Source: Acidovorax carolinensis
Lineage (GTDB): Bacteria; Pseudomonadota; Gammaproteobacteria; Burkholderiales; Burkholderiaceae_C
Length of the DNA: 64,000 nucleotides
Direction: 5' to 3'
NCBI RefSeq assembly: GCF_002157145.1
Contig: NZ_CP021361.1
Coordinates: 1,736,001-1,800,000, forward strand
Shown here: piece after piece, positions 1 through 64,000 of the stretch
Position numbering within the stretch: the stretch's first letter is position 1
Layout: every line of letters starts with the position of its first letter
Program-made: the position numbers and the translations under genes
Notes under the pieces: model-generated
Seen by the model: the letters and a program-made list of their open reading frames with translations, nothing else
Databases searched by the model: none
What the model was told of the DNA's origin: nothing

Positions 1-30
1 GAACTGGCTTTGCCAGGCCACGGGTGGCGT

Positions 31-67
31 CCCCCTTGGGGGAAGGCGCCGCAGGCGACTCAGGGGG
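31..67. repeat. GC-rich imperfect palindromic intergenic repeat
   Basis: The ends CCCCC and GGGGG flank a core rich in GGCGCC and GGCGAC, giving an imperfect palindrome directly after the tyrA stop codon. I recall very similar elements between genes in Acidovorax and relatives. Only one copy was seen in this window, so repeat status rests on recall. Confidence 0.5.
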
Positions 68-940
68 TTATTTTCTCTTTGCGCCCATGCGCCAGTGGGC
101 ACGGGTCTCGCTGGCCAGGGTGAGCATGTCTTCAAGGCGCTGCGAGTCGCCTTTTTCCATGGCCTGCTCAAAGGTGTGCAGGGCCTGCTGGAACAGGCGC
201 GACTGGGCGAGCAACTCTTCGCGGTTGGACAGCAGGATGTCGCGCCACATCTTGGGGTCGCCTGCGGCGATGCGGGTGAAGTCGCGAAAGCCCGGGCCCG
301 CCAGCGACAGGAAATCGTCGCCGTTCGATTGACCGGTGATGCTGTTCATCATGGCAAACGCCAGCAGGTGCGGCAGGTGGCTGACCGCGGCAAAGGCCGC
401 ATCGTGCGATTCGGGCGACATGCTGGTCACCCGGCATCCCAAAGCCGCCCATACCTCTTCGGCTTTTTGCAGCTGCGCGGTGAGCGTTCGCTCGATGGGG
501 GTGAGGATGACCTGGCGGCCGCTGTACAGCTCGGCATCAGCGTGTTCCACACCGGAAACCTCGCGCCCGGTGATCGGGTGCGCAGGCACGAACGAGCCCA
601 GCTGGTCGCGCAGGGAGCGCCGGGCCGCCTGCACCACATCGGCCTTGGTGGAGCCCACGTCCATGATCAGCATCTGCGGCGTGACGAGGTGCTTGATGGC
701 CTTGAGCGTGGCCTCCGTGGCAGCAACCGGCACGGCCAGCAGCACGATATCGGCCCCCGCCACGGCCAGCAGGGCCGAAGGGGCCTCGACATCGATCACG
801 CCCAGCTGGCGGGCGCGGTCGGTGGTGGAGGGGGATTTGCTGTATCCGACCACGCGTTTGACGAGGCCGGCCTTCTTCATCGCGAGTGCAAAAGAGCCTC
901 CCATGAGGCCGCAACCGATCAGTCCGAGTTGTTCAAACAT
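68..940 (-). CDS. tyrA: Prephenate dehydrogenase
   Basis: The 290-aa protein should oxidatively decarboxylate prephenate to 4-hydroxyphenylpyruvate for tyrosine synthesis in the cytoplasm. It opens with a Rossmann dinucleotide motif (GLIGCGLMGG, residues 7-16) and carries the PAHPITGREVSG stretch typical of TyrA proteins. There is no chorismate mutase or ACT domain, so it is the monofunctional form. The ATG start places it 9 bases after the pheA stop, and the two are surely co-transcribed with serC and probably gyrA. In relatives the next gene would be aroA, which lies outside the window. The family call is firm; arogenate use instead of prephenate cannot be excluded by eye. Confidence 0.93.
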   Translation of the reverse strand: MFEQLGLIGCGLMGGSFALAMKKAGLVKRVVGYSKSPSTTDRARQLGVIDVEAPSALLAVAGADIVLLAVPVAATEATLKAIKHLVTPQMLIMDVGSTKADVVQAARRSLRDQLGSFVPAHPITGREVSGVEHADAELYSGRQVILTPIERTLTAQLQKAEEVWAALGCRVTSMSPESHDAAFAAVSHLPHLLAFAMMNSITGQSNGDDFLSLAGPGFRDFTRIAAGDPKMWRDILLSNREELLAQSRLFQQALHTFEQAMEKGDSQRLEDMLTLASETRAHWRMGAKRK

Positions 941-949
941 GCCTGCTCC

Positions 950-2047
950 TCACGCTGAGACAGGGTAGGTTCCCAGAACCTTGTAGAACGCACACAGGCT
1001 GCGCAGCTCTTCCAGTGCCCGCGCGACATGGGGCTGGGCCGGATGGCCGTCAAGATCGATGTAGAAGTAATACTCCCACTGGCCCGTGCGGGCTGGGCGC
1101 GATTCAAAGCGCGTCATCGAGACGCCATGGGTCTTGAGCGGCACAAGCAAGTCATGCACGGCGCCTGGCCGGTTGGGCACGGACACTATGAGGCTGGTGC
1201 AGTCCTTGCCCGAGGGCGGCGGCGTCTGCAGCGTGTGGGGCAGGCAGATGATGGCGAACCGTGTGCGGTTGTAGGCATCGTCCTGAATGGCATGGGCCAC
1301 GATGTGCAGGCCAAACTGCTGCGCTGCGCGCTCGCTGGACAAGGCGGCCCACGCGGGGTTGGTGGTGGCCAGGCGCGCGCCCTCGGCGTTGCTGGAGACC
1401 GGTCGGCGCTCGGCATGCGGCAGGTGCTTGGACAGCCAGGCCTGGCATTGGGCCAGCGCCTGCGGGTGGGCCAGCACCACCTCGATGCCATCCAGCGAAT
1501 TGCTGGTGCGCAGCAGGTTGTGGCGCACCAGCAGGCTCACTTCGCCGACCACATGGGTGGGGGTGTGCAGGAACAGATCGAGCGAGCGCGTGACCACGCC
1601 TTCGGTGGAGTTCTCCACGCCCACCACGCCATACTGCGCACTGCCCGCCGCCGTGGCGTGAAAAACCTCGTCGAAATTGGCGCAGTACATCAGGTCAGCG
1701 GCGCCGCCGAAGAATTCAATCGCCGCCTGCTCGCAGAACGTGCCTTCCGGGCCCAGCACGGCCACGCGCTGGGGCGATTCGAGCGCCAGGCAGGCCGACA
1801 TGATTTCGCGCCAGATGGCCGCTACATGGGCGTCTTTGAGCGGGCCGGGGTTGGCGGTCTGGATCTTCTCGATCACCTGTGCCACGCGATCGGGTCGGAA
1901 GAACGGCGTGCCTTCGCGTTTTTTGACTTCGCCCACCCGTTCGGCGACCAGCGCACGCTGGTTCAGCAGCGTGAGCAGTTGCTGGTCGATGTTGTCGATC
2001 TGCACGCGCAGGCTGGCGAGGTCGGGGGAGGCTTGTGGATTGTTCAT
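950..2047 (-). CDS. pheA: Chorismate mutase / prephenate dehydratase (P-protein)
   Basis: This bifunctional 365-aa enzyme converts chorismate to prephenate and then to phenylpyruvate. The chorismate mutase (AroQ) domain covers roughly residues 8-90. The prephenate dehydratase domain covers about 93-270 and has the TRF motif with its catalytic threonine (NRTRF, 260-264). A C-terminal ACT domain (about 285-362) shows the ESRP motif at 315-318 that binds phenylalanine, so feedback inhibition by phenylalanine is expected. It sits between serC and tyrA, 41 bases after serC. All domains look intact and the length is usual. Confidence 0.95.
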   Translation of the reverse strand: MNNPQASPDLASLRVQIDNIDQQLLTLLNQRALVAERVGEVKKREGTPFFRPDRVAQVIEKIQTANPGPLKDAHVAAIWREIMSACLALESPQRVAVLGPEGTFCEQAAIEFFGGAADLMYCANFDEVFHATAAGSAQYGVVGVENSTEGVVTRSLDLFLHTPTHVVGEVSLLVRHNLLRTSNSLDGIEVVLAHPQALAQCQAWLSKHLPHAERRPVSSNAEGARLATTNPAWAALSSERAAQQFGLHIVAHAIQDDAYNRTRFAIICLPHTLQTPPPSGKDCTSLIVSVPNRPGAVHDLLVPLKTHGVSMTRFESRPARTGQWEYYFYIDLDGHPAQPHVARALEELRSLCAFYKVLGTYPVSA

Positions 2048-2088
2048 GAATGACGGGGCGTTCGCGGAGCGTGCGGCTGAACGGGTGT

Positions 2089-3198
2089 TCAGGCGTGTTT
2101 TTGTTCAAATTCTCGCAGGTAGTCCACCAGCGCCTGCACGCCTGCCAGGGGCATGGCGTTGTAGATGCTGGCGCGCATTCCGCCCACCGACTTGTGTCCC
2201 TTGAGTTGCAGCAGTCCACGCTCCTTGGCGCCCGCCAGAAAGGCGTCATTGCGGCTCTCGTCGCGCAGGAAGAATGGCACGTTCATGCGCGAGCGGCAGT
2301 TGGCTGCCACCTTGTTGACATAGAACTGCGATTGATCGATGGCGTCGTACAGCAGGCGGGCTTTGGCGATGTTGCGCTGCTCGATCGCCGCCACGCCGCT
2401 GTGTTCACCCTCGCGCTGGCGCTTGAGCCACTGGAAGGTCAGACCTGCCACGTAGATGCCCCAGGTGGGCGGCGTGTTGTACATGGAATGGTTGTCGGCC
2501 ACGATTTTGTAGTCGAACGCACTGGGGCAGGCCGGCAGGGCGTGGCCCAGCAGGTCTTCGCGCACCACCACCAGCGTAAGGCCCGCAGGCCCCAGGTTTT
2601 TTTGCGCGCCACCGAAGGCCAGACCCACGCGCGTCCAGTCCACGGGGCGCGAAGCCACATGGGACGAAAAATCGATCACCAGCGGGGCGTCGCTGCCCAG
2701 CGCCTTCAGGTCGGGCAACTGGTGGAACTCGATGCCGTTGATGGTTTCGTTACTGCAGATATGCAGATAGCTGGCACCCCGGCTGACCGTCCAGCCCGCA
2801 GGGTCGGGCAATGTGGTGAATCCATTGTCTTCACCCGACGCGATCACGTTGACTTCGGAAGCGTATTTGCGCGCTTCCTTTTGCGACTTTTGGCTCCAGC
2901 TGCCGGTCACCACGAAATCGATTGCGCCGGCACGCGACAGGTTCAGCGGCACGATGGCGTTCTCGGCCAGGCCGCCACCCTGCATGAACAGGATCTTGAA
3001 ATGGGAGGGCACCGCCAGCAGCTCGCGCAGGTCGGCCTCTGCCTGCTCGTAAATTGACAAAAACTCTTTGCCGCGGTGGCTCATCTCCATCACGCCCATG
3101 CCGCTGCCGTGCCAGTCCAGCATTTCGGCTGCAGCCTGTTCCAGGACTTCGGTGGGAATGGCGGCCGGGCCGGCCGAGAAGTTGTGCGGGCGTGTCAT
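2089..3198 (-). CDS. serC: Phosphoserine aminotransferase
   Basis: A PLP-dependent class V aminotransferase of 369 aa. It transaminates 3-phosphohydroxypyruvate to phosphoserine for serine synthesis, and also 3-hydroxy-2-oxo-4-phosphobutanoate in pyridoxine synthesis. The N-terminal [11 protein letters not shown] and the PLP-lysine motif [11 protein letters not shown] (Lys200) are clear. The ATG at 3198 follows a short AT-rich spacer after gyrA that holds a copy of the dispersed repeat. The gene heads the serC-pheA-tyrA amino-acid run. Confidence 0.96.
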
Positions 3199-3203
3199 CG
3201 AAT

Positions 3204-3264
3204 TTTGATCAAAAAGGCTTCCAGCGCTTGCTGAATAAGCGCGAGCAGCTTCGTTTTTAATAGC
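3204..3264 (+). repeat. Dispersed 55-bp element, copy 1
   Basis: Shared layout in reference orientation: CTC-like, AGCGCTT, about 8 variable bases, AAGCGC, AGCAGCT or AGTAGCT, then an A/T-rich tail ending AATAGC. Here the core reads CCAGCGCTTG...AATAAGCGCGAGCAGCTT. It fills the gyrA-serC gap. Confidence 0.75.
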
Positions 3265-3297
3265 GCTGGTAGCGCGCGGATCGTGCGATACGGGGGC

Positions 3298-6000
3298 TCA
3301 AGCGTCTGGCGAGTCCGGGGTGTCGGGCTCAGCGGTAGCACCACTGTCCGTGCCCGATCCGCCATCGGCTTGCTCGTCGGCCATGTTCGCATCGTTTTCG
3401 ACAATGCGTTGCAGGCCACTGAGCTTGGAGCCTTCGTCCAGCGCAATCAGCGTCACGCCCTGCGTGGCACGGCCCAGTTCGCGGATCTCGCTCACGCGGG
3501 TGCGCACCAGCACACCCTTGTCGGTGATCAGCATGATCTCGTCGTCGGCATGCACCAGCGTGGCGGCCACGACCTTGCCGTTGCGCTCGCTTTGCTGGAT
3601 GGCGATCATGCCCTTGGTGCCTCGGCCATGGCGGGTGTATTCGGTGATGCTGGTGCGCTTGCCGTAGCCGTTTTCGGTGGCGGTCAACACGCTGGTGCGT
3701 GTTGACTCGGAGCCCTCACGGTTTGCGTTTTCGTCTTCGGCCACCAGCATGCAGATCACGCTCTGGCCTTCTTCCAGCATCATCCCGCGCACGCCACGGG
3801 CCTGGCGGCCCAGGGGGCGCACGTCGTTTTCGTCAAAGCGCACGGCCTTGCCGCCGTCGCTGAACAACATCACGTCGTGCTGGCCATCGGTGAGGGCCGC
3901 GCCGATCAGGTAGTCGCCATCATCGAGGTTGACGGCAATGATGCCGCCCTTGCGCGGGTTGCTGAATTCGTCGAGCGCCGTCTTCTTCACGGTGCCCATG
4001 CTGGTGGCCATGAATACGTAGCGGTCGGCCGGGAAGGTGCGCATGTCGCCCGTGAGCGCCAGGACCACATTGATCTTTTCGCCTTCCTGCAGCGGGAACA
4101 TGTTGACGATGGGGCGGCCGCGCGAGCCGCGCGAACCCGCCGGCACTTCCCAGACCTTGAGCCAGTACAGGCGGCCACGGTTGGAGAAGCACAGGATGTA
4201 GTCGTGCGTATTGGCGATGAAGAGCTGGTCGATCCAATCGTCTTCCTTGGTGGCCGTGGCCTGCTTGCCGCGACCACCGCGCTTTTGGGCGCGGTATTCA
4301 CTCAAGGGTTGACTCTTGATGTAGCCAGTGTGGGACAGCGTCACCACCATGTCGGTGGGCGTGATCAGGTCTTCGGTGGAGAGGTCCTGGGCGCTGTATT
4401 CCACCACGCTACGGCGTGCGCCAAGCTTGTGCTGGCCGAATTCCTGCTTGATGGCGGTAAGTTCGTCGCCAATGATGACCGATACACGCTCGGGCTTGGC
4501 CAAAATATCGAGCAGGTCTTCGATGACTGCCATGACTTCCTTGTACTCGGCCACGATCTTGTCCTGCTCCAGCCCAGTTAGGCGCTGCAGGCGCATCTGC
4601 AGGATTTCCTGGGCCTGCGTGTCCGACAGGCGGTACAGGCCGTCCTGGCCCATGCCGAATTCCTTTTCCAGGCCTTCGGGGCGGTAGTCGTCAGCGTTGA
4701 TCACGCCGCCGTCCGCACGAGTGCGCGTGAGCATTTCGCGCACCAGCTTGCTGTCCCAGGAGCGCGTCATGAGTTCAGCCTTGGCTACGGGCGGCGTGGG
4801 CGATTCGCGGATGATGCGGATGAAATCGTCAATGTTTCCGAGGGCGACGGCCAGGCCTTCGAGCACATGGCCGCGGTCGCGCGCCTTGCGCAGTTCGAAC
4901 ACGGTGCGGCGGGTCACCACTTCGCGGCGGTGCTGCAGGAAGACGCTGATCAGGTCCTTCAGGGTGCACAGGCGGGGCTGACCGTCGATCAGCGCCACCA
5001 TGTTCATGCCGAAGGTATCCTGCAACTGCGTCTGCTTGTACAGGTTGTTCAGCACCACCTCGGGCACTTCGCCGCGCTTGAGTTCGATCACCAGGCGCAT
5101 GCCGGATTTGTCGGACTCGTCCTGGATGTGACTGATCCCCTCGATCTTCTTTTCGTGCACCAGCTCGGCCATGCGCTCCTGCAGCGTCTTCTTGTTGACC
5201 TGGTAGGGGAGCTCGTCCACGATGATCGATTGGCGCTGGCCGCGGTCGATGTCCTCGAAGTGGCAGCGCGCGCGCATCACCACCTTGCCTCGACCGGTGC
5301 GGTAGCCGTCCTTCACGCCATTGATGCCGTAGATGATGCCGGCCGTTGGGAAGTCGGGCGCCGGAATGATCTCCATCAACTCGTCGATGGTGGTTTCCGG
5401 GTTGCGCAGCATGTGCAGGCAGGCATCCACCACTTCGTTGAGGTTGTGGGGCGGAATGTTGGTGGCCATGCCCACCGCAATACCGGCCGAGCCATTGACC
5501 AGCAGATTAGGGAGCTTGCTGGGCAGTACCAAGGGTTCTTTTTCACTGCCGTCGTAATTGGGGCCGAAATCGACAGTTTCCTTGTCAATATCGCCGAGCA
5601 TCTCGTGCGCGATTTTGGCCAGGCGGATTTCGGTATATCGCATGGCGGCGGCGCTGTCGCCGTCCACCGAACCGAAGTTGCCCTGGCCATCCACCAGCAT
5701 GTGGCGCAGTGAGAAATCTTGTGCCATGCGCACGATGGTGTCGTACACCGCCGAGTCGCCGTGTGGGTGGTATTTACCGATCACGTCGCCCACAATGCGG
5801 GCCGACTTCTTATATGGACGGTTCCAGTCGTTGTTGAGCTCGTGCATGGCAAAGAGCACGCGCCGGTGGACGGGCTTGAGGCCATCCCGCGCATCGGGCA
5901 ATGCCCGTCCCACGATCACGCTCATGGCGTAGTCGAGATAGCTGCGCCGCATCTCCTCTTCAAGGCTGATGGGCAGGGTTTCTTTGGCAAACTGGGTCAT
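3298..6000 (-). CDS. gyrA: DNA gyrase subunit A
   Basis: The 900-aa breakage-reunion subunit of DNA gyrase works with GyrB to introduce negative supercoils. Taking the ATG at 6000 ([10 protein letters not shown]) gives E. coli-like numbering: catalytic Tyr122 in AAMRYTE, Ser83 and Asp87 in [10 protein letters not shown]. The quinolone-determining positions are therefore wild type. The GyrA-box is QKRGGRG, followed by C-terminal beta-pinwheel repeats and an acidic tail rich in D, E and G. A TTG 21 bases upstream would add MPSPPPP and is less likely. It is divergent from ompA. The frame is intact and the length is usual for betaproteobacteria. Confidence 0.97.
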
Positions 6001-6224
6001 TGGGGGCGGCGGTGACGGCAAAGGAGAGTCATTTTAGGGGCAAGTGCATGTAGCGGCTTAGCAACATATCGTGGCAATTGCGCTTTTGTCCTACGGAACC
6101 TTAACCGCCGTACCCTCACTTGCCCTGTTACGTATGGCACAATCGATTGAACGTTTTTGGTGATGGTCACCGATGACGTCCTGATTCGCAGCGCGGCTGC
6201 GGCTTTTTCCCCAAGAGGAGAACC
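6001..6224. promoter_or_regulatory. Divergent promoter region gyrA / ompA
   Basis: This 224-base gap separates the two divergent starts and must hold both promoters. It has AT-rich patches, including TAAAAT just upstream of gyrA on the minus strand and GGCACAATCG on the plus strand before ompA. I could not pair either with a convincing -35 box. Confidence 0.5.
6187..6208 (+). promoter_or_regulatory. Hairpin plus T-run in the ompA leader
   Basis: A perfect 6-bp stem (CGCAGC / GCTGCG, loop GCG) is followed by GCTTTTT and lies 5-10 bases before the ompA ribosome site AAGAGGAG. It looks like a small intrinsic terminator or an mRNA-stability hairpin. Function is inferred from shape only. Confidence 0.4.
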
Positions 6225-6866
6225 ATGAAGAAACTGAACAAAGTGGCGATGTTGTTTGCCTCCGCAGCGCTCGCAACCGCCGCTGGCGCACAAACCGTCG
6301 ACAACTGGAAAAATGGCTCCAACGAGCTGGTCTGGAAGAACGGCACCAACGAATACTGCTGGCGCGATGCCAACTGGACGCCCGCAACGGCTGCTCCAGG
6401 CTGCGACGGCGCTCTGGCTGCTGCCCCAGCTGCTGCTCCAGCGCCTGCTGCTGCTCCAGCGCCTGCCGCCGCTGCACCTGCTCCCGCTCCAGCACCTGCT
6501 GTGGCCACCAAGGTGACCTACGCTGCCGACGCCTTCTTCGACTTCGATAAGTCTGTTCTGAAGCCCGAAGGCAAGGCAAAGCTGGATGATCTGGTTTCCA
6601 AGGTCAAGGACATCAACCTGGAAGTCATCATCGCTGTGGGTCACACCGACTCCGTCGGCTCCGATGCCTACAACCAGAAGCTGTCGGTACGTCGTTCCGA
6701 AGCCGTGAAGGCCTATCTGGTCTCCAAGGGTATCGAAAAGAACCGCGTGTACACCGAAGGCAAGGGCGAAAAGCAGCCTGTCGCTGATAACAAGACCAAA
6801 GAAGGTCGCGCAAAGAACCGCCGCGTCGAAATCGAAGTGGTCGGTACCCGCGCTGCTGCCAAGTAA
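6225..6866 (+). CDS. ompA: OmpA family outer-membrane / peptidoglycan-binding protein
   Basis: A 213-aa exported protein. The signal peptide MKKLNKVAMLFASAALATAAGA ends near residue 22. A short region with two cysteines follows, then a long Ala/Pro linker (about 65-93), then an OmpA_C domain (about 95-205) with TDSVGSDAYNQKLSVRR and the NRRVEIEV end. The C-terminal domain should bind diaminopimelate in peptidoglycan. There is no eight-strand barrel domain, so it is the short OmpA-like type common in Burkholderiales. A strong ribosome site (AAGAGGAG) precedes the ATG, and AAG, AAC and CTG codons suggest high expression. A terminator follows. Confidence 0.93.
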   Translation: MKKLNKVAMLFASAALATAAGAQTVDNWKNGSNELVWKNGTNEYCWRDANWTPATAAPGCDGALAAAPAAAPAPAAAPAPAAAAPAPAPAPAVATKVTYAADAFFDFDKSVLKPEGKAKLDDLVSKVKDINLEVIIAVGHTDSVGSDAYNQKLSVRRSEAVKAYLVSKGIEKNRVYTEGKGEKQPVADNKTKEGRAKNRRVEIEVVGTRAAAK

Positions 6867-6882
6867 TCCTCGGATTGCTCAC

Positions 6883-6911
6883 AAAAAGGGCCCCGGTTTC
6901 GGGCCTTTTTT
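6883..6911 (+). terminator. Rho-independent terminator of ompA
   Basis: AAAAAGGGCCC and GGGCCTTTTTT form a GC stem with a short loop followed by a T-run, 16 bases after the ompA stop codon. Confidence 0.85.
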
Positions 6912-6947
6912 ACGTCTGTACTTTTCTCGTCTGGGGCTTGATGGACA

Positions 6948-7667
6948 ATGACTGTCATGAGTGAATCTGTGAACGCCGATCCTGCCGAACTGGCCAAATT
7001 TTCTGAACTGGCCCACCGATGGTGGGATCCTGAGAGTGAATTTCGGCCCTTGCACCAAATCAACCCACTTCGTCTGGACTGGATTGACGGCTTGGCAGAT
7101 TTGTCGTCAAAACGCGTGTTGGATGTTGGTTGTGGCGGCGGCATTCTTTCGGATTCCATGGCGCGCAAGGGGGCTACCGTCACCGGCATCGATCTGTCCA
7201 CAAAAGCATTGCGTGTGGCCAGACTGCATGCATTGGAGGTGCAAACTGCCAACCTGGATTTCCGGGAAGTGAGCATCGAAGCGTTGGCTGCAGAGCAGCC
7301 CGAGAGCTTCGACGTGGTGACCTGCATGGAAATGCTTGAACATGTACCAGACCCTGCATCTGTTGTTCAGTCCTGCGCACGACTCGTGAAGCCGGGTGGA
7401 TGGGTCTTTTTTTCCACTATCAACCGCAACGCCAAGGCCTTCATGTTAGCCATTCTGGGGGCAGAATACATTTTGAACATGCTGCCACGCGGCACGCACG
7501 AATACGCCAAGCTGATTCGTCCCAGCGAACTGGCTGCTAGCTGCCGCGCCGCTGGACTGGACGTCATGCACACCTGCGGCTTGGAACACAATCCGCTCAC
7601 CCGCCGCTACTGGCTTGGTAACGATACCAGTGTCAACTATATGTTTGCCACTCGGCGTGCTTCTTGA
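6948..7667 (+). CDS. ubiG: Ubiquinone biosynthesis O-methyltransferase
   Basis: A SAM-dependent methyltransferase of 239 aa that should carry out both O-methylations of ubiquinone synthesis. Motif I reads VLDVGCGGGILSD (about 62-74), motif post-I is VTGIDLS, and CMEMLEHVPDP is the usual UbiG signature. Two in-frame ATGs (6948 and 6957) are possible starts. It lies between ompA and gph as in many Burkholderiales, and its stop codon falls just before the gph start. Confidence 0.95.
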   Translation: MTVMSESVNADPAELAKFSELAHRWWDPESEFRPLHQINPLRLDWIDGLADLSSKRVLDVGCGGGILSDSMARKGATVTGIDLSTKALRVARLHALEVQTANLDFREVSIEALAAEQPESFDVVTCMEMLEHVPDPASVVQSCARLVKPGGWVFFSTINRNAKAFMLAILGAEYILNMLPRGTHEYAKLIRPSELAASCRAAGLDVMHTCGLEHNPLTRRYWLGNDTSVNYMFATRRAS

Positions 7668-7675
7668 GGCGCTGC

Positions 7676-8341
7676 ATGTTTCACAACATTCGCGCTGTGC
7701 TGTTCGATCTGGATGGGACCTTGATTGATAGCGCTCCCGATCTCGGTGCCGCTGCTGACAAGATGCGCACAGACCGTGGTATGCCGTCCTTGCCTGCGGA
7801 CCGTTACCGCCCCATGGCCGGTGCCGGAGCGCGGGGCATGCTGGGCGAAGCGTTTGGCCTGACGCCAGAACACCCTGACTATGAAGCGTTGCGTGAAGAG
7901 TTTTTCGTGAATTACGAAAGACGCATGACCCATCTGACCACTGTCTTTGATGGGGTGGGGCCACTGATTGAGCAGTTGCTACACAAACAAATGCTATGGG
8001 GTGTAGTTACTAATAAATCGGCCCGGTTTACTCAACCACTCACCCTTGCCATGCCGCTGTTCACTACAGCCAGCGCTGTTGTGAGCGGGGACACAACACC
8101 CCACGCCAAGCCGCACCCCGCACCCCTTTTGGAGGCTGCAGCGCGTCTGGGATTGGCTCCGGACCACTGTATCTATGTCGGTGACGATGAGCGCGATATC
8201 ATCGCCGGCCTTGCCGCTGGCATGGGAACTGTGGCTGCAACGTATGGATATCTGGGAGCGAAGTCAGACCCTTTGCAGTGGGGAGCCCATGCGGTAATAA
8301 ATTCACCGACCGAGCTCTTGCAATTGCTTGGAAGGGCCTAA
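7676..8341 (+). CDS. gph: Phosphoglycolate phosphatase (HAD family)
   Basis: A HAD hydrolase of 221 aa expected to dephosphorylate 2-phosphoglycolate. It has motif I DLDGTLIDS (nucleophile Asp), motif II VVTNKS, the PHAKPHPAP lysine region (motif III) and motif IV VGDDERDI. The ATG at 7676 is preferred over an in-frame TTG at 7664 that overlaps the ubiG stop. It is 8 bases after ubiG, so the two are probably one operon. Codons around 7980-8040 are more AT-rich than the rest. Confidence 0.9.
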   Translation: MFHNIRAVLFDLDGTLIDSAPDLGAAADKMRTDRGMPSLPADRYRPMAGAGARGMLGEAFGLTPEHPDYEALREEFFVNYERRMTHLTTVFDGVGPLIEQLLHKQMLWGVVTNKSARFTQPLTLAMPLFTTASAVVSGDTTPHAKPHPAPLLEAAARLGLAPDHCIYVGDDERDIIAGLAAGMGTVAATYGYLGAKSDPLQWGAHAVINSPTELLQLLGRA

Positions 8342-8353
8342 AATAGCTGTCTT

Positions 8354-8740
8354 GGGGCTGTCCTGGTTTCGACGTGGGTTCGGAATCGGTGTGGTGCATG
8401 TCGAGCTTGAGTCACGCTCGTAAATCTCGATTTAAAAAACTAACTGCAAACGACGAACGTTTCGCACTCGCTGCTTAATTGCCAGTGAGCCTTGCAACAG
8501 TTGGCCGATGGGCTGGGCAAGGGGGTTCTGAGTAATCAGCGCCTCCCGGCTGCAAGGATAATTACATGGGCTGGCCTTGATCCGGGTACCTTGGATTGGG
8601 GTGAGAAAATAGGGTGCTGGCGGCCGGTGTAGCGTGCGACTGCGCGACAACGGTGGCGAGACTTAAATCAGATCGCTAAACATGTAGATCTGCCCGATGA
8701 AGGCTTGCGGACGCGGGTTCAATTCCCGCCAGCTCCACCA
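8354..8740 (+). ncRNA. ssrA: Transfer-messenger RNA (tmRNA)
   Basis: The 387-nt gene begins GGGGCTGTCCTGGTTTCGAC and ends with a T-arm (GGTTCAATTCC) and CAGCTCCACCA. The two ends pair as a tRNA-like acceptor stem. The tag frame runs from GCA at 8446 to TAA at 8478 and encodes ANDERFALAA, the tag I recall from betaproteobacteria. It rescues stalled ribosomes with SmpB. A terminator follows at once. Confidence 0.98.
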
Positions 8741-8747
8741 TAATGTG

Positions 8748-8781
8748 AAATCCCAACCCTTATCCGGTTGGGATTTTTTTT
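8748..8781 (+). terminator. Rho-independent terminator of ssrA
   Basis: AATCCCAACC pairs with GGTTGGGATT around a short loop and is followed by a run of T, 8 bases past the mature tmRNA end. Confidence 0.92.
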
Positions 8782-9416
8782 GCCCGTTCCCCCACTGTTA
8801 GCGTGGCTTTAGAGCATGGCGTCTCGAGCGCCACCACTGCGAGCCCGGCAGTTCCATTGCGCTCTGCCGGGTCATCCCTGTGCCCGGTATTTCATTCGTA
8901 GATCGCCTGCGTAATCTGAGTATTGCCGTCCATGAGCCGAAGCCTATCGTCGCCACGTGGTGGTGCGCGACGATGTAAGAATTCGTGAACCCAGCGCATT
9001 GCACGTAATGAATCGGACCAATCGTGGCGATCACGTTAAATGCGAATTTCGTTCGATTACCATGGAAAGATGCACATTGAAAGGCCTTGCAAATCGCGTG
9101 CCTCCAAGTCCCACGGGGGCATGTTGAGGGCAAGGCTGATCTGATCAGAGGAATCGCCCTCAAAGTTTCCAATACAACGGTCGTGGGGTTCATTCAGTAG
9201 CTCTGATGAACGCCTTTTTCCACAGGTGTATCTACGCCATCGGCTGCGTGATGGCCGGTGGATGTTTGTGGACGGTCAATACTGATTATTGCGGGAGGGA
9301 GATCGGGGTAACTGCGTTTGTTCGACAGCGTACAGACTAAGTGCACTCCACCCAGGTAAAAAAGGATTTACGTGCCGCATTTTTCGCTGTGCGGTCCATT
9401 TGTCTAGGAGCCCTCC
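8782..9416. other. Gene-free, lower-GC stretch after tmRNA
   Basis: About 635 bases with visibly lower GC than either side. No frame gives a recognisable product. A 131-aa frame on the minus strand (8798-9193) has no family resemblance or good ribosome site. The plus strand has a broken frame near 8945-9125 with somewhat protein-like composition. tmRNA 3' ends are common integration sites, so this may be a scar of lost mobile DNA. I found no second copy of the tmRNA 3' end to prove it. Confidence 0.5.
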
Positions 9417-9659
9417 ATGTCCCATTCATCCACCTTTGCCGCTGCGTGGGACACGTCTTGCGTGGGGCAGCCTGCAGACGTATCGCTGGTGGAGCTCTCC
9501 CACCTGGGCGAGCATCTGGCGCATTGTGCTGCGCTGCGCGGGCAACTGGAGCGGTTTGTCGCCGGGGCCGCATGGCTGCAGGCTGTTGTTGCGGGGCATG
9601 TGGTGACCGTGGCGCTGGTGACCGCGTTGTTGGTGGGGGCCGTATCGCTGGTGCAGTAG
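9417..9659 (+). CDS. Small membrane protein upstream of the glucan synthase
   Basis: An 80-aa protein I do not recognise. The ATG follows AGGAG at 7 bases, a good ribosome site. Residues 1-50 are mildly polar. Residues about 52-78 form one strong transmembrane helix ending AVSLVQ at the very C-terminus. It ends 11 bases before the ndvB start, so co-transcription and perhaps translational coupling are likely. By position it may help membrane insertion or regulation of the glucan synthase, but that is only inference. Confidence 0.65.
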   Translation: MSHSSTFAAAWDTSCVGQPADVSLVELSHLGEHLAHCAALRGQLERFVAGAAWLQAVVAGHVVTVALVTALLVGAVSLVQ

Positions 9660-9670
9660 GGGCGGCGCGC

Positions 9671-12600
9671 ATGGGTTTACGTACAGAATGGCCATGGATT
9701 TCTGACGCAATCGACCGCATGCTCGATGCCCGCAGGGGGCTGGTGCTGGAGCCCCTGCGGGCGGAAGTCTATGGCGTGGCCCGCTTTGATGAGCATGGCC
9801 GCCATCTGGGCGCCTCACACGACGCGGGCAAGGCGCCGTTTGGCCGGGCGACGTTTTATCCACGATTGCAGGGCAATGTCCGCGCGTTGCGGGCGGCGTA
9901 TCGATATATCTTTGATGCGCCACACGACGAGCACGCCATCAGTCCGGCCGCCGAATGGCTCTTTGACAACTTTCACCTCATCGAAAGCCAGCTCAAAGAG
10001 ATACGAGCAGGGCTGCCACCGCGTTACTACCGTTCGCTGCCGGTGCTGAAAGGTGCGCCCCTGGTGGGTCTGCCGCGCGTGTATGGCCTGGCCTGGTCGT
10101 TTGTTGCGCACACCGACAGTGCGTTTGACGAATCACTGCTGGTGCGTTTTCTCAATGCTTACCAGCAGACCCGCGAACTGACCCAGGGTGAGCTGTGGGC
10201 GCTGCCCACCACTTTGCGCGTGGTGCTTATCGAAAACCTGCGCCGCCTGGCCGAGCGCCTGGCCAGCCACAAGGCCGCGCAGGAGGTGGCCAGCCTGTGC
10301 GCCATCCGCTACAACGACCTCACCGTGCGGGCGTTGGACAGCGCATTTACCGCGATGGAGCAGCGCGGCGTAGGAACCGTGTTCCTGGTTCATCTTGCAC
10401 AGTCCACTGCGGGGCGCAGAACGCCAGGTGAGTCTACGCCAGTGCAGCCGCTGTCGCCCGTGCAGCAGTGGCTGCAGACCGCCGTGCCCGACCTGGTCGC
10501 GTTGCAGAACCAGCAGCAGATCAATCAGGCGGCGGACCAGCTGAGCATGGGCAATGCGGTCACGGCGCTGCGGCTGATCGGTGCCGCCGACTGGTCCGAC
10601 ATCATCAGTCAGACCAGCCTGGTGTTGCGCGTCATGTTGCAGTCGCCCGTGTTCGCGGCCGAAGACGAAGCCACGCGCAACACCACGCTGCATGGCATTG
10701 AACGCCTGTCGGCCCGCAGTGGGCAGGGTGAGGCTGCCGTTGCGCAGGCGCTGTTGGCCCGGATGTCGGGCGCGGATGGTGATCGTGATCGTGATGGTGC
10801 GGATGCGCTGGCTGGCTACTGGCTGCAAGGCGCCGGACGCCGAGACCTGGAGCAGGCACTGGGCGCCCGCCGCCATGCCAGCGAGGCGGTGGCCCTGTGG
10901 CGCTCCGTTGTGGGCGTGTCGCGGGTGCCGTTGTACCTGGGCGCCTTGCTGCTGGGCTCGCTGGGGTTGCTGGCCTGGTTGATGTTGCACCCGTGGGCCG
11001 CGCAGGTTGGAGCACACGCCAGCGCCCCACGACTGGCGGGCCTGGTGCTGGTGGCCGCCCTGTTGCTTTTGCCCGTGTCCGAGATCGTGGTGGCGCTGGT
11101 CAACCGGCTCATCAGCGAATCCATCCAGCCTGCTCACATGCCGCGCTATTTGTTGCCTGCGGGTATCCCGGCATCGGCGCGGGTACTGGTGGCCATTCCG
11201 GCCCTGCTCAGCAGCATCGGCACTATCGACCGGCTGGTGCATCGCCTGCATCTTCACTTTCTGGCCAATCCCGAGCCCTGTGCGCAATTCGCGTTGTTGA
11301 CCGATGGTGCGGATGCCGATGCGGCCGACCTGCCGGAGGACGGCCCGCTGCTGGCGCACGCCCAGGGCCTGATGCAGGCCTTGAACCAGCAGCACCCCTC
11401 TCCAGCGGGCAGTGCACCGCGTTTTGTGCTGTTGCATCGCGCCCGCACTTACAGCGCGACGCAGCAGCAGTGGATTGGCTGGGAGCGCAAGCGAGGCAAG
11501 CTGGAGCAATTGGTGGCAGAGCTGGCCACCGGTGGGGCTGGCGCTTTCATTGACCTGGGCGAGCTCTCGCGCTTGACCCCGCAGACTCGCTATGTGCTCA
11601 CGCTCGACAGTGACACGCAGTTGCCACCAGGCCGCCTGCGCGCCCTGGTGGGTGTGGCCGAGCATCCCCAGAACGAGCCCCGGCTCGATGCTGCGGGCCA
11701 GCGCGTAGTGCAGGGCTACGGCATCCTGCAGCCGCGGGTGCTGGCACCGCTGCCCGCGCGCGCCACCACCTCGCTGTGGCAGTGGATGTTTGCGGGCCAG
11801 CAGGGGCTGGATCCGTACAGCGCCATGTCGTCCGACGTGTACCAGGACTTTTTTGCCGAAGGCAGCTTTACCGGCAAAGGCCTGCTGCACGTGGCCACGG
11901 TGCATGCCGTGCTGGGTGGACGGCTGCCTACAGACCAGGTGCTGAGCCATGACCTGCTCGAAGGCGCACTGGTGCGCTGCGCTGTGGTGAGCGACGTGAC
12001 CCTGGTGGAGGCCGAGCCCGAGCACAGCGACACTGCCGCAGCCCGCCTGCACCGCTGGACGCGGGGCGACTGGCAGCTGTGGCCGTTTCTGGTCCATGCC
12101 CGACGCTGGGGCCTGTCGCCCATCAACCATTGGAAGCTGCTGGACAACCTGCGCCGCTCGCTTGTTGCGCCCGCATCGCTGCTGATGCTGGTGATGGCCT
12201 TGGCCGGTCTGGGCCTGCCACTGCTCACCACGCTGGCCGTGGTAGTGGCAGCGTATGCCGCGGGGCCCGTGATGGGTGCGCTGGCGGGCTTGGTGCCGCG
12301 GCGTTGGGGGGTAGTGGGCGTGCGCTATGTACACGAGGCCTCGGCCGACCTGCTGTGCGCCCTGGCCAGTGGCATATGGCACCTGGCCCTGCTGCCCCAG
12401 CAGGCCCTGCTGCTGTGCGATGCCATCGTGCGCACCGTGCACCGGCAGACCGTGAGCCGCTGGCACCTGCTGGAGTGGACCACGGCCGAGGCAGCACAGA
12501 CCAGCTTGCTCACGGGCCTGGGCGCCACGCTGCGGCGGCATGTGGCCGCGCCTGCGCTGGCGGTGGGCTGTGCCCTGGTGCTTGTGGCATGGGGAGCGTC

Positions 12601-15600
12601 GGGCCCATGGGCCGTGGGGTGGCCGCTGCTGGCGCTGTGGGCACTTTCGCCGCTGCTGGTTTGGGCTGCCAACGCGCCTCAGCCCGGCCGGGACACGCAG
12701 CAGCTTGCTGCAGACGACCGGCGCCTGCTGGACGGCGTGGCACGCGACACCTGGCGATGGTTCGAGCGCTGCGTGGACGCGCAAAACCACCACCTTCCGC
12801 CCGACAACCTGCAGACGGCCCCCTATGAAGTGGTGGCACACCGCACGTCGCCCACCAACATCGGTCTGTACCTGCTGAGCGCCAGTTGCGCGCGCCAGTT
12901 CGGCTGGATCGGCACGCTGGAGCTGCTCGATCGGCTCGAAGCCACGCTGGGCACTCTCCAGGCGATGGAGCGGCACCGGGGGCATTTCCTGAACTGGTAC
13001 GACACCGAAACCTTGCAGCCCCTGCACCCGCGCTATGTTTCCACGGTGGACAGCGGCAACCTCTGTGCCCACCTGGTGACCGTGGCGCAGGCCTGCAGCG
13101 CACTGGCAGCGCAGCCTCTATCGCCTGAGGCGGGCGAGCAGGCCATCCGCACTTCGCTGGCCCGGCTGCAACCCCGGCTGGGTGCGCTGCACCATGGCAA
13201 GCGGGGCCTGCAGCACCAGTCTGCGCTGAGCCGCCTGCTGGGCATGGCACCACCCAACCCCGCGCACCAGCCAGAGGCCACGGCGTTTCGCGCGCTGCTG
13301 GCGCAGGCGCAGGAAGAGCTGCGCGGCATGGCCGAGCCGAGGCACGCTGCCATCGTGCACACCCGGCCCACGGCCCACGACGAACTGTTGTGGCTGCTGG
13401 CCGACCATTTGGCTACGCTGCACTCGGTGGACCGCGACGCGCAGGCCGCACACAGCGGTGGCGCAACCGAGGCCACGCGGCGCCTCATGGCCCTGGCCGA
13501 GGCGCTGGATGCGCTCGCCTGGCAGGCTGACTTCCGGTTTCTGTACCACCCCCGGCGGCATCTGCTGCACATCGGCTACCGGCTGGAAGAGCAGCAGCTC
13601 GACACCTCGTTCTACGACCTGCTGGCCTCCGAATCCCGCACCACCAGCCTGATGGCCATGGCCAAGGGCGATCTGCCCGTGCGGCACTGGTCGGCGCTGG
13701 GCAGGCCATTTTTTGCCAACGGCTATCACGCGGTGCTGCGCTCGTGGTCGGGTTCGATGTTCGAGTACCTCATGCCCACCCTGGTGATCGCCGAGCCCTA
13801 CCACAGCGCCCTGGGCGAGGCAGGGCGTTCGGCCTTGCATGAGCATGTGGCGTATGTGCAAGACCTGGACAAGGACATGCCCTGGGGCATTTCCGAATGC
13901 GCCTATGCCGGGCGCGACCACACGCTGGCCTACCAATACGCCCCGCAGGGCGTGCCCCGACTGGCATTGCGCCTCGCGCCCGTGGGTGAGCTGGTGATTG
14001 CCCCCTATGCCACGGCGCTGGCCACACTGGTGGATGCCCGTGCGGCCTGCGACAACTTGCGCACGCTGGCTGCGCTGTCGGCGCGCGGCCGCTACGGCTT
14101 TTACGAGGCGCTGGACTTCACGCCCGAGCGCCAGACCCATGGCGAGAAACTCACGCTGGTCAGCACTTACATGGCCCACCACCAGGGCATGACCATCGTG
14201 GCGCTGGCCAATGTGCTCATGGGCGGCGTGGCGCAGCGCTGGGGCAGGTCGCATTCACGCATAGAGGCCGTGCTGCCACTGCTTCAGGAGCGCGCCCCGC
14301 GCGAGCTGCCCACCTTGCTGACTACGCCACCGCGCCTGCCGCTGCACGCGCGCCAGCAAAAAACGCCCGACCATGTGCGCCCCGTGACGCCAGGGGCACA
14401 GGCGCTGGAGCCCACCCACCTGCTCAGCAACGGGCGATACAGCGTCACGCTGCGCGCCAACGGTGCGGGCTGGAGCCGTTGGCACCAGACCGGCATCAGC
14501 CGCTGGCGCGACGATGCCCTGCGCGACGCGCACGGCAGCTTTCTTTACGTGCGGCAAATGGGCTCCAGCGTGCCTGCGTCTGTCACCAGCCACCCCGCGC
14601 CCGATGCGCGTGCGGTGTACCGCAGCATCTTCCACACCGACCGCGTGTGCTTTGATGCGCTGTGGCCTGGGCTCAGGGCGCACACCACCGTGTGGGTGAG
14701 CCCGGAAGACGACATCGAACTGCGCAAGGTGGTGGTGAGCAACCTGGGCGACGAAGTGATCGAGCTGGAGCTGATCTCGGCCCTCGACATTACCCTGGCC
14801 ACCCACGCGGCCGACGAGGCGCACCCGGCGTTCTCCAACCTCTTCATCACGGCCCAATGGCTGCCCGCACAGCAGGCACTGCGGTTTGTGCGCACCCCCC
14901 GCCTGCAAACCGAAATCACGCTGCAGGCCGCGCACTTTGTGGCCGGTGCAGAAGGGAATGTGCTGGGCCTGCGTTGCCAGACCGACCGGCGACTCTGGCT
15001 GGGACGCAACCACACGCCCGCCCAGCCGCTGGCGCAGATGACCCGCGTGCCCGAGATGCCTGCCGCGCTGGACACGGGCCTGGACCCTGTGGCCGCCCTG
15101 GGTGTGATGCTGCGCATTGCGCCCGGCGCGCACGCTTGCGTCACCTTTGCCACGGCGGCATCGCAAGACCCGGCCACGCTGATGGCCATCATCGACAAAT
15201 ACCGCCAGCCCAGCTACGTGGAGCGGGCCTCTGCCATGTCGGCCACGCTGGCCAGCATCCAGTGGGCGTCGCAGCGCCCGCACCGCGACTACCTGCCCGC
15301 AGTCCAGGCCCTGACCACGGCACTGGTGTTGACGTTGCCCAAGGTGGAAGCGGTGAATGCGGGCCTGCGCGCCACACCCATGGCACCCCATCGCGTGTGC
15401 GACCGCCGCGTGCTGTGGCAACTCGGAATTTCTGGCGACAGGCCTTTGGTGCTGGTCATGGCCGGATCGCGCCAGGGCCTGGGCCTGCTGCGCACACTGG
15501 CCCAGGCGCTGCGCGAATGGGCGCATGGCGGTGTGGCCTGCGACATGGTGGTGCTGAACAGTGAACCCCACTCCTACGACATGCCCTTGCAGCGCGAGCT

Positions 15601-18385
15601 CTCCCTGCTGCGCGAGCACCATGAGGCGGGCCTGCAGGTTCTCTCGGGCCCGGTGGTCACCAGCCTGCATGTGCTGCGGCTCGATGAGCTGTCGGCAGAG
15701 CAGCTCTGCACGTTTGCCAGCCTGGCCCGCATCACGCTGCAGGCCGATGGACATGCGCTCATGCACCAGGTGAAGGCCTGGGTGGCCGCCCATGGCGTGT
15801 CCATGGCCAGCCCGTGGCGCGGTGGCGCCAACGACGAGGTGCCCACGCACCAGCCCAGCACATCCGTGCCCGCGCCGGTGGGCACTTTTGCACCCATTAC
15901 CGGCACCTTCGGGTTTGATGTATCGCAGGGGCTTCGGCCCTCCAAACCGTGGGTCAATGTGCTGGCCAATGCCCAGCTGGGAGCGCTGGTGTCCGAAAGC
16001 GGCGCGGGCAACACCTGGGCGCTCAACAGCCGCCTGAACCAGCTCACGACCTGGTCCAACGACCCGGTGGCCGACCCGCCCGCCGAATGGCTGTTGCTGC
16101 AGGACCGCCGCACGCGCGAAGTGTGGAGCCTGACGCCATCGGCCTGGGGCGCGGCCGATGCGGTGTATCGCGTGGAGCATGCCCAGGGCACCACCACCAT
16201 CCGCCACCGCCGGGGCGCGCTGGACGTGGTGGTGCGCTGGTGTGTCGATCCCGTCACCGCCGTCAAGCAGGTGCATGTGCAGGTGCGCAACATGGGTACT
16301 CGGCGCGAGCACCTGCGCCTCATTGGCATGGTGGAGTGGATGATGGGCGAAAAGCGCGGCGACCGCGCCACGCTGGCCACCGCACCATGCTTTGCGCCGC
16401 TGCCTGGTGGCCGCTTGCTGGGCCTGCTGTGCACGCAGGCCGAGGCGGCCGCAGGCTTTGGCGGTGGCACCGCGTTCTTCTGCGAGGCCTCGGTCGGGCC
16501 GGACACGGACGACCGCGCCAACGACAGCCTGGACTGGACCTGTGACCGCCGCGAGTTCTTCGACGCCCAGGGCGACCTGGTGGTGCCCTTGCAACTGGGG
16601 CAGCGCAGCGGGTTTGGGCTGGACCCCTGCGCGGCCTTGTCGCGCATGGTCACGCTGCGGGCCGGGGCGGCGTTCGAGCGCGTGTACCTGATGGGCTACG
16701 CCCCCACCGAAGCGGCGGCACTTGCGCTGGTCCATGAGGCCATGGCCGTGGGCGCCATTGCGCGTGAAGATGCGTGCATAGAGCACTGGAATGCGCTGCT
16801 CGGTGCCACCGAGGTCACCACGCCCGATCCGCTGTTTGATGTGCTGGTCAATCGTTGGCTGCTCTACCAGACCGTTGCGTCGCGCCTGCATGCCAAGGCC
16901 GGCTTTTATCAGGCAGGCGGCGCCACAGGCTACCGCGACCAGTTGCAGGACGCCATGGCCCTGGCCTGGGCGCGGCCGGACACCTTGCGCGCGCAGATCA
17001 TGCTGTGTGCGTCGCGCCAGTTTGAAGCCGGTGATGTGCAGCACTGGTGGCACACGCCGGGCGGGGCCGGGGTACGCACGCATTTCTCGGACGACCTGTT
17101 GTGGTTGCCCTTTGCCTGCACGCACTATCTGGAGCGCACGGGAGACCACAGCGTGCTGGACGAGCAGGTGGAGTTTCTGGAAGGCTCGGCGATCCCCGAG
17201 GGGGCAGAAGACATCTATGAATCCCCCAGCGCCAGCGCCACCACGGCGAGCGTCTACGAGCATGCCGCCCGCGCCATCGACCGCAGCCTGCGCACGGGCG
17301 CGCACGGCCTGCCGCTGATGGGCGGCGGCGACTGGAACGATGGCATGAACCGCGTGGGCGACGGCGGGCGTGGCGAATCGGTGTGGCTGGCGTGGTTCCT
17401 GTGCGCCATCGTCACCGACTGGGTTCCCCTGGCCCACGCGCAGGGCGATCTCGCGCGGGTGCAGCGCTGGGACGCCGCGCTGCGCGGCTGGCGCGCTGCG
17501 TTGGAGACCGAGGCGTGGGATGGCGACTGGTACCAGCGCGCCTTCTTTGATGATGGCACCGCCCTGGGCAGCCACACGCGGACGGAAGGGCGCATCGACC
17601 TCATTGCGCAGGCGTGGGCGGTGCTCTCGGGCGCTGCACCGCCTGCGCGGCAACGCAGCGCGATGGACGCGGTTGAGGCCCATCTGGTCGACCCCGCTGC
17701 AGGGCTGATCCAGCTGCTGACCCCCCCGCTGCGCCACGCCGAGCCCAGTGCGGGCTACATCCAGGCCTATCCACCTGGCGTGCGCGAAAACGGCGGGCAG
17801 TATGCCCATGGCGGCGTCTGGGCGCTGATGGCTGCCGCCGCGCTGGCGGTGCGGGAGCCCGGGCAGCCCGGTGCGTTGGACGTGCCCTACCGCTACTTCA
17901 CCTACCTGAGCCCGGCGCACCGCGCGCAGCACGTCGCATGGGGCCCGCCCTATGGGGTGGAGCCGTATGTGATGGCCGCCGACATTTACAGCCAGCCGCC
18001 CTATGTGGGGCGCGGCGGCTGGAGCTGGTACACGGGCGCCGCGGGCTGGCTGCACCGGGCGGCGGTGGAGTCCATCCTGGGGCTGCAGATGCGGGCGCAG
18101 GAGCTGTTCTTCACACCTTGCCTCCCATCCCACTGGCCAGGCGCAGAGATCACGCTGGTGCGCGAGTTGCGCACCCTGCGGTTTGTGCTGGTGCGGGTCG
18201 AGTCCGTGGCGGCCCAGCGTGTTTTGCCCGGCGATGCGCCCCCAGGTGCACGCCTGCTGCAGGTGGGGGAGCCCCTGCGCTGGCGGAATTTGCCCGCTGA
18301 CGCATGCTTCGTGATCCCGCTCTGGGCCGGAGCAGAGCCGGACACCGACCCGCCCATGCCTGCGCCGGCCCCTGTTGCCCGGTAA
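9671..18385 (+). CDS. ndvB: Cyclic beta-1,2-glucan synthase
   Basis: A giant multi-pass inner-membrane enzyme of about 2904 aa, expected to build periplasmic cyclic beta-1,2-glucans from UDP-glucose. After an N-terminal cytoplasmic part come membrane segments at about 417-442 and 456-482. A GT84 glycosyltransferase domain follows with DSD (646-648), GKGLLH and RLHRWTRGDWQ, then membrane clusters at about 833-877 and 958-1000. A glucoamylase-like middle region follows. The C-terminal GH94 phosphorylase region has GATGYRDQLQDAM, GGDWNDG (Asp2554, Asp2557) and PPGVRENGGQYAHGG. The ATG at 9671 (MGLRTEWPWIS) is chosen because the frame further upstream is low-complexity Arg/Gly/Cys and overlaps the small gene. 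The length matches rhizobial NdvB/ChvB. The reading frame is unbroken. Confidence 0.95.
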   Translation: MGLRTEWPWISDAIDRMLDARRGLVLEPLRAEVYGVARFDEHGRHLGASHDAGKAPFGRATFYPRLQGNVRALRAAYRYIFDAPHDEHAISPAAEWLFDNFHLIESQLKEIRAGLPPRYYRSLPVLKGAPLVGLPRVYGLAWSFVAHTDSAFDESLLVRFLNAYQQTRELTQGELWALPTTLRVVLIENLRRLAERLASHKAAQEVASLCAIRYNDLTVRALDSAFTAMEQRGVGTVFLVHLAQSTAGRRTPGESTPVQPLSPVQQWLQTAVPDLVALQNQQQINQAADQLSMGNAVTALRLIGAADWSDIISQTSLVLRVMLQSPVFAAEDEATRNTTLHGIERLSARSGQGEAAVAQALLARMSGADGDRDRDGADALAGYWLQGAGRRDLEQALGARRHASEAVALWRSVVGVSRVPLYLGALLLGSLGLLAWLMLHPWAAQVGAHASAPRLAGLVLVAALLLLPVSEIVVALVNRLISESIQPAHMPRYLLPAGIPASARVLVAIPALLSSIGTIDRLVHRLHLHFLANPEPCAQFALLTDGADADAADLPEDGPLLAHAQGLMQALNQQHPSPAGSAPRFVLLHRARTYSATQQQWIGWERKRGKLEQLVAELATGGAGAFIDLGELSRLTPQTRYVLTLDSDTQLPPGRLRALVGVAEHPQNEPRLDAAGQRVVQGYGILQPRVLAPLPARATTSLWQWMFAGQQGLDPYSAMSSDVYQDFFAEGSFTGKGLLHVATVHAVLGGRLPTDQVLSHDLLEGALVRCAVVSDVTLVEAEPEHSDTAAARLHRWTRGDWQLWPFLVHARRWGLSPINHWKLLDNLRRSLVAPASLLMLVMALAGLGLPLLTTLAVVVAAYAAGPVMGALAGLVPRRWGVVGVRYVHEASADLLCALASGIWHLALLPQQALLLCDAIVRTVHRQTVSRWHLLEWTTAEAAQTSLLTGLGATLRRHVAAPALAVGCALVLVAWGASGPWAVGWPLLALWALSPLLVWAANAPQPGRDTQQLAADDRRLLDGVARDTWRWFERCVDAQNHHLPPDNLQTAPYEVVAHRTSPTNIGLYLLSASCARQFGWIGTLELLDRLEATLGTLQAMERHRGHFLNWYDTETLQPLHPRYVSTVDSGNLCAHLVTVAQACSALAAQPLSPEAGEQAIRTSLARLQPRLGALHHGKRGLQHQSALSRLLGMAPPNPAHQPEATAFRALLAQAQEELRGMAEPRHAAIVHTRPTAHDELLWLLADHLATLHSVDRDAQAAHSGGATEATRRLMALAEALDALAWQADFRFLYHPRRHLLHIGYRLEEQQLDTSFYDLLASESRTTSLMAMAKGDLPVRHWSALGRPFFANGYHAVLRSWSGSMFEYLMPTLVIAEPYHSALGEAGRSALHEHVAYVQDLDKDMPWGISECAYAGRDHTLAYQYAPQGVPRLALRLAPVGELVIAPYATALATLVDARAACDNLRTLAALSARGRYGFYEALDFTPERQTHGEKLTLVSTYMAHHQGMTIVALANVLMGGVAQRWGRSHSRIEAVLPLLQERAPRELPTLLTTPPRLPLHARQQKTPDHVRPVTPGAQALEPTHLLSNGRYSVTLRANGAGWSRWHQTGISRWRDDALRDAHGSFLYVRQMGSSVPASVTSHPAPDARAVYRSIFHTDRVCFDALWPGLRAHTTVWVSPEDDIELRKVVVSNLGDEVIELELISALDITLATHAADEAHPAFSNLFITAQWLPAQQALRFVRTPRLQTEITLQAAHFVAGAEGNVLGLRCQTDRRLWLGRNHTPAQPLAQMTRVPEMPAALDTGLDPVAALGVMLRIAPGAHACVTFATAASQDPATLMAIIDKYRQPSYVERASAMSATLASIQWASQRPHRDYLPAVQALTTALVLTLPKVEAVNAGLRATPMAPHRVCDRRVLWQLGISGDRPLVLVMAGSRQGLGLLRTLAQALREWAHGGVACDMVVLNSEPHSYDMPLQRELSLLREHHEAGLQVLSGPVVTSLHVLRLDELSAEQLCTFASLARITLQADGHALMHQVKAWVAAHGVSMASPWRGGANDEVPTHQPSTSVPAPVGTFAPITGTFGFDVSQGLRPSKPWVNVLANAQLGALVSESGAGNTWALNSRLNQLTTWSNDPVADPPAEWLLLQDRRTREVWSLTPSAWGAADAVYRVEHAQGTTTIRHRRGALDVVVRWCVDPVTAVKQVHVQVRNMGTRREHLRLIGMVEWMMGEKRGDRATLATAPCFAPLPGGRLLGLLCTQAEAAAGFGGGTAFFCEASVGPDTDDRANDSLDWTCDRREFFDAQGDLVVPLQLGQRSGFGLDPCAALSRMVTLRAGAAFERVYLMGYAPTEAAALALVHEAMAVGAIAREDACIEHWNALLGATEVTTPDPLFDVLVNRWLLYQTVASRLHAKAGFYQAGGATGYRDQLQDAMALAWARPDTLRAQIMLCASRQFEAGDVQHWWHTPGGAGVRTHFSDDLLWLPFACTHYLERTGDHSVLDEQVEFLEGSAIPEGAEDIYESPSASATTASVYEHAARAIDRSLRTGAHGLPLMGGGDWNDGMNRVGDGGRGESVWLAWFLCAIVTDWVPLAHAQGDLARVQRWDAALRGWRAALETEAWDGDWYQRAFFDDGTALGSHTRTEGRIDLIAQAWAVLSGAAPPARQRSAMDAVEAHLVDPAAGLIQLLTPPLRHAEPSAGYIQAYPPGVRENGGQYAHGGVWALMAAAALAVREPGQPGALDVPYRYFTYLSPAHRAQHVAWGPPYGVEPYVMAADIYSQPPYVGRGGWSWYTGAAGWLHRAAVESILGLQMRAQELFFTPCLPSHWPGAEITLVRELRTLRFVLVRVESVAAQRVLPGDAPPGARLLQVGEPLRWRNLPADACFVIPLWAGAEPDTDPPMPAPAPVAR

Positions 18386-18391
18386 TTGTTT

Positions 18392-18413
18392 GTATGTGCG
18401 ATAGCGCACATAC
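18392..18413. promoter_or_regulatory. Perfect 9+9 inverted repeat between ndvB and the first Crp-like gene
   Basis: The arms GTATGTGCG and CGCACATAC are separated by ATAG. The repeat starts 7 bases after the ndvB stop codon and lies about 107 bases before the regulator start. It has no T-run, so it suits a protein operator or an mRNA 3' hairpin better than an intrinsic terminator. Confidence 0.5.
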
Positions 18414-18519
18414 TGCGTAGGGATGCCGTGGGAGACTTGTCGTTTTGCACGGCGTCCCTCCAGGGGCGACGTGGTCGTGTGCCGTTTTTGGACCGGAGAA
18501 GTTGAACGAAGGGGCTACC

Positions 18520-19239
18520 GTGAAACCAACAAACTCCCCCTTGCATAACCAGTTGCTGGCCGCTTTGCCTGACGCAGATCTGAAGCGGTGGTTGCCTCAC
18601 CTGGAACCCGTAGCGCTGAATCTGGGGCAGGTGCTGTACGAGTCCGGTGCGGCCATGCCCTATGTGTATTTCCCGACCAATGCCATCGTGTCTTTGCTTT
18701 ACGTGCTGGAGGATGGGGCCTCTGCCGAGATTGCGGTGGTGGGCTTCGAGGGTCTGGTGGGAATATCGATTTTCATGGGCGGCGGCACAACGCCCAGCCG
18801 CGCTGTGGTGCAGAGCGCCGGTTCGGGTTATCGGCTGCGCGCGGATGTGATCAAGGCCGAATTCGACCACGCCGGTCCGGCCATGCACCTGTTGCTGCGC
18901 TACACCCAGGCACTGATCACCCAGATGGCGCAGACGGCCGTGTGCAACCGCCACCATTCGCTGGACCAGCAACTGTGCCGCTGGCTGCTGCTCAGCCTCG
19001 ATCGCCTGCAAAGCAATCAGCTCGTGATGACCCAGGAGCTGATCGCCAACATGCTGGGCGTGCGCCGCGAGGGCGTGACCGAAGCAGCACTCAAGCTGCA
19101 GCGGGCGGGGCTCATCAGCTACGCGCGTGGGCACATCAATGTGCTTGACCGACCGGGCCTGGAGGGCCGCACCTGCGAGTGCTACGACGTGGTAAAAAAA
19201 GAATACGACCGCTTGCTGCCCATAAGACCCGCCAGCTAG
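18520..19239 (+). CDS. Crp/Fnr family transcriptional regulator (first of two)
   Basis: A DNA-binding regulator of 239 aa. An N-terminal cyclic-nucleotide-binding-like beta-barrel (about 15-135, with VYFPTNAIVSLL and GFEGLVGIS) is followed by a Crp-type winged helix (about 160-225) with TQELIANMLGVRREGVTEAA as the helix-turn-helix. The canonical cAMP-contact arginine-serine pair is not evident, so the ligand is unknown. GTG at 18520 with upstream GAAGGGG is preferred; an in-frame TTG at 18445 is the only earlier choice. It shares a CxCY motif near the C-terminus with the next gene, which implies local duplication. It probably responds to envelope or osmotic conditions given ndvB upstream; that is inference. 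Confidence 0.85.
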   Translation: MKPTNSPLHNQLLAALPDADLKRWLPHLEPVALNLGQVLYESGAAMPYVYFPTNAIVSLLYVLEDGASAEIAVVGFEGLVGISIFMGGGTTPSRAVVQSAGSGYRLRADVIKAEFDHAGPAMHLLLRYTQALITQMAQTAVCNRHHSLDQQLCRWLLLSLDRLQSNQLVMTQELIANMLGVRREGVTEAALKLQRAGLISYARGHINVLDRPGLEGRTCECYDVVKKEYDRLLPIRPAS

Positions 19240-19415
19240 CTGGCTGGGCGCATGAACTGTGGGTGGGCCCACGGTGGCCCGCTGTGTGCGCTGGCAGACA
19301 GTCACGCCGCAAAGGGGCGCCCACACTGCGCACAGACCTGCGCAAGACAAGCTCCTGTGCAGGCGTCATGACGCCGCTTCTTTGAGCGGCGCTGACCGAC
19401 CCGTGAGACGCCCTG

Positions 19416-20117
19416 ATGCATCGCCCTGAAAATTCTCTTCTTTGCCAATTGCCGCCCGAGGCACGCGAGCAGTTGCTGGAGCATTGCGAGCCGTTTGAGC
19501 TGGTGCTTTCGGCTGAGTTGAGTACGCGCGGCGAACCCCTGAGTCACGCCCATTTCCCTATCGAAGGGTTTCTTTCCTTGGTGATTGATGTGGACAGCCA
19601 TCCGCCGCTGGAAGTGGGCATGGTGGGTGCGGAATCCATGCATGGGTCGGAGCTGATTCTGGGCCTGGCCGCCACCCCCTGGCGGGCACTGGTGCAGGGG
19701 GCGGGGTCGAGCTGGCGCATTGGCGCCCAAGAGCTCAGGGCCCAGATCGATGCGATTCCAGCGTTGAAAGCCTTGCTCCAGGCCTGCTTGCTGACGCGCT
19801 TGCACCAGCAGACGCTGGCGGCCGCGTGCCAGCGCTACCACCTGATCGCACCACGCCTGGCACGCTGGTTGTTGATGAGCCAGGATCGGTCGCGCTCTGA
19901 GCGGTTCCACGTCACCCAGGAATTCATGGCCTTGATGCTGGGCGTGCGTAGGGTCGGCGTGACCGAGGCGGCCAGCCAGTTTCAGGACAGCGGGCTCATT
20001 GCCTACCACCGGGGCGAACTGACGGTGCTCAACCGCAAGGCGCTGGAGGCCGAAGCCTGCAGCTGCTATGTCGCCGACAAGGAGATCTACAACCGGTTGA
20101 TGAAGGTCAAAACCTGA
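19416..20117 (+). CDS. Crp/Fnr family transcriptional regulator (second of two)
   Basis: A 233-aa paralogue of the preceding regulator in the same orientation. The sensor barrel covers about 20-130 (HFPIEGFLSLV, GMVGAESMHG). The winged helix (about 155-220) has HVTQEFMALMLGVRRVGVTE as its recognition region, and CSCY lies near the C-terminus. The sensor halves have diverged more than the DNA-binding halves, which suggests different signals acting on similar sites. The start is the ATG at 19416. The 176-base gap before it holds a GC hairpin (CGCCGCT / AGCGGCG near 19374-19391). No target is known. Confidence 0.85.
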   Translation: MHRPENSLLCQLPPEAREQLLEHCEPFELVLSAELSTRGEPLSHAHFPIEGFLSLVIDVDSHPPLEVGMVGAESMHGSELILGLAATPWRALVQGAGSSWRIGAQELRAQIDAIPALKALLQACLLTRLHQQTLAAACQRYHLIAPRLARWLLMSQDRSRSERFHVTQEFMALMLGVRRVGVTEAASQFQDSGLIAYHRGELTVLNRKALEAEACSCYVADKEIYNRLMKVKT

Positions 20118-20274
20118 CCCAGCCGCTGCTGCACGCCCGTTGTGTTCTTGTGCTTCCACGGGTGCGTGACTGCCTGCACAGCCTGGCGTCCTGAATAGCG
20201 CCCGTTTCCGGCACGTTGCGGGTCAATCTCGTCGAACAAGTCAGGGGCTGCAGGCCCCGCAGGGCCGGGCATTT

Positions 20275-21192
20275 TCAGTGCCTGGCAGATGCGTTGGGAA
20301 TGTTGCAGGAACTCGTGGCGGTAAATTCCGATGCGGCCGATTCGCCATAGAACGCAAATCCGCTTCGGCCGCGTTTTGCTGCATACATCGCGGCATCGGC
20401 GCAGGACAGCAGGTTTTCTGCCGTAGTGCCTGGACGGGAGCAGGTGGCAATCCCAATGCTGGGGCGCACCAGCAGTTGCAGGCTGTCGATCTTCATGGGG
20501 CAGGACACGGCGTCCAGCAGTTTGGCGCACAACTGGCGCAGTGGCGCGGGGTCGGCCACGCCCTGCAGCAGGCAAGCAAACTCGTCGCCGCCCAGGCGCA
20601 CCACCATGTCGCCGTGGCGCACTGCCGCACTCAGGCGTGCGGCGGTGATGCGCAGCACTTCGTCGCCTACGCCATGCCCGTGGGTGTCGTTCACGGCTTT
20701 GAAGTCGTCGAGATCGAGGTACAGCACCGTGGGCCCCATGTTGTTGGGGCCATGCCGGGCGAGGGCATGGCCCAGTTGCTGCAGCAGATGGCGGCGGTTG
20801 GGCAGGGCAGTCAGATCGTCGTGCAGAGCCTGGTGGCGCGCATGGCGCTCGCCGCTGCGCACACAGGCCAAGTCGGCCTCAGCCTGGGCAAGCGCCGTCC
20901 TCGCATCGTGAAAAGCGCGCTCCAGTTCCTGTCGCTGCGCGGTTTCGCGTTCGAGCGCCTGGTGCAGCATCTCCAGCGCAGCCACGCATTCAGGCACGCT
21001 GAAATCCGGGTCGGATGGGGCGCGTGTGGCACACGCCAGCTGGGGGAGGGGGTTGCCGTTGTACAGGCCGCGGTAAATCCACTGCACCCGAAGCGCCCGG
21101 AACACCTGGCTCCAGTGACGCACCTGCACGGCGGTGGGCCACGTCACGGTGAGGGCCTTGCCCGACAGGAACTGTCTGTGGTTGATCGCCAT
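20275..21192 (-). CDS. Diguanylate cyclase (GGDEF)
   Basis: A soluble 305-aa protein expected to make cyclic di-GMP from GTP. Residues 1-70 form an uncharacterised N-terminal part. Residues about 72-120 are a likely coiled coil (QALERETAQRQELERAF). The GGDEF domain fills about 121-290 with LTALPNRRHLL and an intact GGDEF at 201-205. An RxxD I-site (RHGD, 192-195) sits exactly five residues before it, so product inhibition is expected. There is no transmembrane segment. ATG at 21192, preceded by AAAGG, is preferred; GTG at 21222 would add ten residues. It converges with the second Crp-like gene. Confidence 0.88.
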   Translation of the reverse strand: MAINHRQFLSGKALTVTWPTAVQVRHWSQVFRALRVQWIYRGLYNGNPLPQLACATRAPSDPDFSVPECVAALEMLHQALERETAQRQELERAFHDARTALAQAEADLACVRSGERHARHQALHDDLTALPNRRHLLQQLGHALARHGPNNMGPTVLYLDLDDFKAVNDTHGHGVGDEVLRITAARLSAAVRHGDMVVRLGGDEFACLLQGVADPAPLRQLCAKLLDAVSCPMKIDSLQLLVRPSIGIATCSRPGTTAENLLSCADAAMYAAKRGRSGFAFYGESAASEFTATSSCNIPNASARH

Positions 21193-21515
21193 ACGCAAAA
21201 CCTTTTGTGTCGCTGCATTCACTCAGGTGTGGGCGGGGCAGCAGGGCGCCCGTACGGGCACACAATCAGACAGTGCCCTTCATGCAACCGAGTTTGGGTC
21301 GGAGGGGGTTTCGTCACTGTCTGCCACCGCACATAACCGATGCGGGATTGAAACCAGGTGTTTCGCGGTAATCCTGCGGCAGCATCACTGCGCGCATCAG
21401 ATTGATTGACCGGGCGCAAGGAATCTCCCCGCCATCGGTGCGGTTACGAACAGACGGACCCATTGCCGCATGGGACAGTGATTTCATCGGTCATCCACTT
21501 GGTGGCCAGCGTTCC

Positions 21516-22043
21516 ATGGGCCTGTTTCACATGCTTCACCATTCCCGTTCCCGCTGCCTGTCCGGTGCCTTTCTGGGTGCGCTGGCCATGGTGTCATTGC
21601 AGGGCTGCCGGCGCACCGATATGGTCAGCACCTGGGTGCCCCCCAGCCCCGCATCCACGGTGTACGTGGCAGACGGTGTGCTTGCGTCGCGCGTGCGCGC
21701 CGCGCTAATCCTCTCGCCCGTGCAGCACAGCATCGACATCAACATCGAATCGCACCAGGGGGCGGTGCTGCTCAGCGGCATGATGGTCGACAAGACGCAG
21801 ATGGATCTGGCGGTGTTCGTGGCGCAGACCGTGCCGGGCGTGAACCGGGTGGACAGCCTCATGATTGCCGCCGGCGTCGAGCCGGTCACGGACAACCGCA
21901 GCAACTATTCCCCGGATTTCAGGGAGCTGCGGGCCCGGCGCCTGCTCCAAAGCCAACACCACATCGAATCCGTCAGCCTGGCGGTGCCCCGGCACGACGC
22001 GACCCTCGGCCCGCTGCCCATGGGCAGTGAGCAAACCCGCTGA
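21516..22043 (+). CDS. BON-domain lipoprotein
   Basis: A predicted lipoprotein of 175 aa. The hydrophobic segment LSGAFLGALAMVSLQGC ends in a lipobox (LQGC), so it should be lipidated and held in the envelope. The mature part has one BON domain (about 50-120; VLASRVRAALI, GAVLLSGMM, VPGVNRVDS), a fold found in OsmY and in phospholipid-binding envelope proteins. A low-complexity C-terminal tail follows. The ATG at 21516 is chosen so that the signal peptide is N-terminal; the frame is open further upstream. An envelope stress role is likely but untested. Confidence 0.75.
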   Translation: MGLFHMLHHSRSRCLSGAFLGALAMVSLQGCRRTDMVSTWVPPSPASTVYVADGVLASRVRAALILSPVQHSIDINIESHQGAVLLSGMMVDKTQMDLAVFVAQTVPGVNRVDSLMIAAGVEPVTDNRSNYSPDFRELRARRLLQSQHHIESVSLAVPRHDATLGPLPMGSEQTR

Positions 22044-22411
22044 GACGCCATTGCGCAGTACAAGCCGGCCGGTGCACCGGGCCAATGGGGTGTTTGGGCA
22101 TTGGCAGCAGGCGAGACGAACTGCAGGCCAAGCCGCGGCGATTGCGCCCGGTATCAGAAGAAATATGGGTCAAATCGACCTCAAGCGCTTGTTCTATAAG
22201 CGCCAATAGCTATTAAATAAATAGCAATCATGTTTATGAATGCACCGGCATGGCCATGCTGGTTGGTGCGCAGGGCACCCGCAGGCAACGATATCCAGTG
22301 CTTGCGCCAGGCCGCACAAGCCCGACTTCCCGCGCAGGTGCTAGGATGGCGCGCGCCTTCCAGCCTGGAGTGCTGCGCCAATCATGCAGACAGCGGGGGG
22401 AGCCGCATACG
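22044..22411. other. Intergenic region with dispersed repeat copy 2
   Basis: These 368 bases lie between the BON gene and the next small gene. Apart from the repeat at 22169-22226, I see no gene; the open frames here have neither good starts nor family resemblance. Confidence 0.5.
22169..22226 (+). repeat. Dispersed 55-bp element, copy 2
   Basis: Closest to my consensus: GACCTCAAGCGCTTG, variable bases, TATAAGCGCCAATAGCTATT, then an A/T tail ending AATAGC. Confidence 0.85.
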
Positions 22412-22621
22412 ATGGACGATGCGGTTTACTACTACATGCCCCTGTTCCGACAGGGCGTTTCGGTGCAATTCGGACAAAGCCGCGAGACGGTGAGCCATGT
22501 CGTGATCCGCCGCAATGCCATGAGGGTCTATCTGGTGGGCCACGACGCGCCCGTGCACCCGGACATGCTGACTCTTGAACCCACTGCGTTTTCCCTCGCA
22601 CGCGTTCCCGATCACTTCTGA
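22412..22621 (+). CDS. Small orphan protein, 69 aa
   Basis: I cannot assign a family. The ATG has GGGGGAG about 8 bases upstream. The protein starts MDDAVYYYMPLFRQG and carries a regular pattern VSHVVIRRNAMRVYLVGHD, then LEPTAFSLARVP, which looks like a short all-beta fold with alternating hydrophobic residues. There is no signal peptide or membrane segment. It ends 46 bases before the convergent psd stop. Protein-like composition and the ribosome site support a real gene. Confidence 0.5.
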   Translation: MDDAVYYYMPLFRQGVSVQFGQSRETVSHVVIRRNAMRVYLVGHDAPVHPDMLTLEPTAFSLARVPDHF

Positions 22622-22667
22622 CAGCGGGCCGGCATGGGTCGTGCGGACCGCATCCCCTGTGGGTGCG

Positions 22668-23519
22668 TCAGGTGCTCACTCGCCGGGCCATGGCTTCGCC
22701 CAGCTGGATGGGGCGTGCTGCCGCCCAGTCGGGGTTGAACTGCAGCGGCCCCTGTGGGAACAGCATCACCACGGTAGAGCCCAGCAGAAAACGGCCCATT
22801 TCCTCGCCTTGCTGCAGGTTCACCGCGCCCGGTGCGTAGTCCCATTGCCGCAGCTCGCCCACGCGGGGCGGATTCACCTGGCCATGCCATACGGTGGCCA
22901 TGCTGCCGACGATGGTGGCACCCACCAGCACCAGCACAAAAGGCCCGTGGTCGGATTCGAAAACGCACACCACGCGTTCATTGCGTGCAAACAGGCCCGG
23001 TACACCGCGCGCCGTGGTGGGGTTCACGGAAAACAAGTCGCCTGGCACATGCACCATGCGCGTAAGCTGGCCCGCGCACGGCATGTGGATGCGGTGGTAG
23101 TCGCGTGGGCTCAGGTACAAGGTGGCGAAATGGCCGTGCTCAAAGCGTGCGGCCAGCGTGGCATCGCCTCCGACCAGCGCGGTGGTGGAGTAGTGGTGGC
23201 CCTTGGCCTGAAAGATCTGGTCTTTGTCCACAGGGCCGAACTGGCTGATGGTTCCATCCACCGGGCATACCAGATCGGCCGCTGCCAGCGGGCGGGCGCC
23301 AGGCTTGAGTGCGCGCGTGAAGAAATCGTTGAATGACGCGTAGCTGGCGATGTCGGGGTTGGCAGCCTCTGCCATGTTCACGTTGTAGCGGGCCACGAAG
23401 CGGCGTATCACTGTGGTGGTCAAACCGCCCAGCTGCGCTGAGGCAAATTTTCCGGCCAGGGTGGTGAGGGCCCGTTTGGGCAAGAGGTATTGCGGCAGAA
23501 CTGCCAGGCGATCGGACAC
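22668..23519 (-). CDS. psd: Phosphatidylserine decarboxylase
   Basis: A 283-aa membrane-associated pyruvoyl enzyme converting phosphatidylserine to phosphatidylethanolamine. The self-cleavage site LGST lies at 246-249 (between Gly247 and Ser248). The supporting Asp88 (PVDGTI) and His145 (YHRIHMP) of the maturation triad are present. The length fits the prokaryotic type I family. It is divergent from the HPP-CBS gene, with a 260-base gap that should hold both promoters. Confidence 0.95.
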   Translation of the reverse strand: MSDRLAVLPQYLLPKRALTTLAGKFASAQLGGLTTTVIRRFVARYNVNMAEAANPDIASYASFNDFFTRALKPGARPLAAADLVCPVDGTISQFGPVDKDQIFQAKGHHYSTTALVGGDATLAARFEHGHFATLYLSPRDYHRIHMPCAGQLTRMVHVPGDLFSVNPTTARGVPGLFARNERVVCVFESDHGPFVLVLVGATIVGSMATVWHGQVNPPRVGELRQWDYAPGAVNLQQGEEMGRFLLGSTVVMLFPQGPLQFNPDWAAARPIQLGEAMARRVST

Positions 23520-23779
23520 GGCGGAAGCCCTCAGGGACGAAAGCGGCTGATTCTATCGGCCGCATGCCGTGCGGCATGGTGCCCGTGCATCCACGCATCC
23601 CATGGCTACGGCCCGGGTCGGTTCCATGCCTTCTTGCTGCAGCAAAATCCCAGTGCGGCAGACTTCGGCAAAATCCTGGACCGCCTGGTGCTTCCCGCGC
23701 GATCTTCTCCAAACGGGTACAGGCCACGAACAAGATAAGCTCAGGCGCGACAGTGCTCCAGCGTTTTTGCGATTGCGTC

Positions 23780-25003
23780 ATGCCCACTCCCGATTCCGGC
23801 CTTCCGCCCACTTCTAATGCCACGCTCCCGACATCGCCTGGAGTGCGGTGGATGCACTGGCTGCGCCGTTTCTGGCCCGCGCCGGTAGGCATTGATGGCC
23901 GCGAAAGGCTCCGGGTGATTGTGGGTGTCTCCCTTGGTGTATTGCTTGCCGCGTCGCTGAGTCGCTGGTGGGCGCTGGACCACGCAGCGGGTCCCTGGAT
24001 GGTGGCCTCGCTGGGGGCCAGCGCCATCCTGGTGTTTGGCATGCCGTCCAGCCCATTGGCCCAGCCGTGGCCGGTGCTCGGTGGCAGCACGCTGTCGGCA
24101 TTGGTGGGCGGTATTTGCGCTGCCTTCATACCGGACCCCGCCGTGGCTGGCGCCCTGGCTGTGGGGCTGGCCATGGCGCTCATGGTACCCCTGCGTTGCC
24201 TGCACCCACCCGGGGGTGCCATGGCTTTGTATATGGTGATTTCCCAAGGCAACGGTTTGCAGCAGGCGGTGTTCCCCATTTGCTTCAACGCCCTGGTCCT
24301 GGTTATTCTGGGCGTGGCCTACAACACCCTGACAGGGCGCCAATATCCCCATTCGCAAGGGTGGCGCGAAACGGCGGGCAAGCGCCCATCGGGCCACTTT
24401 GTCGCATCGGACGTGGATGCTGCGTTGGCTCATTACAACCAGCTTTTGGATGTGAGCCGCGAGGACCTTGAGGGGCTATTGCATCTGGCCGGGCGGGCGG
24501 CCTTTCAGCGCACGCTGGGCGACCTGCGCTGCTCGGACATCATGTCCAGGCCGCCTTTGGCCGTGGAGGCGGGGGCTTCGCTCAAGGACGCCTGGGCATT
24601 GATGCGCAGCCGGCAGGTCAAGGCGCTTCCGGTGGTGGATGCGCATCGTCTGGTGGTGGGAATTGTCACCGTCGCAGACTTCATGCGGCTTGCCAATCTC
24701 GATGTACACGAAGGTCTGGGTCAGCGATTGCGGACGCTGGTGATGGGCCGCGCCGGCCAGCCCACATCGGTTGGCGAAATCATGTCACACCCCGTTCAGG
24801 TGGTGGAAGAAAAGCAGCACGCCATGGATCTTGTGCCCCTGTTTTCGCAGGGCGGGCACCATCACATGCCGGTCGTTGACGCCCGCCAACAGCTCGTGGG
24901 CATCATTACCCAGACGGATCTGGTACGCACGCTGGCTGGCGCCTTGCACATTCCGAAAGAGGCAGGCGTGGCCCCTGCGACTCCGTTTGGCGCGCCAGCA
25001 TAG
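23780..25003 (+). CDS. HPP family membrane protein with two CBS domains
   Basis: A 407-aa protein. The N-terminal half (about 35-190) is an HPP-type integral membrane domain with at least four helices and the diagnostic LHPPGGAMAL. The C-terminal half has two CBS domains (about 250-310, DIMSRPPLAVEAG...VVGIVTVADF; and about 335-395, EIMSHPVQVVEE...LVGIITQTDL), which usually bind adenine nucleotides. HPP proteins have been linked to nitrite transport in plants and cyanobacteria; the substrate here is unknown. The ATG at 23780 is chosen. An open frame reaches 23564 but is Arg/Pro/Cys-rich and unlike the family. Confidence 0.85.
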   Translation: MPTPDSGLPPTSNATLPTSPGVRWMHWLRRFWPAPVGIDGRERLRVIVGVSLGVLLAASLSRWWALDHAAGPWMVASLGASAILVFGMPSSPLAQPWPVLGGSTLSALVGGICAAFIPDPAVAGALAVGLAMALMVPLRCLHPPGGAMALYMVISQGNGLQQAVFPICFNALVLVILGVAYNTLTGRQYPHSQGWRETAGKRPSGHFVASDVDAALAHYNQLLDVSREDLEGLLHLAGRAAFQRTLGDLRCSDIMSRPPLAVEAGASLKDAWALMRSRQVKALPVVDAHRLVVGIVTVADFMRLANLDVHEGLGQRLRTLVMGRAGQPTSVGEIMSHPVQVVEEKQHAMDLVPLFSQGGHHHMPVVDARQQLVGIITQTDLVRTLAGALHIPKEAGVAPATPFGAPA

Positions 25004-25228
25004 GCAGGATGGGGACATCGCGCTACAATTGACAGGCTCATGCACAGCGCCTCGCCTGTCCATTGAAGCCGTCTCCCCGGCCTCTTTTCTGATCTGCGCC
25101 CCGGGTGCAGCGACTCCCCCGCCCGCAAAGCACCGTGCTCCGAGCCCCCTGAAGGCACGGCGACGGCGGTTGTGGATGCACGATGTGCTGGCGCGCCAAC
25201 CACAGAATATTGTTTTTAAGAGATAACC

Positions 25229-25477
25229 ATGGCCAAAGAAGAACTGATTGAAATGCAAGGCTCCGTGACGGAAGTTTTGCCGGACTCGCGTTTTCGCGTC
25301 ACCCTGGAAAACGGCCACCAGCTGATTGCCTACACCGGCGGAAAGATGCGCAAGCACCACATCCGTATCCTGGCGGGCGACAAAGTGTCGCTGGAACTGT
25401 CGCCCTACGATCTGACCAAGGGCCGCATCACGTTCCGCCATCTGGCCGGCCGTGGCCCAGGCCCTTCCAGCCGTTGA
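25229..25477 (+). CDS. infA: Translation initiation factor IF-1
   Basis: An 82-aa S1/OB-fold protein that binds the ribosomal A site during initiation. [22 protein letters not shown] and [21 protein letters not shown] are all standard. It is longer than E. coli IF-1 (72 aa) with a Gly/Pro/Ser tail. Betaproteobacteria often carry two infA genes; this solitary copy away from ribosomal protein genes may be the second. A weak purine-rich ribosome site (AAGAGA) precedes the ATG. Confidence 0.93.
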
Positions 25478-25573
25478 TGCGTCAATAAGTGGGTCGTGTC
25501 GCAGGAAAGACGTGAAAAAAGAAATGCGACAGATCCCAAACCCGTCCGATTTACGGGATAGAATATTAGCTGT

Positions 25574-25650
25574 CGGAGCGTAGCGCAGCCTGGTAGCGCA
25601 TCTGCTTTGGGAGCAGAGGGTCGCGAGTTCGAATCCCGCCGCTCCGACCA
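25574..25650 (+). tRNA. tRNA-Pro (anticodon UGG)
   Basis: The 77-nt gene has an acceptor stem CGGAGCG / CGCTCCG with encoded ACCA. The anticodon arm TCTGC / GCAGA holds loop TTTGGGA, giving anticodon TGG. The T-arm reads GAGTTCGAATC. A TAGAAT hexamer 10 bases upstream is a plausible -10 box. A strong terminator follows. Confidence 0.97.
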
Positions 25651-25657
25651 TTGTTCA

Positions 25658-25692
25658 AAGGACTTGCAGCACATGCTGCAAGTCCTTTTTTA
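25658..25692 (+). terminator. Rho-independent terminator of tRNA-Pro
   Basis: AAAGGACTTGCAGC pairs with GCTGCAAGTCCTTT around loop ACAT, followed by more T. This is a 14-bp perfect stem. Confidence 0.95.
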
Positions 25693-25777
25693 TTGCCTGT
25701 TCGATATTCACCCAGTCAGACCACACCGGGCGGGGCGATTCGGCCGCTATGCTGGCGATTGCATTGCCGCGCTACCT

Positions 25778-26557
25778 ATGACCGTCCTTCACCCGCACTC
25801 CATTGCCACCAGCCCATCCGTACGCTACGACAGCGTGGATGCCCTTCGGGGCTTTGCCATGCTGTGGATGACCGTGTTTCATTTTTGCTTTGATCTCAGC
25901 CATTTTGGCTACTGGCCGCAGAACTTTCGCGCCGATCCTTTCTGGACTTTGCAGCGCGCCGCCATCGTGAGCCTCTTTCTATTCTGTGCCGGTCTGGGGC
26001 AGGCCATCGCCTTGCAGCAAGGGCAGGAGTGGGCCCGGTTTGGCCGGCGCTGGCTGCAGATTGCGGGGTGCGCGCTGCTGGTGACGCTCAGCTCGTTCGT
26101 GATGTTTCCGCAGAGCTTTATTTATTTTGGCGTGCTGCATGGTATGGCGGTCATGCTGCTGGTGGCGCGGTGCACGGCGGGCTGGGGGCGCTGGCTGTGG
26201 CCGGCGGGGCTGCTTGCGCTGGCGCTGCCGTGGTGCGCGCAGCTGCTGCTGACTGGTGTGTGGGCAGAGTGGGCGCCGCTATTGAATGCACGCGCACTGA
26301 ACTGGCTCGGCCTGGTGTCGCGCAAGCCGTTTACCGAAGACTACGTGCCGGTGCTGCCCTGGCTGGGGGTGCTTTGGTGGGGGCTGGCGGCGGGGCAATG
26401 GATGTTGTCCCGGTCAGCGCACTGGGTGCCGCGCAAGGTGCCACCGTTTTTGCGACCGCTGGCATCGCTGGGGCGGTGGAGCCTGAGCTACTACATGGTG
26501 CATCAGCCAGTGATGATTGGTGGGCTGATGGCGCTGGGCTGGGTGCTGAACCGCTAG
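25778..26557 (+). CDS. DUF1624 / heparan-alpha-glucosaminide acetyltransferase-like membrane protein
   Basis: A 259-aa multi-pass membrane protein of the DUF1624 (acyltransferase-like) family. The N-terminal signature RYDSVDALRGFAMLWMTVFH and the end LSYYMVHQPVMIGGL are typical; about seven helices are visible. These proteins are thought to move acetyl groups across the membrane, but bacterial substrates are mostly unknown. The ATG at 25778 is chosen; the frame stays open upstream into the tRNA gene, which cannot be coding. A bidirectional terminator lies beyond its end. Confidence 0.85.
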   Translation: MTVLHPHSIATSPSVRYDSVDALRGFAMLWMTVFHFCFDLSHFGYWPQNFRADPFWTLQRAAIVSLFLFCAGLGQAIALQQGQEWARFGRRWLQIAGCALLVTLSSFVMFPQSFIYFGVLHGMAVMLLVARCTAGWGRWLWPAGLLALALPWCAQLLLTGVWAEWAPLLNARALNWLGLVSRKPFTEDYVPVLPWLGVLWWGLAAGQWMLSRSAHWVPRKVPPFLRPLASLGRWSLSYYMVHQPVMIGGLMALGWVLNR

Positions 26558-26615
26558 CGCGGTGCTGGCCGCAGGGGCATTCACGCGGGAATCAGGACGG
26601 GCCTCGCCACCATGA

Positions 26616-26641
26616 AGAAACGCGGCCTGGGCCGCGTTTTC
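26616..26641. terminator. Bidirectional terminator
   Basis: AAACGCGGCC and GGCCGCGTTTT form a 10-bp stem with a TG loop, between the convergent DUF1624 and ppiC genes. Confidence 0.85.
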
Positions 26642-26683
26642 TCTGGATCGGCGTGCGTTCAAGGCGAACGCCGCTACGGCCTT

Positions 26684-27469
26684 TTATTCCACCTTGGCTT
26701 TGGCGCGCAGATCTTCCTGGAACTTCGCCAGCTTCTGCTGTTGCAACTGTTGCGCCACCTGGGGCTTGACTTCTTCCAGCTTGGGCAATTGGGCCTGGCG
26801 CGTATCGTCCAGACGGATCACATGCCAGCCAAACTGGCTCTTCACGGGGGTGTCGGTCATCTTGCCCTTGCTGAGCTTGATCAGGGCCTCGGTGAATTCG
26901 GTCACATAGCTGGCAGGGTTGGCCCAGTCCAGATCGCCGCCTTTGGCGCCAGAGCCTGGATCCTTGGACTGCTTTTTGGCGATGTCTTCAAACTTGGCGC
27001 CCTTCTTGATGGAGGCAATGATGGCCTTGGCATCGGCTTCCTTGTCCACCAGGATGTGGCTGGCCTTGTATTCCTTGCCGCTGTTGGCCGCCGCGAACTT
27101 GTCGTATTCGGCCTGGATTTCGGCGTCGGTAACGGGGTTGTTCTTCTGGAAATCGGCAAACAGCTCGCGGATCAGGATGGTCTGGCGGGCCAGTTCCATT
27201 TGCGCCTTGTATTCGGGAGATGCTTCCAGGCCCCGCTTTTGCGCTTCCTGCAGGAAGATTTCGCGGGCGATCACTTCTTCCTTGATCTGGCCTTCCATTT
27301 CAGGCGTCACGGGGCGGCCGGACCGCTCTACCTGCTGGCGCAGGACTTCGGCGCGCTCTTTGGGCACGGCCTTGCCATTCACGATGGCAATGTTCTGGGC
27401 AGACACAGGCAGGGCCATTGAGCCCAGCACGGCAGCGGCCACGAGGCCGGACAGGAGCTGTTTCTTCAT
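26684..27469 (-). CDS. Parvulin-type peptidyl-prolyl isomerase, periplasmic
   Basis: A 261-aa exported foldase. The signal peptide MKKQLLSGLVAAAVLGSMALPVSA is cleaved near residue 24. The region 30-125 is the helical chaperone part. The parvulin domain (about 130-225) has YKASHILVDKEADAKAII, GGDLDWANP and SQFGWHVIRLDD. A Gln/Lys-rich helix closes the protein. The ATG at 27469 is certain from the signal peptide, although the frame runs open to 27724. It is the last gene of the selO-msrB-yciB-bolA run, 67 bases after bolA. It resembles PpiC/PrsA-like proteins and is shorter than SurA. Confidence 0.92.
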   Translation of the reverse strand: MKKQLLSGLVAAAVLGSMALPVSAQNIAIVNGKAVPKERAEVLRQQVERSGRPVTPEMEGQIKEEVIAREIFLQEAQKRGLEASPEYKAQMELARQTILIRELFADFQKNNPVTDAEIQAEYDKFAAANSGKEYKASHILVDKEADAKAIIASIKKGAKFEDIAKKQSKDPGSGAKGGDLDWANPASYVTEFTEALIKLSKGKMTDTPVKSQFGWHVIRLDDTRQAQLPKLEEVKPQVAQQLQQQKLAKFQEDLRAKAKVE

Positions 27470-27536
27470 GCGGAATCCAAAAAATGAGAAGGTGATTGCT
27501 GGCTGAAGGCCAGCAACCCGATAGATGGTGGCCGGC

Positions 27537-27812
27537 TCAGAGAACTTCAATGGCGATGGCGTGAACGCCCTGGTCAATAAATTCTTGCAGCGCATCATAC
27601 ACAAGGCGATGTTGCGCCAAGCGGCTGCGGCCGGTAAACAAAGGTGACGCAATGCGCACCCGGAAATGGGTGCCAAAACCCGTGCCGTTGGCGCCCGCGT
27701 GGCCCGCGTGGGCGGCACTTTCATCCAGCACGTCCACCTGCGTGGGAGAGAGCTTTTCGCACAGGCGCTGCTGCATCGCCTGGGCCAGGGTGTGGGTGGC
27801 TTGGGTGGTCAT
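27537..27812 (-). CDS. bolA: BolA family protein
   Basis: A 91-aa BolA-fold protein. BolA proteins work with monothiol glutaredoxins in iron-sulfur handling and in stress morphology. [26 protein letters not shown] contains the conserved helix-turn-helix-like loop with RLAQHRLVY, and the end [10 protein letters not shown] is typical. Its ATG overlaps the yciB stop codon (ATGA), so translation is coupled. The insertion [16 protein letters not shown] before the core is common in Comamonadaceae BolA as I recall. Confidence 0.9.
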
Positions 27813-28363
27813 GCCTGCGGCCCCTTGGTGTCGTCGGTGTCCTTCATGTAGCGGCTGAGATAAAGCGCCTGCGCCAGCACAAACACCAGCATCAGGCCCA
27901 TGCCACCGAACAGCTTGAAGGTGACCCAGGTGTCGGTGTCGAAGTTGTAGGCCACCCAGAGGTTGAGCACGCCCATCACGGCAAAGAAGCCCGTCCAGCT
28001 CCAGTTCATGGTGCGCCACGCGGACTCGGGCAGATCCATCTGGGCGCCCATCAGCGACTTGAGCAGGTTCTTGCGGAAAAACAGCTGCCCGACCAGCAGC
28101 GCGCCACCCATCAGCCAGTACAGCACCGTGGGCTTCCATTTGATGAAGGTGTCGCTGTGCGACAGCAAGGTGGCGCCGCCAAACAGCACGATCACCCCCA
28201 GGCTGAGCCATTGCATGGGCTCGACCTTGCCGTGCTTGTAGTGCAGGTAGCCGATCTGCACTACCGTGGCTGCAATGGCCACCGCCGTGGCGATGTAGAT
28301 GCCCCAGATCTTGAATGCTGCGAAGAACAGGAAGATGGGGAAGAAGTCGATCAGGAGTTTCAT
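27809..28363 (-). CDS. yciB: Inner-membrane protein YciB (septation protein A family)
   Basis: A 184-aa polytopic protein with about five helices. [31 protein letters not shown] and [13 protein letters not shown] are signatures of YciB/IspZ, linked to cell envelope synthesis and septation. It begins 34 bases after msrB and overlaps bolA by four bases. Conservation of YciB next to BolA and a PpiC-like foldase is frequent in betaproteobacteria. Confidence 0.93.
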
Positions 28364-28397
28364 GTAGCCAGAGGTTGGGGGTGGGGGCAGGGCCGGT

Positions 28398-28811
28398 TCA
28401 AGGCGATTCTGGTTCGAAATCGAGCGAGGCCGAATTCATGCAGTAGCGCAGGCCTGTCGGCGCCGGGCCATCTTCAAACACATGGCCCAGATGCGCCCCG
28501 CATTGTGCACACACGGTTTCAGTGCGCACCATGCCATGGCTGCGATCGACGATTTCGGTGATGGCGCCGGGCACTGCCTGCGAGAAGCTGGGCCAGCCGC
28601 AGCCGGCATCGAACTTGGTGACCGCATCAAACAACTTGGCACCGCAGCAGATGCAGTGGTAGCTGCCGTCGGCCCAGTGGGCTTCGTATTTGCCGGTGAA
28701 GGGGCGTTCGGTGGCGGCATGGCGCGTGACCTGCAAGGCCCCGGGCTCAGCGCCCTTGTCCTTGAGCAGCGCTTGCCATTCGGCGTCGGTTTTCTGGATG
28801 GGAAAGCTCAT
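28398..28811 (-). CDS. msrB: Peptide-methionine (R)-S-oxide reductase
   Basis: A 137-aa enzyme reducing methionine-R-sulfoxide in proteins. The zinc site is C53/C56 (CICC) and C101/C104 (CAQC). The catalytic residue is Cys124 in [10 protein letters not shown], and GCGWPSF is present. Its start overlaps the selO stop codon by four bases, so the two are translationally coupled. The protein is cytoplasmic, without a signal peptide. Confidence 0.96.
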
Positions 28812-30292
28812 GATGAACAGCTGATTTCGATGGAAGAAGCCCAGTCGGGCGGGAAGTCGGCCCAGGCGTCATGGCCGGGATGCTCGTCAAAAGGATGCTG
28901 CAGCAGGCGCTGCAGGGTTTGCAGTTCGGAGAAATCGCCTTGCTTCGCGGCCCGTATGGCCTGCTCACCCAGGTGATTGCGCAGCACGAACTTGGGATTG
29001 CTGCTCAGCATCAAATGTGCAGAAACCGCTTTATCGGTAAGCGCTAGTAGCTCTGAATAAGATAGCAACCATTGGTCCCAACCCGCCCGGTCGGCAAACA
29101 GGTCGCGCACGGGTTCGAAGTCGTTTTGCGCCACGGCGTGCGACAGGCGCCGCCAGAAGATGGTGTAGTCCACCCCGTTTTTTGCCAGCAGCAGCAAGAT
29201 GTGATCGATCAGTTCCGCATCGCCGGCACGCTGGGCAGTCAGGCCGAGCTTGGCGCGCATGCGGGCCATGAAGTCGTCGGAGAAAACGGTCTTGTACGAC
29301 ACGAGGGCCGCCTGGGCCTGCTCCTCGTCGCCGATCAGCGGCAGCAGTGCCTGGGCCAGGCAAAACAGGTTCCAGTACGCCACGTTGGGCTGGCGGTTGT
29401 AGGCATATCGGCCCTGGGTGTCGCTGTGGTTGCAGACATGGCCGGGCACAAAGGCGTCCAGAAACTGGAAGGGGCCATAGTCGATCGTCAGGCCCAGAAT
29501 GCTCATGTTGTCGGTGTTCATCACGCCGTGGCAAAAGCCCACGGCCTGCCAGTGCGCCATCAGCGTGGCGGTGCGCTCGCTCACGGCCTGCAGCAGGGCC
29601 GCGTAGGCGTTGCCACCAGGCTGCTCAGTGCTGCGGCAGGCCGGGTAATAGCGGTCGATCACATAGTCGGCCAGCAAGCGCAACTCGTTCACCTGGCCAC
29701 GGGCAGCGAAATGCTCGAAATGGCCGAAACGCACGAAGCTTTGCGCTACCCGGGTCACCACGGCGGCGCTTTCGATCTCTTCGCGGCGCACGGGGGCTGG
29801 CGACCCGGTGACGCACAAGGCCCGCGAGGTGGGGACGCCTAGCGCGTGCATGGCTTCACTGCACAGAAATTCGCGGATGCTCGAACGCAGCACGGCGCGC
29901 CCATCGCCCATACGCGAATACGGGGTGCGGCCGCTGCCTTTGAGCTGCACTTCCAGTCCGCCCGGGGTTTCACCCAGCAGGATGGCCCGCCCGTCGCCCA
30001 GCTGCCCGGCCCACACGCCAAACTGGTGGCCGCTGTAAACACTGGCCAGGGGGGTGCTGCCCGGCAAACGGGCATTGCCCGTAAAGACCTGCAGTGCCTC
30101 GTCAGACGCCATCCAGCCGGCATCCAGCGCCAGCAAATCCGCGACGTCGGTGCTGACGCCGATCCAGTGCGGCTGGGGCAGGGGGGTGGGCTGCAACGCG
30201 GTAAAGAATGCGGGCCCCAGGCTCGCGAATCCACCCTTCCCAGTCAGATCCAGAGGCGGGATGGCAGCAGTGCTGGCGGCAAGCGGGTTCAT
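28808..30292 (-). CDS. selO: Protein adenylyltransferase SelO (YdiU)
   Basis: A 494-aa pseudokinase-fold enzyme that transfers AMP to protein Ser, Thr or Tyr. [39 protein letters not shown] (Lys118) and [10 protein letters not shown] (Asp261) with IDYGPF match the family. The ATG at 30292 ([10 protein letters not shown]) gives the usual length; upstream in-frame ATGs add an odd Pro/Lys/His-rich stretch from a GC-rich intergenic block. Residues about 409-428 are encoded by a copy of the dispersed repeat, so this surface segment is probably not ancestral. It is the first gene of the selO-msrB-yciB-bolA-ppiC operon. Confidence 0.93.
29011..29067 (+). repeat. Dispersed 55-bp element, copy 4, inside selO
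   Basis: The plus strand reads ACCGCTTTATCGGTAAGCGC, then TAGTAGCTCTGAATAAGATAGC. The gene, on the other strand, translates it as about 19 residues ([18 protein letters not shown]) without a frame break. Confidence 0.75.
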
Positions 30293-30718
30293 CGCTGCAT
30301 TGTCTCGCAGCCGCGATGCCCCGGCGACCGCAGGGCCTTGCATGAGGGGGTGCTTTGGCGCCTCGTGGTCCAGCCTTTTCGTTGCGCCCTTCGGCTGGGG
30401 AGGTTGCATCGGCCTTCGGGGGCAGGCGGCATCTGTCTCGGCGGTGCAGCCAGCACACTCCGACCCGCAGGGAGGGTCGCCAGAGGGTAGGGAAGCCCTT
30501 GGCTCCTGTCAGGCGCGCGACACAGGTGGGTGCGTGGGGAAAAAACGCCGCAGACCGTCGCCCAGCCCGCAGTGCGCGCGCACGCTCGCATCCCGGCGGG
30601 TTGGCCATGCGTTCGGCGGCGGCCGACGGTCACTCGCCGGGCCGGGCCGCAAGACCGTTTCTTGCCCCCTGCCACGGTAGGATAAGAACTCCACCAACAC
30701 AATATTCAAGGAGCGCAC
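30293..30718. other. GC-rich block between selO and the acyl-CoA ligase
   Basis: These 426 bases are very GC-rich. Several frames stay open on both strands, with Arg/Pro/Ala-rich translations that do not match any family I know. Local hairpins are frequent. The last 50 bases turn AT-richer and include the AAGGAG ribosome site of the ligase. The block may itself be a lineage-specific repeat. Confidence 0.45.
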
Positions 30719-32361
30719 ATGCTGGGCCTGATGCAAAGTCAACCACTGCTGATTTCTTCGCTGATCGAGTTTGCCGAGCGGCACCACGGCGATGCAGAAA
30801 TCGTTTCCCGCAGGGTGGAGGGAGACATCCATCGCTACACCTACCGCGACCTTGCCCGCCGTGCCAGGCAATTGGCCAATGTGCTGGACGGCATGAAGCT
30901 GCAGTTCAGCGACCGCGTGGCCACGCTGGCCTGGAACGGCTATCGACACATGGAGATGTATTTTGGTGTGAGCGGATCGGGCCGCGTGCTGCATACCGTC
31001 AACCCGCGCCTGCACCCCGACCAGATCGCGTGGATCGTCAACCATGCGGAAGACCAGGTGATGTGCTTTGACACCACCTTCCTGCCATTGGTGCAGGCGG
31101 TACATGCGCGCTGCCCCACGGTCAAGAAGTGGGTGGCACTGTGCGATGCCGACAAGCTGCCAGCGGACACCGGCATTCCGGGGCTGGTGAGCTACGAGGC
31201 ATGGATTGGCGGCGCCTCCAGCGACTACGCCTGGCCCGTGTTTGACGAAAATTCGGCATCGAGCATGTGCTACACGAGCGGCACCACCGGCAATCCGAAG
31301 GCAGCGCTCTACAGCCACCGCTCGACCACGCTGCATGCCTATGCGGCCGCCTTGCCCGATGTGATGAACCTCTCGGCGCGCGACGCGGTGCTGCCCGTGG
31401 TGCCAATGTTCCACGTCAATGCCTGGGGCATTCCCTATTCGGCGCCGCTCACCGGCTGCAAGCTGGTGTTTCCGGGCCGGCGCTCGATGGCAAGTCGGTG
31501 TATGAGCTGATCGAATCGGAAGGGGTGACCTTTGCCGCCGGTGTGCCCACGGTCTGGCAGATGCTGCTGAACCACGTCAAGGCGGGTGGCCTCAGGTTCA
31601 GTACCCTCAACCGCACGGTGATCGGCGGCTCGGCATGCCCGCCCGCCATGATCCATGCCTTCCAGGATGAGTTTGGTGTTTCGGTCCTGCACGCCTGGGG
31701 CATGACCGAAATGAGCCCGTTGGGCACGCTGTGCACGCTCAAGAACAAGCACCTGGCAATGCCGCGCGACGAACAGATGAAGATCCTGCAAAAGCAGGGG
31801 CGCGCGATCTGCGGGGTGGACATGAAGATCGTGGACAGCGCCGGTGCCGAGCTGCCCTGGGACGGCAAGACCTATGGCGACCTGCTGGTGAAAGGGCCAT
31901 GGATCGTGGCCGATTACTACAAGAGCGAAGGGGGCAGCCCCCTGATTGCGGACGCACAGGGGCGGGGCTGGTTCCCCACGGGGGATGTGGCCACGATTGA
32001 CGCCGATGGCTACATGCAGATCACTGACCGCAGCAAGGACGTCATCAAGTCCGGTGGCGAGTGGATCAGCTCGATCGATATCGAGAACATCGCGATGGCG
32101 CATCCGGCCATTGCCATGGCTGCCTGCATCGGCATGCCGCACCCCAAATGGGACGAGCGCCCAATCGTTGCGGTGGCGCTCAAACCGGGCGTCCAACTGA
32201 GCCGCGAAGAACTGCTGGCCTTCTACGAAGGCAAGACCGCCAAGTGGCAGATTCCCGATGACGTGGTGTTTGTTGACGCCATCCCCATCGGTGCTACCGG
32301 CAAGATGCTCAAGGCCAAGCTGCGCGAGCAACTCAAGGATTACCGGCTTCCCGGCCTCTGA
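30719..32361 (+). pseudogene. Acyl-CoA ligase (AMP-binding family), frameshifted
   Basis: An ATP-dependent acyl-CoA synthetase of the FadD/AlkK/DmdB type, which would activate a fatty or substituted fatty acid to its CoA ester. The first frame (30719 to about 31475) carries YTSGTTGNPKAALYSH (AMP motif). The second (about 31480-32361) carries [27 protein letters not shown] and the C-terminal lysine GATGKMLK. One base appears missing in the GGGCCGG run at 31473-31480; restoring it gives a continuous protein of about 547 aa. Ribosome site AAGGAG. All motifs on both sides are intact, so this is either a very recent mutation or a sequencing error. It heads the liv-fad cluster. Confidence 0.85.
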
Positions 32362-32516
32362 CCCGGGGTGGATGCGGCGCTCGGGGGAGCGCTGCATCCG
32401 TGTCACGACAGCCGCGCACCAGTCGCATGCGCGATAGCTGCTAGGGGCAATCCCTGAGCGGTGGTGTGTTGCAACGCGGTACGCTGCGTCCGGTTGATTC
32501 AACAGGAGACAAGACT

Positions 32517-33749
32517 ATGAGATTTGCTATCAAAGCAGTAGCTGCATCCGTCATTCTGGCAAGCGCGGGTGGCGCCTTCGCCCAAAAGGGCGAGACCGTC
32601 AAGATCGCCTGGCTGGATCCCCTTTCGGGTCTCATGGCCGCAGTGGGAACGAACCAGCTCAAGAGCTTTCAGTTTCTGGCGGAAGAGTTCAACAAGAAGA
32701 ATGCAGCCGGCGTCAAATTCGAAATCATCGGCATCGACAACAAGCTGAGCCCTCAAGAGACCACCAGCGCACTGCGCTCGGCCATGGACCAGGGTGCCCG
32801 CTATGTGGTGCAGGGCAACGGCTCGGGCCCCGCACTGGCCATCATCGATGCGCTGGAAAAGCACAACGCCCGCAACCCCGGCAAGGAAGTGCTGTTCCTC
32901 AACTACGCCGCCGTGGACCCGGATCTGACCAACAGCAAATGCAGCTACTGGCATTTCCGTCTGGATGCCGACACCTCCATGAAGATGGAAGCGCTGACCA
33001 CCTACATGAAGGATCTTCCTGAAGTCAAGAAGGTCTACCTGATCAACCAGAACTATTCGCACGGCCACCAGGTTTCCAAGTTCGCCAAGGAAATGATGAA
33101 GCGCAAGCGCCCCGATGTGCAGTTTGTCGGCGACGACCTGCACCCGCTGGCGCAGGTGCGTGACTTCTCGCCCTACATCGCCAAGATCAAGGCCTCGGGT
33201 GCCGACAGCGTGATCACCGGCAACTGGGGCTCCGACCTGGCGCTGCTCATCAAGGCCGCCAACGATTCGGGCCTGAACAACGTCAATTTCTACACCTACT
33301 ACGGCTCCGTTACCGGCAGCCCCACCGCCATGGGCGCCGCTGCCGACGGCCGTGTGTACCAGGTGGCCTATGCCCACCTGAACCTGCCGGGCCCGCTGAA
33401 CCAGATCGTGGTGGACTACAAGAAGAAGTTCAACGACGACATGTACACCGGAGCCGTCTACCACGCCTTCGCCATGCTGTCCGAAGGCTTTGTCAAGGCC
33501 AAGTCAACCGATCCCGTCAAGGTGGCTTCCGTGCTCGAAGGCATGAAGTTCAAGAGCTTCAATGGCGAGGTCGAAATGCGCAAGACCGACCACCAGCTGC
33601 AGCAGGGGCTGTTCATCTCGAAGTGGGAAAAGGCCGGCGGCAAGTACCCGCTCGATTCCGAGAGCACTGGCTACACGTTCGTTCCAGTGAAGTACTACGA
33701 GCCCTATGTGGCCAGCACGCCCACCTCGTGCCAGATGAAGCGTCCGTAA
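32517..33749 (+). CDS. Branched-chain-type ABC transporter substrate-binding protein
   Basis: A 410-aa periplasmic binding protein of the LivK/Peripla_BP_6 type. The signal peptide MRFAIKAVAASVILASAGGAFA is cleaved before QKGETVKIAWLDPLSG. ATG at 32517 follows ACAGGAGAC; the frame is open upstream to 32466. It should deliver its ligand to LivHMGF encoded next. With a ligase, beta-oxidation enzyme and thiolase around it, the ligand may be a carboxylic or aromatic acid instead of an amino acid; that is inference from context. A terminator follows, allowing excess of this protein over the membrane parts. Confidence 0.9.
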   Translation: MRFAIKAVAASVILASAGGAFAQKGETVKIAWLDPLSGLMAAVGTNQLKSFQFLAEEFNKKNAAGVKFEIIGIDNKLSPQETTSALRSAMDQGARYVVQGNGSGPALAIIDALEKHNARNPGKEVLFLNYAAVDPDLTNSKCSYWHFRLDADTSMKMEALTTYMKDLPEVKKVYLINQNYSHGHQVSKFAKEMMKRKRPDVQFVGDDLHPLAQVRDFSPYIAKIKASGADSVITGNWGSDLALLIKAANDSGLNNVNFYTYYGSVTGSPTAMGAAADGRVYQVAYAHLNLPGPLNQIVVDYKKKFNDDMYTGAVYHAFAMLSEGFVKAKSTDPVKVASVLEGMKFKSFNGEVEMRKTDHQLQQGLFISKWEKAGGKYPLDSESTGYTFVPVKYYEPYVASTPTSCQMKRP

Positions 33750-33768
33750 CCTCGGCTCCATCGCTTTG

Positions 33769-33796
33769 AGGCCCGACCTACTCGGGCCTTTTTTTT
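33769..33796 (+). terminator. Terminator / attenuator after the binding-protein gene
   Basis: AGGCCCGA pairs with TCGGGCCT, followed by eight T. It sits between the binding protein and the permease genes and may set their ratio. Confidence 0.88.
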
Positions 33797-33817
33797 ACCC
33801 AGCATTGAAAAATTCCA

Positions 33818-34771
33818 ATGAATCCTGAGTTTTTCGTGATCTCTTTGCTGAACGGCGTCAGCTATGGGCTGCTGCTGTTCATGCTGAGTTCAGGCCTCAC
33901 GCTGATCTTCAGCATGATGGGGGTGCTCAACTTTGCGCACACCAGCTTTTACATGCTGGGGGCTTACTTCGCCTACACCATCTCCAACGTGGTGGGGTTC
34001 TGGCCCGCGCTGGTGCTCGCCCCGTTGGCGGTGGGCGTGCTAGGGGCCGTTTTTGAACGCTACAGCCTGCGTCGCGTGCACAAGTTCGGCCATGTGCCGG
34101 AGTTGCTGGTGACCTTCGGGCTGTCCTATCTGATCCTGGAGCTGGTGCAACTGGTGTGGGGGCGTTCGACGGTTCCCTACGGCCTGCCCACGCAGCTGCA
34201 GGGGCCGTTGTTCACGCTGTATGGCACGCAGTTTCCCAAATCGCGCTCGTTTGTAATGCTGGTGGCGCTGCTGATGCTGGTGTCTGTGTGGCTCCTGCTG
34301 ACGCGCACCCGCATCGGGCTGGTCATCCAGGCGGCCCTCAAGCACCCCGAAATGGTGGAGGCCTTGGGCCATAACGTGCCCCGCGTGTTCATGCTGGTGT
34401 TTGGGGGTGGATGCGCACTGGCGGGCCTGGCCGGGGTGATTGGCGGCAACACCTATGTCACCGAACCCGCCATGGCCGGCTCGGTGGGCTCCATCATCTT
34501 CGTGGTGGTGGTGGTCGGGGGCATGGGCTCGCTGGCGGGCGCTTTTCTGGCCTCGCTGCTGATCGGCCTGGTGCAGACCTTTGCCGTGGCCATCGATTAC
34601 TCGCTGGCGTCAGCGCTGCAAGGCATGGGCCTTGCAGTGTCGGAGGCCACCTTTGGCTGGCCTTTGCTCAAGCTAACGGTCTCTCAGGTGGCACCCATCC
34701 TGCCGTATCTTTTTCTGGTTCTGATTTTGATCTTCCGCCCCAAGGGCCTGCTGGGTACACGGGAGGACTGA
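33818..34771 (+). CDS. ABC transporter permease, LivH type
   Basis: A 317-aa inner-membrane permease with about eight helices (NGVSYGLLLFMLSSGLTLIFS, GVLNFAHTSFYMLGAY). The GGMGSLAGAFLASLLIG loop is the usual site that touches the ATPases. It ends FRPKGLLGTRED, standard for LivH. It is the first permease gene, four bases before livM, in one operon with it. Confidence 0.93.
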   Translation: MNPEFFVISLLNGVSYGLLLFMLSSGLTLIFSMMGVLNFAHTSFYMLGAYFAYTISNVVGFWPALVLAPLAVGVLGAVFERYSLRRVHKFGHVPELLVTFGLSYLILELVQLVWGRSTVPYGLPTQLQGPLFTLYGTQFPKSRSFVMLVALLMLVSVWLLLTRTRIGLVIQAALKHPEMVEALGHNVPRVFMLVFGGGCALAGLAGVIGGNTYVTEPAMAGSVGSIIFVVVVVGGMGSLAGAFLASLLIGLVQTFAVAIDYSLASALQGMGLAVSEATFGWPLLKLTVSQVAPILPYLFLVLILIFRPKGLLGTRED

Positions 34772-34775
34772 TGCC

Positions 34776-36098
34776 ATGAAGTTCACCACATCATCTGTTT
34801 CTCCGGCCACGCAATACTATCGGTTCAAGCCATGGAACGTGGGCCGTCTGGTCGTCTGGAGCCTGTTTGCGGTCATGCTCATCGTTGCCCCCATGCTGTT
34901 TCGCAGCAGTCTGGCGCTGACCATGCTTTCGCAGATCGGCTATCTCATCATCATCTGCCTGTCCTACAACATGCTGCTGGGGCAGGGCGGCATGCTGAGC
35001 TTCGGGCATGCGGTGTACACGGGCCTCGGCTCGTTCATCGCCATCCATGCGATGAACCTGGCCGGCAAGGGCGCGCTGCCCGTTCCGCTGGTGCTGATTC
35101 CGCTGGTGGGCGGCCTGGCCGGCATGTTCTTCGCCATCCTGCTGGGGTTTGTCACGACCAAGAAATCGGGCACGACGTTTGCCATGATCACGCTGGGTAT
35201 TGGCGAGCTGGTGGCGTCGATGGCGCTGATGTTCCCCGAGTTTTTTGGCGGGGAGGGCGGCATCACCACCGACCGTGTCTATGGCCAGTCGTTCTTTGGC
35301 ATCACGTTCGGCCCGGCGATTCAGGTGTATTACCTGATCGCGGCGTACTGTTTCATCTGCACCGCGGCCATGTTTGCTTTCACGGGCACACCGCTGGGCC
35401 GCATTCTCAACGCCGTGCGCGACAACCCGGAACGCGTTGAATTCATTGGCTACAACACGCAGCGTGTGCGCTATTTCGCCTTCATCATTGCCGGCTTCTT
35501 TGCCGGCATCGGTGGCGGGCTGGCGGCGATCAATTTTGAGATCGTCACAGGTGCCGACAGCGTGAATGTGCTGCGCTCGGGGGGCTATCTGCTGTTCACC
35601 TTCCTGGGCGGCGCCACCTTCTTCTTCGGGCCCATCATCGGAGCGGTCTTGCTGGTGCTGGCATCGGTGCTGCTGTCCGAGCTTTCCAAGGCCTGGTTGC
35701 TGTACCTGGGGCTCGTCTTCCTGTTCATGGTGATGTATGCGCCCGGCGGTATTGCCAGCCTGATCATGATGAATCTGCGCCTGGCGAAGTTTGGCAAGCT
35801 GCGCGCCCTGTGGCCGTCGTACCTGGCGCTGGGCGGCACGGCACTGGTGGCAGTGCTGGGGGCTGCCGCCATGGTGGAAATGACTTACCACCTCCAGCTC
35901 AATGCGGCCCTGGGGCCACAGCTGAATTTTCTGGGGGCCACTTTGCAGGCCAACTCGGTGGGCAGCTGGTTTGGCGCAGCGTTCGTGCTGGTCACGGGGC
36001 TGGGGCTGTTCGAGTTGTGCCGGCGCCAGTTTGTGCGCCAGTGGGGATCGATCCAGGAAGAGATCGAACACGAAATCAAGCGGGGGGAAGCGCTGTGA
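34776..36098 (+). CDS. ABC transporter permease, LivM type
   Basis: A 440-aa permease, longer than the common 320-360 aa. The core has SYNMLLGQGGMLSFGHAVYTGLGSF, GRILNAVRDNPERVEFIGYN and YMLF-type helices. After the usual end (MYAPGGIASLIMMNLRL, about residue 335) there is an additional ~100-aa part with two more hydrophobic segments (about 345-370 and 400-420) and an acidic tail. The role of this extension is unknown. Its stop codon overlaps a possible GTG start of the ATPase gene that follows. Confidence 0.92.
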   Translation: MKFTTSSVSPATQYYRFKPWNVGRLVVWSLFAVMLIVAPMLFRSSLALTMLSQIGYLIIICLSYNMLLGQGGMLSFGHAVYTGLGSFIAIHAMNLAGKGALPVPLVLIPLVGGLAGMFFAILLGFVTTKKSGTTFAMITLGIGELVASMALMFPEFFGGEGGITTDRVYGQSFFGITFGPAIQVYYLIAAYCFICTAAMFAFTGTPLGRILNAVRDNPERVEFIGYNTQRVRYFAFIIAGFFAGIGGGLAAINFEIVTGADSVNVLRSGGYLLFTFLGGATFFFGPIIGAVLLVLASVLLSELSKAWLLYLGLVFLFMVMYAPGGIASLIMMNLRLAKFGKLRALWPSYLALGGTALVAVLGAAAMVEMTYHLQLNAALGPQLNFLGATLQANSVGSWFGAAFVLVTGLGLFELCRRQFVRQWGSIQEEIEHEIKRGEAL

Positions 36099-36100
36099 CT

Positions 36101-36883
36101 ATGGCGACAAACGCACCTTGTGCGCTCGAACTGCGTGATCTGCGCAAGAGTTTTGGCAAGACAGAAATCATCCGTGGGGTGAACCTGGCCGTGCAGCCCG
36201 GCGAGCGGGTGGCCATCATCGGCCCCAATGGCGCGGGCAAGTCCACGTTGTTCAACCTGATCAGCGGCCGCTTTGGCCCCACCAGCGGCGAAGTGCTGCT
36301 CAATGGCCAGCGCATCGACGGCAAGGCGCCCTACGAGATCAACCGAATGGGGTTGTCGCGCAGCTTCCAGATCACCAACATCTTTCCCAAGCTGAGCGTA
36401 TTCGAGAACCTGCGCTGCGGCGTGCTCTGGAGCATGGGCTACAAGTACACCTTTCTGCGTTTTCTCTCGAAGCTGGATGACGCCAATGAGCGCGCCAAGC
36501 AGCTCATGGAAATGATCAAGCTCGACAAGAAGCGCGACACGCTGGCCGTCAACCTGACCTATGCCGAGCAGCGTGCGCTGGAGATCGGCGTCACCATTGC
36601 CGGGGGCGCCAATGTCATCCTGCTCGACGAGCCCACCGCCGGCATGAGCCGCAGCGAAACCACGCGCTTCATCCACCTCATCAAGGAAGTGACCGAGGGG
36701 CGCACCTTGCTCACGGTGGAGCACGACATGGGCGTGGTGTTCGGACTGGCCGACAAGATTGCCGTGGTGGTGTATGGCGAGGTCATCGCCTTTGACACCC
36801 CCGACAAGGTGCGCGCCAATGCGCGGGTGCAGGAGGCCTACCTGGGCTCCGCCGTGGCTGATGCGCAGGCGGGGGGACACTGA
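36101..36883 (+). CDS. ABC transporter ATP-binding protein, LivG type
   Basis: A 260-aa ATPase subunit. Walker A is GPNGAGKST (about 43-51), the signature is LTYAEQRALEIG, Walker B is VILLDEPTAGMS and the switch histidine lies in TVEHDMGVVF. The ATG at 36101 (MATNAPCAL) is chosen; GTG at 36095 would overlap the livM stop. All catalytic motifs are intact, unlike the partner LivF. Confidence 0.92.
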   Translation: MATNAPCALELRDLRKSFGKTEIIRGVNLAVQPGERVAIIGPNGAGKSTLFNLISGRFGPTSGEVLLNGQRIDGKAPYEINRMGLSRSFQITNIFPKLSVFENLRCGVLWSMGYKYTFLRFLSKLDDANERAKQLMEMIKLDKKRDTLAVNLTYAEQRALEIGVTIAGGANVILLDEPTAGMSRSETTRFIHLIKEVTEGRTLLTVEHDMGVVFGLADKIAVVVYGEVIAFDTPDKVRANARVQEAYLGSAVADAQAGGH

Positions 36884-36884
36884 C

Positions 36885-37580
36885 ATGCTGAAAATCGACA
36901 ATCTCCACGCCTATTACGGCAAAAGCCATGTGCTGCATGGTGTCTCCTTCGAGGTCCAACCCGGTGAAATCGTGGCCCTGCTGGGGCGCAATGGTTCAGG
37001 CCGCTCCACCACCGCCAAGGCCATCATGGGCCTGGTGGATTGGGAGGGAAGCCTGCAATGGAAGGGGCAGGCGCTCAAGGGCAAGAAGGCCTACGAAATT
37101 GCGCACCTGGGGCTGGGCTATGTGCCCGAAAGCCGCGACATCTTCCCCAACCTCACGGTGCACCAGAACCTCATGCTGGGGCAAAAAGGCAAGGGCAAGG
37201 GCAGCCGCTGGTCGTTTGACGACATGTACAACATGTTTCCCCGCCTCAGGGAGCGCCAGCACATCGAAGCTGGCGTGATGTCGGGCGGCGAGCAGCAGAT
37301 GCTGACGCTGTGCCGCACCCTGATGGGCGACCCCGACCTCATCATCATTGACGAACCTACCGAGGGCCTGGCCCCCAAGATCGTTGAACTGGTGGGGCAA
37401 TACCTGCAGACCATCAAGTCGCGCGGTATTTCGGTGCTGCTGATCGAGCAGAAGCTCACCATCGCCATGACCATTTCTGACCGCACGCTGGTCATGGGGC
37501 ATGGGAGCATTGTTTTCCAGGGCACGCCGGAAACCTTGCGGGCCGACAACTATGTACGCAAGGAATGGCTGGAAGTCTGA
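36885..37580 (+). CDS. ABC transporter ATP-binding protein, LivF type, with altered Walker A
   Basis: A 231-aa ATPase subunit that would pair with LivG. Walker A reads GRNGSGRST: the invariant lysine is Arg40 (CGC at 37002-37004). The signature is MSGGEQQML, Walker B is LIIIDEPTEGLAP, and the usual switch histidine position reads LIEQKL, as in many LivF proteins. Loss of the Walker A lysine predicts poor ATP hydrolysis at this site and an asymmetric transporter driven mainly by LivG. The frame is otherwise perfect. I have a memory of similar GRNG-x-GRST sequences in other Burkholderiales LivF proteins, so this may be a conserved subtype. Confidence 0.92.
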   Translation: MLKIDNLHAYYGKSHVLHGVSFEVQPGEIVALLGRNGSGRSTTAKAIMGLVDWEGSLQWKGQALKGKKAYEIAHLGLGYVPESRDIFPNLTVHQNLMLGQKGKGKGSRWSFDDMYNMFPRLRERQHIEAGVMSGGEQQMLTLCRTLMGDPDLIIIDEPTEGLAPKIVELVGQYLQTIKSRGISVLLIEQKLTIAMTISDRTLVMGHGSIVFQGTPETLRADNYVRKEWLEV

Positions 37581-37790
37581 CGCGCCGCGCCACGGTGGCC
37601 GCGGTGTGGCAGGCAACGGGTTGCCTGCGATGTGTTCGCGGCCCTGTGCCGGCAGCCGTTGGTGCCCTGGTGTGAATGGCCGGCACGCTTTTGTCCCGGG
37701 CGGGACAAATCAGTGCAGGCAAGGTGGGCAGAACTCTCTACAATCAAAATCGCACGACCGTTCTTTTTCTAATTTCCAAGGAACAACAGC

Positions 37791-39890
<2,100 letters not shown>

Positions 39891-39979
39891 TTGATGCGAA
39901 GCCGCACCGCTTGTGCGCGAGCCCTGCTTGCATATAGCCAGGCCGCCACAGGTGCGCTCCAACCCTGAAAGGATTTTCC

Positions 39980-41155
39980 ATGACCTCCGCAGTGATTGTT
40001 TCCACCGCCCGCACCCCGCTTGCCAAAAGCTGGAAGGGTTCCTTCAACATGACCCATGGCGCCACGCTGGGCGGCCATGCCGTGCAGCACGCCGTGCAGC
40101 GCGCCGGCGTTGACCCGGCTGACATCGACGACGTGCTCATGGGCTGCGCCACGCCCGAAGGCGCCACCGGCGCCAACATCGCGCGGCAGATCGCCCTGCG
40201 TGCCGGCCTGCCCATCACCGTGTCGGGCGTCACCATCAACCGTTTTTGCTCGTCCGGCCTGCAGACCATCGCCATGGCCGCGCAGCGCATCATTGCGGGC
40301 GAGGCCGATGTGTTCGTGGCGGGCGGTGTTGAAAGCATCTCCTGCGTACAGCAGGAAATGAACACCCACATGTTGCAAGACCTGGCTTTGGCCAAGGCCA
40401 AGCCCGAGATCTACTGGAGCATGCTGCAGACTGCCGAGCAGGTGGCCAAGCGCTACCACATCGGCCGCGAAGCCATGGACGAATACGGCGCCGCCAGCCA
40501 GCAAAAGGCCTGCGCCGCCCAGGCCGCTGGTTTGTTCGACGCCGAAATCGCCCCCATCACCGTGACGGCTGGCGTTGTGGACAAGGTCATGGGCCTCACC
40601 ACCAGGCAAGTTACCGTCAGCAAGGACGAAGGCACGCGCGAAGGCACCACCGTGGAGGCTATTCAAGGGCTGCGCTCGGCGCTGCCGGGCGGCCTGATTT
40701 CGGCTGGCAACGCCAGCCAGTTCAGCGATGGTGCCGGCGCCTGCGTGCTGACCAGCGAAGACTACGCCAGCAAAAAGGGCCTCAAGCCCTTGGGCCGCTT
40801 CCTTGGTTTCGCCGTGGCCGGCTGCGAGCCCGACGAGATGGGCATTGGCCCGGTGTTTGCCGTGCCCAAGGTGCTCAAAAAACTGGGCCTCATGGTGCAG
40901 GACATCGACCTGTGGGAGCTGAACGAAGCCTTTGCCGTGCAGGTGCTCTACTGCCGCGACAAGCTGGGTATCCCCGCTGACCGCCTGAACGTGAATGGCG
41001 GCGCCATTGCCGTGGGCCACCCCTACGGCGTATCGGGCCAGCGCCTCACGGGCCACGCCCTTATCGAAGGCAAGCGCCGCGGTGCCAAGCGCGTCTGCGT
41101 GACCATGTGCATCGGCGGCGGCATGGGCGCGGCCGGCGTGTTTGAAGTGCTGTAA
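39980..41155 (+). CDS. Acetyl-CoA acyltransferase (thiolase)
   Basis: A 391-aa thiolase that cleaves 3-ketoacyl-CoA. The nucleophile is Cys90 in [10 protein letters not shown], with [17 protein letters not shown] (catalytic His near 347) and [15 protein letters not shown] (second Cys near 377). GHPYG replaces the commoner GHPxG with Leu or Ile. It lies 89 bases after the bifunctional enzyme, with AAAGGA before the ATG. Together they complete the beta-oxidation cycle apart from the dehydrogenase, which is found beyond the insertion at 43.7 kb. Confidence 0.95.
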
Positions 41156-41179
41156 GCGCTGACGACGTTTTGCACATCG

Positions 41180-41217
41180 ACGCCCCGCGCAGACCAGAAG
41201 GTTTGCGCGGGGCGTTT
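41180..41217 (+). terminator. Probable terminator of the thiolase operon
   Basis: A 12-bp stem, ACGCCCCGCGCA / TGCGCGGGGCGT, with a 12-base loop; the T-run after it is short (three T). Confidence 0.65.
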
Positions 41218-41271
41218 GCTATATTGTTGATAGCTACTGGCGCTTTGTGGGTGAGCGCTGGAGGTCAAATA
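41218..41271 (-). repeat. Dispersed 55-bp element, copy 3
   Basis: Reading the minus strand: TTTGACCTCCAGCGCTCAC, variable bases, AAAGCGCCAGTAGCTATC and a tail ending ATATAGC. It abuts the thiolase terminator. Confidence 0.85.
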
Positions 41272-41535
41272 CTTTTTGCCAGTTCCTCGAATAATGAAAA
41301 TGGCTGCTTGATGCTTGGAGGGGCGGGTTGCCGGAGTGACTGCGCTCGGCCAGGAGCGAACTTTCGACGTGTCGGGATGGCCGACCGCTTCAGAGCCGAA
41401 CCGGACACAGGCGTATTCAATCCGCCTTCTCCCAACCGAGCATTGGAAGGTCAATAGTGAACCTGGAGAGGCCCGATTTTTCCGGATCAGTCAGTGCTTT
41501 ACTTTTCTCAGTGCGGAACTTGCCTTGTGTTCATC
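41272..41535. other. Left flank of the IS256-type element
   Basis: No gene is recognisable here. The final 28 bases (41508-41535), read leftward, are the original C-terminal codons and stop of the small gene now split by the insertion element. The stretch is AT-richer than the neighbouring fad genes. Confidence 0.5.
41528..41535. repeat. Target-site duplication, left copy (TGTTCATC)
   Basis: The eight bases TGTTCATC flank the element here and again at 42925-42932. Eight bases is the usual IS256-family duplication. Confidence 0.85.
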
Positions 41536-41564
41536 GAGCCTGTCAGAAACTTTGTGTGTGAGGC
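41536..41564 (+). repeat. IS256-type left inverted repeat
   Basis: The repeat has TGTCAGAAA at the outside and GTGTGTGAGGC at the inside. About 20 of 29 positions match the complement of the right end by eye. Confidence 0.85.
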
Positions 41565-41588
41565 ATAGCATGTCAACAAGGAGCATGA

Positions 41589-42854
41589 ATGCCACGCAAG
41601 ACGAAGACAACCGCTGCGGCGGACAAGGCGGCGCAGCCGCAATTCTCAGCCGAGCTGCTGGAGCAACTCATCCCCGGGCCGGTAACGCCGGCCGAGCTCG
41701 AAGGCATCTTCCAGCAGTTCAAGAAGTCGGTTCTTGAGCGCGCCCTGGGCGCCGAGATGAGCCATCATCTGGGCTACACGCCCGGCCAGGCCAAGCCCGA
41801 AGGGGCTGGCGCCAATCACCGCAACGGCAAGAGCGCCAAGACGGTGCTGACCGATGCGGGAGCGCTGCGCATCGACGTTCCCCGCGACCGCGAGGGCACT
41901 TTCGAGCCACAACTCATCGGCAAGCACGAACGGCGCTTCACCGGCTTCGATGACAAGATCATCGCCATGTACGCCCGGGGCATGACGGTGCGCGAGATCC
42001 AGGGCTTCCTGGCCGAGATGTACTCGGTGGACGTCTCGCCCGACCTCATCAGCAGTGTCACCGACGCCGTGATGAGCGAGGTCACGGCCTGGCAGACGCG
42101 CCCGCTGGAGGCGATGTACCCGGTGGTGTTCTTTGACGCGCTGCGGGTCAAGATCCGCGAGGATGGCGTGGTGCGCGCCAAGGCCGTGTACCTGGCGCTG
42201 GGTGTGCTGCCCGATGGCAGCCGCGACATCCTGGGCATCTGGATCGAGAACACCGAGGGTGCCAAGTTCTGGATGAAGGTGTTCAACGATCTGAAGACAC
42301 GCGGCGTCCATGACATCCTGATCGCCGTCACCGACGGGCTCAAGGGTATGCCAGAGGCGCTGGGCGCGGTGTTCCCGGCCACGACGCTGCAGACCTGCAT
42401 CGTGCACCTGATCCGCAATAGCCTGGACTTCGCAAGCTGGAAGGACCGCAAGAGCCTGGCGGCGGCCATCAAACCCATCTACACAGCAGTGAGCGCCGAA
42501 GCGGCCCAGACTGAGCTCGATGCGTTTGAAAAGGGGCCCTGGGGCCAGAAATTTCCCACGGTCGTGGGCGCCTGGCGCAGGGCCTGGGACAAGGTGATCC
42601 CATTCTTCGCCTTCCCGCCCGAGGTGCGACGCGTGATCTACACGACCAATGCGATTGAAAGCGTGAATGCGCGGCTGCGCAAGATCATCAAGACCAGAGG
42701 ACACTTCCCCAGCGACGATGCGGCCACCAAGCTGATCTGGCTGGCCCTGCGCAACATCACCGAGGACTGGGGGCGAGCAGCCAACCATTGGAAATCAGCG
42801 ATGAACCAGTTTGCAATCCTCTACGAAGAACGATTCATGAAACCGAGCACGTAA
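41589..42854 (+). CDS. IS256 family transposase
   Basis: A 421-aa mutator-type DDE transposase. The catalytic triad is Asp183 (VVFFDALRVKIRE), Asp249 (AVTDGLKGMPEA) and Glu357 (TTNAIESVNARLRK). The CIVHLIRNS motif (Cys270, His273) is typical. N-terminal residues 1-120 bind the terminal repeats (HRNGKSAKTVLTDAG). Ribosome site AAGGAG lies 6-11 bases before the ATG. Full length for the family and no breaks. Confidence 0.97.
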   Translation: MPRKTKTTAAADKAAQPQFSAELLEQLIPGPVTPAELEGIFQQFKKSVLERALGAEMSHHLGYTPGQAKPEGAGANHRNGKSAKTVLTDAGALRIDVPRDREGTFEPQLIGKHERRFTGFDDKIIAMYARGMTVREIQGFLAEMYSVDVSPDLISSVTDAVMSEVTAWQTRPLEAMYPVVFFDALRVKIREDGVVRAKAVYLALGVLPDGSRDILGIWIENTEGAKFWMKVFNDLKTRGVHDILIAVTDGLKGMPEALGAVFPATTLQTCIVHLIRNSLDFASWKDRKSLAAAIKPIYTAVSAEAAQTELDAFEKGPWGQKFPTVVGAWRRAWDKVIPFFAFPPEVRRVIYTTNAIESVNARLRKIIKTRGHFPSDDAATKLIWLALRNITEDWGRAANHWKSAMNQFAILYEERFMKPST

Positions 42855-42895
42855 GATATCCAACCAGCTTCACGAAATCGGTGAAGGTTCAATGA

Positions 42896-42924
42896 GCCTC
42901 ACACACGGAAATTCGGACACGCCC
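42896..42924 (-). repeat. IS256-type right inverted repeat
   Basis: GCCTCACACAC at the inner side and TTCGGACACGCCC at the outer end. It supplies the last codons and the stop of the truncated small gene read leftward. Confidence 0.85.
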
Positions 42925-43105
42925 TGTTCATCGTGCGCACATCTTTCGGCTGAGAAGCACGCAACATCCACTTTTCGAACAATTCTTCATTTTGCTTGTG
43001 CTTGATGATTTCAGCTTGTAGCTCTCGCACCAGATCGTCATCAGAACCATAACGAAGTTGAAATTTATTGAACAGTCTTTCGACCCGTGCCGATTGCTTG
43101 ATCAT
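42899..43105 (-). pseudogene. Small 68-aa protein with IS-derived C-terminus
   Basis: I do not know the family. The first 60 residues (MIKQSARVERLFNKFQLRYG...) are charged and helical, rich in Lys, Glu and Gln, and preceded by a good ribosome site (GAGGA). After MN the frame enters the right repeat of the insertion element and ends RACPNFRV. Removing the element with one duplication gives a 66-aa original ending TRQVPH, with its stop at 41508-41510. Only the last six residues were exchanged, so the protein may still work. Codons are more AT-rich than those of the surrounding fad genes, suggesting foreign origin. Confidence 0.6.
42925..42932. repeat. Target-site duplication, right copy (TGTTCATC)
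   Basis: Identical to 41528-41535. The match extends by one more base (G) on both sides of the element by chance or by end choice. Confidence 0.85.
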
Positions 43106-43672
43106 GGAGTCCTCATCTGGGTGTTGGATGCGTGGTTTTCATTGTCACGTCTCAGACACTTGTGTCAACCTAAACCATCGGGCCTCAAGCTGATTTAGCT
43201 ATGGCGCTGATCGAAAAGCCTGTTGCCCCAAGGAAGTGATTTTGGCCAATCGCCTCTACGGCCTGTCGAATGCGTCTCGTCGACCGATGATTAGTTGGTC
43301 AGTAAAACCAGCAAATTGACTTGCCCGATAGCAGGTGCACTCGACAAACTACTTGCGCTGCACAAGCGAGGGTTGCACGTCGGACCCGAGTGTCAGCAGC
43401 GGGTCGATTCCAGCCAGTCGCAACCAAATTCAGTCTTGGTTGCTGCGATTTGCTTCAATAACCATAGCTGGCAGCGCTTTTCCCATAAGCGTCAAGGCCT
43501 ACAACGATACAGCCCCACACCGCGGCAGCCGTTTTCGCAGCCTCCCGCTCCAGCCTTCACCCGGCGCGCGAGCGTGCAACCCGTTGCGCGCGGCGGCACG
43601 CAGACTGCACCCCCTTCGCGGCGTCGCGCAGCTGACATGTTGGAACGGGTGCCCCCACCCATAATTTGCCGC
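43106..43672. other. Intergenic region upstream of the acyl-CoA dehydrogenase
   Basis: These 567 bases have no gene I can support. The left 340 bases have mixed composition with a GACAC-TT-GTGTC palindrome near 43160. The dispersed repeat copy lies at 43453-43504. From about 43505 the GC content rises to the level of the following gene. The long upstream extension of the dehydrogenase frame through this stretch has no family resemblance. Confidence 0.5.
43453..43504 (-). repeat. Dispersed 55-bp element, copy 9
   Basis: Minus strand: GGCCTTGACGCTTATGG, variable bases, AAAGCGCTGCCAGCTATGG. It has diverged but keeps both cores and their spacing. Confidence 0.65.
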
Positions 43673-45538
43673 ATGACGACCTCCCTGCGCTCCACCCTCG
43701 ATTTCCTGCTCTACGACTGGCTTCAAGCCGAAACGCTGAATGCGCGCGAGCGCTTTGCCGACCATTCGCGCGAGACGTTTGATGCCGTGCTTGACACCTG
43801 CGAGCGCATCGCGCGCGAGAAGTACGCGCCGTTCAACCGCACGGTGGACATGCAGGAGCCGCATTTCGACGGCGAGCGCGTCACGCTGCCGCAGGCCACC
43901 AAGGATGCGTATGACGCCTATGCCGCCTCGGGCATGCTCAGCGCGGCGCAGGATTACGACATTGGCGGCATGCAGCTGCCCTACACGGTGGACGCGGCGG
44001 CCAATGCCTTTTTTGCCGTGGCGTCGATCAGCATCAGCTCCAGCCTGCTGAGCGTGGGCAATGCCAACCTGCTCATGGTGCATGGCACCGATGTGCAGAA
44101 GAAGGTGTTTGCACTCAACGAGTTCTCGGGGCGCTTCTCGGGCACCATGTGCCTGAGTGAGCCGCAGGCGGGCTCATCGCTCAGCGATGTGGCCACGCGG
44201 GCAGTTCCTGACGAGGCCCCTTCGGTAGCCCCGGACGGCTCGGTGCCTTGGGATCAAGACCCGCTGGGTCCACGCTATCGCCTCACGGGCAACAAGATGT
44301 GGATTTCGTCGGGCGAGCACGATCTGTCGGAGAACATCGTCCACCTCGTGCTGGCCAAGATTCCGGGGCCCGACGGCAAGCTGGTGCCGGGCACGCGCGG
44401 TATTTCGCTGTTCATCGTGCCCAAGAAGCTGGTGGATACCGAGGGCCAGCTGACCGGCGTGCGCAATGATGTGGCGCTGGCGGGCCTGAACCACAAGCTG
44501 GGCTGGCGCGGCACCACCAACACGCTGCTCAACTTTGGCGAAGGCAAATACCCGGTGCAGGGCAGGGCGGGGGCTGTGGGCTACCTGGTGGGCCAGCCGG
44601 GCAAGGGCCTGGCGTGCATGTTCCACATGATGAACGAGGCGCGCATCGGCATCGGCATGGCGGCCACCATGCTGGGCCTGGCCGGCTATTACGCCAGCCT
44701 GGACTACGCCAAAAACCGCCCGCAGGGCCGGCTCATGGGGGCGAGTGGCAAGGACGCTGGCCAACCGCAGGTGCGCATCATCGAGCACGCCGACGTCAAG
44801 CGCATGCTGCTGGCGCAAAAGAGCTACGGCGAGGGTGCGCTGGCGCTCAACCTGTTCTGCGCCCGCCTGGTGGACGAGCAGCACACCGGCGTGTCCGAGG
44901 CCGCCGACGAGGCGCGCCTGCTGCTGGAAGTGCTGACCCCCATCGCCAAGAGCTGGCCCAGCGAGTTCTGCCTGGAGGCCAACTCGCTGGCCATCCAGAT
45001 CCACGGCGGCTACGGCTACACGCGCGACTTCCCCGTGGAGCAGTACTGGCGCGACAACCGCCTGAACATGATCCACGAGGGCACGCACGGCATCCAGGCG
45101 GCCGATCTGCTGGGCCGCAAGGTGCTGATGGAAAACGGCCGGGGCATGCAACTGCTGGCCGCGCGCATGCAGGCCACCATGGCGCAGGCCGCCGCCGTGC
45201 CTGAATTGGCGGCCTGTGCGGCGCAGCTGGGCGATGCCTTGCAGCAGGTGGGCGCCGCCACGCAAGCCGCCTGGGCCACGGGCAACCCGGCCGAGGCGCT
45301 GGCCAATGCCGTGCCCTACATGCAGGCCTTTGGCCACACCGTGCTGGCCTGGGTGTGGCTCGATGTGGCCTTGGCCACACTGCGTGTTGATGCTACGCTT
45401 TCAGTAGCTGCTAGCGCAGGAAGGATGGGCGCTGCACGCTATTTCTACCATTATGAGCTGCCGAAGATTGCGGCCTGGCTGAATGTGGTGAACGGCCGCG
45501 ATATGACCTGTGCCGCGCTCAGCGAAGAGGCGTTTTAG
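43673..45538 (+). CDS. Acyl-CoA dehydrogenase, large (about 620 aa) type
   Basis: A 621-aa FAD enzyme that introduces the alpha-beta double bond into acyl-CoA. It belongs to the long class with N-terminal and C-terminal additions (as in DmdC and some FadE-like proteins). CLSEPQAGSSLSDV, WISSGEHDL, MMNEARIGIGMAATMLG, IQIHGGYGYTRDFPVEQYWRDNRLNMIHEGTHGIQ (catalytic Glu region) are clear. ATG at 43673 is preferred (MTTSLRSTLDFLLYDW). Residues about 573-591 are encoded by a copy of the dispersed repeat. It most likely belongs with the ligase-liv-fad cluster upstream, now separated by the mobile insert. Confidence 0.93.
   Translation: MTTSLRSTLDFLLYDWLQAETLNARERFADHSRETFDAVLDTCERIAREKYAPFNRTVDMQEPHFDGERVTLPQATKDAYDAYAASGMLSAAQDYDIGGMQLPYTVDAAANAFFAVASISISSSLLSVGNANLLMVHGTDVQKKVFALNEFSGRFSGTMCLSEPQAGSSLSDVATRAVPDEAPSVAPDGSVPWDQDPLGPRYRLTGNKMWISSGEHDLSENIVHLVLAKIPGPDGKLVPGTRGISLFIVPKKLVDTEGQLTGVRNDVALAGLNHKLGWRGTTNTLLNFGEGKYPVQGRAGAVGYLVGQPGKGLACMFHMMNEARIGIGMAATMLGLAGYYASLDYAKNRPQGRLMGASGKDAGQPQVRIIEHADVKRMLLAQKSYGEGALALNLFCARLVDEQHTGVSEAADEARLLLEVLTPIAKSWPSEFCLEANSLAIQIHGGYGYTRDFPVEQYWRDNRLNMIHEGTHGIQAADLLGRKVLMENGRGMQLLAARMQATMAQAAAVPELAACAAQLGDALQQVGAATQAAWATGNPAEALANAVPYMQAFGHTVLAWVWLDVALATLRVDATLSVAASAGRMGAARYFYHYELPKIAAWLNVVNGRDMTCAALSEEAF
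45389..45444 (-). repeat. Dispersed 55-bp element, copy 7, inside the acyl-CoA dehydrogenase
   Basis: Minus strand: CAGCGCCCATCC, variable bases, TGCGCTAGCAGCTACTG, ending GTAGCATC. The gene reads through it in frame (DATLSVAASAGRMGAA). Confidence 0.65.
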
Positions 45539-45547
45539 GCTGCGTGC

Positions 45548-46720
45548 TCACGCACCCACTTTGCGGGGTCTACGTGCGGTGGTGCATGCCGACAGCAGCC
45601 AGCCCATGCCGATGGCAAGCAGCACCGAGGTGATCTCGGCCGTGCGTGTGGGCAAATAGCGCTGTGTCCATTCGCAGGCAAAAGCGAGCACTGCGGTGCA
45701 GATGGTCATGCCCCCCAGCAAGGCACCGTTGCGCACCGTGCTCCAGAGGATTGCGCCAAAGCACAGGCATTCAAACGCGCGCGCCGTGATTGCAGACTGC
45801 ACCCAGGTCGAGAGCGACGAGGCAAAAGGTATCCATTCCATGTTGGCCGGTGGCGTGCGCCAAGCCCAGGGCCAGATCGCGTCGAGCAGATAGGTGGCCA
45901 GGGCCACCCATGCCGTGGCCCCCCAGCGTGCCCCCGGCGCCCACGAATCCAGCCAGCGCCACAGCAACCAGCCGCCCCCAATGCCCAGCACCACGGCCAT
46001 TCCTGGCGACTGGCCCACGACCACGAATTTGCCGGCCAGCACCGCGACCGTAGCCACCAGGGCCGATGTCCGCGCGCGGTGCGCCAGATGGGCGCTGCGC
46101 GCCAGGTGCGCCACGGCCGACAAGCCGATCACCGCCATGCCCACATGCGTCAGCATGCGCCGCGGCTGCCACAGGTCTTGTTGCCACAGGGACTTGACGT
46201 TCTGCGCCACCGAAGAAACGTCGAGCGTCGGTATCAGCGGGTACAGCTCTGCCACCCACCACAGGGCGACCAGCACCAATGTGAACCGGTCTGCATCGGC
46301 CCAGCCCTGGTGCCGGTGCAGCAGGTGCCCCACACGCCAGCGCGCGGCGAACCCGGCGGCCCAGCCCAGCGCGTAGCCCGCCATGTTGAAGATCACATCC
46401 GAAAGGGCAGGGGTGCGGGGCAGGTATTTTTGCAGCCATTGCAGCGCGCTGGCCAACACCAGCGATGCCACCAGCCAGGCAGCAAAAAAGGCCCACTTGC
46501 GCGGCCGCCCCTGCCCGGCCCAGCCCAGCAGCCCACCCAGGGGCATAAACAAAACGATGTTTTCGACCAGATCCACCAGACCGATGCGGCCGCTCCAGAT
46601 GAACGGCTGCGGCGCAGTGAAGTTCCACTGAAAAGGGAACAGCGAGCCATAGGCAATGAGCAATAAAACCAGCGCCAGCGCGACCGGGAGGCTGCGCGAG
46701 CGATCATCGACAGATTTCAT
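45548..46720 (-). CDS. VanZ-like family membrane protein
   Basis: A 390-aa protein with about nine to ten membrane segments and two VanZ-like units: residues about 15-115 (FPFQWNFT, DLVENIVLFMPLGGLLGW, ALQWLQKYLPRTPALSDVIFNMAGYALG) and about 290-385 (ECLCFGAILW, CEWTQRYLPTRTAEITSVLLAIGMG). The paired E-x-x-Q-x-Y/LP-R...D/E...N pattern is typical. VanZ of enterococci gives teicoplanin resistance, but the role of Gram-negative VanZ-like proteins is mostly unknown. It converges with the acyl-CoA dehydrogenase gene. Confidence 0.85.
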   Translation of the reverse strand: MKSVDDRSRSLPVALALVLLLIAYGSLFPFQWNFTAPQPFIWSGRIGLVDLVENIVLFMPLGGLLGWAGQGRPRKWAFFAAWLVASLVLASALQWLQKYLPRTPALSDVIFNMAGYALGWAAGFAARWRVGHLLHRHQGWADADRFTLVLVALWWVAELYPLIPTLDVSSVAQNVKSLWQQDLWQPRRMLTHVGMAVIGLSAVAHLARSAHLAHRARTSALVATVAVLAGKFVVVGQSPGMAVVLGIGGGWLLWRWLDSWAPGARWGATAWVALATYLLDAIWPWAWRTPPANMEWIPFASSLSTWVQSAITARAFECLCFGAILWSTVRNGALLGGMTICTAVLAFACEWTQRYLPTRTAEITSVLLAIGMGWLLSACTTARRPRKVGA

Positions 46721-46806
46721 GGGCGCCTCGGGTCACTGAATCCTGGATCACACCATACAACACCGTGTGGTGCACTTTGGTGCTGACCGCCCCGAGCTCA
46801 GATGCT

Positions 46807-46860
46807 TTGAAACTTATAGCTGTCAGCGCTTGCTGGTTGGGCGCTACACGCTGTTTTTGC
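46807..46860 (-). repeat. Dispersed 55-bp element, copy 8
   Basis: Minus strand: AACAGCGTGTAGCGCCC, variable bases, CAAGCGCTGACAGCTATAAG. It lies between the vanZ-like gene and the PEP-CTERM gene. Confidence 0.75.
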
Positions 46861-46953
46861 CCTGATGAATTGCCGCGGGTAGATGCCTGGCTGACATGGG
46901 TGCACACGCCCGGCGATGCTCTCCGCGCGCCGGGCGGGCGGTCACGTAACCGG

Positions 46954-47633
46954 TCAACGCTGGTTGCGGCGGCGAACCGATGCGAGCCCTGCGAGGGCTA
47001 CACCGAGCAAGGCCAGTGAGCCAGGCTCGGGCACATTGTTGGGGTCGCCAGGGTTGTTGGCCGACCGGCCGAAACGCAGGTCGTCAAAGCCGAGGATGTC
47101 GTTCGTCGCATTGAACGTGACGCTGGAGATCAGCTGGCCGTAGTCAATAAAGCCAATGAAAGCGCCGCCACCGTTGATCGCCGAGGGCATGTTGATGGTC
47201 TGCGTGACCGAGGAACCATCCACGTAATTGATGGTTTGCTGCGGAACCAGATTGGTCTGCAGGCCGTTCACGAAAAAGCCGAAAGCATCCACTGCGTTGA
47301 CGAAGGAAAAAGTGACCGAGCCGCCACTTACGGTTCGGAAGAAGGCGCCACCCGCAGTGGTGTTGAATCCGCACACGGCGCCACATCCGGGGTTCCGGTG
47401 TTGGTCGTGCCGCCGGTGATGGTGAGGTTGGCAGGCAGGGGGGATTCGAAATCCACGGTGTTCAGGGCGCCAGCCACCGAAAGGAACGATGCCGCGGCTG
47501 CGGTCGAGTTCACCATTTGCGCAAGCGTGGACACGTTGTCGTCTGCGGCCAGATAGGTCACTGGTGCAGCTTGCACAGCAAGGCAGGCACCCGACAGAAT
47601 GCCTGCAATAGCGAGTTTTTTTGTCATCGACAT
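46954..47633 (-). pseudogene. PEP-CTERM sorted exported protein, frameshifted
   Basis: The N-terminal frame (47633 down to about 47390) gives a signal peptide MSMTKKLAIAGILSGACLAVQA and a Ser/Ala/Asn-rich beginning. The C-terminal frame (about 47385 down to 46954) gives beta-rich sequence ending in NNVPEPGSLALLGVALAGLASVRRRNQR, with the PEP motif, a helix and an Arg cluster. One base seems missing in the ATCCGGGG run at 47385-47392; restoring it joins ...NTGTPG to CGAVCGFNTT and gives 226 aa. Such proteins are exported and processed by an exosortase (XrtA/EpsH type), which is not in this window. Function unknown, likely surface or biofilm matrix. Confidence 0.8.
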
Positions 47634-47783
47634 AATGGTTTCTCCTGGGAGGGTTTCTCAAGCCGTTGTTACAAAGCATACTTTGTGCCAATGGGGAAAA
47701 ACGTTATAAATCAACGACTTGATGATTTTTCTGCCTGCGGTAACGTCTCAGCTGTAAATAAATTCGACAGGTCGACAGGGGGG

Positions 47784-47812
47784 CGCCAGCCGAGTCGGGC
47801 GAAGGGCTGGCG
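47784..47812. repeat. Inverted repeat CGCCAGCC / GGCTGGCG
   Basis: Perfect 8-bp arms with a 13-base loop, 16 bases before the hexamer tract. No T-run follows. Confidence 0.6.
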
Positions 47813-47828
47813 GCGACGCTTCGACAAT

Positions 47829-47874
<46 letters not shown>

Positions 47875-48031
47875 TCGCATGCCAGGCCGATTTTTGTCAC
47901 ACACTGTTCTCATCCGCGCTTCCCAATCGCCCAGGCGACAGATTCCGTTGCCTTGCCCACGCACAATGCGGCGCTGCGCAGTGCCAGGCCGATTGCTGGC
48001 AGCGGCCCCATTCAAACCAGGAGACGACGAC

Positions 48032-48823
48032 ATGACCCGCACCATCCAACAATTGTTTGACCTCACCGGCAAGACGGCCCTTGTCACCGGTGGCTCGCGC
48101 GGGCTGGGCCTGCAACTGGCGCATGCGCTGGGGGAGGCTGGCGCCAGGATCATGCTGAGTTCGCGCAAGGCCTCGGATCTGGAGGAGGCCACGGCCGACC
48201 TGCAGGCCGCCGGCATCGACGCGCGCTGGATCGCGGCCGACTGCGCGCAGGAGGCTGACATCCGGCGCCTGGCCGATGAAACCCTGCAACGCATGGGCAA
48301 TGTGGACATCCTGGTCAACAATGCCGGCGCGGCCTGGGGTGCGCCCGCCGAAGATCACCCGGTCGAGGCCTGGGACAAGGTCATGAACCTCAACGTGCGC
48401 GGCTACTTCATCCTGAGCCAGCACATCGCCAAGCACAGCATGATCGCGCGGCGCAGCGGCAGCATCATCAACGTGGCGTCCATCGCGGGCCTGGGCGGCA
48501 ACCCCAGCGGCATGAACACCATTGCCTACAACACCTCCAAGGGTGCAGTCATCAATTTCACGCGGGCGCTGGCCGCCGAATGGGGCAAGTACAACATCCG
48601 CGTCAATGCCATCTGCCCGGGGTTCTTTCCCAGCAGGATGACGGTGGGCACCCTCAAGGCCATGGGCGAGGAAGCGCTGGCCGCCCACGCCCCGCTGGGC
48701 CGCCTGGGCGATGACGAAGACCTCAAGGGCCTGTGCGCGCTGTATGCATCTGACGCGGGCAAGCACATCACCGGCCAGTGGCTGGCGGTGGATGGCGGTG
48801 TGAGCGTGGTCACCGGTGGATGA
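48032..48823 (+). CDS. Short-chain dehydrogenase/reductase (263 aa)
   Basis: A classical SDR. TGGSRGLG (19-26) binds NAD(P), NNAG is present, the catalytic Ser is in NVASIAG and the YxxxK site is AYNTSKG. The end ITGQWLAVDGGVSVVTGG is standard. It resembles 3-oxoacyl-ACP reductase/gluconate 5-dehydrogenase-type SDRs; the substrate cannot be read off. ATG at 48032 follows CAGGAGACG. It is followed by a PaaI-type thioesterase and probably serves the nearby acyl-CoA pathway. Confidence 0.9.
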   Translation: MTRTIQQLFDLTGKTALVTGGSRGLGLQLAHALGEAGARIMLSSRKASDLEEATADLQAAGIDARWIAADCAQEADIRRLADETLQRMGNVDILVNNAGAAWGAPAEDHPVEAWDKVMNLNVRGYFILSQHIAKHSMIARRSGSIINVASIAGLGGNPSGMNTIAYNTSKGAVINFTRALAAEWGKYNIRVNAICPGFFPSRMTVGTLKAMGEEALAAHAPLGRLGDDEDLKGLCALYASDAGKHITGQWLAVDGGVSVVTGG

Positions 48824-49002
48824 GTGGGCGGGCGCCGCCTGTTGAGCGCGGCGCGTGCTGCCTGGGGGCTGCTTTGGCGGCGTAGGCGCGCGGTCGTGCC
48901 GTTCGCCACTGCAGGGGGCACTGTGCCAAGACGTCCCGCCAACGCTGCCGCAGCGGAACAGGGGCTATCCTTTCTGCCTTTTGATGAACCCTGGAGTTGC
49001 CT

Positions 49003-49428
49003 GTGTTGAATTTTGGTGCCGAAATCCCGTTTGTCAGCCATCTTGGTTTCACGCTGCACCGCATGTCGGGGGGCGAGTCCGAGCTGCATTTCGAAGCGCG
49101 CCCCGAGCACCTGAACTCATTTGAGGTCACCCATGGTGGTGCGACGATGACCTTGCTGGACGTGACCCTGGCCACGGCGGCGCGCAGCGATACGCCCGAC
49201 TTTGGCGTGGTCACCATCGAGATGAAGACCAGTTTCATGCGGCCCGCGCGCGGGCCTCTGGTGGCCAAGGGCCGGCTTGTCCATCGCACTGCCAGCATGG
49301 CGTTCGCCGAAGGCACTGTGTTCGATGCCGAGGGTCGCATCTGCAGCCACGCCACGGGCACCTTCAAGTATGTGCGGCGCCAGCCCGCCGAAGCCGCCAA
49401 CGGGCAGCGGGTGATTTCGACGGATTGA
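49003..49428 (+). CDS. PaaI-type hotdog thioesterase
   Basis: A 141-aa hotdog-fold acyl-CoA thioesterase. THGGATMTLLDVTLATAAR holds the catalytic Asp in place of the usual Asp/Glu of PaaI, and GVVTIEMKTSFMRPARG forms the substrate tunnel strand. GTG at 49003 is preferred because GGAG lies 6 bases before it; TTG at 48997 and TTG at 49006 are alternatives, so the start is not certain. It should release CoA from stalled intermediates. Confidence 0.85.
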   Translation: MLNFGAEIPFVSHLGFTLHRMSGGESELHFEARPEHLNSFEVTHGGATMTLLDVTLATAARSDTPDFGVVTIEMKTSFMRPARGPLVAKGRLVHRTASMAFAEGTVFDAEGRICSHATGTFKYVRRQPAEAANGQRVISTD

Positions 49429-49473
49429 TGGGCGCTCCGGCACAAGAATGCACTGGAGTGGAGCCCCTTTTGA

Positions 49474-49532
49474 GCCAAATCGGGCTCTTGCGCAGGATGG
49501 ATAAGCGCAAGCAGCTATTAAAAAAGTAGTAA
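49474..49532 (+). repeat. Dispersed 55-bp element, copy 6
   Basis: GGGCTCTTGCGCAGGATGG, ATAAGCGCAAGCAGCTATT and an A-rich tail with AAGTAGTAAC. It ends just before the ribosome site of the next gene. Confidence 0.75.
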
Positions 49533-49545
49533 CAAGGAGTCTTCC

Positions 49546-50562
49546 ATGCCACGCAATCAACAAATCGTTCTCGACAACCGCCCCCAGGGCGAAGCCGTGG
49601 CCAGCAACTTCAAGCTGGTCGCCACCGACACGCCCGCGCTCCAGGATGGCGAGGTGCTGGTGCGCCACCACTACCTGAGCCTGGACCCCTACATGCGCGG
49701 CCGCATGAACGACAGCAAGAGCTATGCGGCCAGCCAGCCGCTGGGCGAGGTGATGATTGGCGGTACCGTGGGCGAGGTGGCCGAAAGCAAGAACGCCAAG
49801 TTCGCGGTGGGCGACAAGGTGGTGGGCATGGGCGGCTGGCAGGAATACAGCGTGGTCGATGGTAATGCCGTGGGCGCGCTGCGCAAGGTGGAAACCACCC
49901 ATGTGCCGCTGTCGCACTACCTGGGCGCCGTGGGCATGCCGGGCGTGACGGCCTGGTATGGCCTGGTGAAGATCATTGCGCCCAAGGCGGGCGACACCGT
50001 GGTGGTGAGCGCCGCCACCGGCGCCGTGGGCAGCGCCTTTGCCGCGCTGGCCAAGGCCCGCGGCTGCCGCGCGGTGGGCATTGCCGGTGGCACAGAGAAG
50101 TGCCGTTATGCGGTGGAAGAGCTGGGCTTTGACGCCTGCATCGACTACAAAGAGCACAGCGACGCGCGCGCCATGTCCAAAGCCCTCAAGGAAGCCTGCC
50201 CCAACGGCATCGACGGCTACTTCGAGAACGTGGGCGGCTGGATCATGGACGCCGTGATGCTGCGCATGAACGCCTTCAGCCGCATTGCCCTGTGCGGCAT
50301 GATCGCCGGCTACGATGGCGCGCCCCTGCCCATGGCCAACCCCGCGCTGATTCTCATCAACCGCATGAAGATCGAAGGCTTCATCGTCAGCGAGCACATG
50401 GAAGTGTGGCCCGAGGCCCTCAAAGAGCTGGGCACGCTGGTGGGCACCGGCAAGCTGCGCCCGCGCGAGACCATTGCGCAGGGCATTGCCGCTGCGCCCG
50501 AGGCCTTTCTGGGCCTGCTCAAAGGCAAGAATTTCGGCAAGCAATTGGTGAAACTGATCTGA
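49546..50562 (+). CDS. NADP-dependent oxidoreductase (MDR, CurA/leukotriene B4 dehydrogenase-like)
   Basis: A zinc-free medium-chain reductase of 338 aa. The N-terminal RNQQIVLDNRPQGEA and LSLDPYMRGRM are typical of the CurA/YncB group that reduces alpha,beta-unsaturated ketones. The NADP Rossmann motif is AATGAVGSAFAALAKARG (about 154-171), and YFENVGGWIMDAV follows. It ends two bases before the ElaA-like gene. AAGGAG is the ribosome site, directly after repeat copy 6. Confidence 0.92.
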   Translation: MPRNQQIVLDNRPQGEAVASNFKLVATDTPALQDGEVLVRHHYLSLDPYMRGRMNDSKSYAASQPLGEVMIGGTVGEVAESKNAKFAVGDKVVGMGGWQEYSVVDGNAVGALRKVETTHVPLSHYLGAVGMPGVTAWYGLVKIIAPKAGDTVVVSAATGAVGSAFAALAKARGCRAVGIAGGTEKCRYAVEELGFDACIDYKEHSDARAMSKALKEACPNGIDGYFENVGGWIMDAVMLRMNAFSRIALCGMIAGYDGAPLPMANPALILINRMKIEGFIVSEHMEVWPEALKELGTLVGTGKLRPRETIAQGIAAAPEAFLGLLKGKNFGKQLVKLI

Positions 50563-50564
50563 AC

Positions 50565-51032
50565 ATGAGCACCTCGCCTCCTGCACTGCGCTGGACCTGG
50601 GCCCGTTTCGATGACCTGGGCGTTCACGCCCTGCATGACACGCTGGCCTTGCGCTGCAAGGTGTTTATCCTGGAGCAGGGCCCTTACCAGGACCCGGACG
50701 GCGCCGACAAGCAATCGTGGCACTTGCTGGGGTACGACGAGGCTGGTGCCTTGCAAGCCAGCCTGCGTGTGGTGGACCCGGGGGTGAACTACCCCGAGCC
50801 CTCCATCGGTCGCGTGGTAACGGCCAGCGAGTCGCGCGGCGGCGGTGTGGGGCGCGCGTTGATGGAGCAGGGCCTGGCCCGCTGCCACCAGGTGTGGCCG
50901 GGCAGGGCAGTGCGCATCAGCGCGCAGGCGCATCTGCAGCGCTTTTACGGCAGCCTGGGGTTTGTGGCGGTGTCCGCGGTTTACCTGGAAGACGACATTC
51001 CCCACATCGAGATGCTGTGGAGTCCGCGCTGA
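50565..51032 (+). CDS. GNAT acetyltransferase, ElaA family
   Basis: A 155-aa N-acetyltransferase. LRCKVFILEQGPYQDPDGAD matches ElaA, and GRVVTASESRGGGVGRALMEQ is the acetyl-CoA-binding motif. The end SAVYLEDDIPHIEM is characteristic. The target is unknown. It starts two bases after the reductase stop, so it is co-transcribed. Confidence 0.9.
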   Translation: MSTSPPALRWTWARFDDLGVHALHDTLALRCKVFILEQGPYQDPDGADKQSWHLLGYDEAGALQASLRVVDPGVNYPEPSIGRVVTASESRGGGVGRALMEQGLARCHQVWPGRAVRISAQAHLQRFYGSLGFVAVSAVYLEDDIPHIEMLWSPR

Positions 51033-51087
51033 ACAGGGGCGCGGCGTCCGAGCCGTTCGTTTTCGATCATTTATCAGGAGATTGCCC

Positions 51088-52023
51088 ATGACCGCCTTGA
51101 TCCTGCACCATTACCCCTCATCACCCTTCTCGGAAAAAATCCGGCTGGTGCTGGGCTTCAAGCAGTTGCCCTGGAAGTCGGTGGTCATTCCCAGCATCGC
51201 GCCCAAGCCCGATGTGGTGGCCCTCACGGGTGGCTATCGCAAGACGCCGGTCCTGCAGATCGGTGCCGACATCTATTGCGATTCCACGCTGATCTGCGAA
51301 GTGCTTGAACACGAGCATCCCGAGCCGGTGCTGTATCCGCCCCACCTCAAGGGCGTGGCGCGGGTGTTTGCCCAGTGGGCTGACAGCACGTTGTTCTGGG
51401 CCGCCATGGCCTACAACCTGCAGCCGCGCGGTGCCCAGGCGCTGTTTGCCAATGTGGCGCCCGAGGCGGCCCAGGCCTTTGGCGAGGACCGCCGCCAGAT
51501 GAGCGTCGGCATGCAGCGCCTGCGCCCCGCCGATGCCACGGCGGCCTACCGCTCGTACCTGCGGCGCCTGGCGCACATGGTGGAAGAGCACGACTTCACG
51601 TTCGGGGCCGAACCCTGCGTGGCCGACTTTGCCGCCTACCACCCGCTGTGGTTCACGCGCCAGTGCGTGCCGATGATGGCCGACATCTTCCAGGCCACGC
51701 CGGCCGTGCTGGAGTGGATGGACCGGGTGGCCGCACTCGGGCATGGACGCATGGAGAAATTCAGCGCGGCCGATGCCATCACGGTGGCTGCGGGCGCCGA
51801 ACCCATGCCGGTGGTGAGTGACGTCTTTCAGGACGAACACGGCATTGCGCTGGGGAGCGAGGTCACGGTGGCTGCCGAGAGCTTTGGCACCGAGCCCACG
51901 GCGGGAACCCTCATCGCCGCCACACGCACGCGCTACACCGTGCGCCGCACCGATCCGCGTGCCGGCACGGTACATGTGCACTTTCCGCGTATCGGTTATG
52001 TATTACAAAAGGCACAAGCATGA
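51088..52023 (+). CDS. Glutathione S-transferase-like protein with extra C-terminal domain
   Basis: A 311-aa protein. Residues about 3-80 are a GST thioredoxin-fold domain (HHYPSSPFSEKIRLVLG, cis-Pro in KTPVLQ, DSTLICEVLE). Residues about 85-225 form the helical GST C-domain. About 75 further residues (from VFQDEHGIALG) form a beta-rich extension ending VHFPRIGYVLQ, absent from ordinary GSTs. The ATG follows AGGAG. Its stop codon overlaps the next SDR start (ATGA), so the two are coupled. Confidence 0.85.
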   Translation: MTALILHHYPSSPFSEKIRLVLGFKQLPWKSVVIPSIAPKPDVVALTGGYRKTPVLQIGADIYCDSTLICEVLEHEHPEPVLYPPHLKGVARVFAQWADSTLFWAAMAYNLQPRGAQALFANVAPEAAQAFGEDRRQMSVGMQRLRPADATAAYRSYLRRLAHMVEEHDFTFGAEPCVADFAAYHPLWFTRQCVPMMADIFQATPAVLEWMDRVAALGHGRMEKFSAADAITVAAGAEPMPVVSDVFQDEHGIALGSEVTVAAESFGTEPTAGTLIAATRTRYTVRRTDPRAGTVHVHFPRIGYVLQKAQA

Positions 52024-52925
52024 TTGAAAATTTTCAGGGCAAGACCGCGGTTCTGACGGGCGCGGGCTCGGGCTTCGGGCTGGAATGCGCGCGCATCGGC
52101 GCTCGCCTGGGCATGAACCTGGTGCTGGTGGATGTGCAGCAGGACGCGCTCGATGCGGCCGCTGCCGAGATGCAGTCAGCCGGCGCCCAGGTGCTGGCCC
52201 GCAAGGTGGATGTGTCGAGCGCCACCCAGATGGAGCAGTTGGCCGCAGAGGTGGCCCAGCGCTTCGGCCCTCCGCACCTGGTGTTCAACAACGCGGGCGT
52301 GGGCGCGGGCGGTCTGGTGTGGGAGAACTCCGTCAAGGACTGGGAATGGGTGCTGGGCGTGAACCTCATGGGCGTGGTGCACGGCGTGCGGGTGTTTACC
52401 CCTTTGATGCTGGCGGCGGCGAAGAACGACCCGGCGTGGCGCGGCCACATCGTCAACACCGCCAGCATGGCGGGCCTGCTGGCGCCGCCCAACATGGGCA
52501 TCTACAACGTGAGCAAGCACGCGGTGGTCAGCCTGTCGGAGACGCTGTACCAGGATCTTTCGCTGGTGACCGACCAGGTGGGTGCCAGCGTGCTGTGCCC
52601 CTATTTCGTGGCCACGGGCATCAACGACAGCCAGCGCAACCGCCCCGGCGGGCTGGCGGGTGACAAGCCCACCAGAAGCCAGCTCATTGGCCAGGCCATG
52701 ACCGACAAGGCCGTCAGTTCCGGCAAAGTGACGGCCGCCGAAGTGGCGCAAAAGGTGTTCGACGCCGTGGCGGCCAACCAGTTCTACATCTACAGCCATC
52801 CCAAGGCGATAGGCGCCGTGCAGACGCGCATGCAAGACATCCTGCAGGCCCGCAATCCCACAGACCCGTTTGCGGACAAGCCTGAGCTGGGGGCGCAACT
52901 GCGCGCTGCCTTGCGCGCCGAGTGA
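52020..52925 (+). CDS. Short-chain dehydrogenase/reductase (301 aa)
   Basis: A classical SDR with TGAGSGFG for NAD(P), NNAGVG, the catalytic Ser in NTASMAG and YNVSKHA. The C-terminal 60 residues (QTRMQDILQARNPTDPF) are longer than in basic SDRs and resemble SDRs annotated with fatty-acid or steroid substrates. It overlaps the GST-like gene by four bases, which suggests a shared substrate path. Confidence 0.9.
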   Translation: MIENFQGKTAVLTGAGSGFGLECARIGARLGMNLVLVDVQQDALDAAAAEMQSAGAQVLARKVDVSSATQMEQLAAEVAQRFGPPHLVFNNAGVGAGGLVWENSVKDWEWVLGVNLMGVVHGVRVFTPLMLAAAKNDPAWRGHIVNTASMAGLLAPPNMGIYNVSKHAVVSLSETLYQDLSLVTDQVGASVLCPYFVATGINDSQRNRPGGLAGDKPTRSQLIGQAMTDKAVSSGKVTAAEVAQKVFDAVAANQFYIYSHPKAIGAVQTRMQDILQARNPTDPFADKPELGAQLRAALRAE

Positions 52926-52980
52926 GCGGGCTAGCCAACCGGGGCACCAAGCTTGGCGCCGTGCAGTGGTGTCTGAACTG

Positions 52981-54402
52981 ATGGATCACGTCAACGAAGC
53001 CAGTCAGGCCGCCGACGAGCCCGGCGATGGCCTGCCCCAGTCGGCGCGCAACCGCGCCATGCTGGTAATCATCCTGGGTATTGCGATGGCGGTGCTCGAT
53101 GGCAGCATCGTCAACTTGGCGCTGCCGGGCATTGCGCGCGAGCTCAACGCCAGTGCGGCCCATGCGATCTGGGTGGTCAACGCCTACCAGATCGCCACGC
53201 TGGTCATGCTGCTACCGCTGGCGGCGCTGGGCGAGCGCCTGGGGTATCGGCGCGTGTATTTCGCTGGCATGGCGCTGTTTGCGGTGTCGTCTGTGGGGGC
53301 CATGCTGGCCGATTCGCTGGCCACCCTGATCGTGGCGCGGGCCCTGCAGGGGCTGGGTGCGGCCGGCATCATGAGCGTAAATGCCGCCCTGGTGCGCCTG
53401 ACCTACCCGCGCGCGCAACTGGGGCGTGGCCTGGCGATCAATTCGATGGTGGTGGCGCTGGCTTCGGTGGCCGGCCCCTCGGTGGCGGCGGGCATCCTGT
53501 CGGTGGCACCGTGGCCCTGGCTTTTTGCACTCAATCTGCCGCTGGGGGCCTTTACGCTGTGGCTGGGCTGGCGGGCGCTGCCGTTCAATCCACCCAGCGC
53601 GGTGGTGCAGCCTCGCCCGGCGGCGCTGGATGTGGTGCTCAACGTGCTGATGTTCACGCTGATCTTCGTGGGCGGCGAGCGGCTGGGCGCTGCCACCAGC
53701 AGCGGGCGGGGTGTGGCCTCGCCCGCAGCCTGGGCCCTGCTGGCAGCGGGTGTAGCAGTGGGCTGGGTTTACCTGCGCCGCCAGTGGCGCCAGGCCGCGC
53801 CCCTGTTTCCGGTGGATCTGTTGCGCATTCCAGTGTTTGCGCTGTCCATGGGCTCGTCGGTGGGGGCGTTTTGTGCCCAGACCCTGGCCTATCTGGCGCT
53901 GCCTTTTTTGCTGCTGGAGGGGTTTGGCCGCAGTCCCCTGGAGGCGGGGTTGCTGATCACCGCCTGGCCCCTGGCCATTGTGGTGACGGCACCGATTGCG
54001 GGCCGCCTGATCGGCCGCTACGCCGATGGACTGCTGGGGGCCATCGGCATGGGGGTTTTTGCCTGTGGCCTGCTGCTGCTGGCGGCCCTGCCGGCCGACC
54101 CATCCCCTATCGACATGGTCTGGCGCATGGCCCTGTGCGGCGCCGGTTTTGCGCTGTTCCAGTCGCCCAACAACCACACCATCGTCACCTCGGCGCCGCT
54201 GGAGCGCAGTGGCGCGGCCAGCGGCATGCTGGGCACGGCCCGTTTGACGGGGCAGACCTTGGGGGCGGTGATGCTGGCAGCCATCTTTTCCGTGTGGCCC
54301 TCGCACGATGGCACGGGCGAGTGGGTGGCCTTGCTGCTCGCGGCGGCCTTTGCGCTGGCGGCGGGCGTTTGCAGTTCGCTGAGGATGCGCACAACGCACT
54401 GA
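52981..54402 (+). CDS. MFS efflux transporter (DHA2 type)
   Basis: A 473-aa proton-driven transporter with about 14 helices, in the EmrB/QacA class. Motif A is GALGERLGYRRVY-like (PLAALGERLGYRRVYF), motif C-like GPSVAAGIL is present, and VLDGSIVNLALPGIARELNAS at helix 1 has the acidic residue expected for DHA2 pumps. ATG at 52981 is chosen; upstream frame to 52870 is shadow sequence from the SDR. The substrate is unknown. It ends the run of genes from 48 kb. Confidence 0.9.
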   Translation: MDHVNEASQAADEPGDGLPQSARNRAMLVIILGIAMAVLDGSIVNLALPGIARELNASAAHAIWVVNAYQIATLVMLLPLAALGERLGYRRVYFAGMALFAVSSVGAMLADSLATLIVARALQGLGAAGIMSVNAALVRLTYPRAQLGRGLAINSMVVALASVAGPSVAAGILSVAPWPWLFALNLPLGAFTLWLGWRALPFNPPSAVVQPRPAALDVVLNVLMFTLIFVGGERLGAATSSGRGVASPAAWALLAAGVAVGWVYLRRQWRQAAPLFPVDLLRIPVFALSMGSSVGAFCAQTLAYLALPFLLLEGFGRSPLEAGLLITAWPLAIVVTAPIAGRLIGRYADGLLGAIGMGVFACGLLLLAALPADPSPIDMVWRMALCGAGFALFQSPNNHTIVTSAPLERSGAASGMLGTARLTGQTLGAVMLAAIFSVWPSHDGTGEWVALLLAAAFALAAGVCSSLRMRTTH

Positions 54403-54800
54403 AAATCGAACGTCTCAGCGCGCGCGAGGGATTGATGTGATGACCACGGCGGTCCAGCGTGTGCTCTTCTGGCTTGCTCTTGGCTACGGAATGCTCCCGA
54501 CTTCTTCGGGCATGGCTAATTCCTGCACGCCCCCGTCCTGCAGCCAACTGCATCGCAATCGCTGGATGCCTGCGGGTGTTGGGCATAACGGACCTGGCGA
54601 TAGGGTTTGCCTATGAAGCCCGTATGACCACTCATGAACTTCCGCAGCAATCAGATGGTATTAATATGTAACTTACGAAACGTATGTAAATTGCCATTTT
54701 TGGGTGTAGATGTTTGTTGCTGTTTCTTTTAGTGTCGGTAACTAGAAATCGCGCGCAATAGTGCCCCTTCTTGGGGCTTGTGCACCAACGTGGAGGTTTT
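54403..54800. other. Intergenic region before the two-component genes, AT-rich half
   Basis: 398 bases. From about 54640 to 54770 the sequence is strikingly AT-rich for this genome and contains TACG-AAA-CGTA (arms complementary) near 54673-54683 with TTAC and GTAA at its edges. This is the probable promoter and operator region of the response-regulator gene. The left part may encode a short exported peptide. Confidence 0.5.
54440..54616 (+). CDS. Possible short exported peptide (58 aa)
   Basis: A small frame starting MTTAVQRVLFWLALGYGML with signal-peptide character, followed by a Cys/Pro/Ser-rich mature part (NSCTPPSCSQL). A weak GAGGG lies 12 bases upstream. No family resemblance, and it may be chance. 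Confidence 0.25.
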   Translation: MTTAVQRVLFWLALGYGMLPTSSGMANSCTPPSCSQLHRNRWMPAGVGHNGPGDRVCL

Positions 54801-55592
54801 ATGACCGTTATTCCCGCTGAGTCCCGCATGGCTGGGCTGTCTTCCAGGTCGCAGGACAGTGGTGCCGGTGAGGGATACCTGGGCGGGCAGGGCAGCCCGT
54901 CATCCATTTGGCCTGATTTCATGGTCGGTCAGACCGATCGCCCGGTGCGGGTGCTGCTTGTGGACGATGACGCGCACATCCGCCTGGTGATTGCGCAAGA
55001 GCTCATGGCGGATCCCCGCACCCTGGTGGTGGCGCAGGCGTCCAGTTTGCGCGAGGGGCGCAAGGCCATCAAGCAGCATGAGTTCGATGTGTTGCTGGTG
55101 GATTTGCATCTGGGTGACGGCGAGGGCTTCGAGCTGCTGGATTACCTCAAGACCGTGCGCCCGTCGGCCGAGGCCGTGGTGATTTCGGTCATGGAAAACG
55201 ACGACGAAGTGTTGCGCGCCTTCGAGTTGGGTGCCACTGGGTATCTCAGCAAGAACTCGTGGTTTGGCAACTATCCGCAGGCCGTGTTGCAGGTAGTGAA
55301 CGGCGGGGCGTCCATCACGCCGAACCTGGCGCGGCGCCTGCTGCAGCGGTTTGACAAGACCCATGCCGAGACCCCCAAGCGCCATGAGCCTGCCGAGGCC
55401 GACCGGTTGTCCGACCGCGAGAAGGAAGTGCTGCGCATGGTAGCTGGTGGTTACACCACTGCCGAAATTGCGTCCCGCATGGAGATCAGCAACATGACGG
55501 TGAATACGCACATTCGTAACATCTATCGCAAGCTGCAGGTGCGCACCCGTGCCCAGGCCGTGCGATTGGCATCGTTGCGGGGGCTGTTCTAG
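54801..55592 (+). CDS. NarL/LuxR-type response regulator
   Basis: A 263-aa regulator. Residues 1-47 form an unusual Ser/Gly-rich N-terminal extension. The receiver (about 49-165) has acidic DDD at 55-57, phosphoacceptor Asp101 (LLVDLHLGDG) and Lys151 (GYLSKNS). The LuxR-type helix-turn-helix is at about 197-260 (LSDREKEVLRMVAGG, NMTVNTHIRNIYRKL). ATG at 54801 follows GGAGG at 5 bases. A second in-frame ATG (residue 41) just before the receiver could give a shorter form. The kinase gene follows by 42 bases. Confidence 0.93.
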   Translation: MTVIPAESRMAGLSSRSQDSGAGEGYLGGQGSPSSIWPDFMVGQTDRPVRVLLVDDDAHIRLVIAQELMADPRTLVVAQASSLREGRKAIKQHEFDVLLVDLHLGDGEGFELLDYLKTVRPSAEAVVISVMENDDEVLRAFELGATGYLSKNSWFGNYPQAVLQVVNGGASITPNLARRLLQRFDKTHAETPKRHEPAEADRLSDREKEVLRMVAGGYTTAEIASRMEISNMTVNTHIRNIYRKLQVRTRAQAVRLASLRGLF

Positions 55593-55634
55593 GCGCATCC
55601 ATGGCTTACCGGGGCCGCTGCGCAATGTGCTTTC

Positions 55635-56516
55635 ATGTTTCGTAACCGTCCGCCCCATTTCGCCCTGGCCTGCCTCGCACTCTGTGTAGTGCAACTGGTC
55701 TTGAGCCTGCTGCTGGTTCGATATATTTGGGCCTTGAGTTCACCCGCCATGCAGTGGCTGACGGGCACGCTGATTGTTATCCAAACCTTGCTCGGATTGC
55801 TGATCTTGGTGCAGGTGCCGCGCGCCCTGCAATGGCGGCCACGGCGCAATCCCCGCCCCAGCGCAGAGTTGCAGGCCGAGCGCCAGCGCATCGCAAGGGA
55901 GCTGCACGACAACGTCGGCTCGCAGCTGGTCAGCACCATGGGCTTGCTGGACCCCAAGTTGCCCGCCCATTCGCAGGCTCTGCGTGCTTTGGAGCAGTGC
56001 CTGCTGGATCTTCGTCTGGTCGTGGATTCGATGGACAGCGCTACCGACTCGCTCGAAGATCGCCTGGCGCGCCTGCGCCACCGCATCCAGCCGGTGCTGG
56101 ACCGGCGCGGGATTCAGATGGCCTGGGATGTCAAAACCGCAGATGGCGTGGAGGCGCCATGCGCCGAGCGCGCCCAGCACATGGTCGCCATCGTGCAGGA
56201 ATCCTTGAGCAACGTGCTGCAACACGCTCAGGCCACGCAGGTGAAGGTGCGCCTGGACCATGACGCGGAGCAGGGTGCGTGGTGCCTGGAGGTCTGCGAC
56301 AACGGGCGTGGCCTGCCCGAAGTATCCTCGGCGTCGGGCGCCCGGCCCTCGGGCTTCGGCCTGGAAGGCATGCGCCGCCGTGCGCTGCAGATGGGCGGTG
56401 CTCTGGAGCTGATCCGGCCCGAGCAGGGGGGCACCTGCATACGCGTGGTGGTGCCGAACCAAGGCCAATGCGCGCGCGAGTACGCGCACGCTGTGCTGGA
56501 AAGCCAGAGCCCCTGA
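55635..56516 (+). CDS. Sensor histidine kinase, NarX/HisKA_3 type
   Basis: A 293-aa kinase, partner of the preceding regulator. Two membrane helices (about 9-33 and 40-62) are joined by only a few residues, so it has almost no periplasmic sensor and probably senses in or at the membrane. The HisKA_3 motif ERQRIARELHDNVGSQL carries phospho-His91. The ATPase part has QESLSNVLQHAQAT (N box), DNGRGLPE (G1) and GFGLEGMRRRA (G2). It lies downstream of its regulator instead of before it. Confidence 0.92.
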   Translation: MFRNRPPHFALACLALCVVQLVLSLLLVRYIWALSSPAMQWLTGTLIVIQTLLGLLILVQVPRALQWRPRRNPRPSAELQAERQRIARELHDNVGSQLVSTMGLLDPKLPAHSQALRALEQCLLDLRLVVDSMDSATDSLEDRLARLRHRIQPVLDRRGIQMAWDVKTADGVEAPCAERAQHMVAIVQESLSNVLQHAQATQVKVRLDHDAEQGAWCLEVCDNGRGLPEVSSASGARPSGFGLEGMRRRALQMGGALELIRPEQGGTCIRVVVPNQGQCAREYAHAVLESQSP

Positions 56517-56579
56517 AGGTGGACCTGCGCGCAGTGTGATGTGCCGCCTTTGCGCCGCAAGGTAGGGTGCAATTTGACG

Positions 56580-56634
56580 CCAAAATGGCCTCAACCGCTT
56601 TGCAGATAAGCGCTGACAGCTATCAAAAATGGAG
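56580..56634 (+). repeat. Dispersed 55-bp element, copy 5
   Basis: ATGGCCTCAACCGCTTTGC, AGATAAGCGCTGACAGCTATC, then AAAAATGGAG, between the kinase gene and tex. Confidence 0.85.
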
Positions 56635-56736
56635 TTTGTTATGGCAAATCTCCTGCCTGCTCCGTTCCTGCCTGGTCTGCCGCATGTGGCAAACTCGCCC
56701 GCTTTTCCCGTCCATGTGCCCGCAGGATAGAACGCA

Positions 56737-59126
56737 ATGCAAAAGATCGTCCGGCAGATTGCCGAAGAAATCCGGATCACCGAGCAACAGGTCAAGGCCG
56801 CCGTCGAGTTGCTGGATGGTGGTGCCACCGTGCCCTTCATCGCACGCTACCGCAAGGAAGTGACCAATGGGCTCGACGATATCCAGCTGCGCGAGCTGGA
56901 GGCGCGACTTTCTTACCTGCGCGAGCTGGACGACCGCCGCGCGGCCGTGCTCAAAAGCATTGACGAGCAGGGCAAGCTGACCGACGCATTGCGCGTGGCG
57001 ATTGCCGCCGCGCCAACCAAGCAGGAACTTGAAGACATCTACCTGCCGTTCAAGCAAAAGCGCCGCACCAAGGGCCAGATGGCCCGCGAATTCGGTATTG
57101 AGCCGCTGGCCGACAAGCTGTTTGCCGACCCCACGCTCGACCCTGCTGTCGAGGCCGCCGCCTTTACCAGGCCGCCCGAAGTGCTGGACGACGGCAAGGC
57201 GGGCGCCGACTTTTCCACCGTGCCTGCCGTGCTCGACGGTGTGCGCGACATTCTGTCGGAGCGCTGGGCTGAAGACGCCGTGCTGGTGCAGTCCTTGCGC
57301 GAGTGGCTGTGGGCCGAGGGCCTGTTGCGCAGCAAGAAGGTCGAGGGCAAGAACGAGAACGACCCCGAGGTGTCGAAGTTCCGCGATTACTTTGAATACG
57401 ACGAACCCATTGGCCGTGTGCCTTCGCACCGCGCGCTGGCCGTGTTCCGTGGCCGGGGCCTGGAAATCCTCGAAGCCAAGCTGGTGCTGCCTGAGCCACA
57501 GGCGAATTCCACGTCCCAGCCCGACCCGCGCCAGCCCAGCATCGCCGAAGGCAAGATCGCGTTGCACCTGGGCTGGAGCCATGCAGGCCGCCCCGCCGAC
57601 GACCTGATCCGAAAATGCGTCGCCTGGACTTGGCGCGTGAAGCTGAGTCTTTCGACCGAACGCGACCTGTTCGCCCGCCTGCGCGACGACGCCGAGAAGG
57701 TAGCGATCAAGGTGTTTGCAGACAACCTGCGCGACCTGCTGCTGGCCGCACCCGCCGGCCCGCGCGTGGTGATGGGGCTGGACCCTGGCATCCGCACCGG
57801 TGTGAAGGTGGCCGTGGTGGACGCCACGGGCAAGCTGGTGGAAACCGCCACCGTGTATCCGCACGAGCCACGCCGCGACTGGGAAGGCTCGCTCCACACC
57901 CTGGCCAAGCTGGCTGAAAAACACGGCGTGAACCTGATTGCGATTGGCAACGGCACCGCGAGCCGCGAGACCGACAAGCTGGCGGCCGACCTGATCAAGC
58001 TGGCCGCCAAGGTGGACCGCGTGATTGAAAAGGTGGTGGTCAGCGAGGCTGGCGCGTCCGTTTACAGCGCCAGCGAATACGCGTCGCAGGAGATGCCCGA
58101 CGTGGACGTGAGCCTGCGCGGTGCCGCCAGCATTGCGCGCCGCCTGCAAGACCCGCTGGCCGAGCTGGTGAAGATCGATCCCAAGAGCATCGGTGTGGGC
58201 CAGTACCAGCACGACGTGAACCAGAGCGAGCTGGCGCGCACGCTGGGCACGGTAGTAGAAGACTGCGTGAACTCGGTGGGCGTGGACCTGAACACGGCCA
58301 GCGTGCCGTTGCTCAGCCGCGTGTCGGGACTGTCGGGCAGTGTGGCCAAGGCCGTGGTGCGTTGGCGCGAGGCCAATGGCGCATTCAAGAGCCGCAAGCA
58401 GCTCATGGACGTGGCGGGCCTGGGCGCCAAGACGTTTGAGCAAAGCGCAGGCTTTTTGCGCATCCGCGGCGGCGAGAACCCGCTCGACATGACCGGCGTG
58501 CACCCGGAGACCTACCCCGTGGTCGAGCAGATCATGGAAAAGACCGGCAAACCTGTGGCCGAGCTGATGGGCCGCGCCGACATGCTCAAGACGCTCAAGC
58601 CCGAGCTTTTTGCCAACGAGAAGTTTGGCGTGATCACCGTCAAGGACATCCTGGCCGAGCTGGAAAAGCCCGGCCGCGACCCGCGCCCGGACTTCAAGGT
58701 GGCGCGCTTCAATGACGGCGTGGACGACATCAAGGATTTGAAGGAAGGCATGATCCTGGAGGGCACGGTGAGCAACGTGGCTCAGTTTGGTGCTTTCGTC
58801 GACCTCGGGGTGCACCAGGACGGCCTGGTGCATGTAAGCCAGCTGGCGCACAAGTTCGTGAACGATGCGCGCGAAGTGGTCAAGACCGGTGACATCGTCA
58901 AGGTCAAGGTCATGGAGGTGGACGTAGAGCGCAAGCGCATCGGGCTGTCGATGAAGCTGGGCGATGCGCCTGCGCGCCAGAGCGGCGACCGGGGCGCGCC
59001 GCGCGACAACCGGTTTGAGGGGCAGGCCGCGGGTATGCGCAACCGCAGCGCCGCGCGCCCGAACCTGCGGCGCAGTCGGCCATGGCCTCGGCCTTCGCCA
59101 AGTTGCAGCAAACCAAGAATCGGTAA
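56737..59126 (+). CDS. tex: Tex-like transcription accessory / S1 RNA-binding protein, apparent late frameshift
   Basis: A nucleic-acid-binding protein of about 796 aa. The N-terminal helical part (EEIRITEQQVKAAVELLDGGATVPFIARYRKE) is diagnostic. The YqgF-like domain (GLDPGIRTGVKVAVVD) comes next, then helix-hairpin-helix motifs (LLSRVSGLSGSVAKAVV, DVAGLGAKTFEQ), then an S1 domain (EGTVSNVAQFGAFVDLG). As given, the frame reads on to 59184 with an atypical Arg-rich end. In the neighbouring frame the standard end AQSAMASAFAKLQQTKNR runs to the stop at 59124-59126. One missing base between about 59017 and 59035 explains this. The core is unaffected. Confidence 0.93.
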
Positions 59127-59174
59127 CAACCGGGTACATAATCGCCAGCATCTCAACCGGAGGCGCTGTACCCC

Positions 59175-60002
59175 ATGGAGCTGAACGCATTGCTGGCCCA
59201 CCCTGTGGCTTTGCCAAGTCTTCCGCGCGCCGTGGCGTTGCTGATGACCGAGCTGGCCCATGATGAGCCCAGCCTGCGTCGGATCAACCAGCTCATTGGC
59301 ACCGATCCGGCACTGGCCGCCCGGCTGCTGGAGATGGCCAATGCGCCGGCGTTCCAGATGCAGCGCCAGATTCTCGGCATTCCCGAGGCGCTGGGGCTGC
59401 TGGGCGTGGCACAGTTGCGCTCACTGGTCAGTTCCGCACCGCTGGGCACCACTTCGCGTTCGGTGCCGGGCATCAACATGCAGCAGTTCTGGCGCTACAG
59501 CCTCAACACCGCCAAGCTGGCCCGTTCACTGGCGGGCATCGGCCACCACAACCAGATTGCCGCCTATACGGCGGGGTTGGTGCATGCGGTGGGCGAACTG
59601 TTGATGCACCTGGCCGCACCGGACATCATTTTGTCGATCAACGCGCTGGTATCCCCCCTGGATCTGCGTCGGGCCAAGATCGAGCAGCGCATTCTTGGCT
59701 ATTGCTACGGCAATGTGAGCGCCGGGCTGGCGCAGCGCTGGCAGTTTCCCGAAGTGGTGGTGGATGCCCTGCAGCATCAGAGCGCCCCTCTGGACAATAA
59801 CGCCTATGAGCCGTTGGCGGGGGTAATCCATCTGGCATCGTGGCGCGCCCGAGCCCGCGAGGCCGATATGGGTGAGAAGGAAATGGCCGTGTCCTTTCCC
59901 GGCGAGGTGGGGCTGATGCTGGGCCTGGATATCGACATGGTGCTCCAGCAAGACCCCATTGACTGGACGGCCCGGCCCGAAGTGTCTGACTACGTGGTCT
60001 GA
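59175..60002 (+). CDS. HDOD domain signalling protein
   Basis: A 275-aa single-domain HDOD protein (about 10-210): PSLPRAVALLMTELAHDEPSL, IGTDPALAARLLEMANAPAF and AGLVHAVGELLMHLAAPD. HDOD proteins are non-catalytic relatives of HD phosphohydrolases in bacterial signalling. The C-terminal 60 residues have no clear domain. GGAGG lies 11 bases before the ATG. It is 48 bases after the true end of tex. Confidence 0.88.
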   Translation: MELNALLAHPVALPSLPRAVALLMTELAHDEPSLRRINQLIGTDPALAARLLEMANAPAFQMQRQILGIPEALGLLGVAQLRSLVSSAPLGTTSRSVPGINMQQFWRYSLNTAKLARSLAGIGHHNQIAAYTAGLVHAVGELLMHLAAPDIILSINALVSPLDLRRAKIEQRILGYCYGNVSAGLAQRWQFPEVVVDALQHQSAPLDNNAYEPLAGVIHLASWRARAREADMGEKEMAVSFPGEVGLMLGLDIDMVLQQDPIDWTARPEVSDYVV

Positions 60003-60081
60003 GCGCCGGAGTGGCTGTAGCGGCTTGATTTGCGCGCCGTGTAGTTCTTACAGCTTGCGGACACCCACTCCACGCACACGC

Positions 60082-61218
60082 TCAGAGCGACTGCGCCAGC
60101 ATGTCCCGATATTCCTCGGGCGTGGCAACGCGGGGATTGGTTTTGTGGCAGTGGTCGGCCATGGCGCCCTTGATGATGTCGTCAAACATGTCTGCAGTCA
60201 CACCCATTGCGGCGAGGCCGGTGGGCAGGCCCAGGCGGGCGTTCATGTCGCGAATGGCTTCGGGGATGTCGCCGGCGGCGGCCAGGCCCATGGCATGGGC
60301 CATACGCTCCAGGCGTTTTTCCTTTTTCACTGATTCGGCCTGCGCATTGAAGCGGATCACAGCGGGCAGGAACATGGCGTTGAGCGTGCCGTGGTGCAGG
60401 CGCGGGTTCACGCCGCCCAGGCTGTGGCTCAGCGAATGCACGGCGCCCAGGCCTTTCTGGAACGCCATGGCGCCCTGCATGCTGGCACTCATCATGTGCA
60501 GGCGCGCGTCGCGGTCTTGCCCCAAGCGGGTGGCCTGCTCGATGTTCGCCCAGCCACGTTCCAGCCCATCCAGCGCAATGCCATCGGCCGGCGGGTTGAA
60601 GGCGGCGGACATGAAAGTCTCCATGCAGTGCGCGATGGCGTCCATGCCTGTGGCCGCCGTCAGCATGGGTGGCAGGCCCAGCGTGAGCTCGGGGTCGCAG
60701 ATGGCCGTCTTGGGCACCAGGTTCCACGAGTGAAAGCCGAGCTTGCGATGGTCATCCACGATGATGATGGCGCCGCGTGCCACCTCACTGCCCGTTCCGC
60801 TGGTGGTGGGCACGGCGATCAGCGGCGCGGCGCGTTCGGTGATGCGCGGTGAGCCGCCTTCGATGGTGGCGTAGTGCGTGAGCGGCCCCTCGTGCGTGGC
60901 GGCAATCGCAATGCCCTTGGCGCAGTCGATGGCCGAGCCGCCGCCCACGGCGATCAGGCCGTCGCAGCCCTGGGCCTTATACATCTCTACCGCTGCGCGC
61001 ACGGCGGCTTCGGTGGGGTTCGATGGGGTCTGGTCAAACACCGCCACGGTCATGCCGGGCAGCGCATCGAGCGCCTTTTGCAGCACGCCTGCGGCCTTCA
61101 CGCCGGGGTCCGTCACGATCAGCGGGCGCGTGATGCCCACCCGTTCGCATTCCTGCTTGAGCAGTTGGACGGCGCCGAATTCAAACTGGATCTGGGTGAC
61201 GTAGTAGATGAAAGCCAT
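60082..61218 (-). CDS. Iron-containing alcohol dehydrogenase
   Basis: A 378-aa NAD(P)-dependent group III dehydrogenase. The coenzyme motif is GGGSAID (92-98). Metal ligands are Asp193 and His197 (GMDAIAHCMETF), His261 (AVHSLSHSLGG) and His275 (RLHHGTLNA). PTTSGTGSE is standard. The substrate may be an alcohol, 4-hydroxybutyrate or maleylacetate; the sequence does not decide. It is divergent from the exported hydratase-like gene across 59 bases. Confidence 0.92.
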   Translation of the reverse strand: MAFIYYVTQIQFEFGAVQLLKQECERVGITRPLIVTDPGVKAAGVLQKALDALPGMTVAVFDQTPSNPTEAAVRAAVEMYKAQGCDGLIAVGGGSAIDCAKGIAIAATHEGPLTHYATIEGGSPRITERAAPLIAVPTTSGTGSEVARGAIIIVDDHRKLGFHSWNLVPKTAICDPELTLGLPPMLTAATGMDAIAHCMETFMSAAFNPPADGIALDGLERGWANIEQATRLGQDRDARLHMMSASMQGAMAFQKGLGAVHSLSHSLGGVNPRLHHGTLNAMFLPAVIRFNAQAESVKKEKRLERMAHAMGLAAAGDIPEAIRDMNARLGLPTGLAAMGVTADMFDDIIKGAMADHCHKTNPRVATPEEYRDMLAQSL

Positions 61219-61277
61219 GGTGGTGGGGGAAGTTGCGTTTACGATTGCTCCAAAGACTTTACAACCAGGAGATACGC

Positions 61278-62147
61278 ATGACCACGAAGCAAACCCTCAT
61301 TGCGCTGGCGGTTTCCGTCGCATTTGCGACAGCCGCGCAGGCCGAATGCCTGTCCGATGCGCAGGCCGCCGACCTGGTGGCCCACTATGTGGCCAAGACC
61401 CCGGCCGCCAACCCCGAAAACCTCTCGGACGCCGATGGCGCCTGCACGCGTGGCAAGCTCAACCAGCTCTTGGCGCAGCGCCTGGGCAAGGTGATTGGTT
61501 ACAAGGCGGGCCTGACCAATCCAGCCGTGCAAAAGCGCTTCAATACCGACAAGCCCGTGTGGGGCAAGCTGTACGAGGGCATGGTGCTTCCCAGCGGTGC
61601 CACGGTGGACGCCGCGTTTGGCGCCCGGCCTTTGTTCGAGGCCGACATGCTGGTGCGCGTGAAAAGTGCGGCCATCAACCACGCCAAGACCCCCATGGAC
61701 GTGCTGGACGCCGTGGACCAGGTTATCCCCTTCATCGAACTGCCCGACCTGATGGTGCAGGCGCCGCCCAAGCTCAATGGCGCCGGTGTGACGGCCATCA
61801 ACGTGGGCGCACGCCTGGGCGTAGCCGGTGCGCCGTTGGCCGTGCCAGCTTATCGGGCCGAGCGCTATGCCCTGCTCAACGCCCTGGCCGACATGAACGT
61901 GTCGCTGACCGACGGCACGGGTGCGCGCCTGGGCGGTGGCAAGGGCAGCGACATCCTGGGCCATCCCCTCAACGCCGTGGTGTGGCTGGCGGGCGCCCTG
62001 GCGCAGGAAGGCCTGGCCATGCAGCCGGGCGACCTGATCAGCCTGGGTTCGTTCTCGCCGCTGCTGCCACCCAGGGCGGGTCTGTCGGTGACAGCCACTT
62101 ACGACGGCTTGCCCGGCGCTGCGCCCGTGTGGCTGAGCTTCAAGTAA
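61278..62147 (+). CDS. Hydratase/decarboxylase-fold protein with signal peptide
   Basis: A 289-aa protein whose body resembles 2-keto-4-pentenoate hydratases (MhpD/fumarylacetoacetate hydrolase fold): GKVIGYKAGLTNPAVQ, ARPLFEADMLVRVKS, PFIELPDLM, LGHPLNAVVWLAGAL, QPGDLISLGSFSP. It starts with a clear signal peptide, MTTKQTLIALAVSVAFATAAQA, followed by ECLSDAQAADLV. Known family members are cytoplasmic, so export is notable. ATG at 61278 follows AGGAG; the frame opens 45 bases earlier without a good start. A second cysteine (Cys in GACTRGK) could form a disulfide with the first. Confidence 0.85.
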   Translation: MTTKQTLIALAVSVAFATAAQAECLSDAQAADLVAHYVAKTPAANPENLSDADGACTRGKLNQLLAQRLGKVIGYKAGLTNPAVQKRFNTDKPVWGKLYEGMVLPSGATVDAAFGARPLFEADMLVRVKSAAINHAKTPMDVLDAVDQVIPFIELPDLMVQAPPKLNGAGVTAINVGARLGVAGAPLAVPAYRAERYALLNALADMNVSLTDGTGARLGGGKGSDILGHPLNAVVWLAGALAQEGLAMQPGDLISLGSFSPLLPPRAGLSVTATYDGLPGAAPVWLSFK

Positions 62148-62201
62148 ACCCTTTATCCGCCTGCGCGCACCGCGTGGGCGTCCACTTCAGAGACTTGACC
62201 G

Positions 62202-63164
62202 TTGACTGACCTGCACATCCACCACACCCGCCTCACCCCCCAGATGCGCAGCGTGCTCGAGCGCATGGCCCGAGCAGGCCATCCACCGCTGCATACCCTC
62301 TCGCCCCAGCACGCCCGTGTGGCTTACGAAGCCGGGGCCGGCGTGCTGGAGGTGCCCAAGGCCACTCTGGCGCGCGTGGAAGACCTGCACATCCCGGCCC
62401 GTGACGGCCATGGGTTGCCGGCGCGGCTTTATGCACCATCCACGCATGCCGGGCTGCCGCTGCTGCTGTACCTGCATGGGGGCGGCTTCACCATTGGCAG
62501 CATTGCCACGCACGACATCCTGTGCCGCGAACTGGCTCGACTGGCCGGGTGCATGGTGGTGTCGCTCGACTATCGGCTGGCGCCGGAAAACCGCTTTCCC
62601 ACCGCCAGCAACGATGCCTGGGATGCCTTGGCCTGGCTCGCCGGCAACGCGCAGACCCTGGGGGCCGACCCCGCGCGGCTGGCCGTGGGCGGCGACAGTG
62701 CCGGCGGCACCCTGGCCGCGGTCAACGCCATCCTGGCGCGGGACGCAGGCTTGCCACTGGCGCTGCAGCTACTCATCTACCCCGGTTGCGCGGCTCATCA
62801 GGACACGCCATCCCACGCCACATTTGCGCGTGGCCTGGTGCTGGAGGAGCCGGCCATCAGCTGGTTCTTCGGCAACTATGTGCAAAGCCGCGCGGAGCGC
62901 GAGGACTGGCGCTTTGCCCCGCTGTTGGCACCGGACGTGGAGGGGGTGGCACCCGCCTGGATCGGCCTGGCCGAATGCGACCCGCTCGTGGACGAGGGCG
63001 TGGACTACGCCGACAAGCTGCGCCTGGCCGGTGTGCCGGTGGATCTGGATATCTACCGGGGTGTGACCCACGAATTCATCAAGATGGGCCGCGCCATTCC
63101 CGAGGCGCGCCAGGCCCATGCCGACGCAGCCCGGGCGCTGCGCCAGGCATTTGGAATGGAGTGA
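62202..63164 (+). CDS. Alpha/beta hydrolase (hormone-sensitive lipase family)
   Basis: A 320-aa esterase/lipase-like enzyme. The oxyanion motif is HGGGF (92-96), the nucleophile is Ser166 in GDSAGG, with Asp in ECDPLVDEG (about 263) and His in THEF (about 293). TTG at 62202 is the best start as the frame closes just upstream and MTDLHIHHTRLTPQMRSVLE matches the family. The substrate is unknown. It precedes the thioesterase-GNAT gene by eight bases. Confidence 0.9.
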   Translation: MTDLHIHHTRLTPQMRSVLERMARAGHPPLHTLSPQHARVAYEAGAGVLEVPKATLARVEDLHIPARDGHGLPARLYAPSTHAGLPLLLYLHGGGFTIGSIATHDILCRELARLAGCMVVSLDYRLAPENRFPTASNDAWDALAWLAGNAQTLGADPARLAVGGDSAGGTLAAVNAILARDAGLPLALQLLIYPGCAAHQDTPSHATFARGLVLEEPAISWFFGNYVQSRAEREDWRFAPLLAPDVEGVAPAWIGLAECDPLVDEGVDYADKLRLAGVPVDLDIYRGVTHEFIKMGRAIPEARQAHADAARALRQAFGME

Positions 63165-63172
63165 AGCAAAGA

Positions 63173-64000
63173 ATGCAACAACGCAGTGACTTCCGTTGTG
63201 TTCACCGCCTGCGCGTGCGCTGGGCTGAGGTGGACATGCAAAAGATCGTCTTCAACGCGCACTACCTCATGTACATCGACAACGCCATGAGCGACTACTG
63301 GCGCGCGCTGGCCCTGCCGTATGAAGCGAGCATGCTGGCACTGGGCGGTGAAATGTATGTGAAGAAGGCCACGCTCGAATACCACGCTTCGGCGCGGCTC
63401 GATGACACGCTGGATGTGGGCCTGCGCTGTGCCCGCGTGGGCAATTCGTCGAGCCTGTTCGAGGCGGGCATTTTCACTGGCGACCAGTTGCTGGTGTCGG
63501 GCGAACTGGTCTATGTGTTTGCCGACCCCGCCACACAAAAGTCACGGCCCGTGCCGCCTGTGTTGCGCGCCATCTTTGAAGATTTCGAGGCCGGCGCCGA
63601 GATGGCCGAGGTGCGCACCGGCGACTGGAACGCATTGGGCCGCGATGCGGGCCGCCTGCGCACTGCCGTGTTCGTGCGCGAGCAGGGCATTGCGGCAGAC
63701 ATCGAGGCCGATGCGCTCGATGCCACAGCGCGCCATGCGGTCGTTTACAACCGCCTGGACATGCCGGTCGCCACGGGCCGCCTCCTGCAGCAGGCGCCCG
63801 GCGTGGGACGCATCGGCCGCATGGCGGTGGACCGTTCGGTGCGCGGCGCGCAGTGGGGGCGGCAATTGCTGGACGCGTTGGTTGAAGCCGCCCGTGCCCG
63901 CGGTGACAGCGAGGTGCAGTTGCACGCACAGCGCAGCGCCGAAGGGTTTTATCGTCGGGCGGGTTTTGCCGTGACGGGCGAGCCGTATGAGGAAGCGGGC
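63173..64000 (+). CDS. YbgC/FadM-type thioesterase fused to a GNAT acetyltransferase, partial
   Basis: The frame is open to the window edge (276 codons seen). Residues about 8-130 are a 4-hydroxybenzoyl-CoA thioesterase-type hotdog domain (RVRWAEVDMQKIVFNAHYLMYIDNAM, catalytic Asp in EVD). Residues about 140-276 are a GNAT domain (LRTAVFVREQGIAADIEADALD, GRIGRMAVDRSVRGAQWGRQLLDAL as the acetyl-CoA loop, then AEGFYRRAGFAVTGEPYEE). The ATG at 63173 lies 8 bases after the esterase stop. The GNAT core looks almost complete, so only a few codons are missing. The same fusion exists, as I recall, in other Comamonadaceae. Confidence 0.9.
   Translation, partial: MQQRSDFRCVHRLRVRWAEVDMQKIVFNAHYLMYIDNAMSDYWRALALPYEASMLALGGEMYVKKATLEYHASARLDDTLDVGLRCARVGNSSSLFEAGIFTGDQLLVSGELVYVFADPATQKSRPVPPVLRAIFEDFEAGAEMAEVRTGDWNALGRDAGRLRTAVFVREQGIAADIEADALDATARHAVVYNRLDMPVATGRLLQQAPGVGRIGRMAVDRSVRGAQWGRQLLDALVEAARARGDSEVQLHAQRSAEGFYRRAGFAVTGEPYEEAG

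Follow-up and report, generated by a model that had tools for sequence, protein, structure and literature searches.

A dispersed 65–70-bp motif of Acidovorax chromosomes with conserved arms and clade-specific centres, proposed as a self-label for DNA exchange

A motif dispersed along the chromosome of Acidovorax carolinensis and its relatives is best explained as a double-stranded recognition site that evolves in place, and its likeliest function is that of a self-label for DNA exchange, a reading to which we give a probability of roughly 0.4. The sites are abundant, are spelled in different dialects at orthologous positions, and match the motif at the codon level within genes; their core stem lacks covariation, and a 200-kb plasmid stretch lacks full copies. 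What reads the motif, what drives it and what the cell gains from it are inferred. The first-pass annotation of the window, the 64,000-nt stretch analyzed here, had named a MITE, an RNA element and a protein-binding site as options. Our results favor a site recognized by a protein in duplex DNA and disfavor the other two.

All nine copies reported in the window were confirmed at E values of 1.4e-20 to 5.2e-9 using a sequence-only profile (R1) built from 28 copies of the same genome, eight of them from the window (the 22169 copy being L001); the next match in the window (E = 0.005) lies on the opposite strand and overlaps a copy (Table 1). A matrix trained on 19 copies from outside the window recovered every one of them, with scores from 19 to 90 bits, and gave no match scoring above zero in 30 Markov shuffles of the window. 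Genome-wide, at least 150 matches were obtained, every listed one with an E value below 2e-11; the outcome that the first-pass annotation had named as refuting did not arise. We estimate ~650 copies per genome because 41 further copies were found in a 260-kb sample of the same genome. The fixed spacing between the cores holds, as does the occurrence in both orientations, with five copies on the plus strand (3204, 22169, 29011, 49474 and 56580) and four on the minus strand (41213, 43448, 45388 and 46798). Seven of the nine copies are intergenic, the copies at 29011 and 45389 lying within selO and an acyl-CoA dehydrogenase gene, according to gene calls made with an in-house hexamer finder rather than a standard annotator. 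The length of 55 bp initially assigned to the element had to be revised to ~65–70 bp, its left arm, ATTTTnaGTCAAAATnGGCC, having been missed. The family is shared within Comamonadaceae, as the first-pass annotation had suggested, and literature searches showed no description of the motif. The copies at 45389 and 46807 are alike over 89 nt beyond the element and may not be independent of each other.

Table 1. Copies of the element in the window and their surroundings
Feature	Coordinates	Strand	Context or remark
Element copy	3199..3266	+	Intergenic, flanked by class V aminotransferase gene and gyrA, both on minus strand
Element copy	22161..22230	+	Gap after BON-domain gene; joint best score in genome
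Element copy	29003..29072	+	Within selO coding sequence (28808-30409, minus strand)
Element copy	41213..41276	-	Downstream of thiolase gene, before IS256-family insertion
Element copy	43448..43510	-	Weakest copy, 19 bits (outside-trained matrix)
Element copy	45388..45457	-	Within acyl-CoA dehydrogenase coding sequence (43637-45538)
Element copy	46798..46869	-	In gap; 89 nt in common with 45405-45493
Element copy	49464..49535	+	Upstream of NADP-dependent oxidoreductase gene (49546-50562)
Element copy	56567..56636	+	Upstream of tex gene (56737-59184)

The motif is modular. Two arms, only roughly inverted in consensus, hold ~62% of its information (left, GTCAAAAnGGCC; right, AGCTATnAAAA..TAGCAA) and flank a 24-bp centre that reads AGCGCTT..AAGCGCT in the genome under study. 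Its GC content is 41% and its total information 68 bits, while locating 650 sites needs 13.6 bits, an excess that points to template copying at one stage or another. Centres are alike within one genome and different in other clades and genera. From the centre alone, the source group was assigned correctly for 215 of the 243 copies tested across six groups (leave-one-out; five groups represented by every listed copy, G016 by 16 of 46), and for 157 of 180 in a smaller first set that comprised part of the listed copies and omitted at least one ill-fitting copy of genus g48. At four orthologous sites the arms are kept and the centre goes with the clade, in 8 of 10 cases for clade X, 11 of 12 for clade Y and 33–34 of 41 for the others, clades X and Y having been assigned, prior to scoring, by visual inspection of dialects and of the proteins resembling REP-associated tyrosine transposases (RAYTs). 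AAA and TTT interchange at columns 19–21 (TTT observed 20 times, 4.3 expected), as expected under shape readout of duplex DNA.

We compared the sites across genomes at orthologous positions. The selO site is common to 20 Acidovorax genomes, ours included, in a gap-free alignment, and the site at 49464..49535 is occupied in 20 Acidovorax genomes, ours included, as well as in other genera. Among 80 loci examined for the latter site, 14 contain the element with differing centres; ten of these 14 are in records not titled Acidovorax, where five of the ten copies are weak (24–29 bits). Located by its left flank, the 45388..45457 site also has a copy in G003 and none in 17 other genomes, with a length difference of zero. 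In 371 of 1,476 orthologous comparisons, no copy reached the threshold of 18 bits, many of these "absent" cases being weak codon-level sites. The commonest span difference among these 371, which are drawn from few sites and are mutually non-independent, is zero (154 comparisons); 113 fall in the −20 bin and the −60 and −70 bins together contribute 11, 61 others differing by more than 200 bases and lying outside the histogram. The −72/−73 cases, all at a single site, resemble the loss of a larger intergenic portion. All 18 in-gene copies tested, at nine distinct sites, outscore their synonymous recodings (0 of 20,000 shuffles each), which indicates that they fit the motif through synonymous codon choice.

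These comparisons bear directly on the idea of a transposed repeat, such as a MITE, that spread through insertion and whose subfamilies were amplified separately in each species. The very high copy number, the 68 bits of common sequence and, in G010, two nearly identical copies lying 4 kb from each other would fit such an origin, but the 371 copy-less comparisons show no peak of span difference at 65–70 bp, identical sites carry different centres, and in-gene copies match in frame through synonymous codons. Furthermore, 200 kb of pACP4.1, the one plasmid searched, yielded a single weak match to the arms and none to the full model where chromosomal density predicts 32, and a low-sensitivity search of phages and plasmids with one 58-nt query returned no match. 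We therefore consider insertion very improbable. A family of structured RNAs or transcription terminators is hardly credible. The cores do pair within the dialect of this genome, as the first-pass annotation had noted, and the corresponding centres form more stable folds than their shuffled counterparts (mean z of −2.0), but folding does not appear to be what matters, given the unfolded centres of genus g48 (z of −0.08) and the core pairs, which show no covariation among 88 copies of the genome (columns 31–36 with 44–49, p of 0.08 or more). These counts replace early ones made on 28 BLAST-chosen copies biased to the right half. Complementary mutations were likewise not detected in the palindrome of the 88 copies (columns 29–51, p = 0.25; 30–50, p = 0.66); outer pairs 28–52, 27–53, 26–54 and 22–58 are nominally below 0.05, the first at p = 0.005 and the others just under 0.05. 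In addition, no Rfam family matches the element at gathering thresholds, and copies occur in both orientations, in every gap type and within genes. The lack of an insertion signature, the scarcity of covariation and the absence of a full copy from 200 kb of plasmid together make a structured RNA, a MITE and a classical REP unlikely.

The main rival reader is a RAYT-like gene, whose product would bind or process the element as a member of a REP-like family and whose specificity would set the dialect; this is a real possibility, though an unlikely one. Of 24 genomes, 23 contain Y1_Tnp, 18 of them with a single match and five with two or three, and three RAYT-like proteins match NCBIfam REP_Tyr_transpos (E values of 6e-21 to 4e-20) at 72–75 bits, short of the cut-off of 80. 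A same-strand element adjoins the 3′ end of the RAYT-like gene in 15 of 22 loci (arm score of at least 14) and is absent from this position in motif-poor G002 and G005; the adjoining copies are in the local dialect (X 3/3, Y 4/4, others 6/8, several matching poorly), and the RAYT tree likewise recovers clades X and Y. However, this tree is confounded with the species tree, the 3′ copy is also absent in five motif-bearing genomes (G001, G003, G009, G015 and G022), the stretches examined 5′ of the gene contain no copy in 22 of 22 loci, and G002 has an open RAYT frame with almost no motif. Since the stop codon of 11 of the 271 predicted genes (4%) lies no more than 12 bp from a copy on the same strand, a single RAYT locus is weak evidence. 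Nunvar 2010 (PMC2817692) gives as criteria a GT(A/G)G head beside the palindrome, complementary mutations, and a rayt gene between two inverted REPs. Compared with REP elements so described, the Acidovorax element is similar in being mostly extragenic, clade-specific, present in hundreds of copies and often found 3′ of a RAYT-like gene, but it differs in having neither such a head nor complementary core-stem mutations, in lying on one gene flank only, and in changing dialect at orthologous sites; GT[AG]G occurs within columns 54–75 in 14 of the 88 copies (6.2 in shuffles), not adjoining the palindrome. In a bolder version, which we regard as improbable, the RAYT-like enzyme would excise the element as a short single-stranded piece of the lagging-strand template, and this piece would anneal to partly matching places and be copied in. 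This model would explain dialect homogenization, the lack of indels, the use of both strands and the codon-compatible in-gene copies. The chromosome would thereby overwrite its motif sites where they stand, much as in oligonucleotide recombineering but by natural means. In either RAYT-driven version, the element would be an example of repeats rewritten in place rather than inserted. It is also rather unlikely that the sites belong to an ordinary nucleoid-organizing or regulatory protein with drifted specificity, maintained by per-site selection without drive. Such a protein agrees with the duplex-type motif with A-tracts, with its retention at sites for a genus or longer, and with the lack of polarity by strand or by replichore among the 150 listed matches, on which we rejected a replication-oriented motif. 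Nevertheless, selection alone would have to shift hundreds of sites together in several lineages, the information content is far above need, and gap occupancy (divergent 5/29, convergent 9/29, tandem 25/95) reveals no enrichment upstream of genes.

According to the exchange-label proposal, ~650 sites per genome, whose A/T-tract arms are conserved and whose central dialect is specific to the clade, would be read by a sequence-specific DNA-binding factor. Sites would be created, kept and re-spelled in place via substitution or short-tract recombination rather than insertion; motif-bearing DNA would be preferred in uptake and recombination, which would drive the motif into permissive places and allow it to drift along with its receptor. 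By analogy, dialects and in-place evolution resemble DNA uptake sequences. Like the DUS of Neisseriaceae and the USS of Pasteurellaceae, the element is dispersed in hundreds to thousands of genic and intergenic copies, has dialects that are conserved within species and track phylogeny, as the classification by centre illustrates, and appears to arise and persist without insertion, also in genes. Two papers (PMC3630211, PMC2397512) present the origin of DUS/USS as a debate in which recombination and point mutation are the candidates and insertion of an element is not. Unlike these signals of 9–12 bp, the Acidovorax element is 65–70 bp long, has conserved arms and a variable centre, is mostly intergenic and belongs to Comamonadaceae, with a putative receptor and uptake. 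Its 68 bits, set beside the 13.6 needed and the brevity of known uptake sequences, weigh against an exchange label. So does the spacing of the copies, which is no more even than under random placement in gaps (P = 0.11), the smallest interval being 638 bp in 184 kb. As a candidate correlate, ComEC receives no support, its presence not tracking the motif: among 24 genomes it was found in 21, motif-poor G002 included, the three without a match being motif-rich G003 and G020 (both fragmented assemblies) and motif-poor G005.

If the exchange label is correct, a large environmental family would possess a long modular recognition signal whose dialects set the partners of DNA exchange. Under either this reading or the RAYT-driven one, the evolution of a genome-wide signal becomes open to direct test, since the sites number in the hundreds and many have orthologues, and such palindromes should not be read as terminators or MITEs. 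Another dispersed repeat, the beta-proteobacterial repeat element BRE, has been reported from Bordetella and some Comamonadaceae (Hot 2011, PMC3110155). At ~90 bp, 69% GC in Bordetella, at most 29 copies and sometimes tandem, it is set apart by description, not by sequence, from the shorter, A/T-richer, far more numerous and well-spaced element described here. Nearly motif-free G002 has an apparent decayed copy at the 49460 site, judged by eye, and a weak copy (24 bits) in its selO region.

On the strand of the copy at window position 22169, the consensus of the element runs ATTTTnaGTCAAAATnGGCC, the 24-bp centre AGCGCTTATnngTAAAGCGCTAGC and AGCTATnAAAAnnnTAGCAA. The 88 copies analyzed from its own genome carry 68 bits of information, to which the left arm contributes 16, the centre 25 and the right arm 26. 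AAA (24 copies, 13.4 expected) and TTT (20 copies, 4.3 expected) occur as alternatives at columns 19–21, a sequence pattern that points to a readout of duplex shape. The nine dispersed copies reported by the first-pass annotation were all recovered, both with a profile containing them and with a matrix whose training copies came from outside the window. The genome is a single contig of 4.12 Mb, with the window at positions 1,736,001–1,800,000. When the matrix was run over 13 other 20-kb stretches of this contig, 41 copies scored at least 15 bits, a density that scales to about 650 copies per genome; Markov shuffles gave none at that threshold. A whole-genome profile search returned at least 150 matches, and every candidate scored passed. 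Among the 150 matches listed, 78 lie on the plus strand and 72 on the minus strand, and no replichore bias was detected. At the place orthologous to a weak tenth candidate, scores were 31 in the relative G003 and −10 to 16 in others, with unchanged length in most.

Match counts for an arms-only pattern were 41 (own genome), 85 (G010) and 52 (G004), and zero in each for its reversed control. Across the family the pattern matched 83 of 250 genomes, in 51 of 141 genera (the control once). The profile had matches in 47 of the 150 family genomes searched and in none of the 16 that represent other families in the order. Centre sequences vary between groups: AGCGCTTAT..AAGCGC in the own genome, CGCGCGACCATCA.GC in G010, GCGCTAGTGCAATATGCGC in G004 and AGCCGGCGTATTTATTGCCTAAG in the genus g48. 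From the centre alone, leave-one-out classification placed 215 of 243 copies correctly (own genome 37/41, G004 44/52, G010 81/85, g48 31/33, the further group G254 12/16, G016 10/16), and the between-group minus within-group difference of 0.135 compares with a maximum of 0.019 over 500 permutations. Within a group, copies still disagree at 37–47% of the positions in the centre, which indicates a cloud around a consensus and not recent copying.

Flanks were compared between the sample of the own genome and stretches from 23 relatives. A copy is present in 20 genomes, own included, at the 28996 site inside selO, and in 20 genomes at the 49460 site upstream of an NADP-dependent oxidoreductase gene, where G005 has none and G002 has a sequence that resembles a decayed copy. 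The neighbouring oxidoreductase was used to fetch 80 more loci, and 14 of these have the element just upstream of it; ten of the 14 come from records without Acidovorax in the title, and five of the ten are weak. All matches in these loci numbered 45 against 4 in shuffled sequence, some in AT-rich Limnohabitans looking spurious. When four orthologous sites are scored, centre and clade agree in 8 of 10 cases for clade X (G004, G018, G023), 11 of 12 for clade Y (G010, G013, G014, G020) and 34 of 41 for the others, in a test of few clades, named by eye and with shared inheritance inside each. Exceptions are G023, with the common dialect at two of the sites, G020, with it at one, and an X or Y reading in G003, G012, G015, G017 and G022 at seven sites.

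Gaps of at least 60 bp hold the element in 39 of 153 cases (convergent 9/29, tandem 25/95, divergent 5/29), and 8 of 52 own copies lie entirely within predicted genes. None of 20,000 synonymous recodings per test reached the observed in-gene match in any of 18 tests, covering nine distinct sites in eight genomes (one more copy, in G022 and without a gene call, was dropped). The excess over recodings, 4.6 to 7.7 standard deviations, partly reflects selection of sites by score; chance is unlikely because orthologues agree. Species without the in-gene match have a similar protein of the same length at that place, with GC-rich codons.

A structured RNA or hairpin element is disfavoured by Rfam, pair statistics and the g48 centres. 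At gathering thresholds Rfam matched only a tmRNA and one tRNA in the window, and not the element. In the 88 own copies, core pairs covary no better than shuffled ones, with outer pair 28-52 at p 0.005 and three further pairs just under 0.05. Centres from the own genome fold well, at z −2.0, in contrast to the g48 centres at z −0.08. Known repeats were also weighed. RAYT (REP-associated tyrosine transposase) genes are described, in the available text, as flanked by two inverted REPs with complementary changes (PMC2817692), neither of which the element presents, and the beta-proteobacterial repeat element BRE, from the text at hand, has another length, GC content and copy number (PMC3110155). 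DNA uptake sequences (DUS), which have dialects (PMC3630211) and whose origin by recombination or point mutation is debated (PMC2397512), are the closest match in behaviour, as far as the accessible parts of both sources describe them. The genus names looked for do not occur in two REP and HUH-enzyme surveys (PMC3733652, PMC6006769), and no description of the element was found in the literature covered, most subscription papers being outside that coverage.

A RAYT-like gene occurs in 23 of 24 genomes; NCBIfam names three of the proteins REP_Tyr_transpos, at scores just below its cut-off. In 15 of the 22 loci read, a same-strand element adjoins the gene's stop codon; the count is without G006 (gene not found in the stretch) and a second G005 gene, and G012 is interrupted by N. 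It is absent from that stop in the motif-bearing G001, G003, G009, G015 and G022, and in G002 and G005. A role for this gene as reader is suggestive only. G002 and G005, of the same genus, have 0 and 3 profile matches and retain RAYT-like genes, offering a natural comparison for identifying the reader. ComEC presence did not track element presence. By eye, a GGGGAC-type sequence lies upstream of the RAYT-like gene (1160-1864 in the stretch L391, and relatives) in most relatives and a TGTCCC motif downstream, bounds that resemble the termini of an old IS.

Other features located in the window
Feature	Position	Strand	Basis
tmRNA	8354-8740		Rfam
tRNA	25574-25647		Rfam
Weak tenth candidate copy	32518-32596	-	14 bits
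IS256-family insertion sequence	41540-42925		Transposase_mut

The 89 nt at 46817-46905 match the 3′ end of the acyl-CoA dehydrogenase gene, at 45405-45493, with 71% similarity, and may be the remnant of a duplicated gene end together with its element. Over 200 kb of the A. carolinensis plasmid pACP4.1, where 32 copies would be expected, the full model found none and the arms alone gave a single weak match. Six more near-full-length copies of the IS256-family insertion sequence (98-100% identity) lie elsewhere in the genome, and two A. carolinensis plasmids carry 96% copies.
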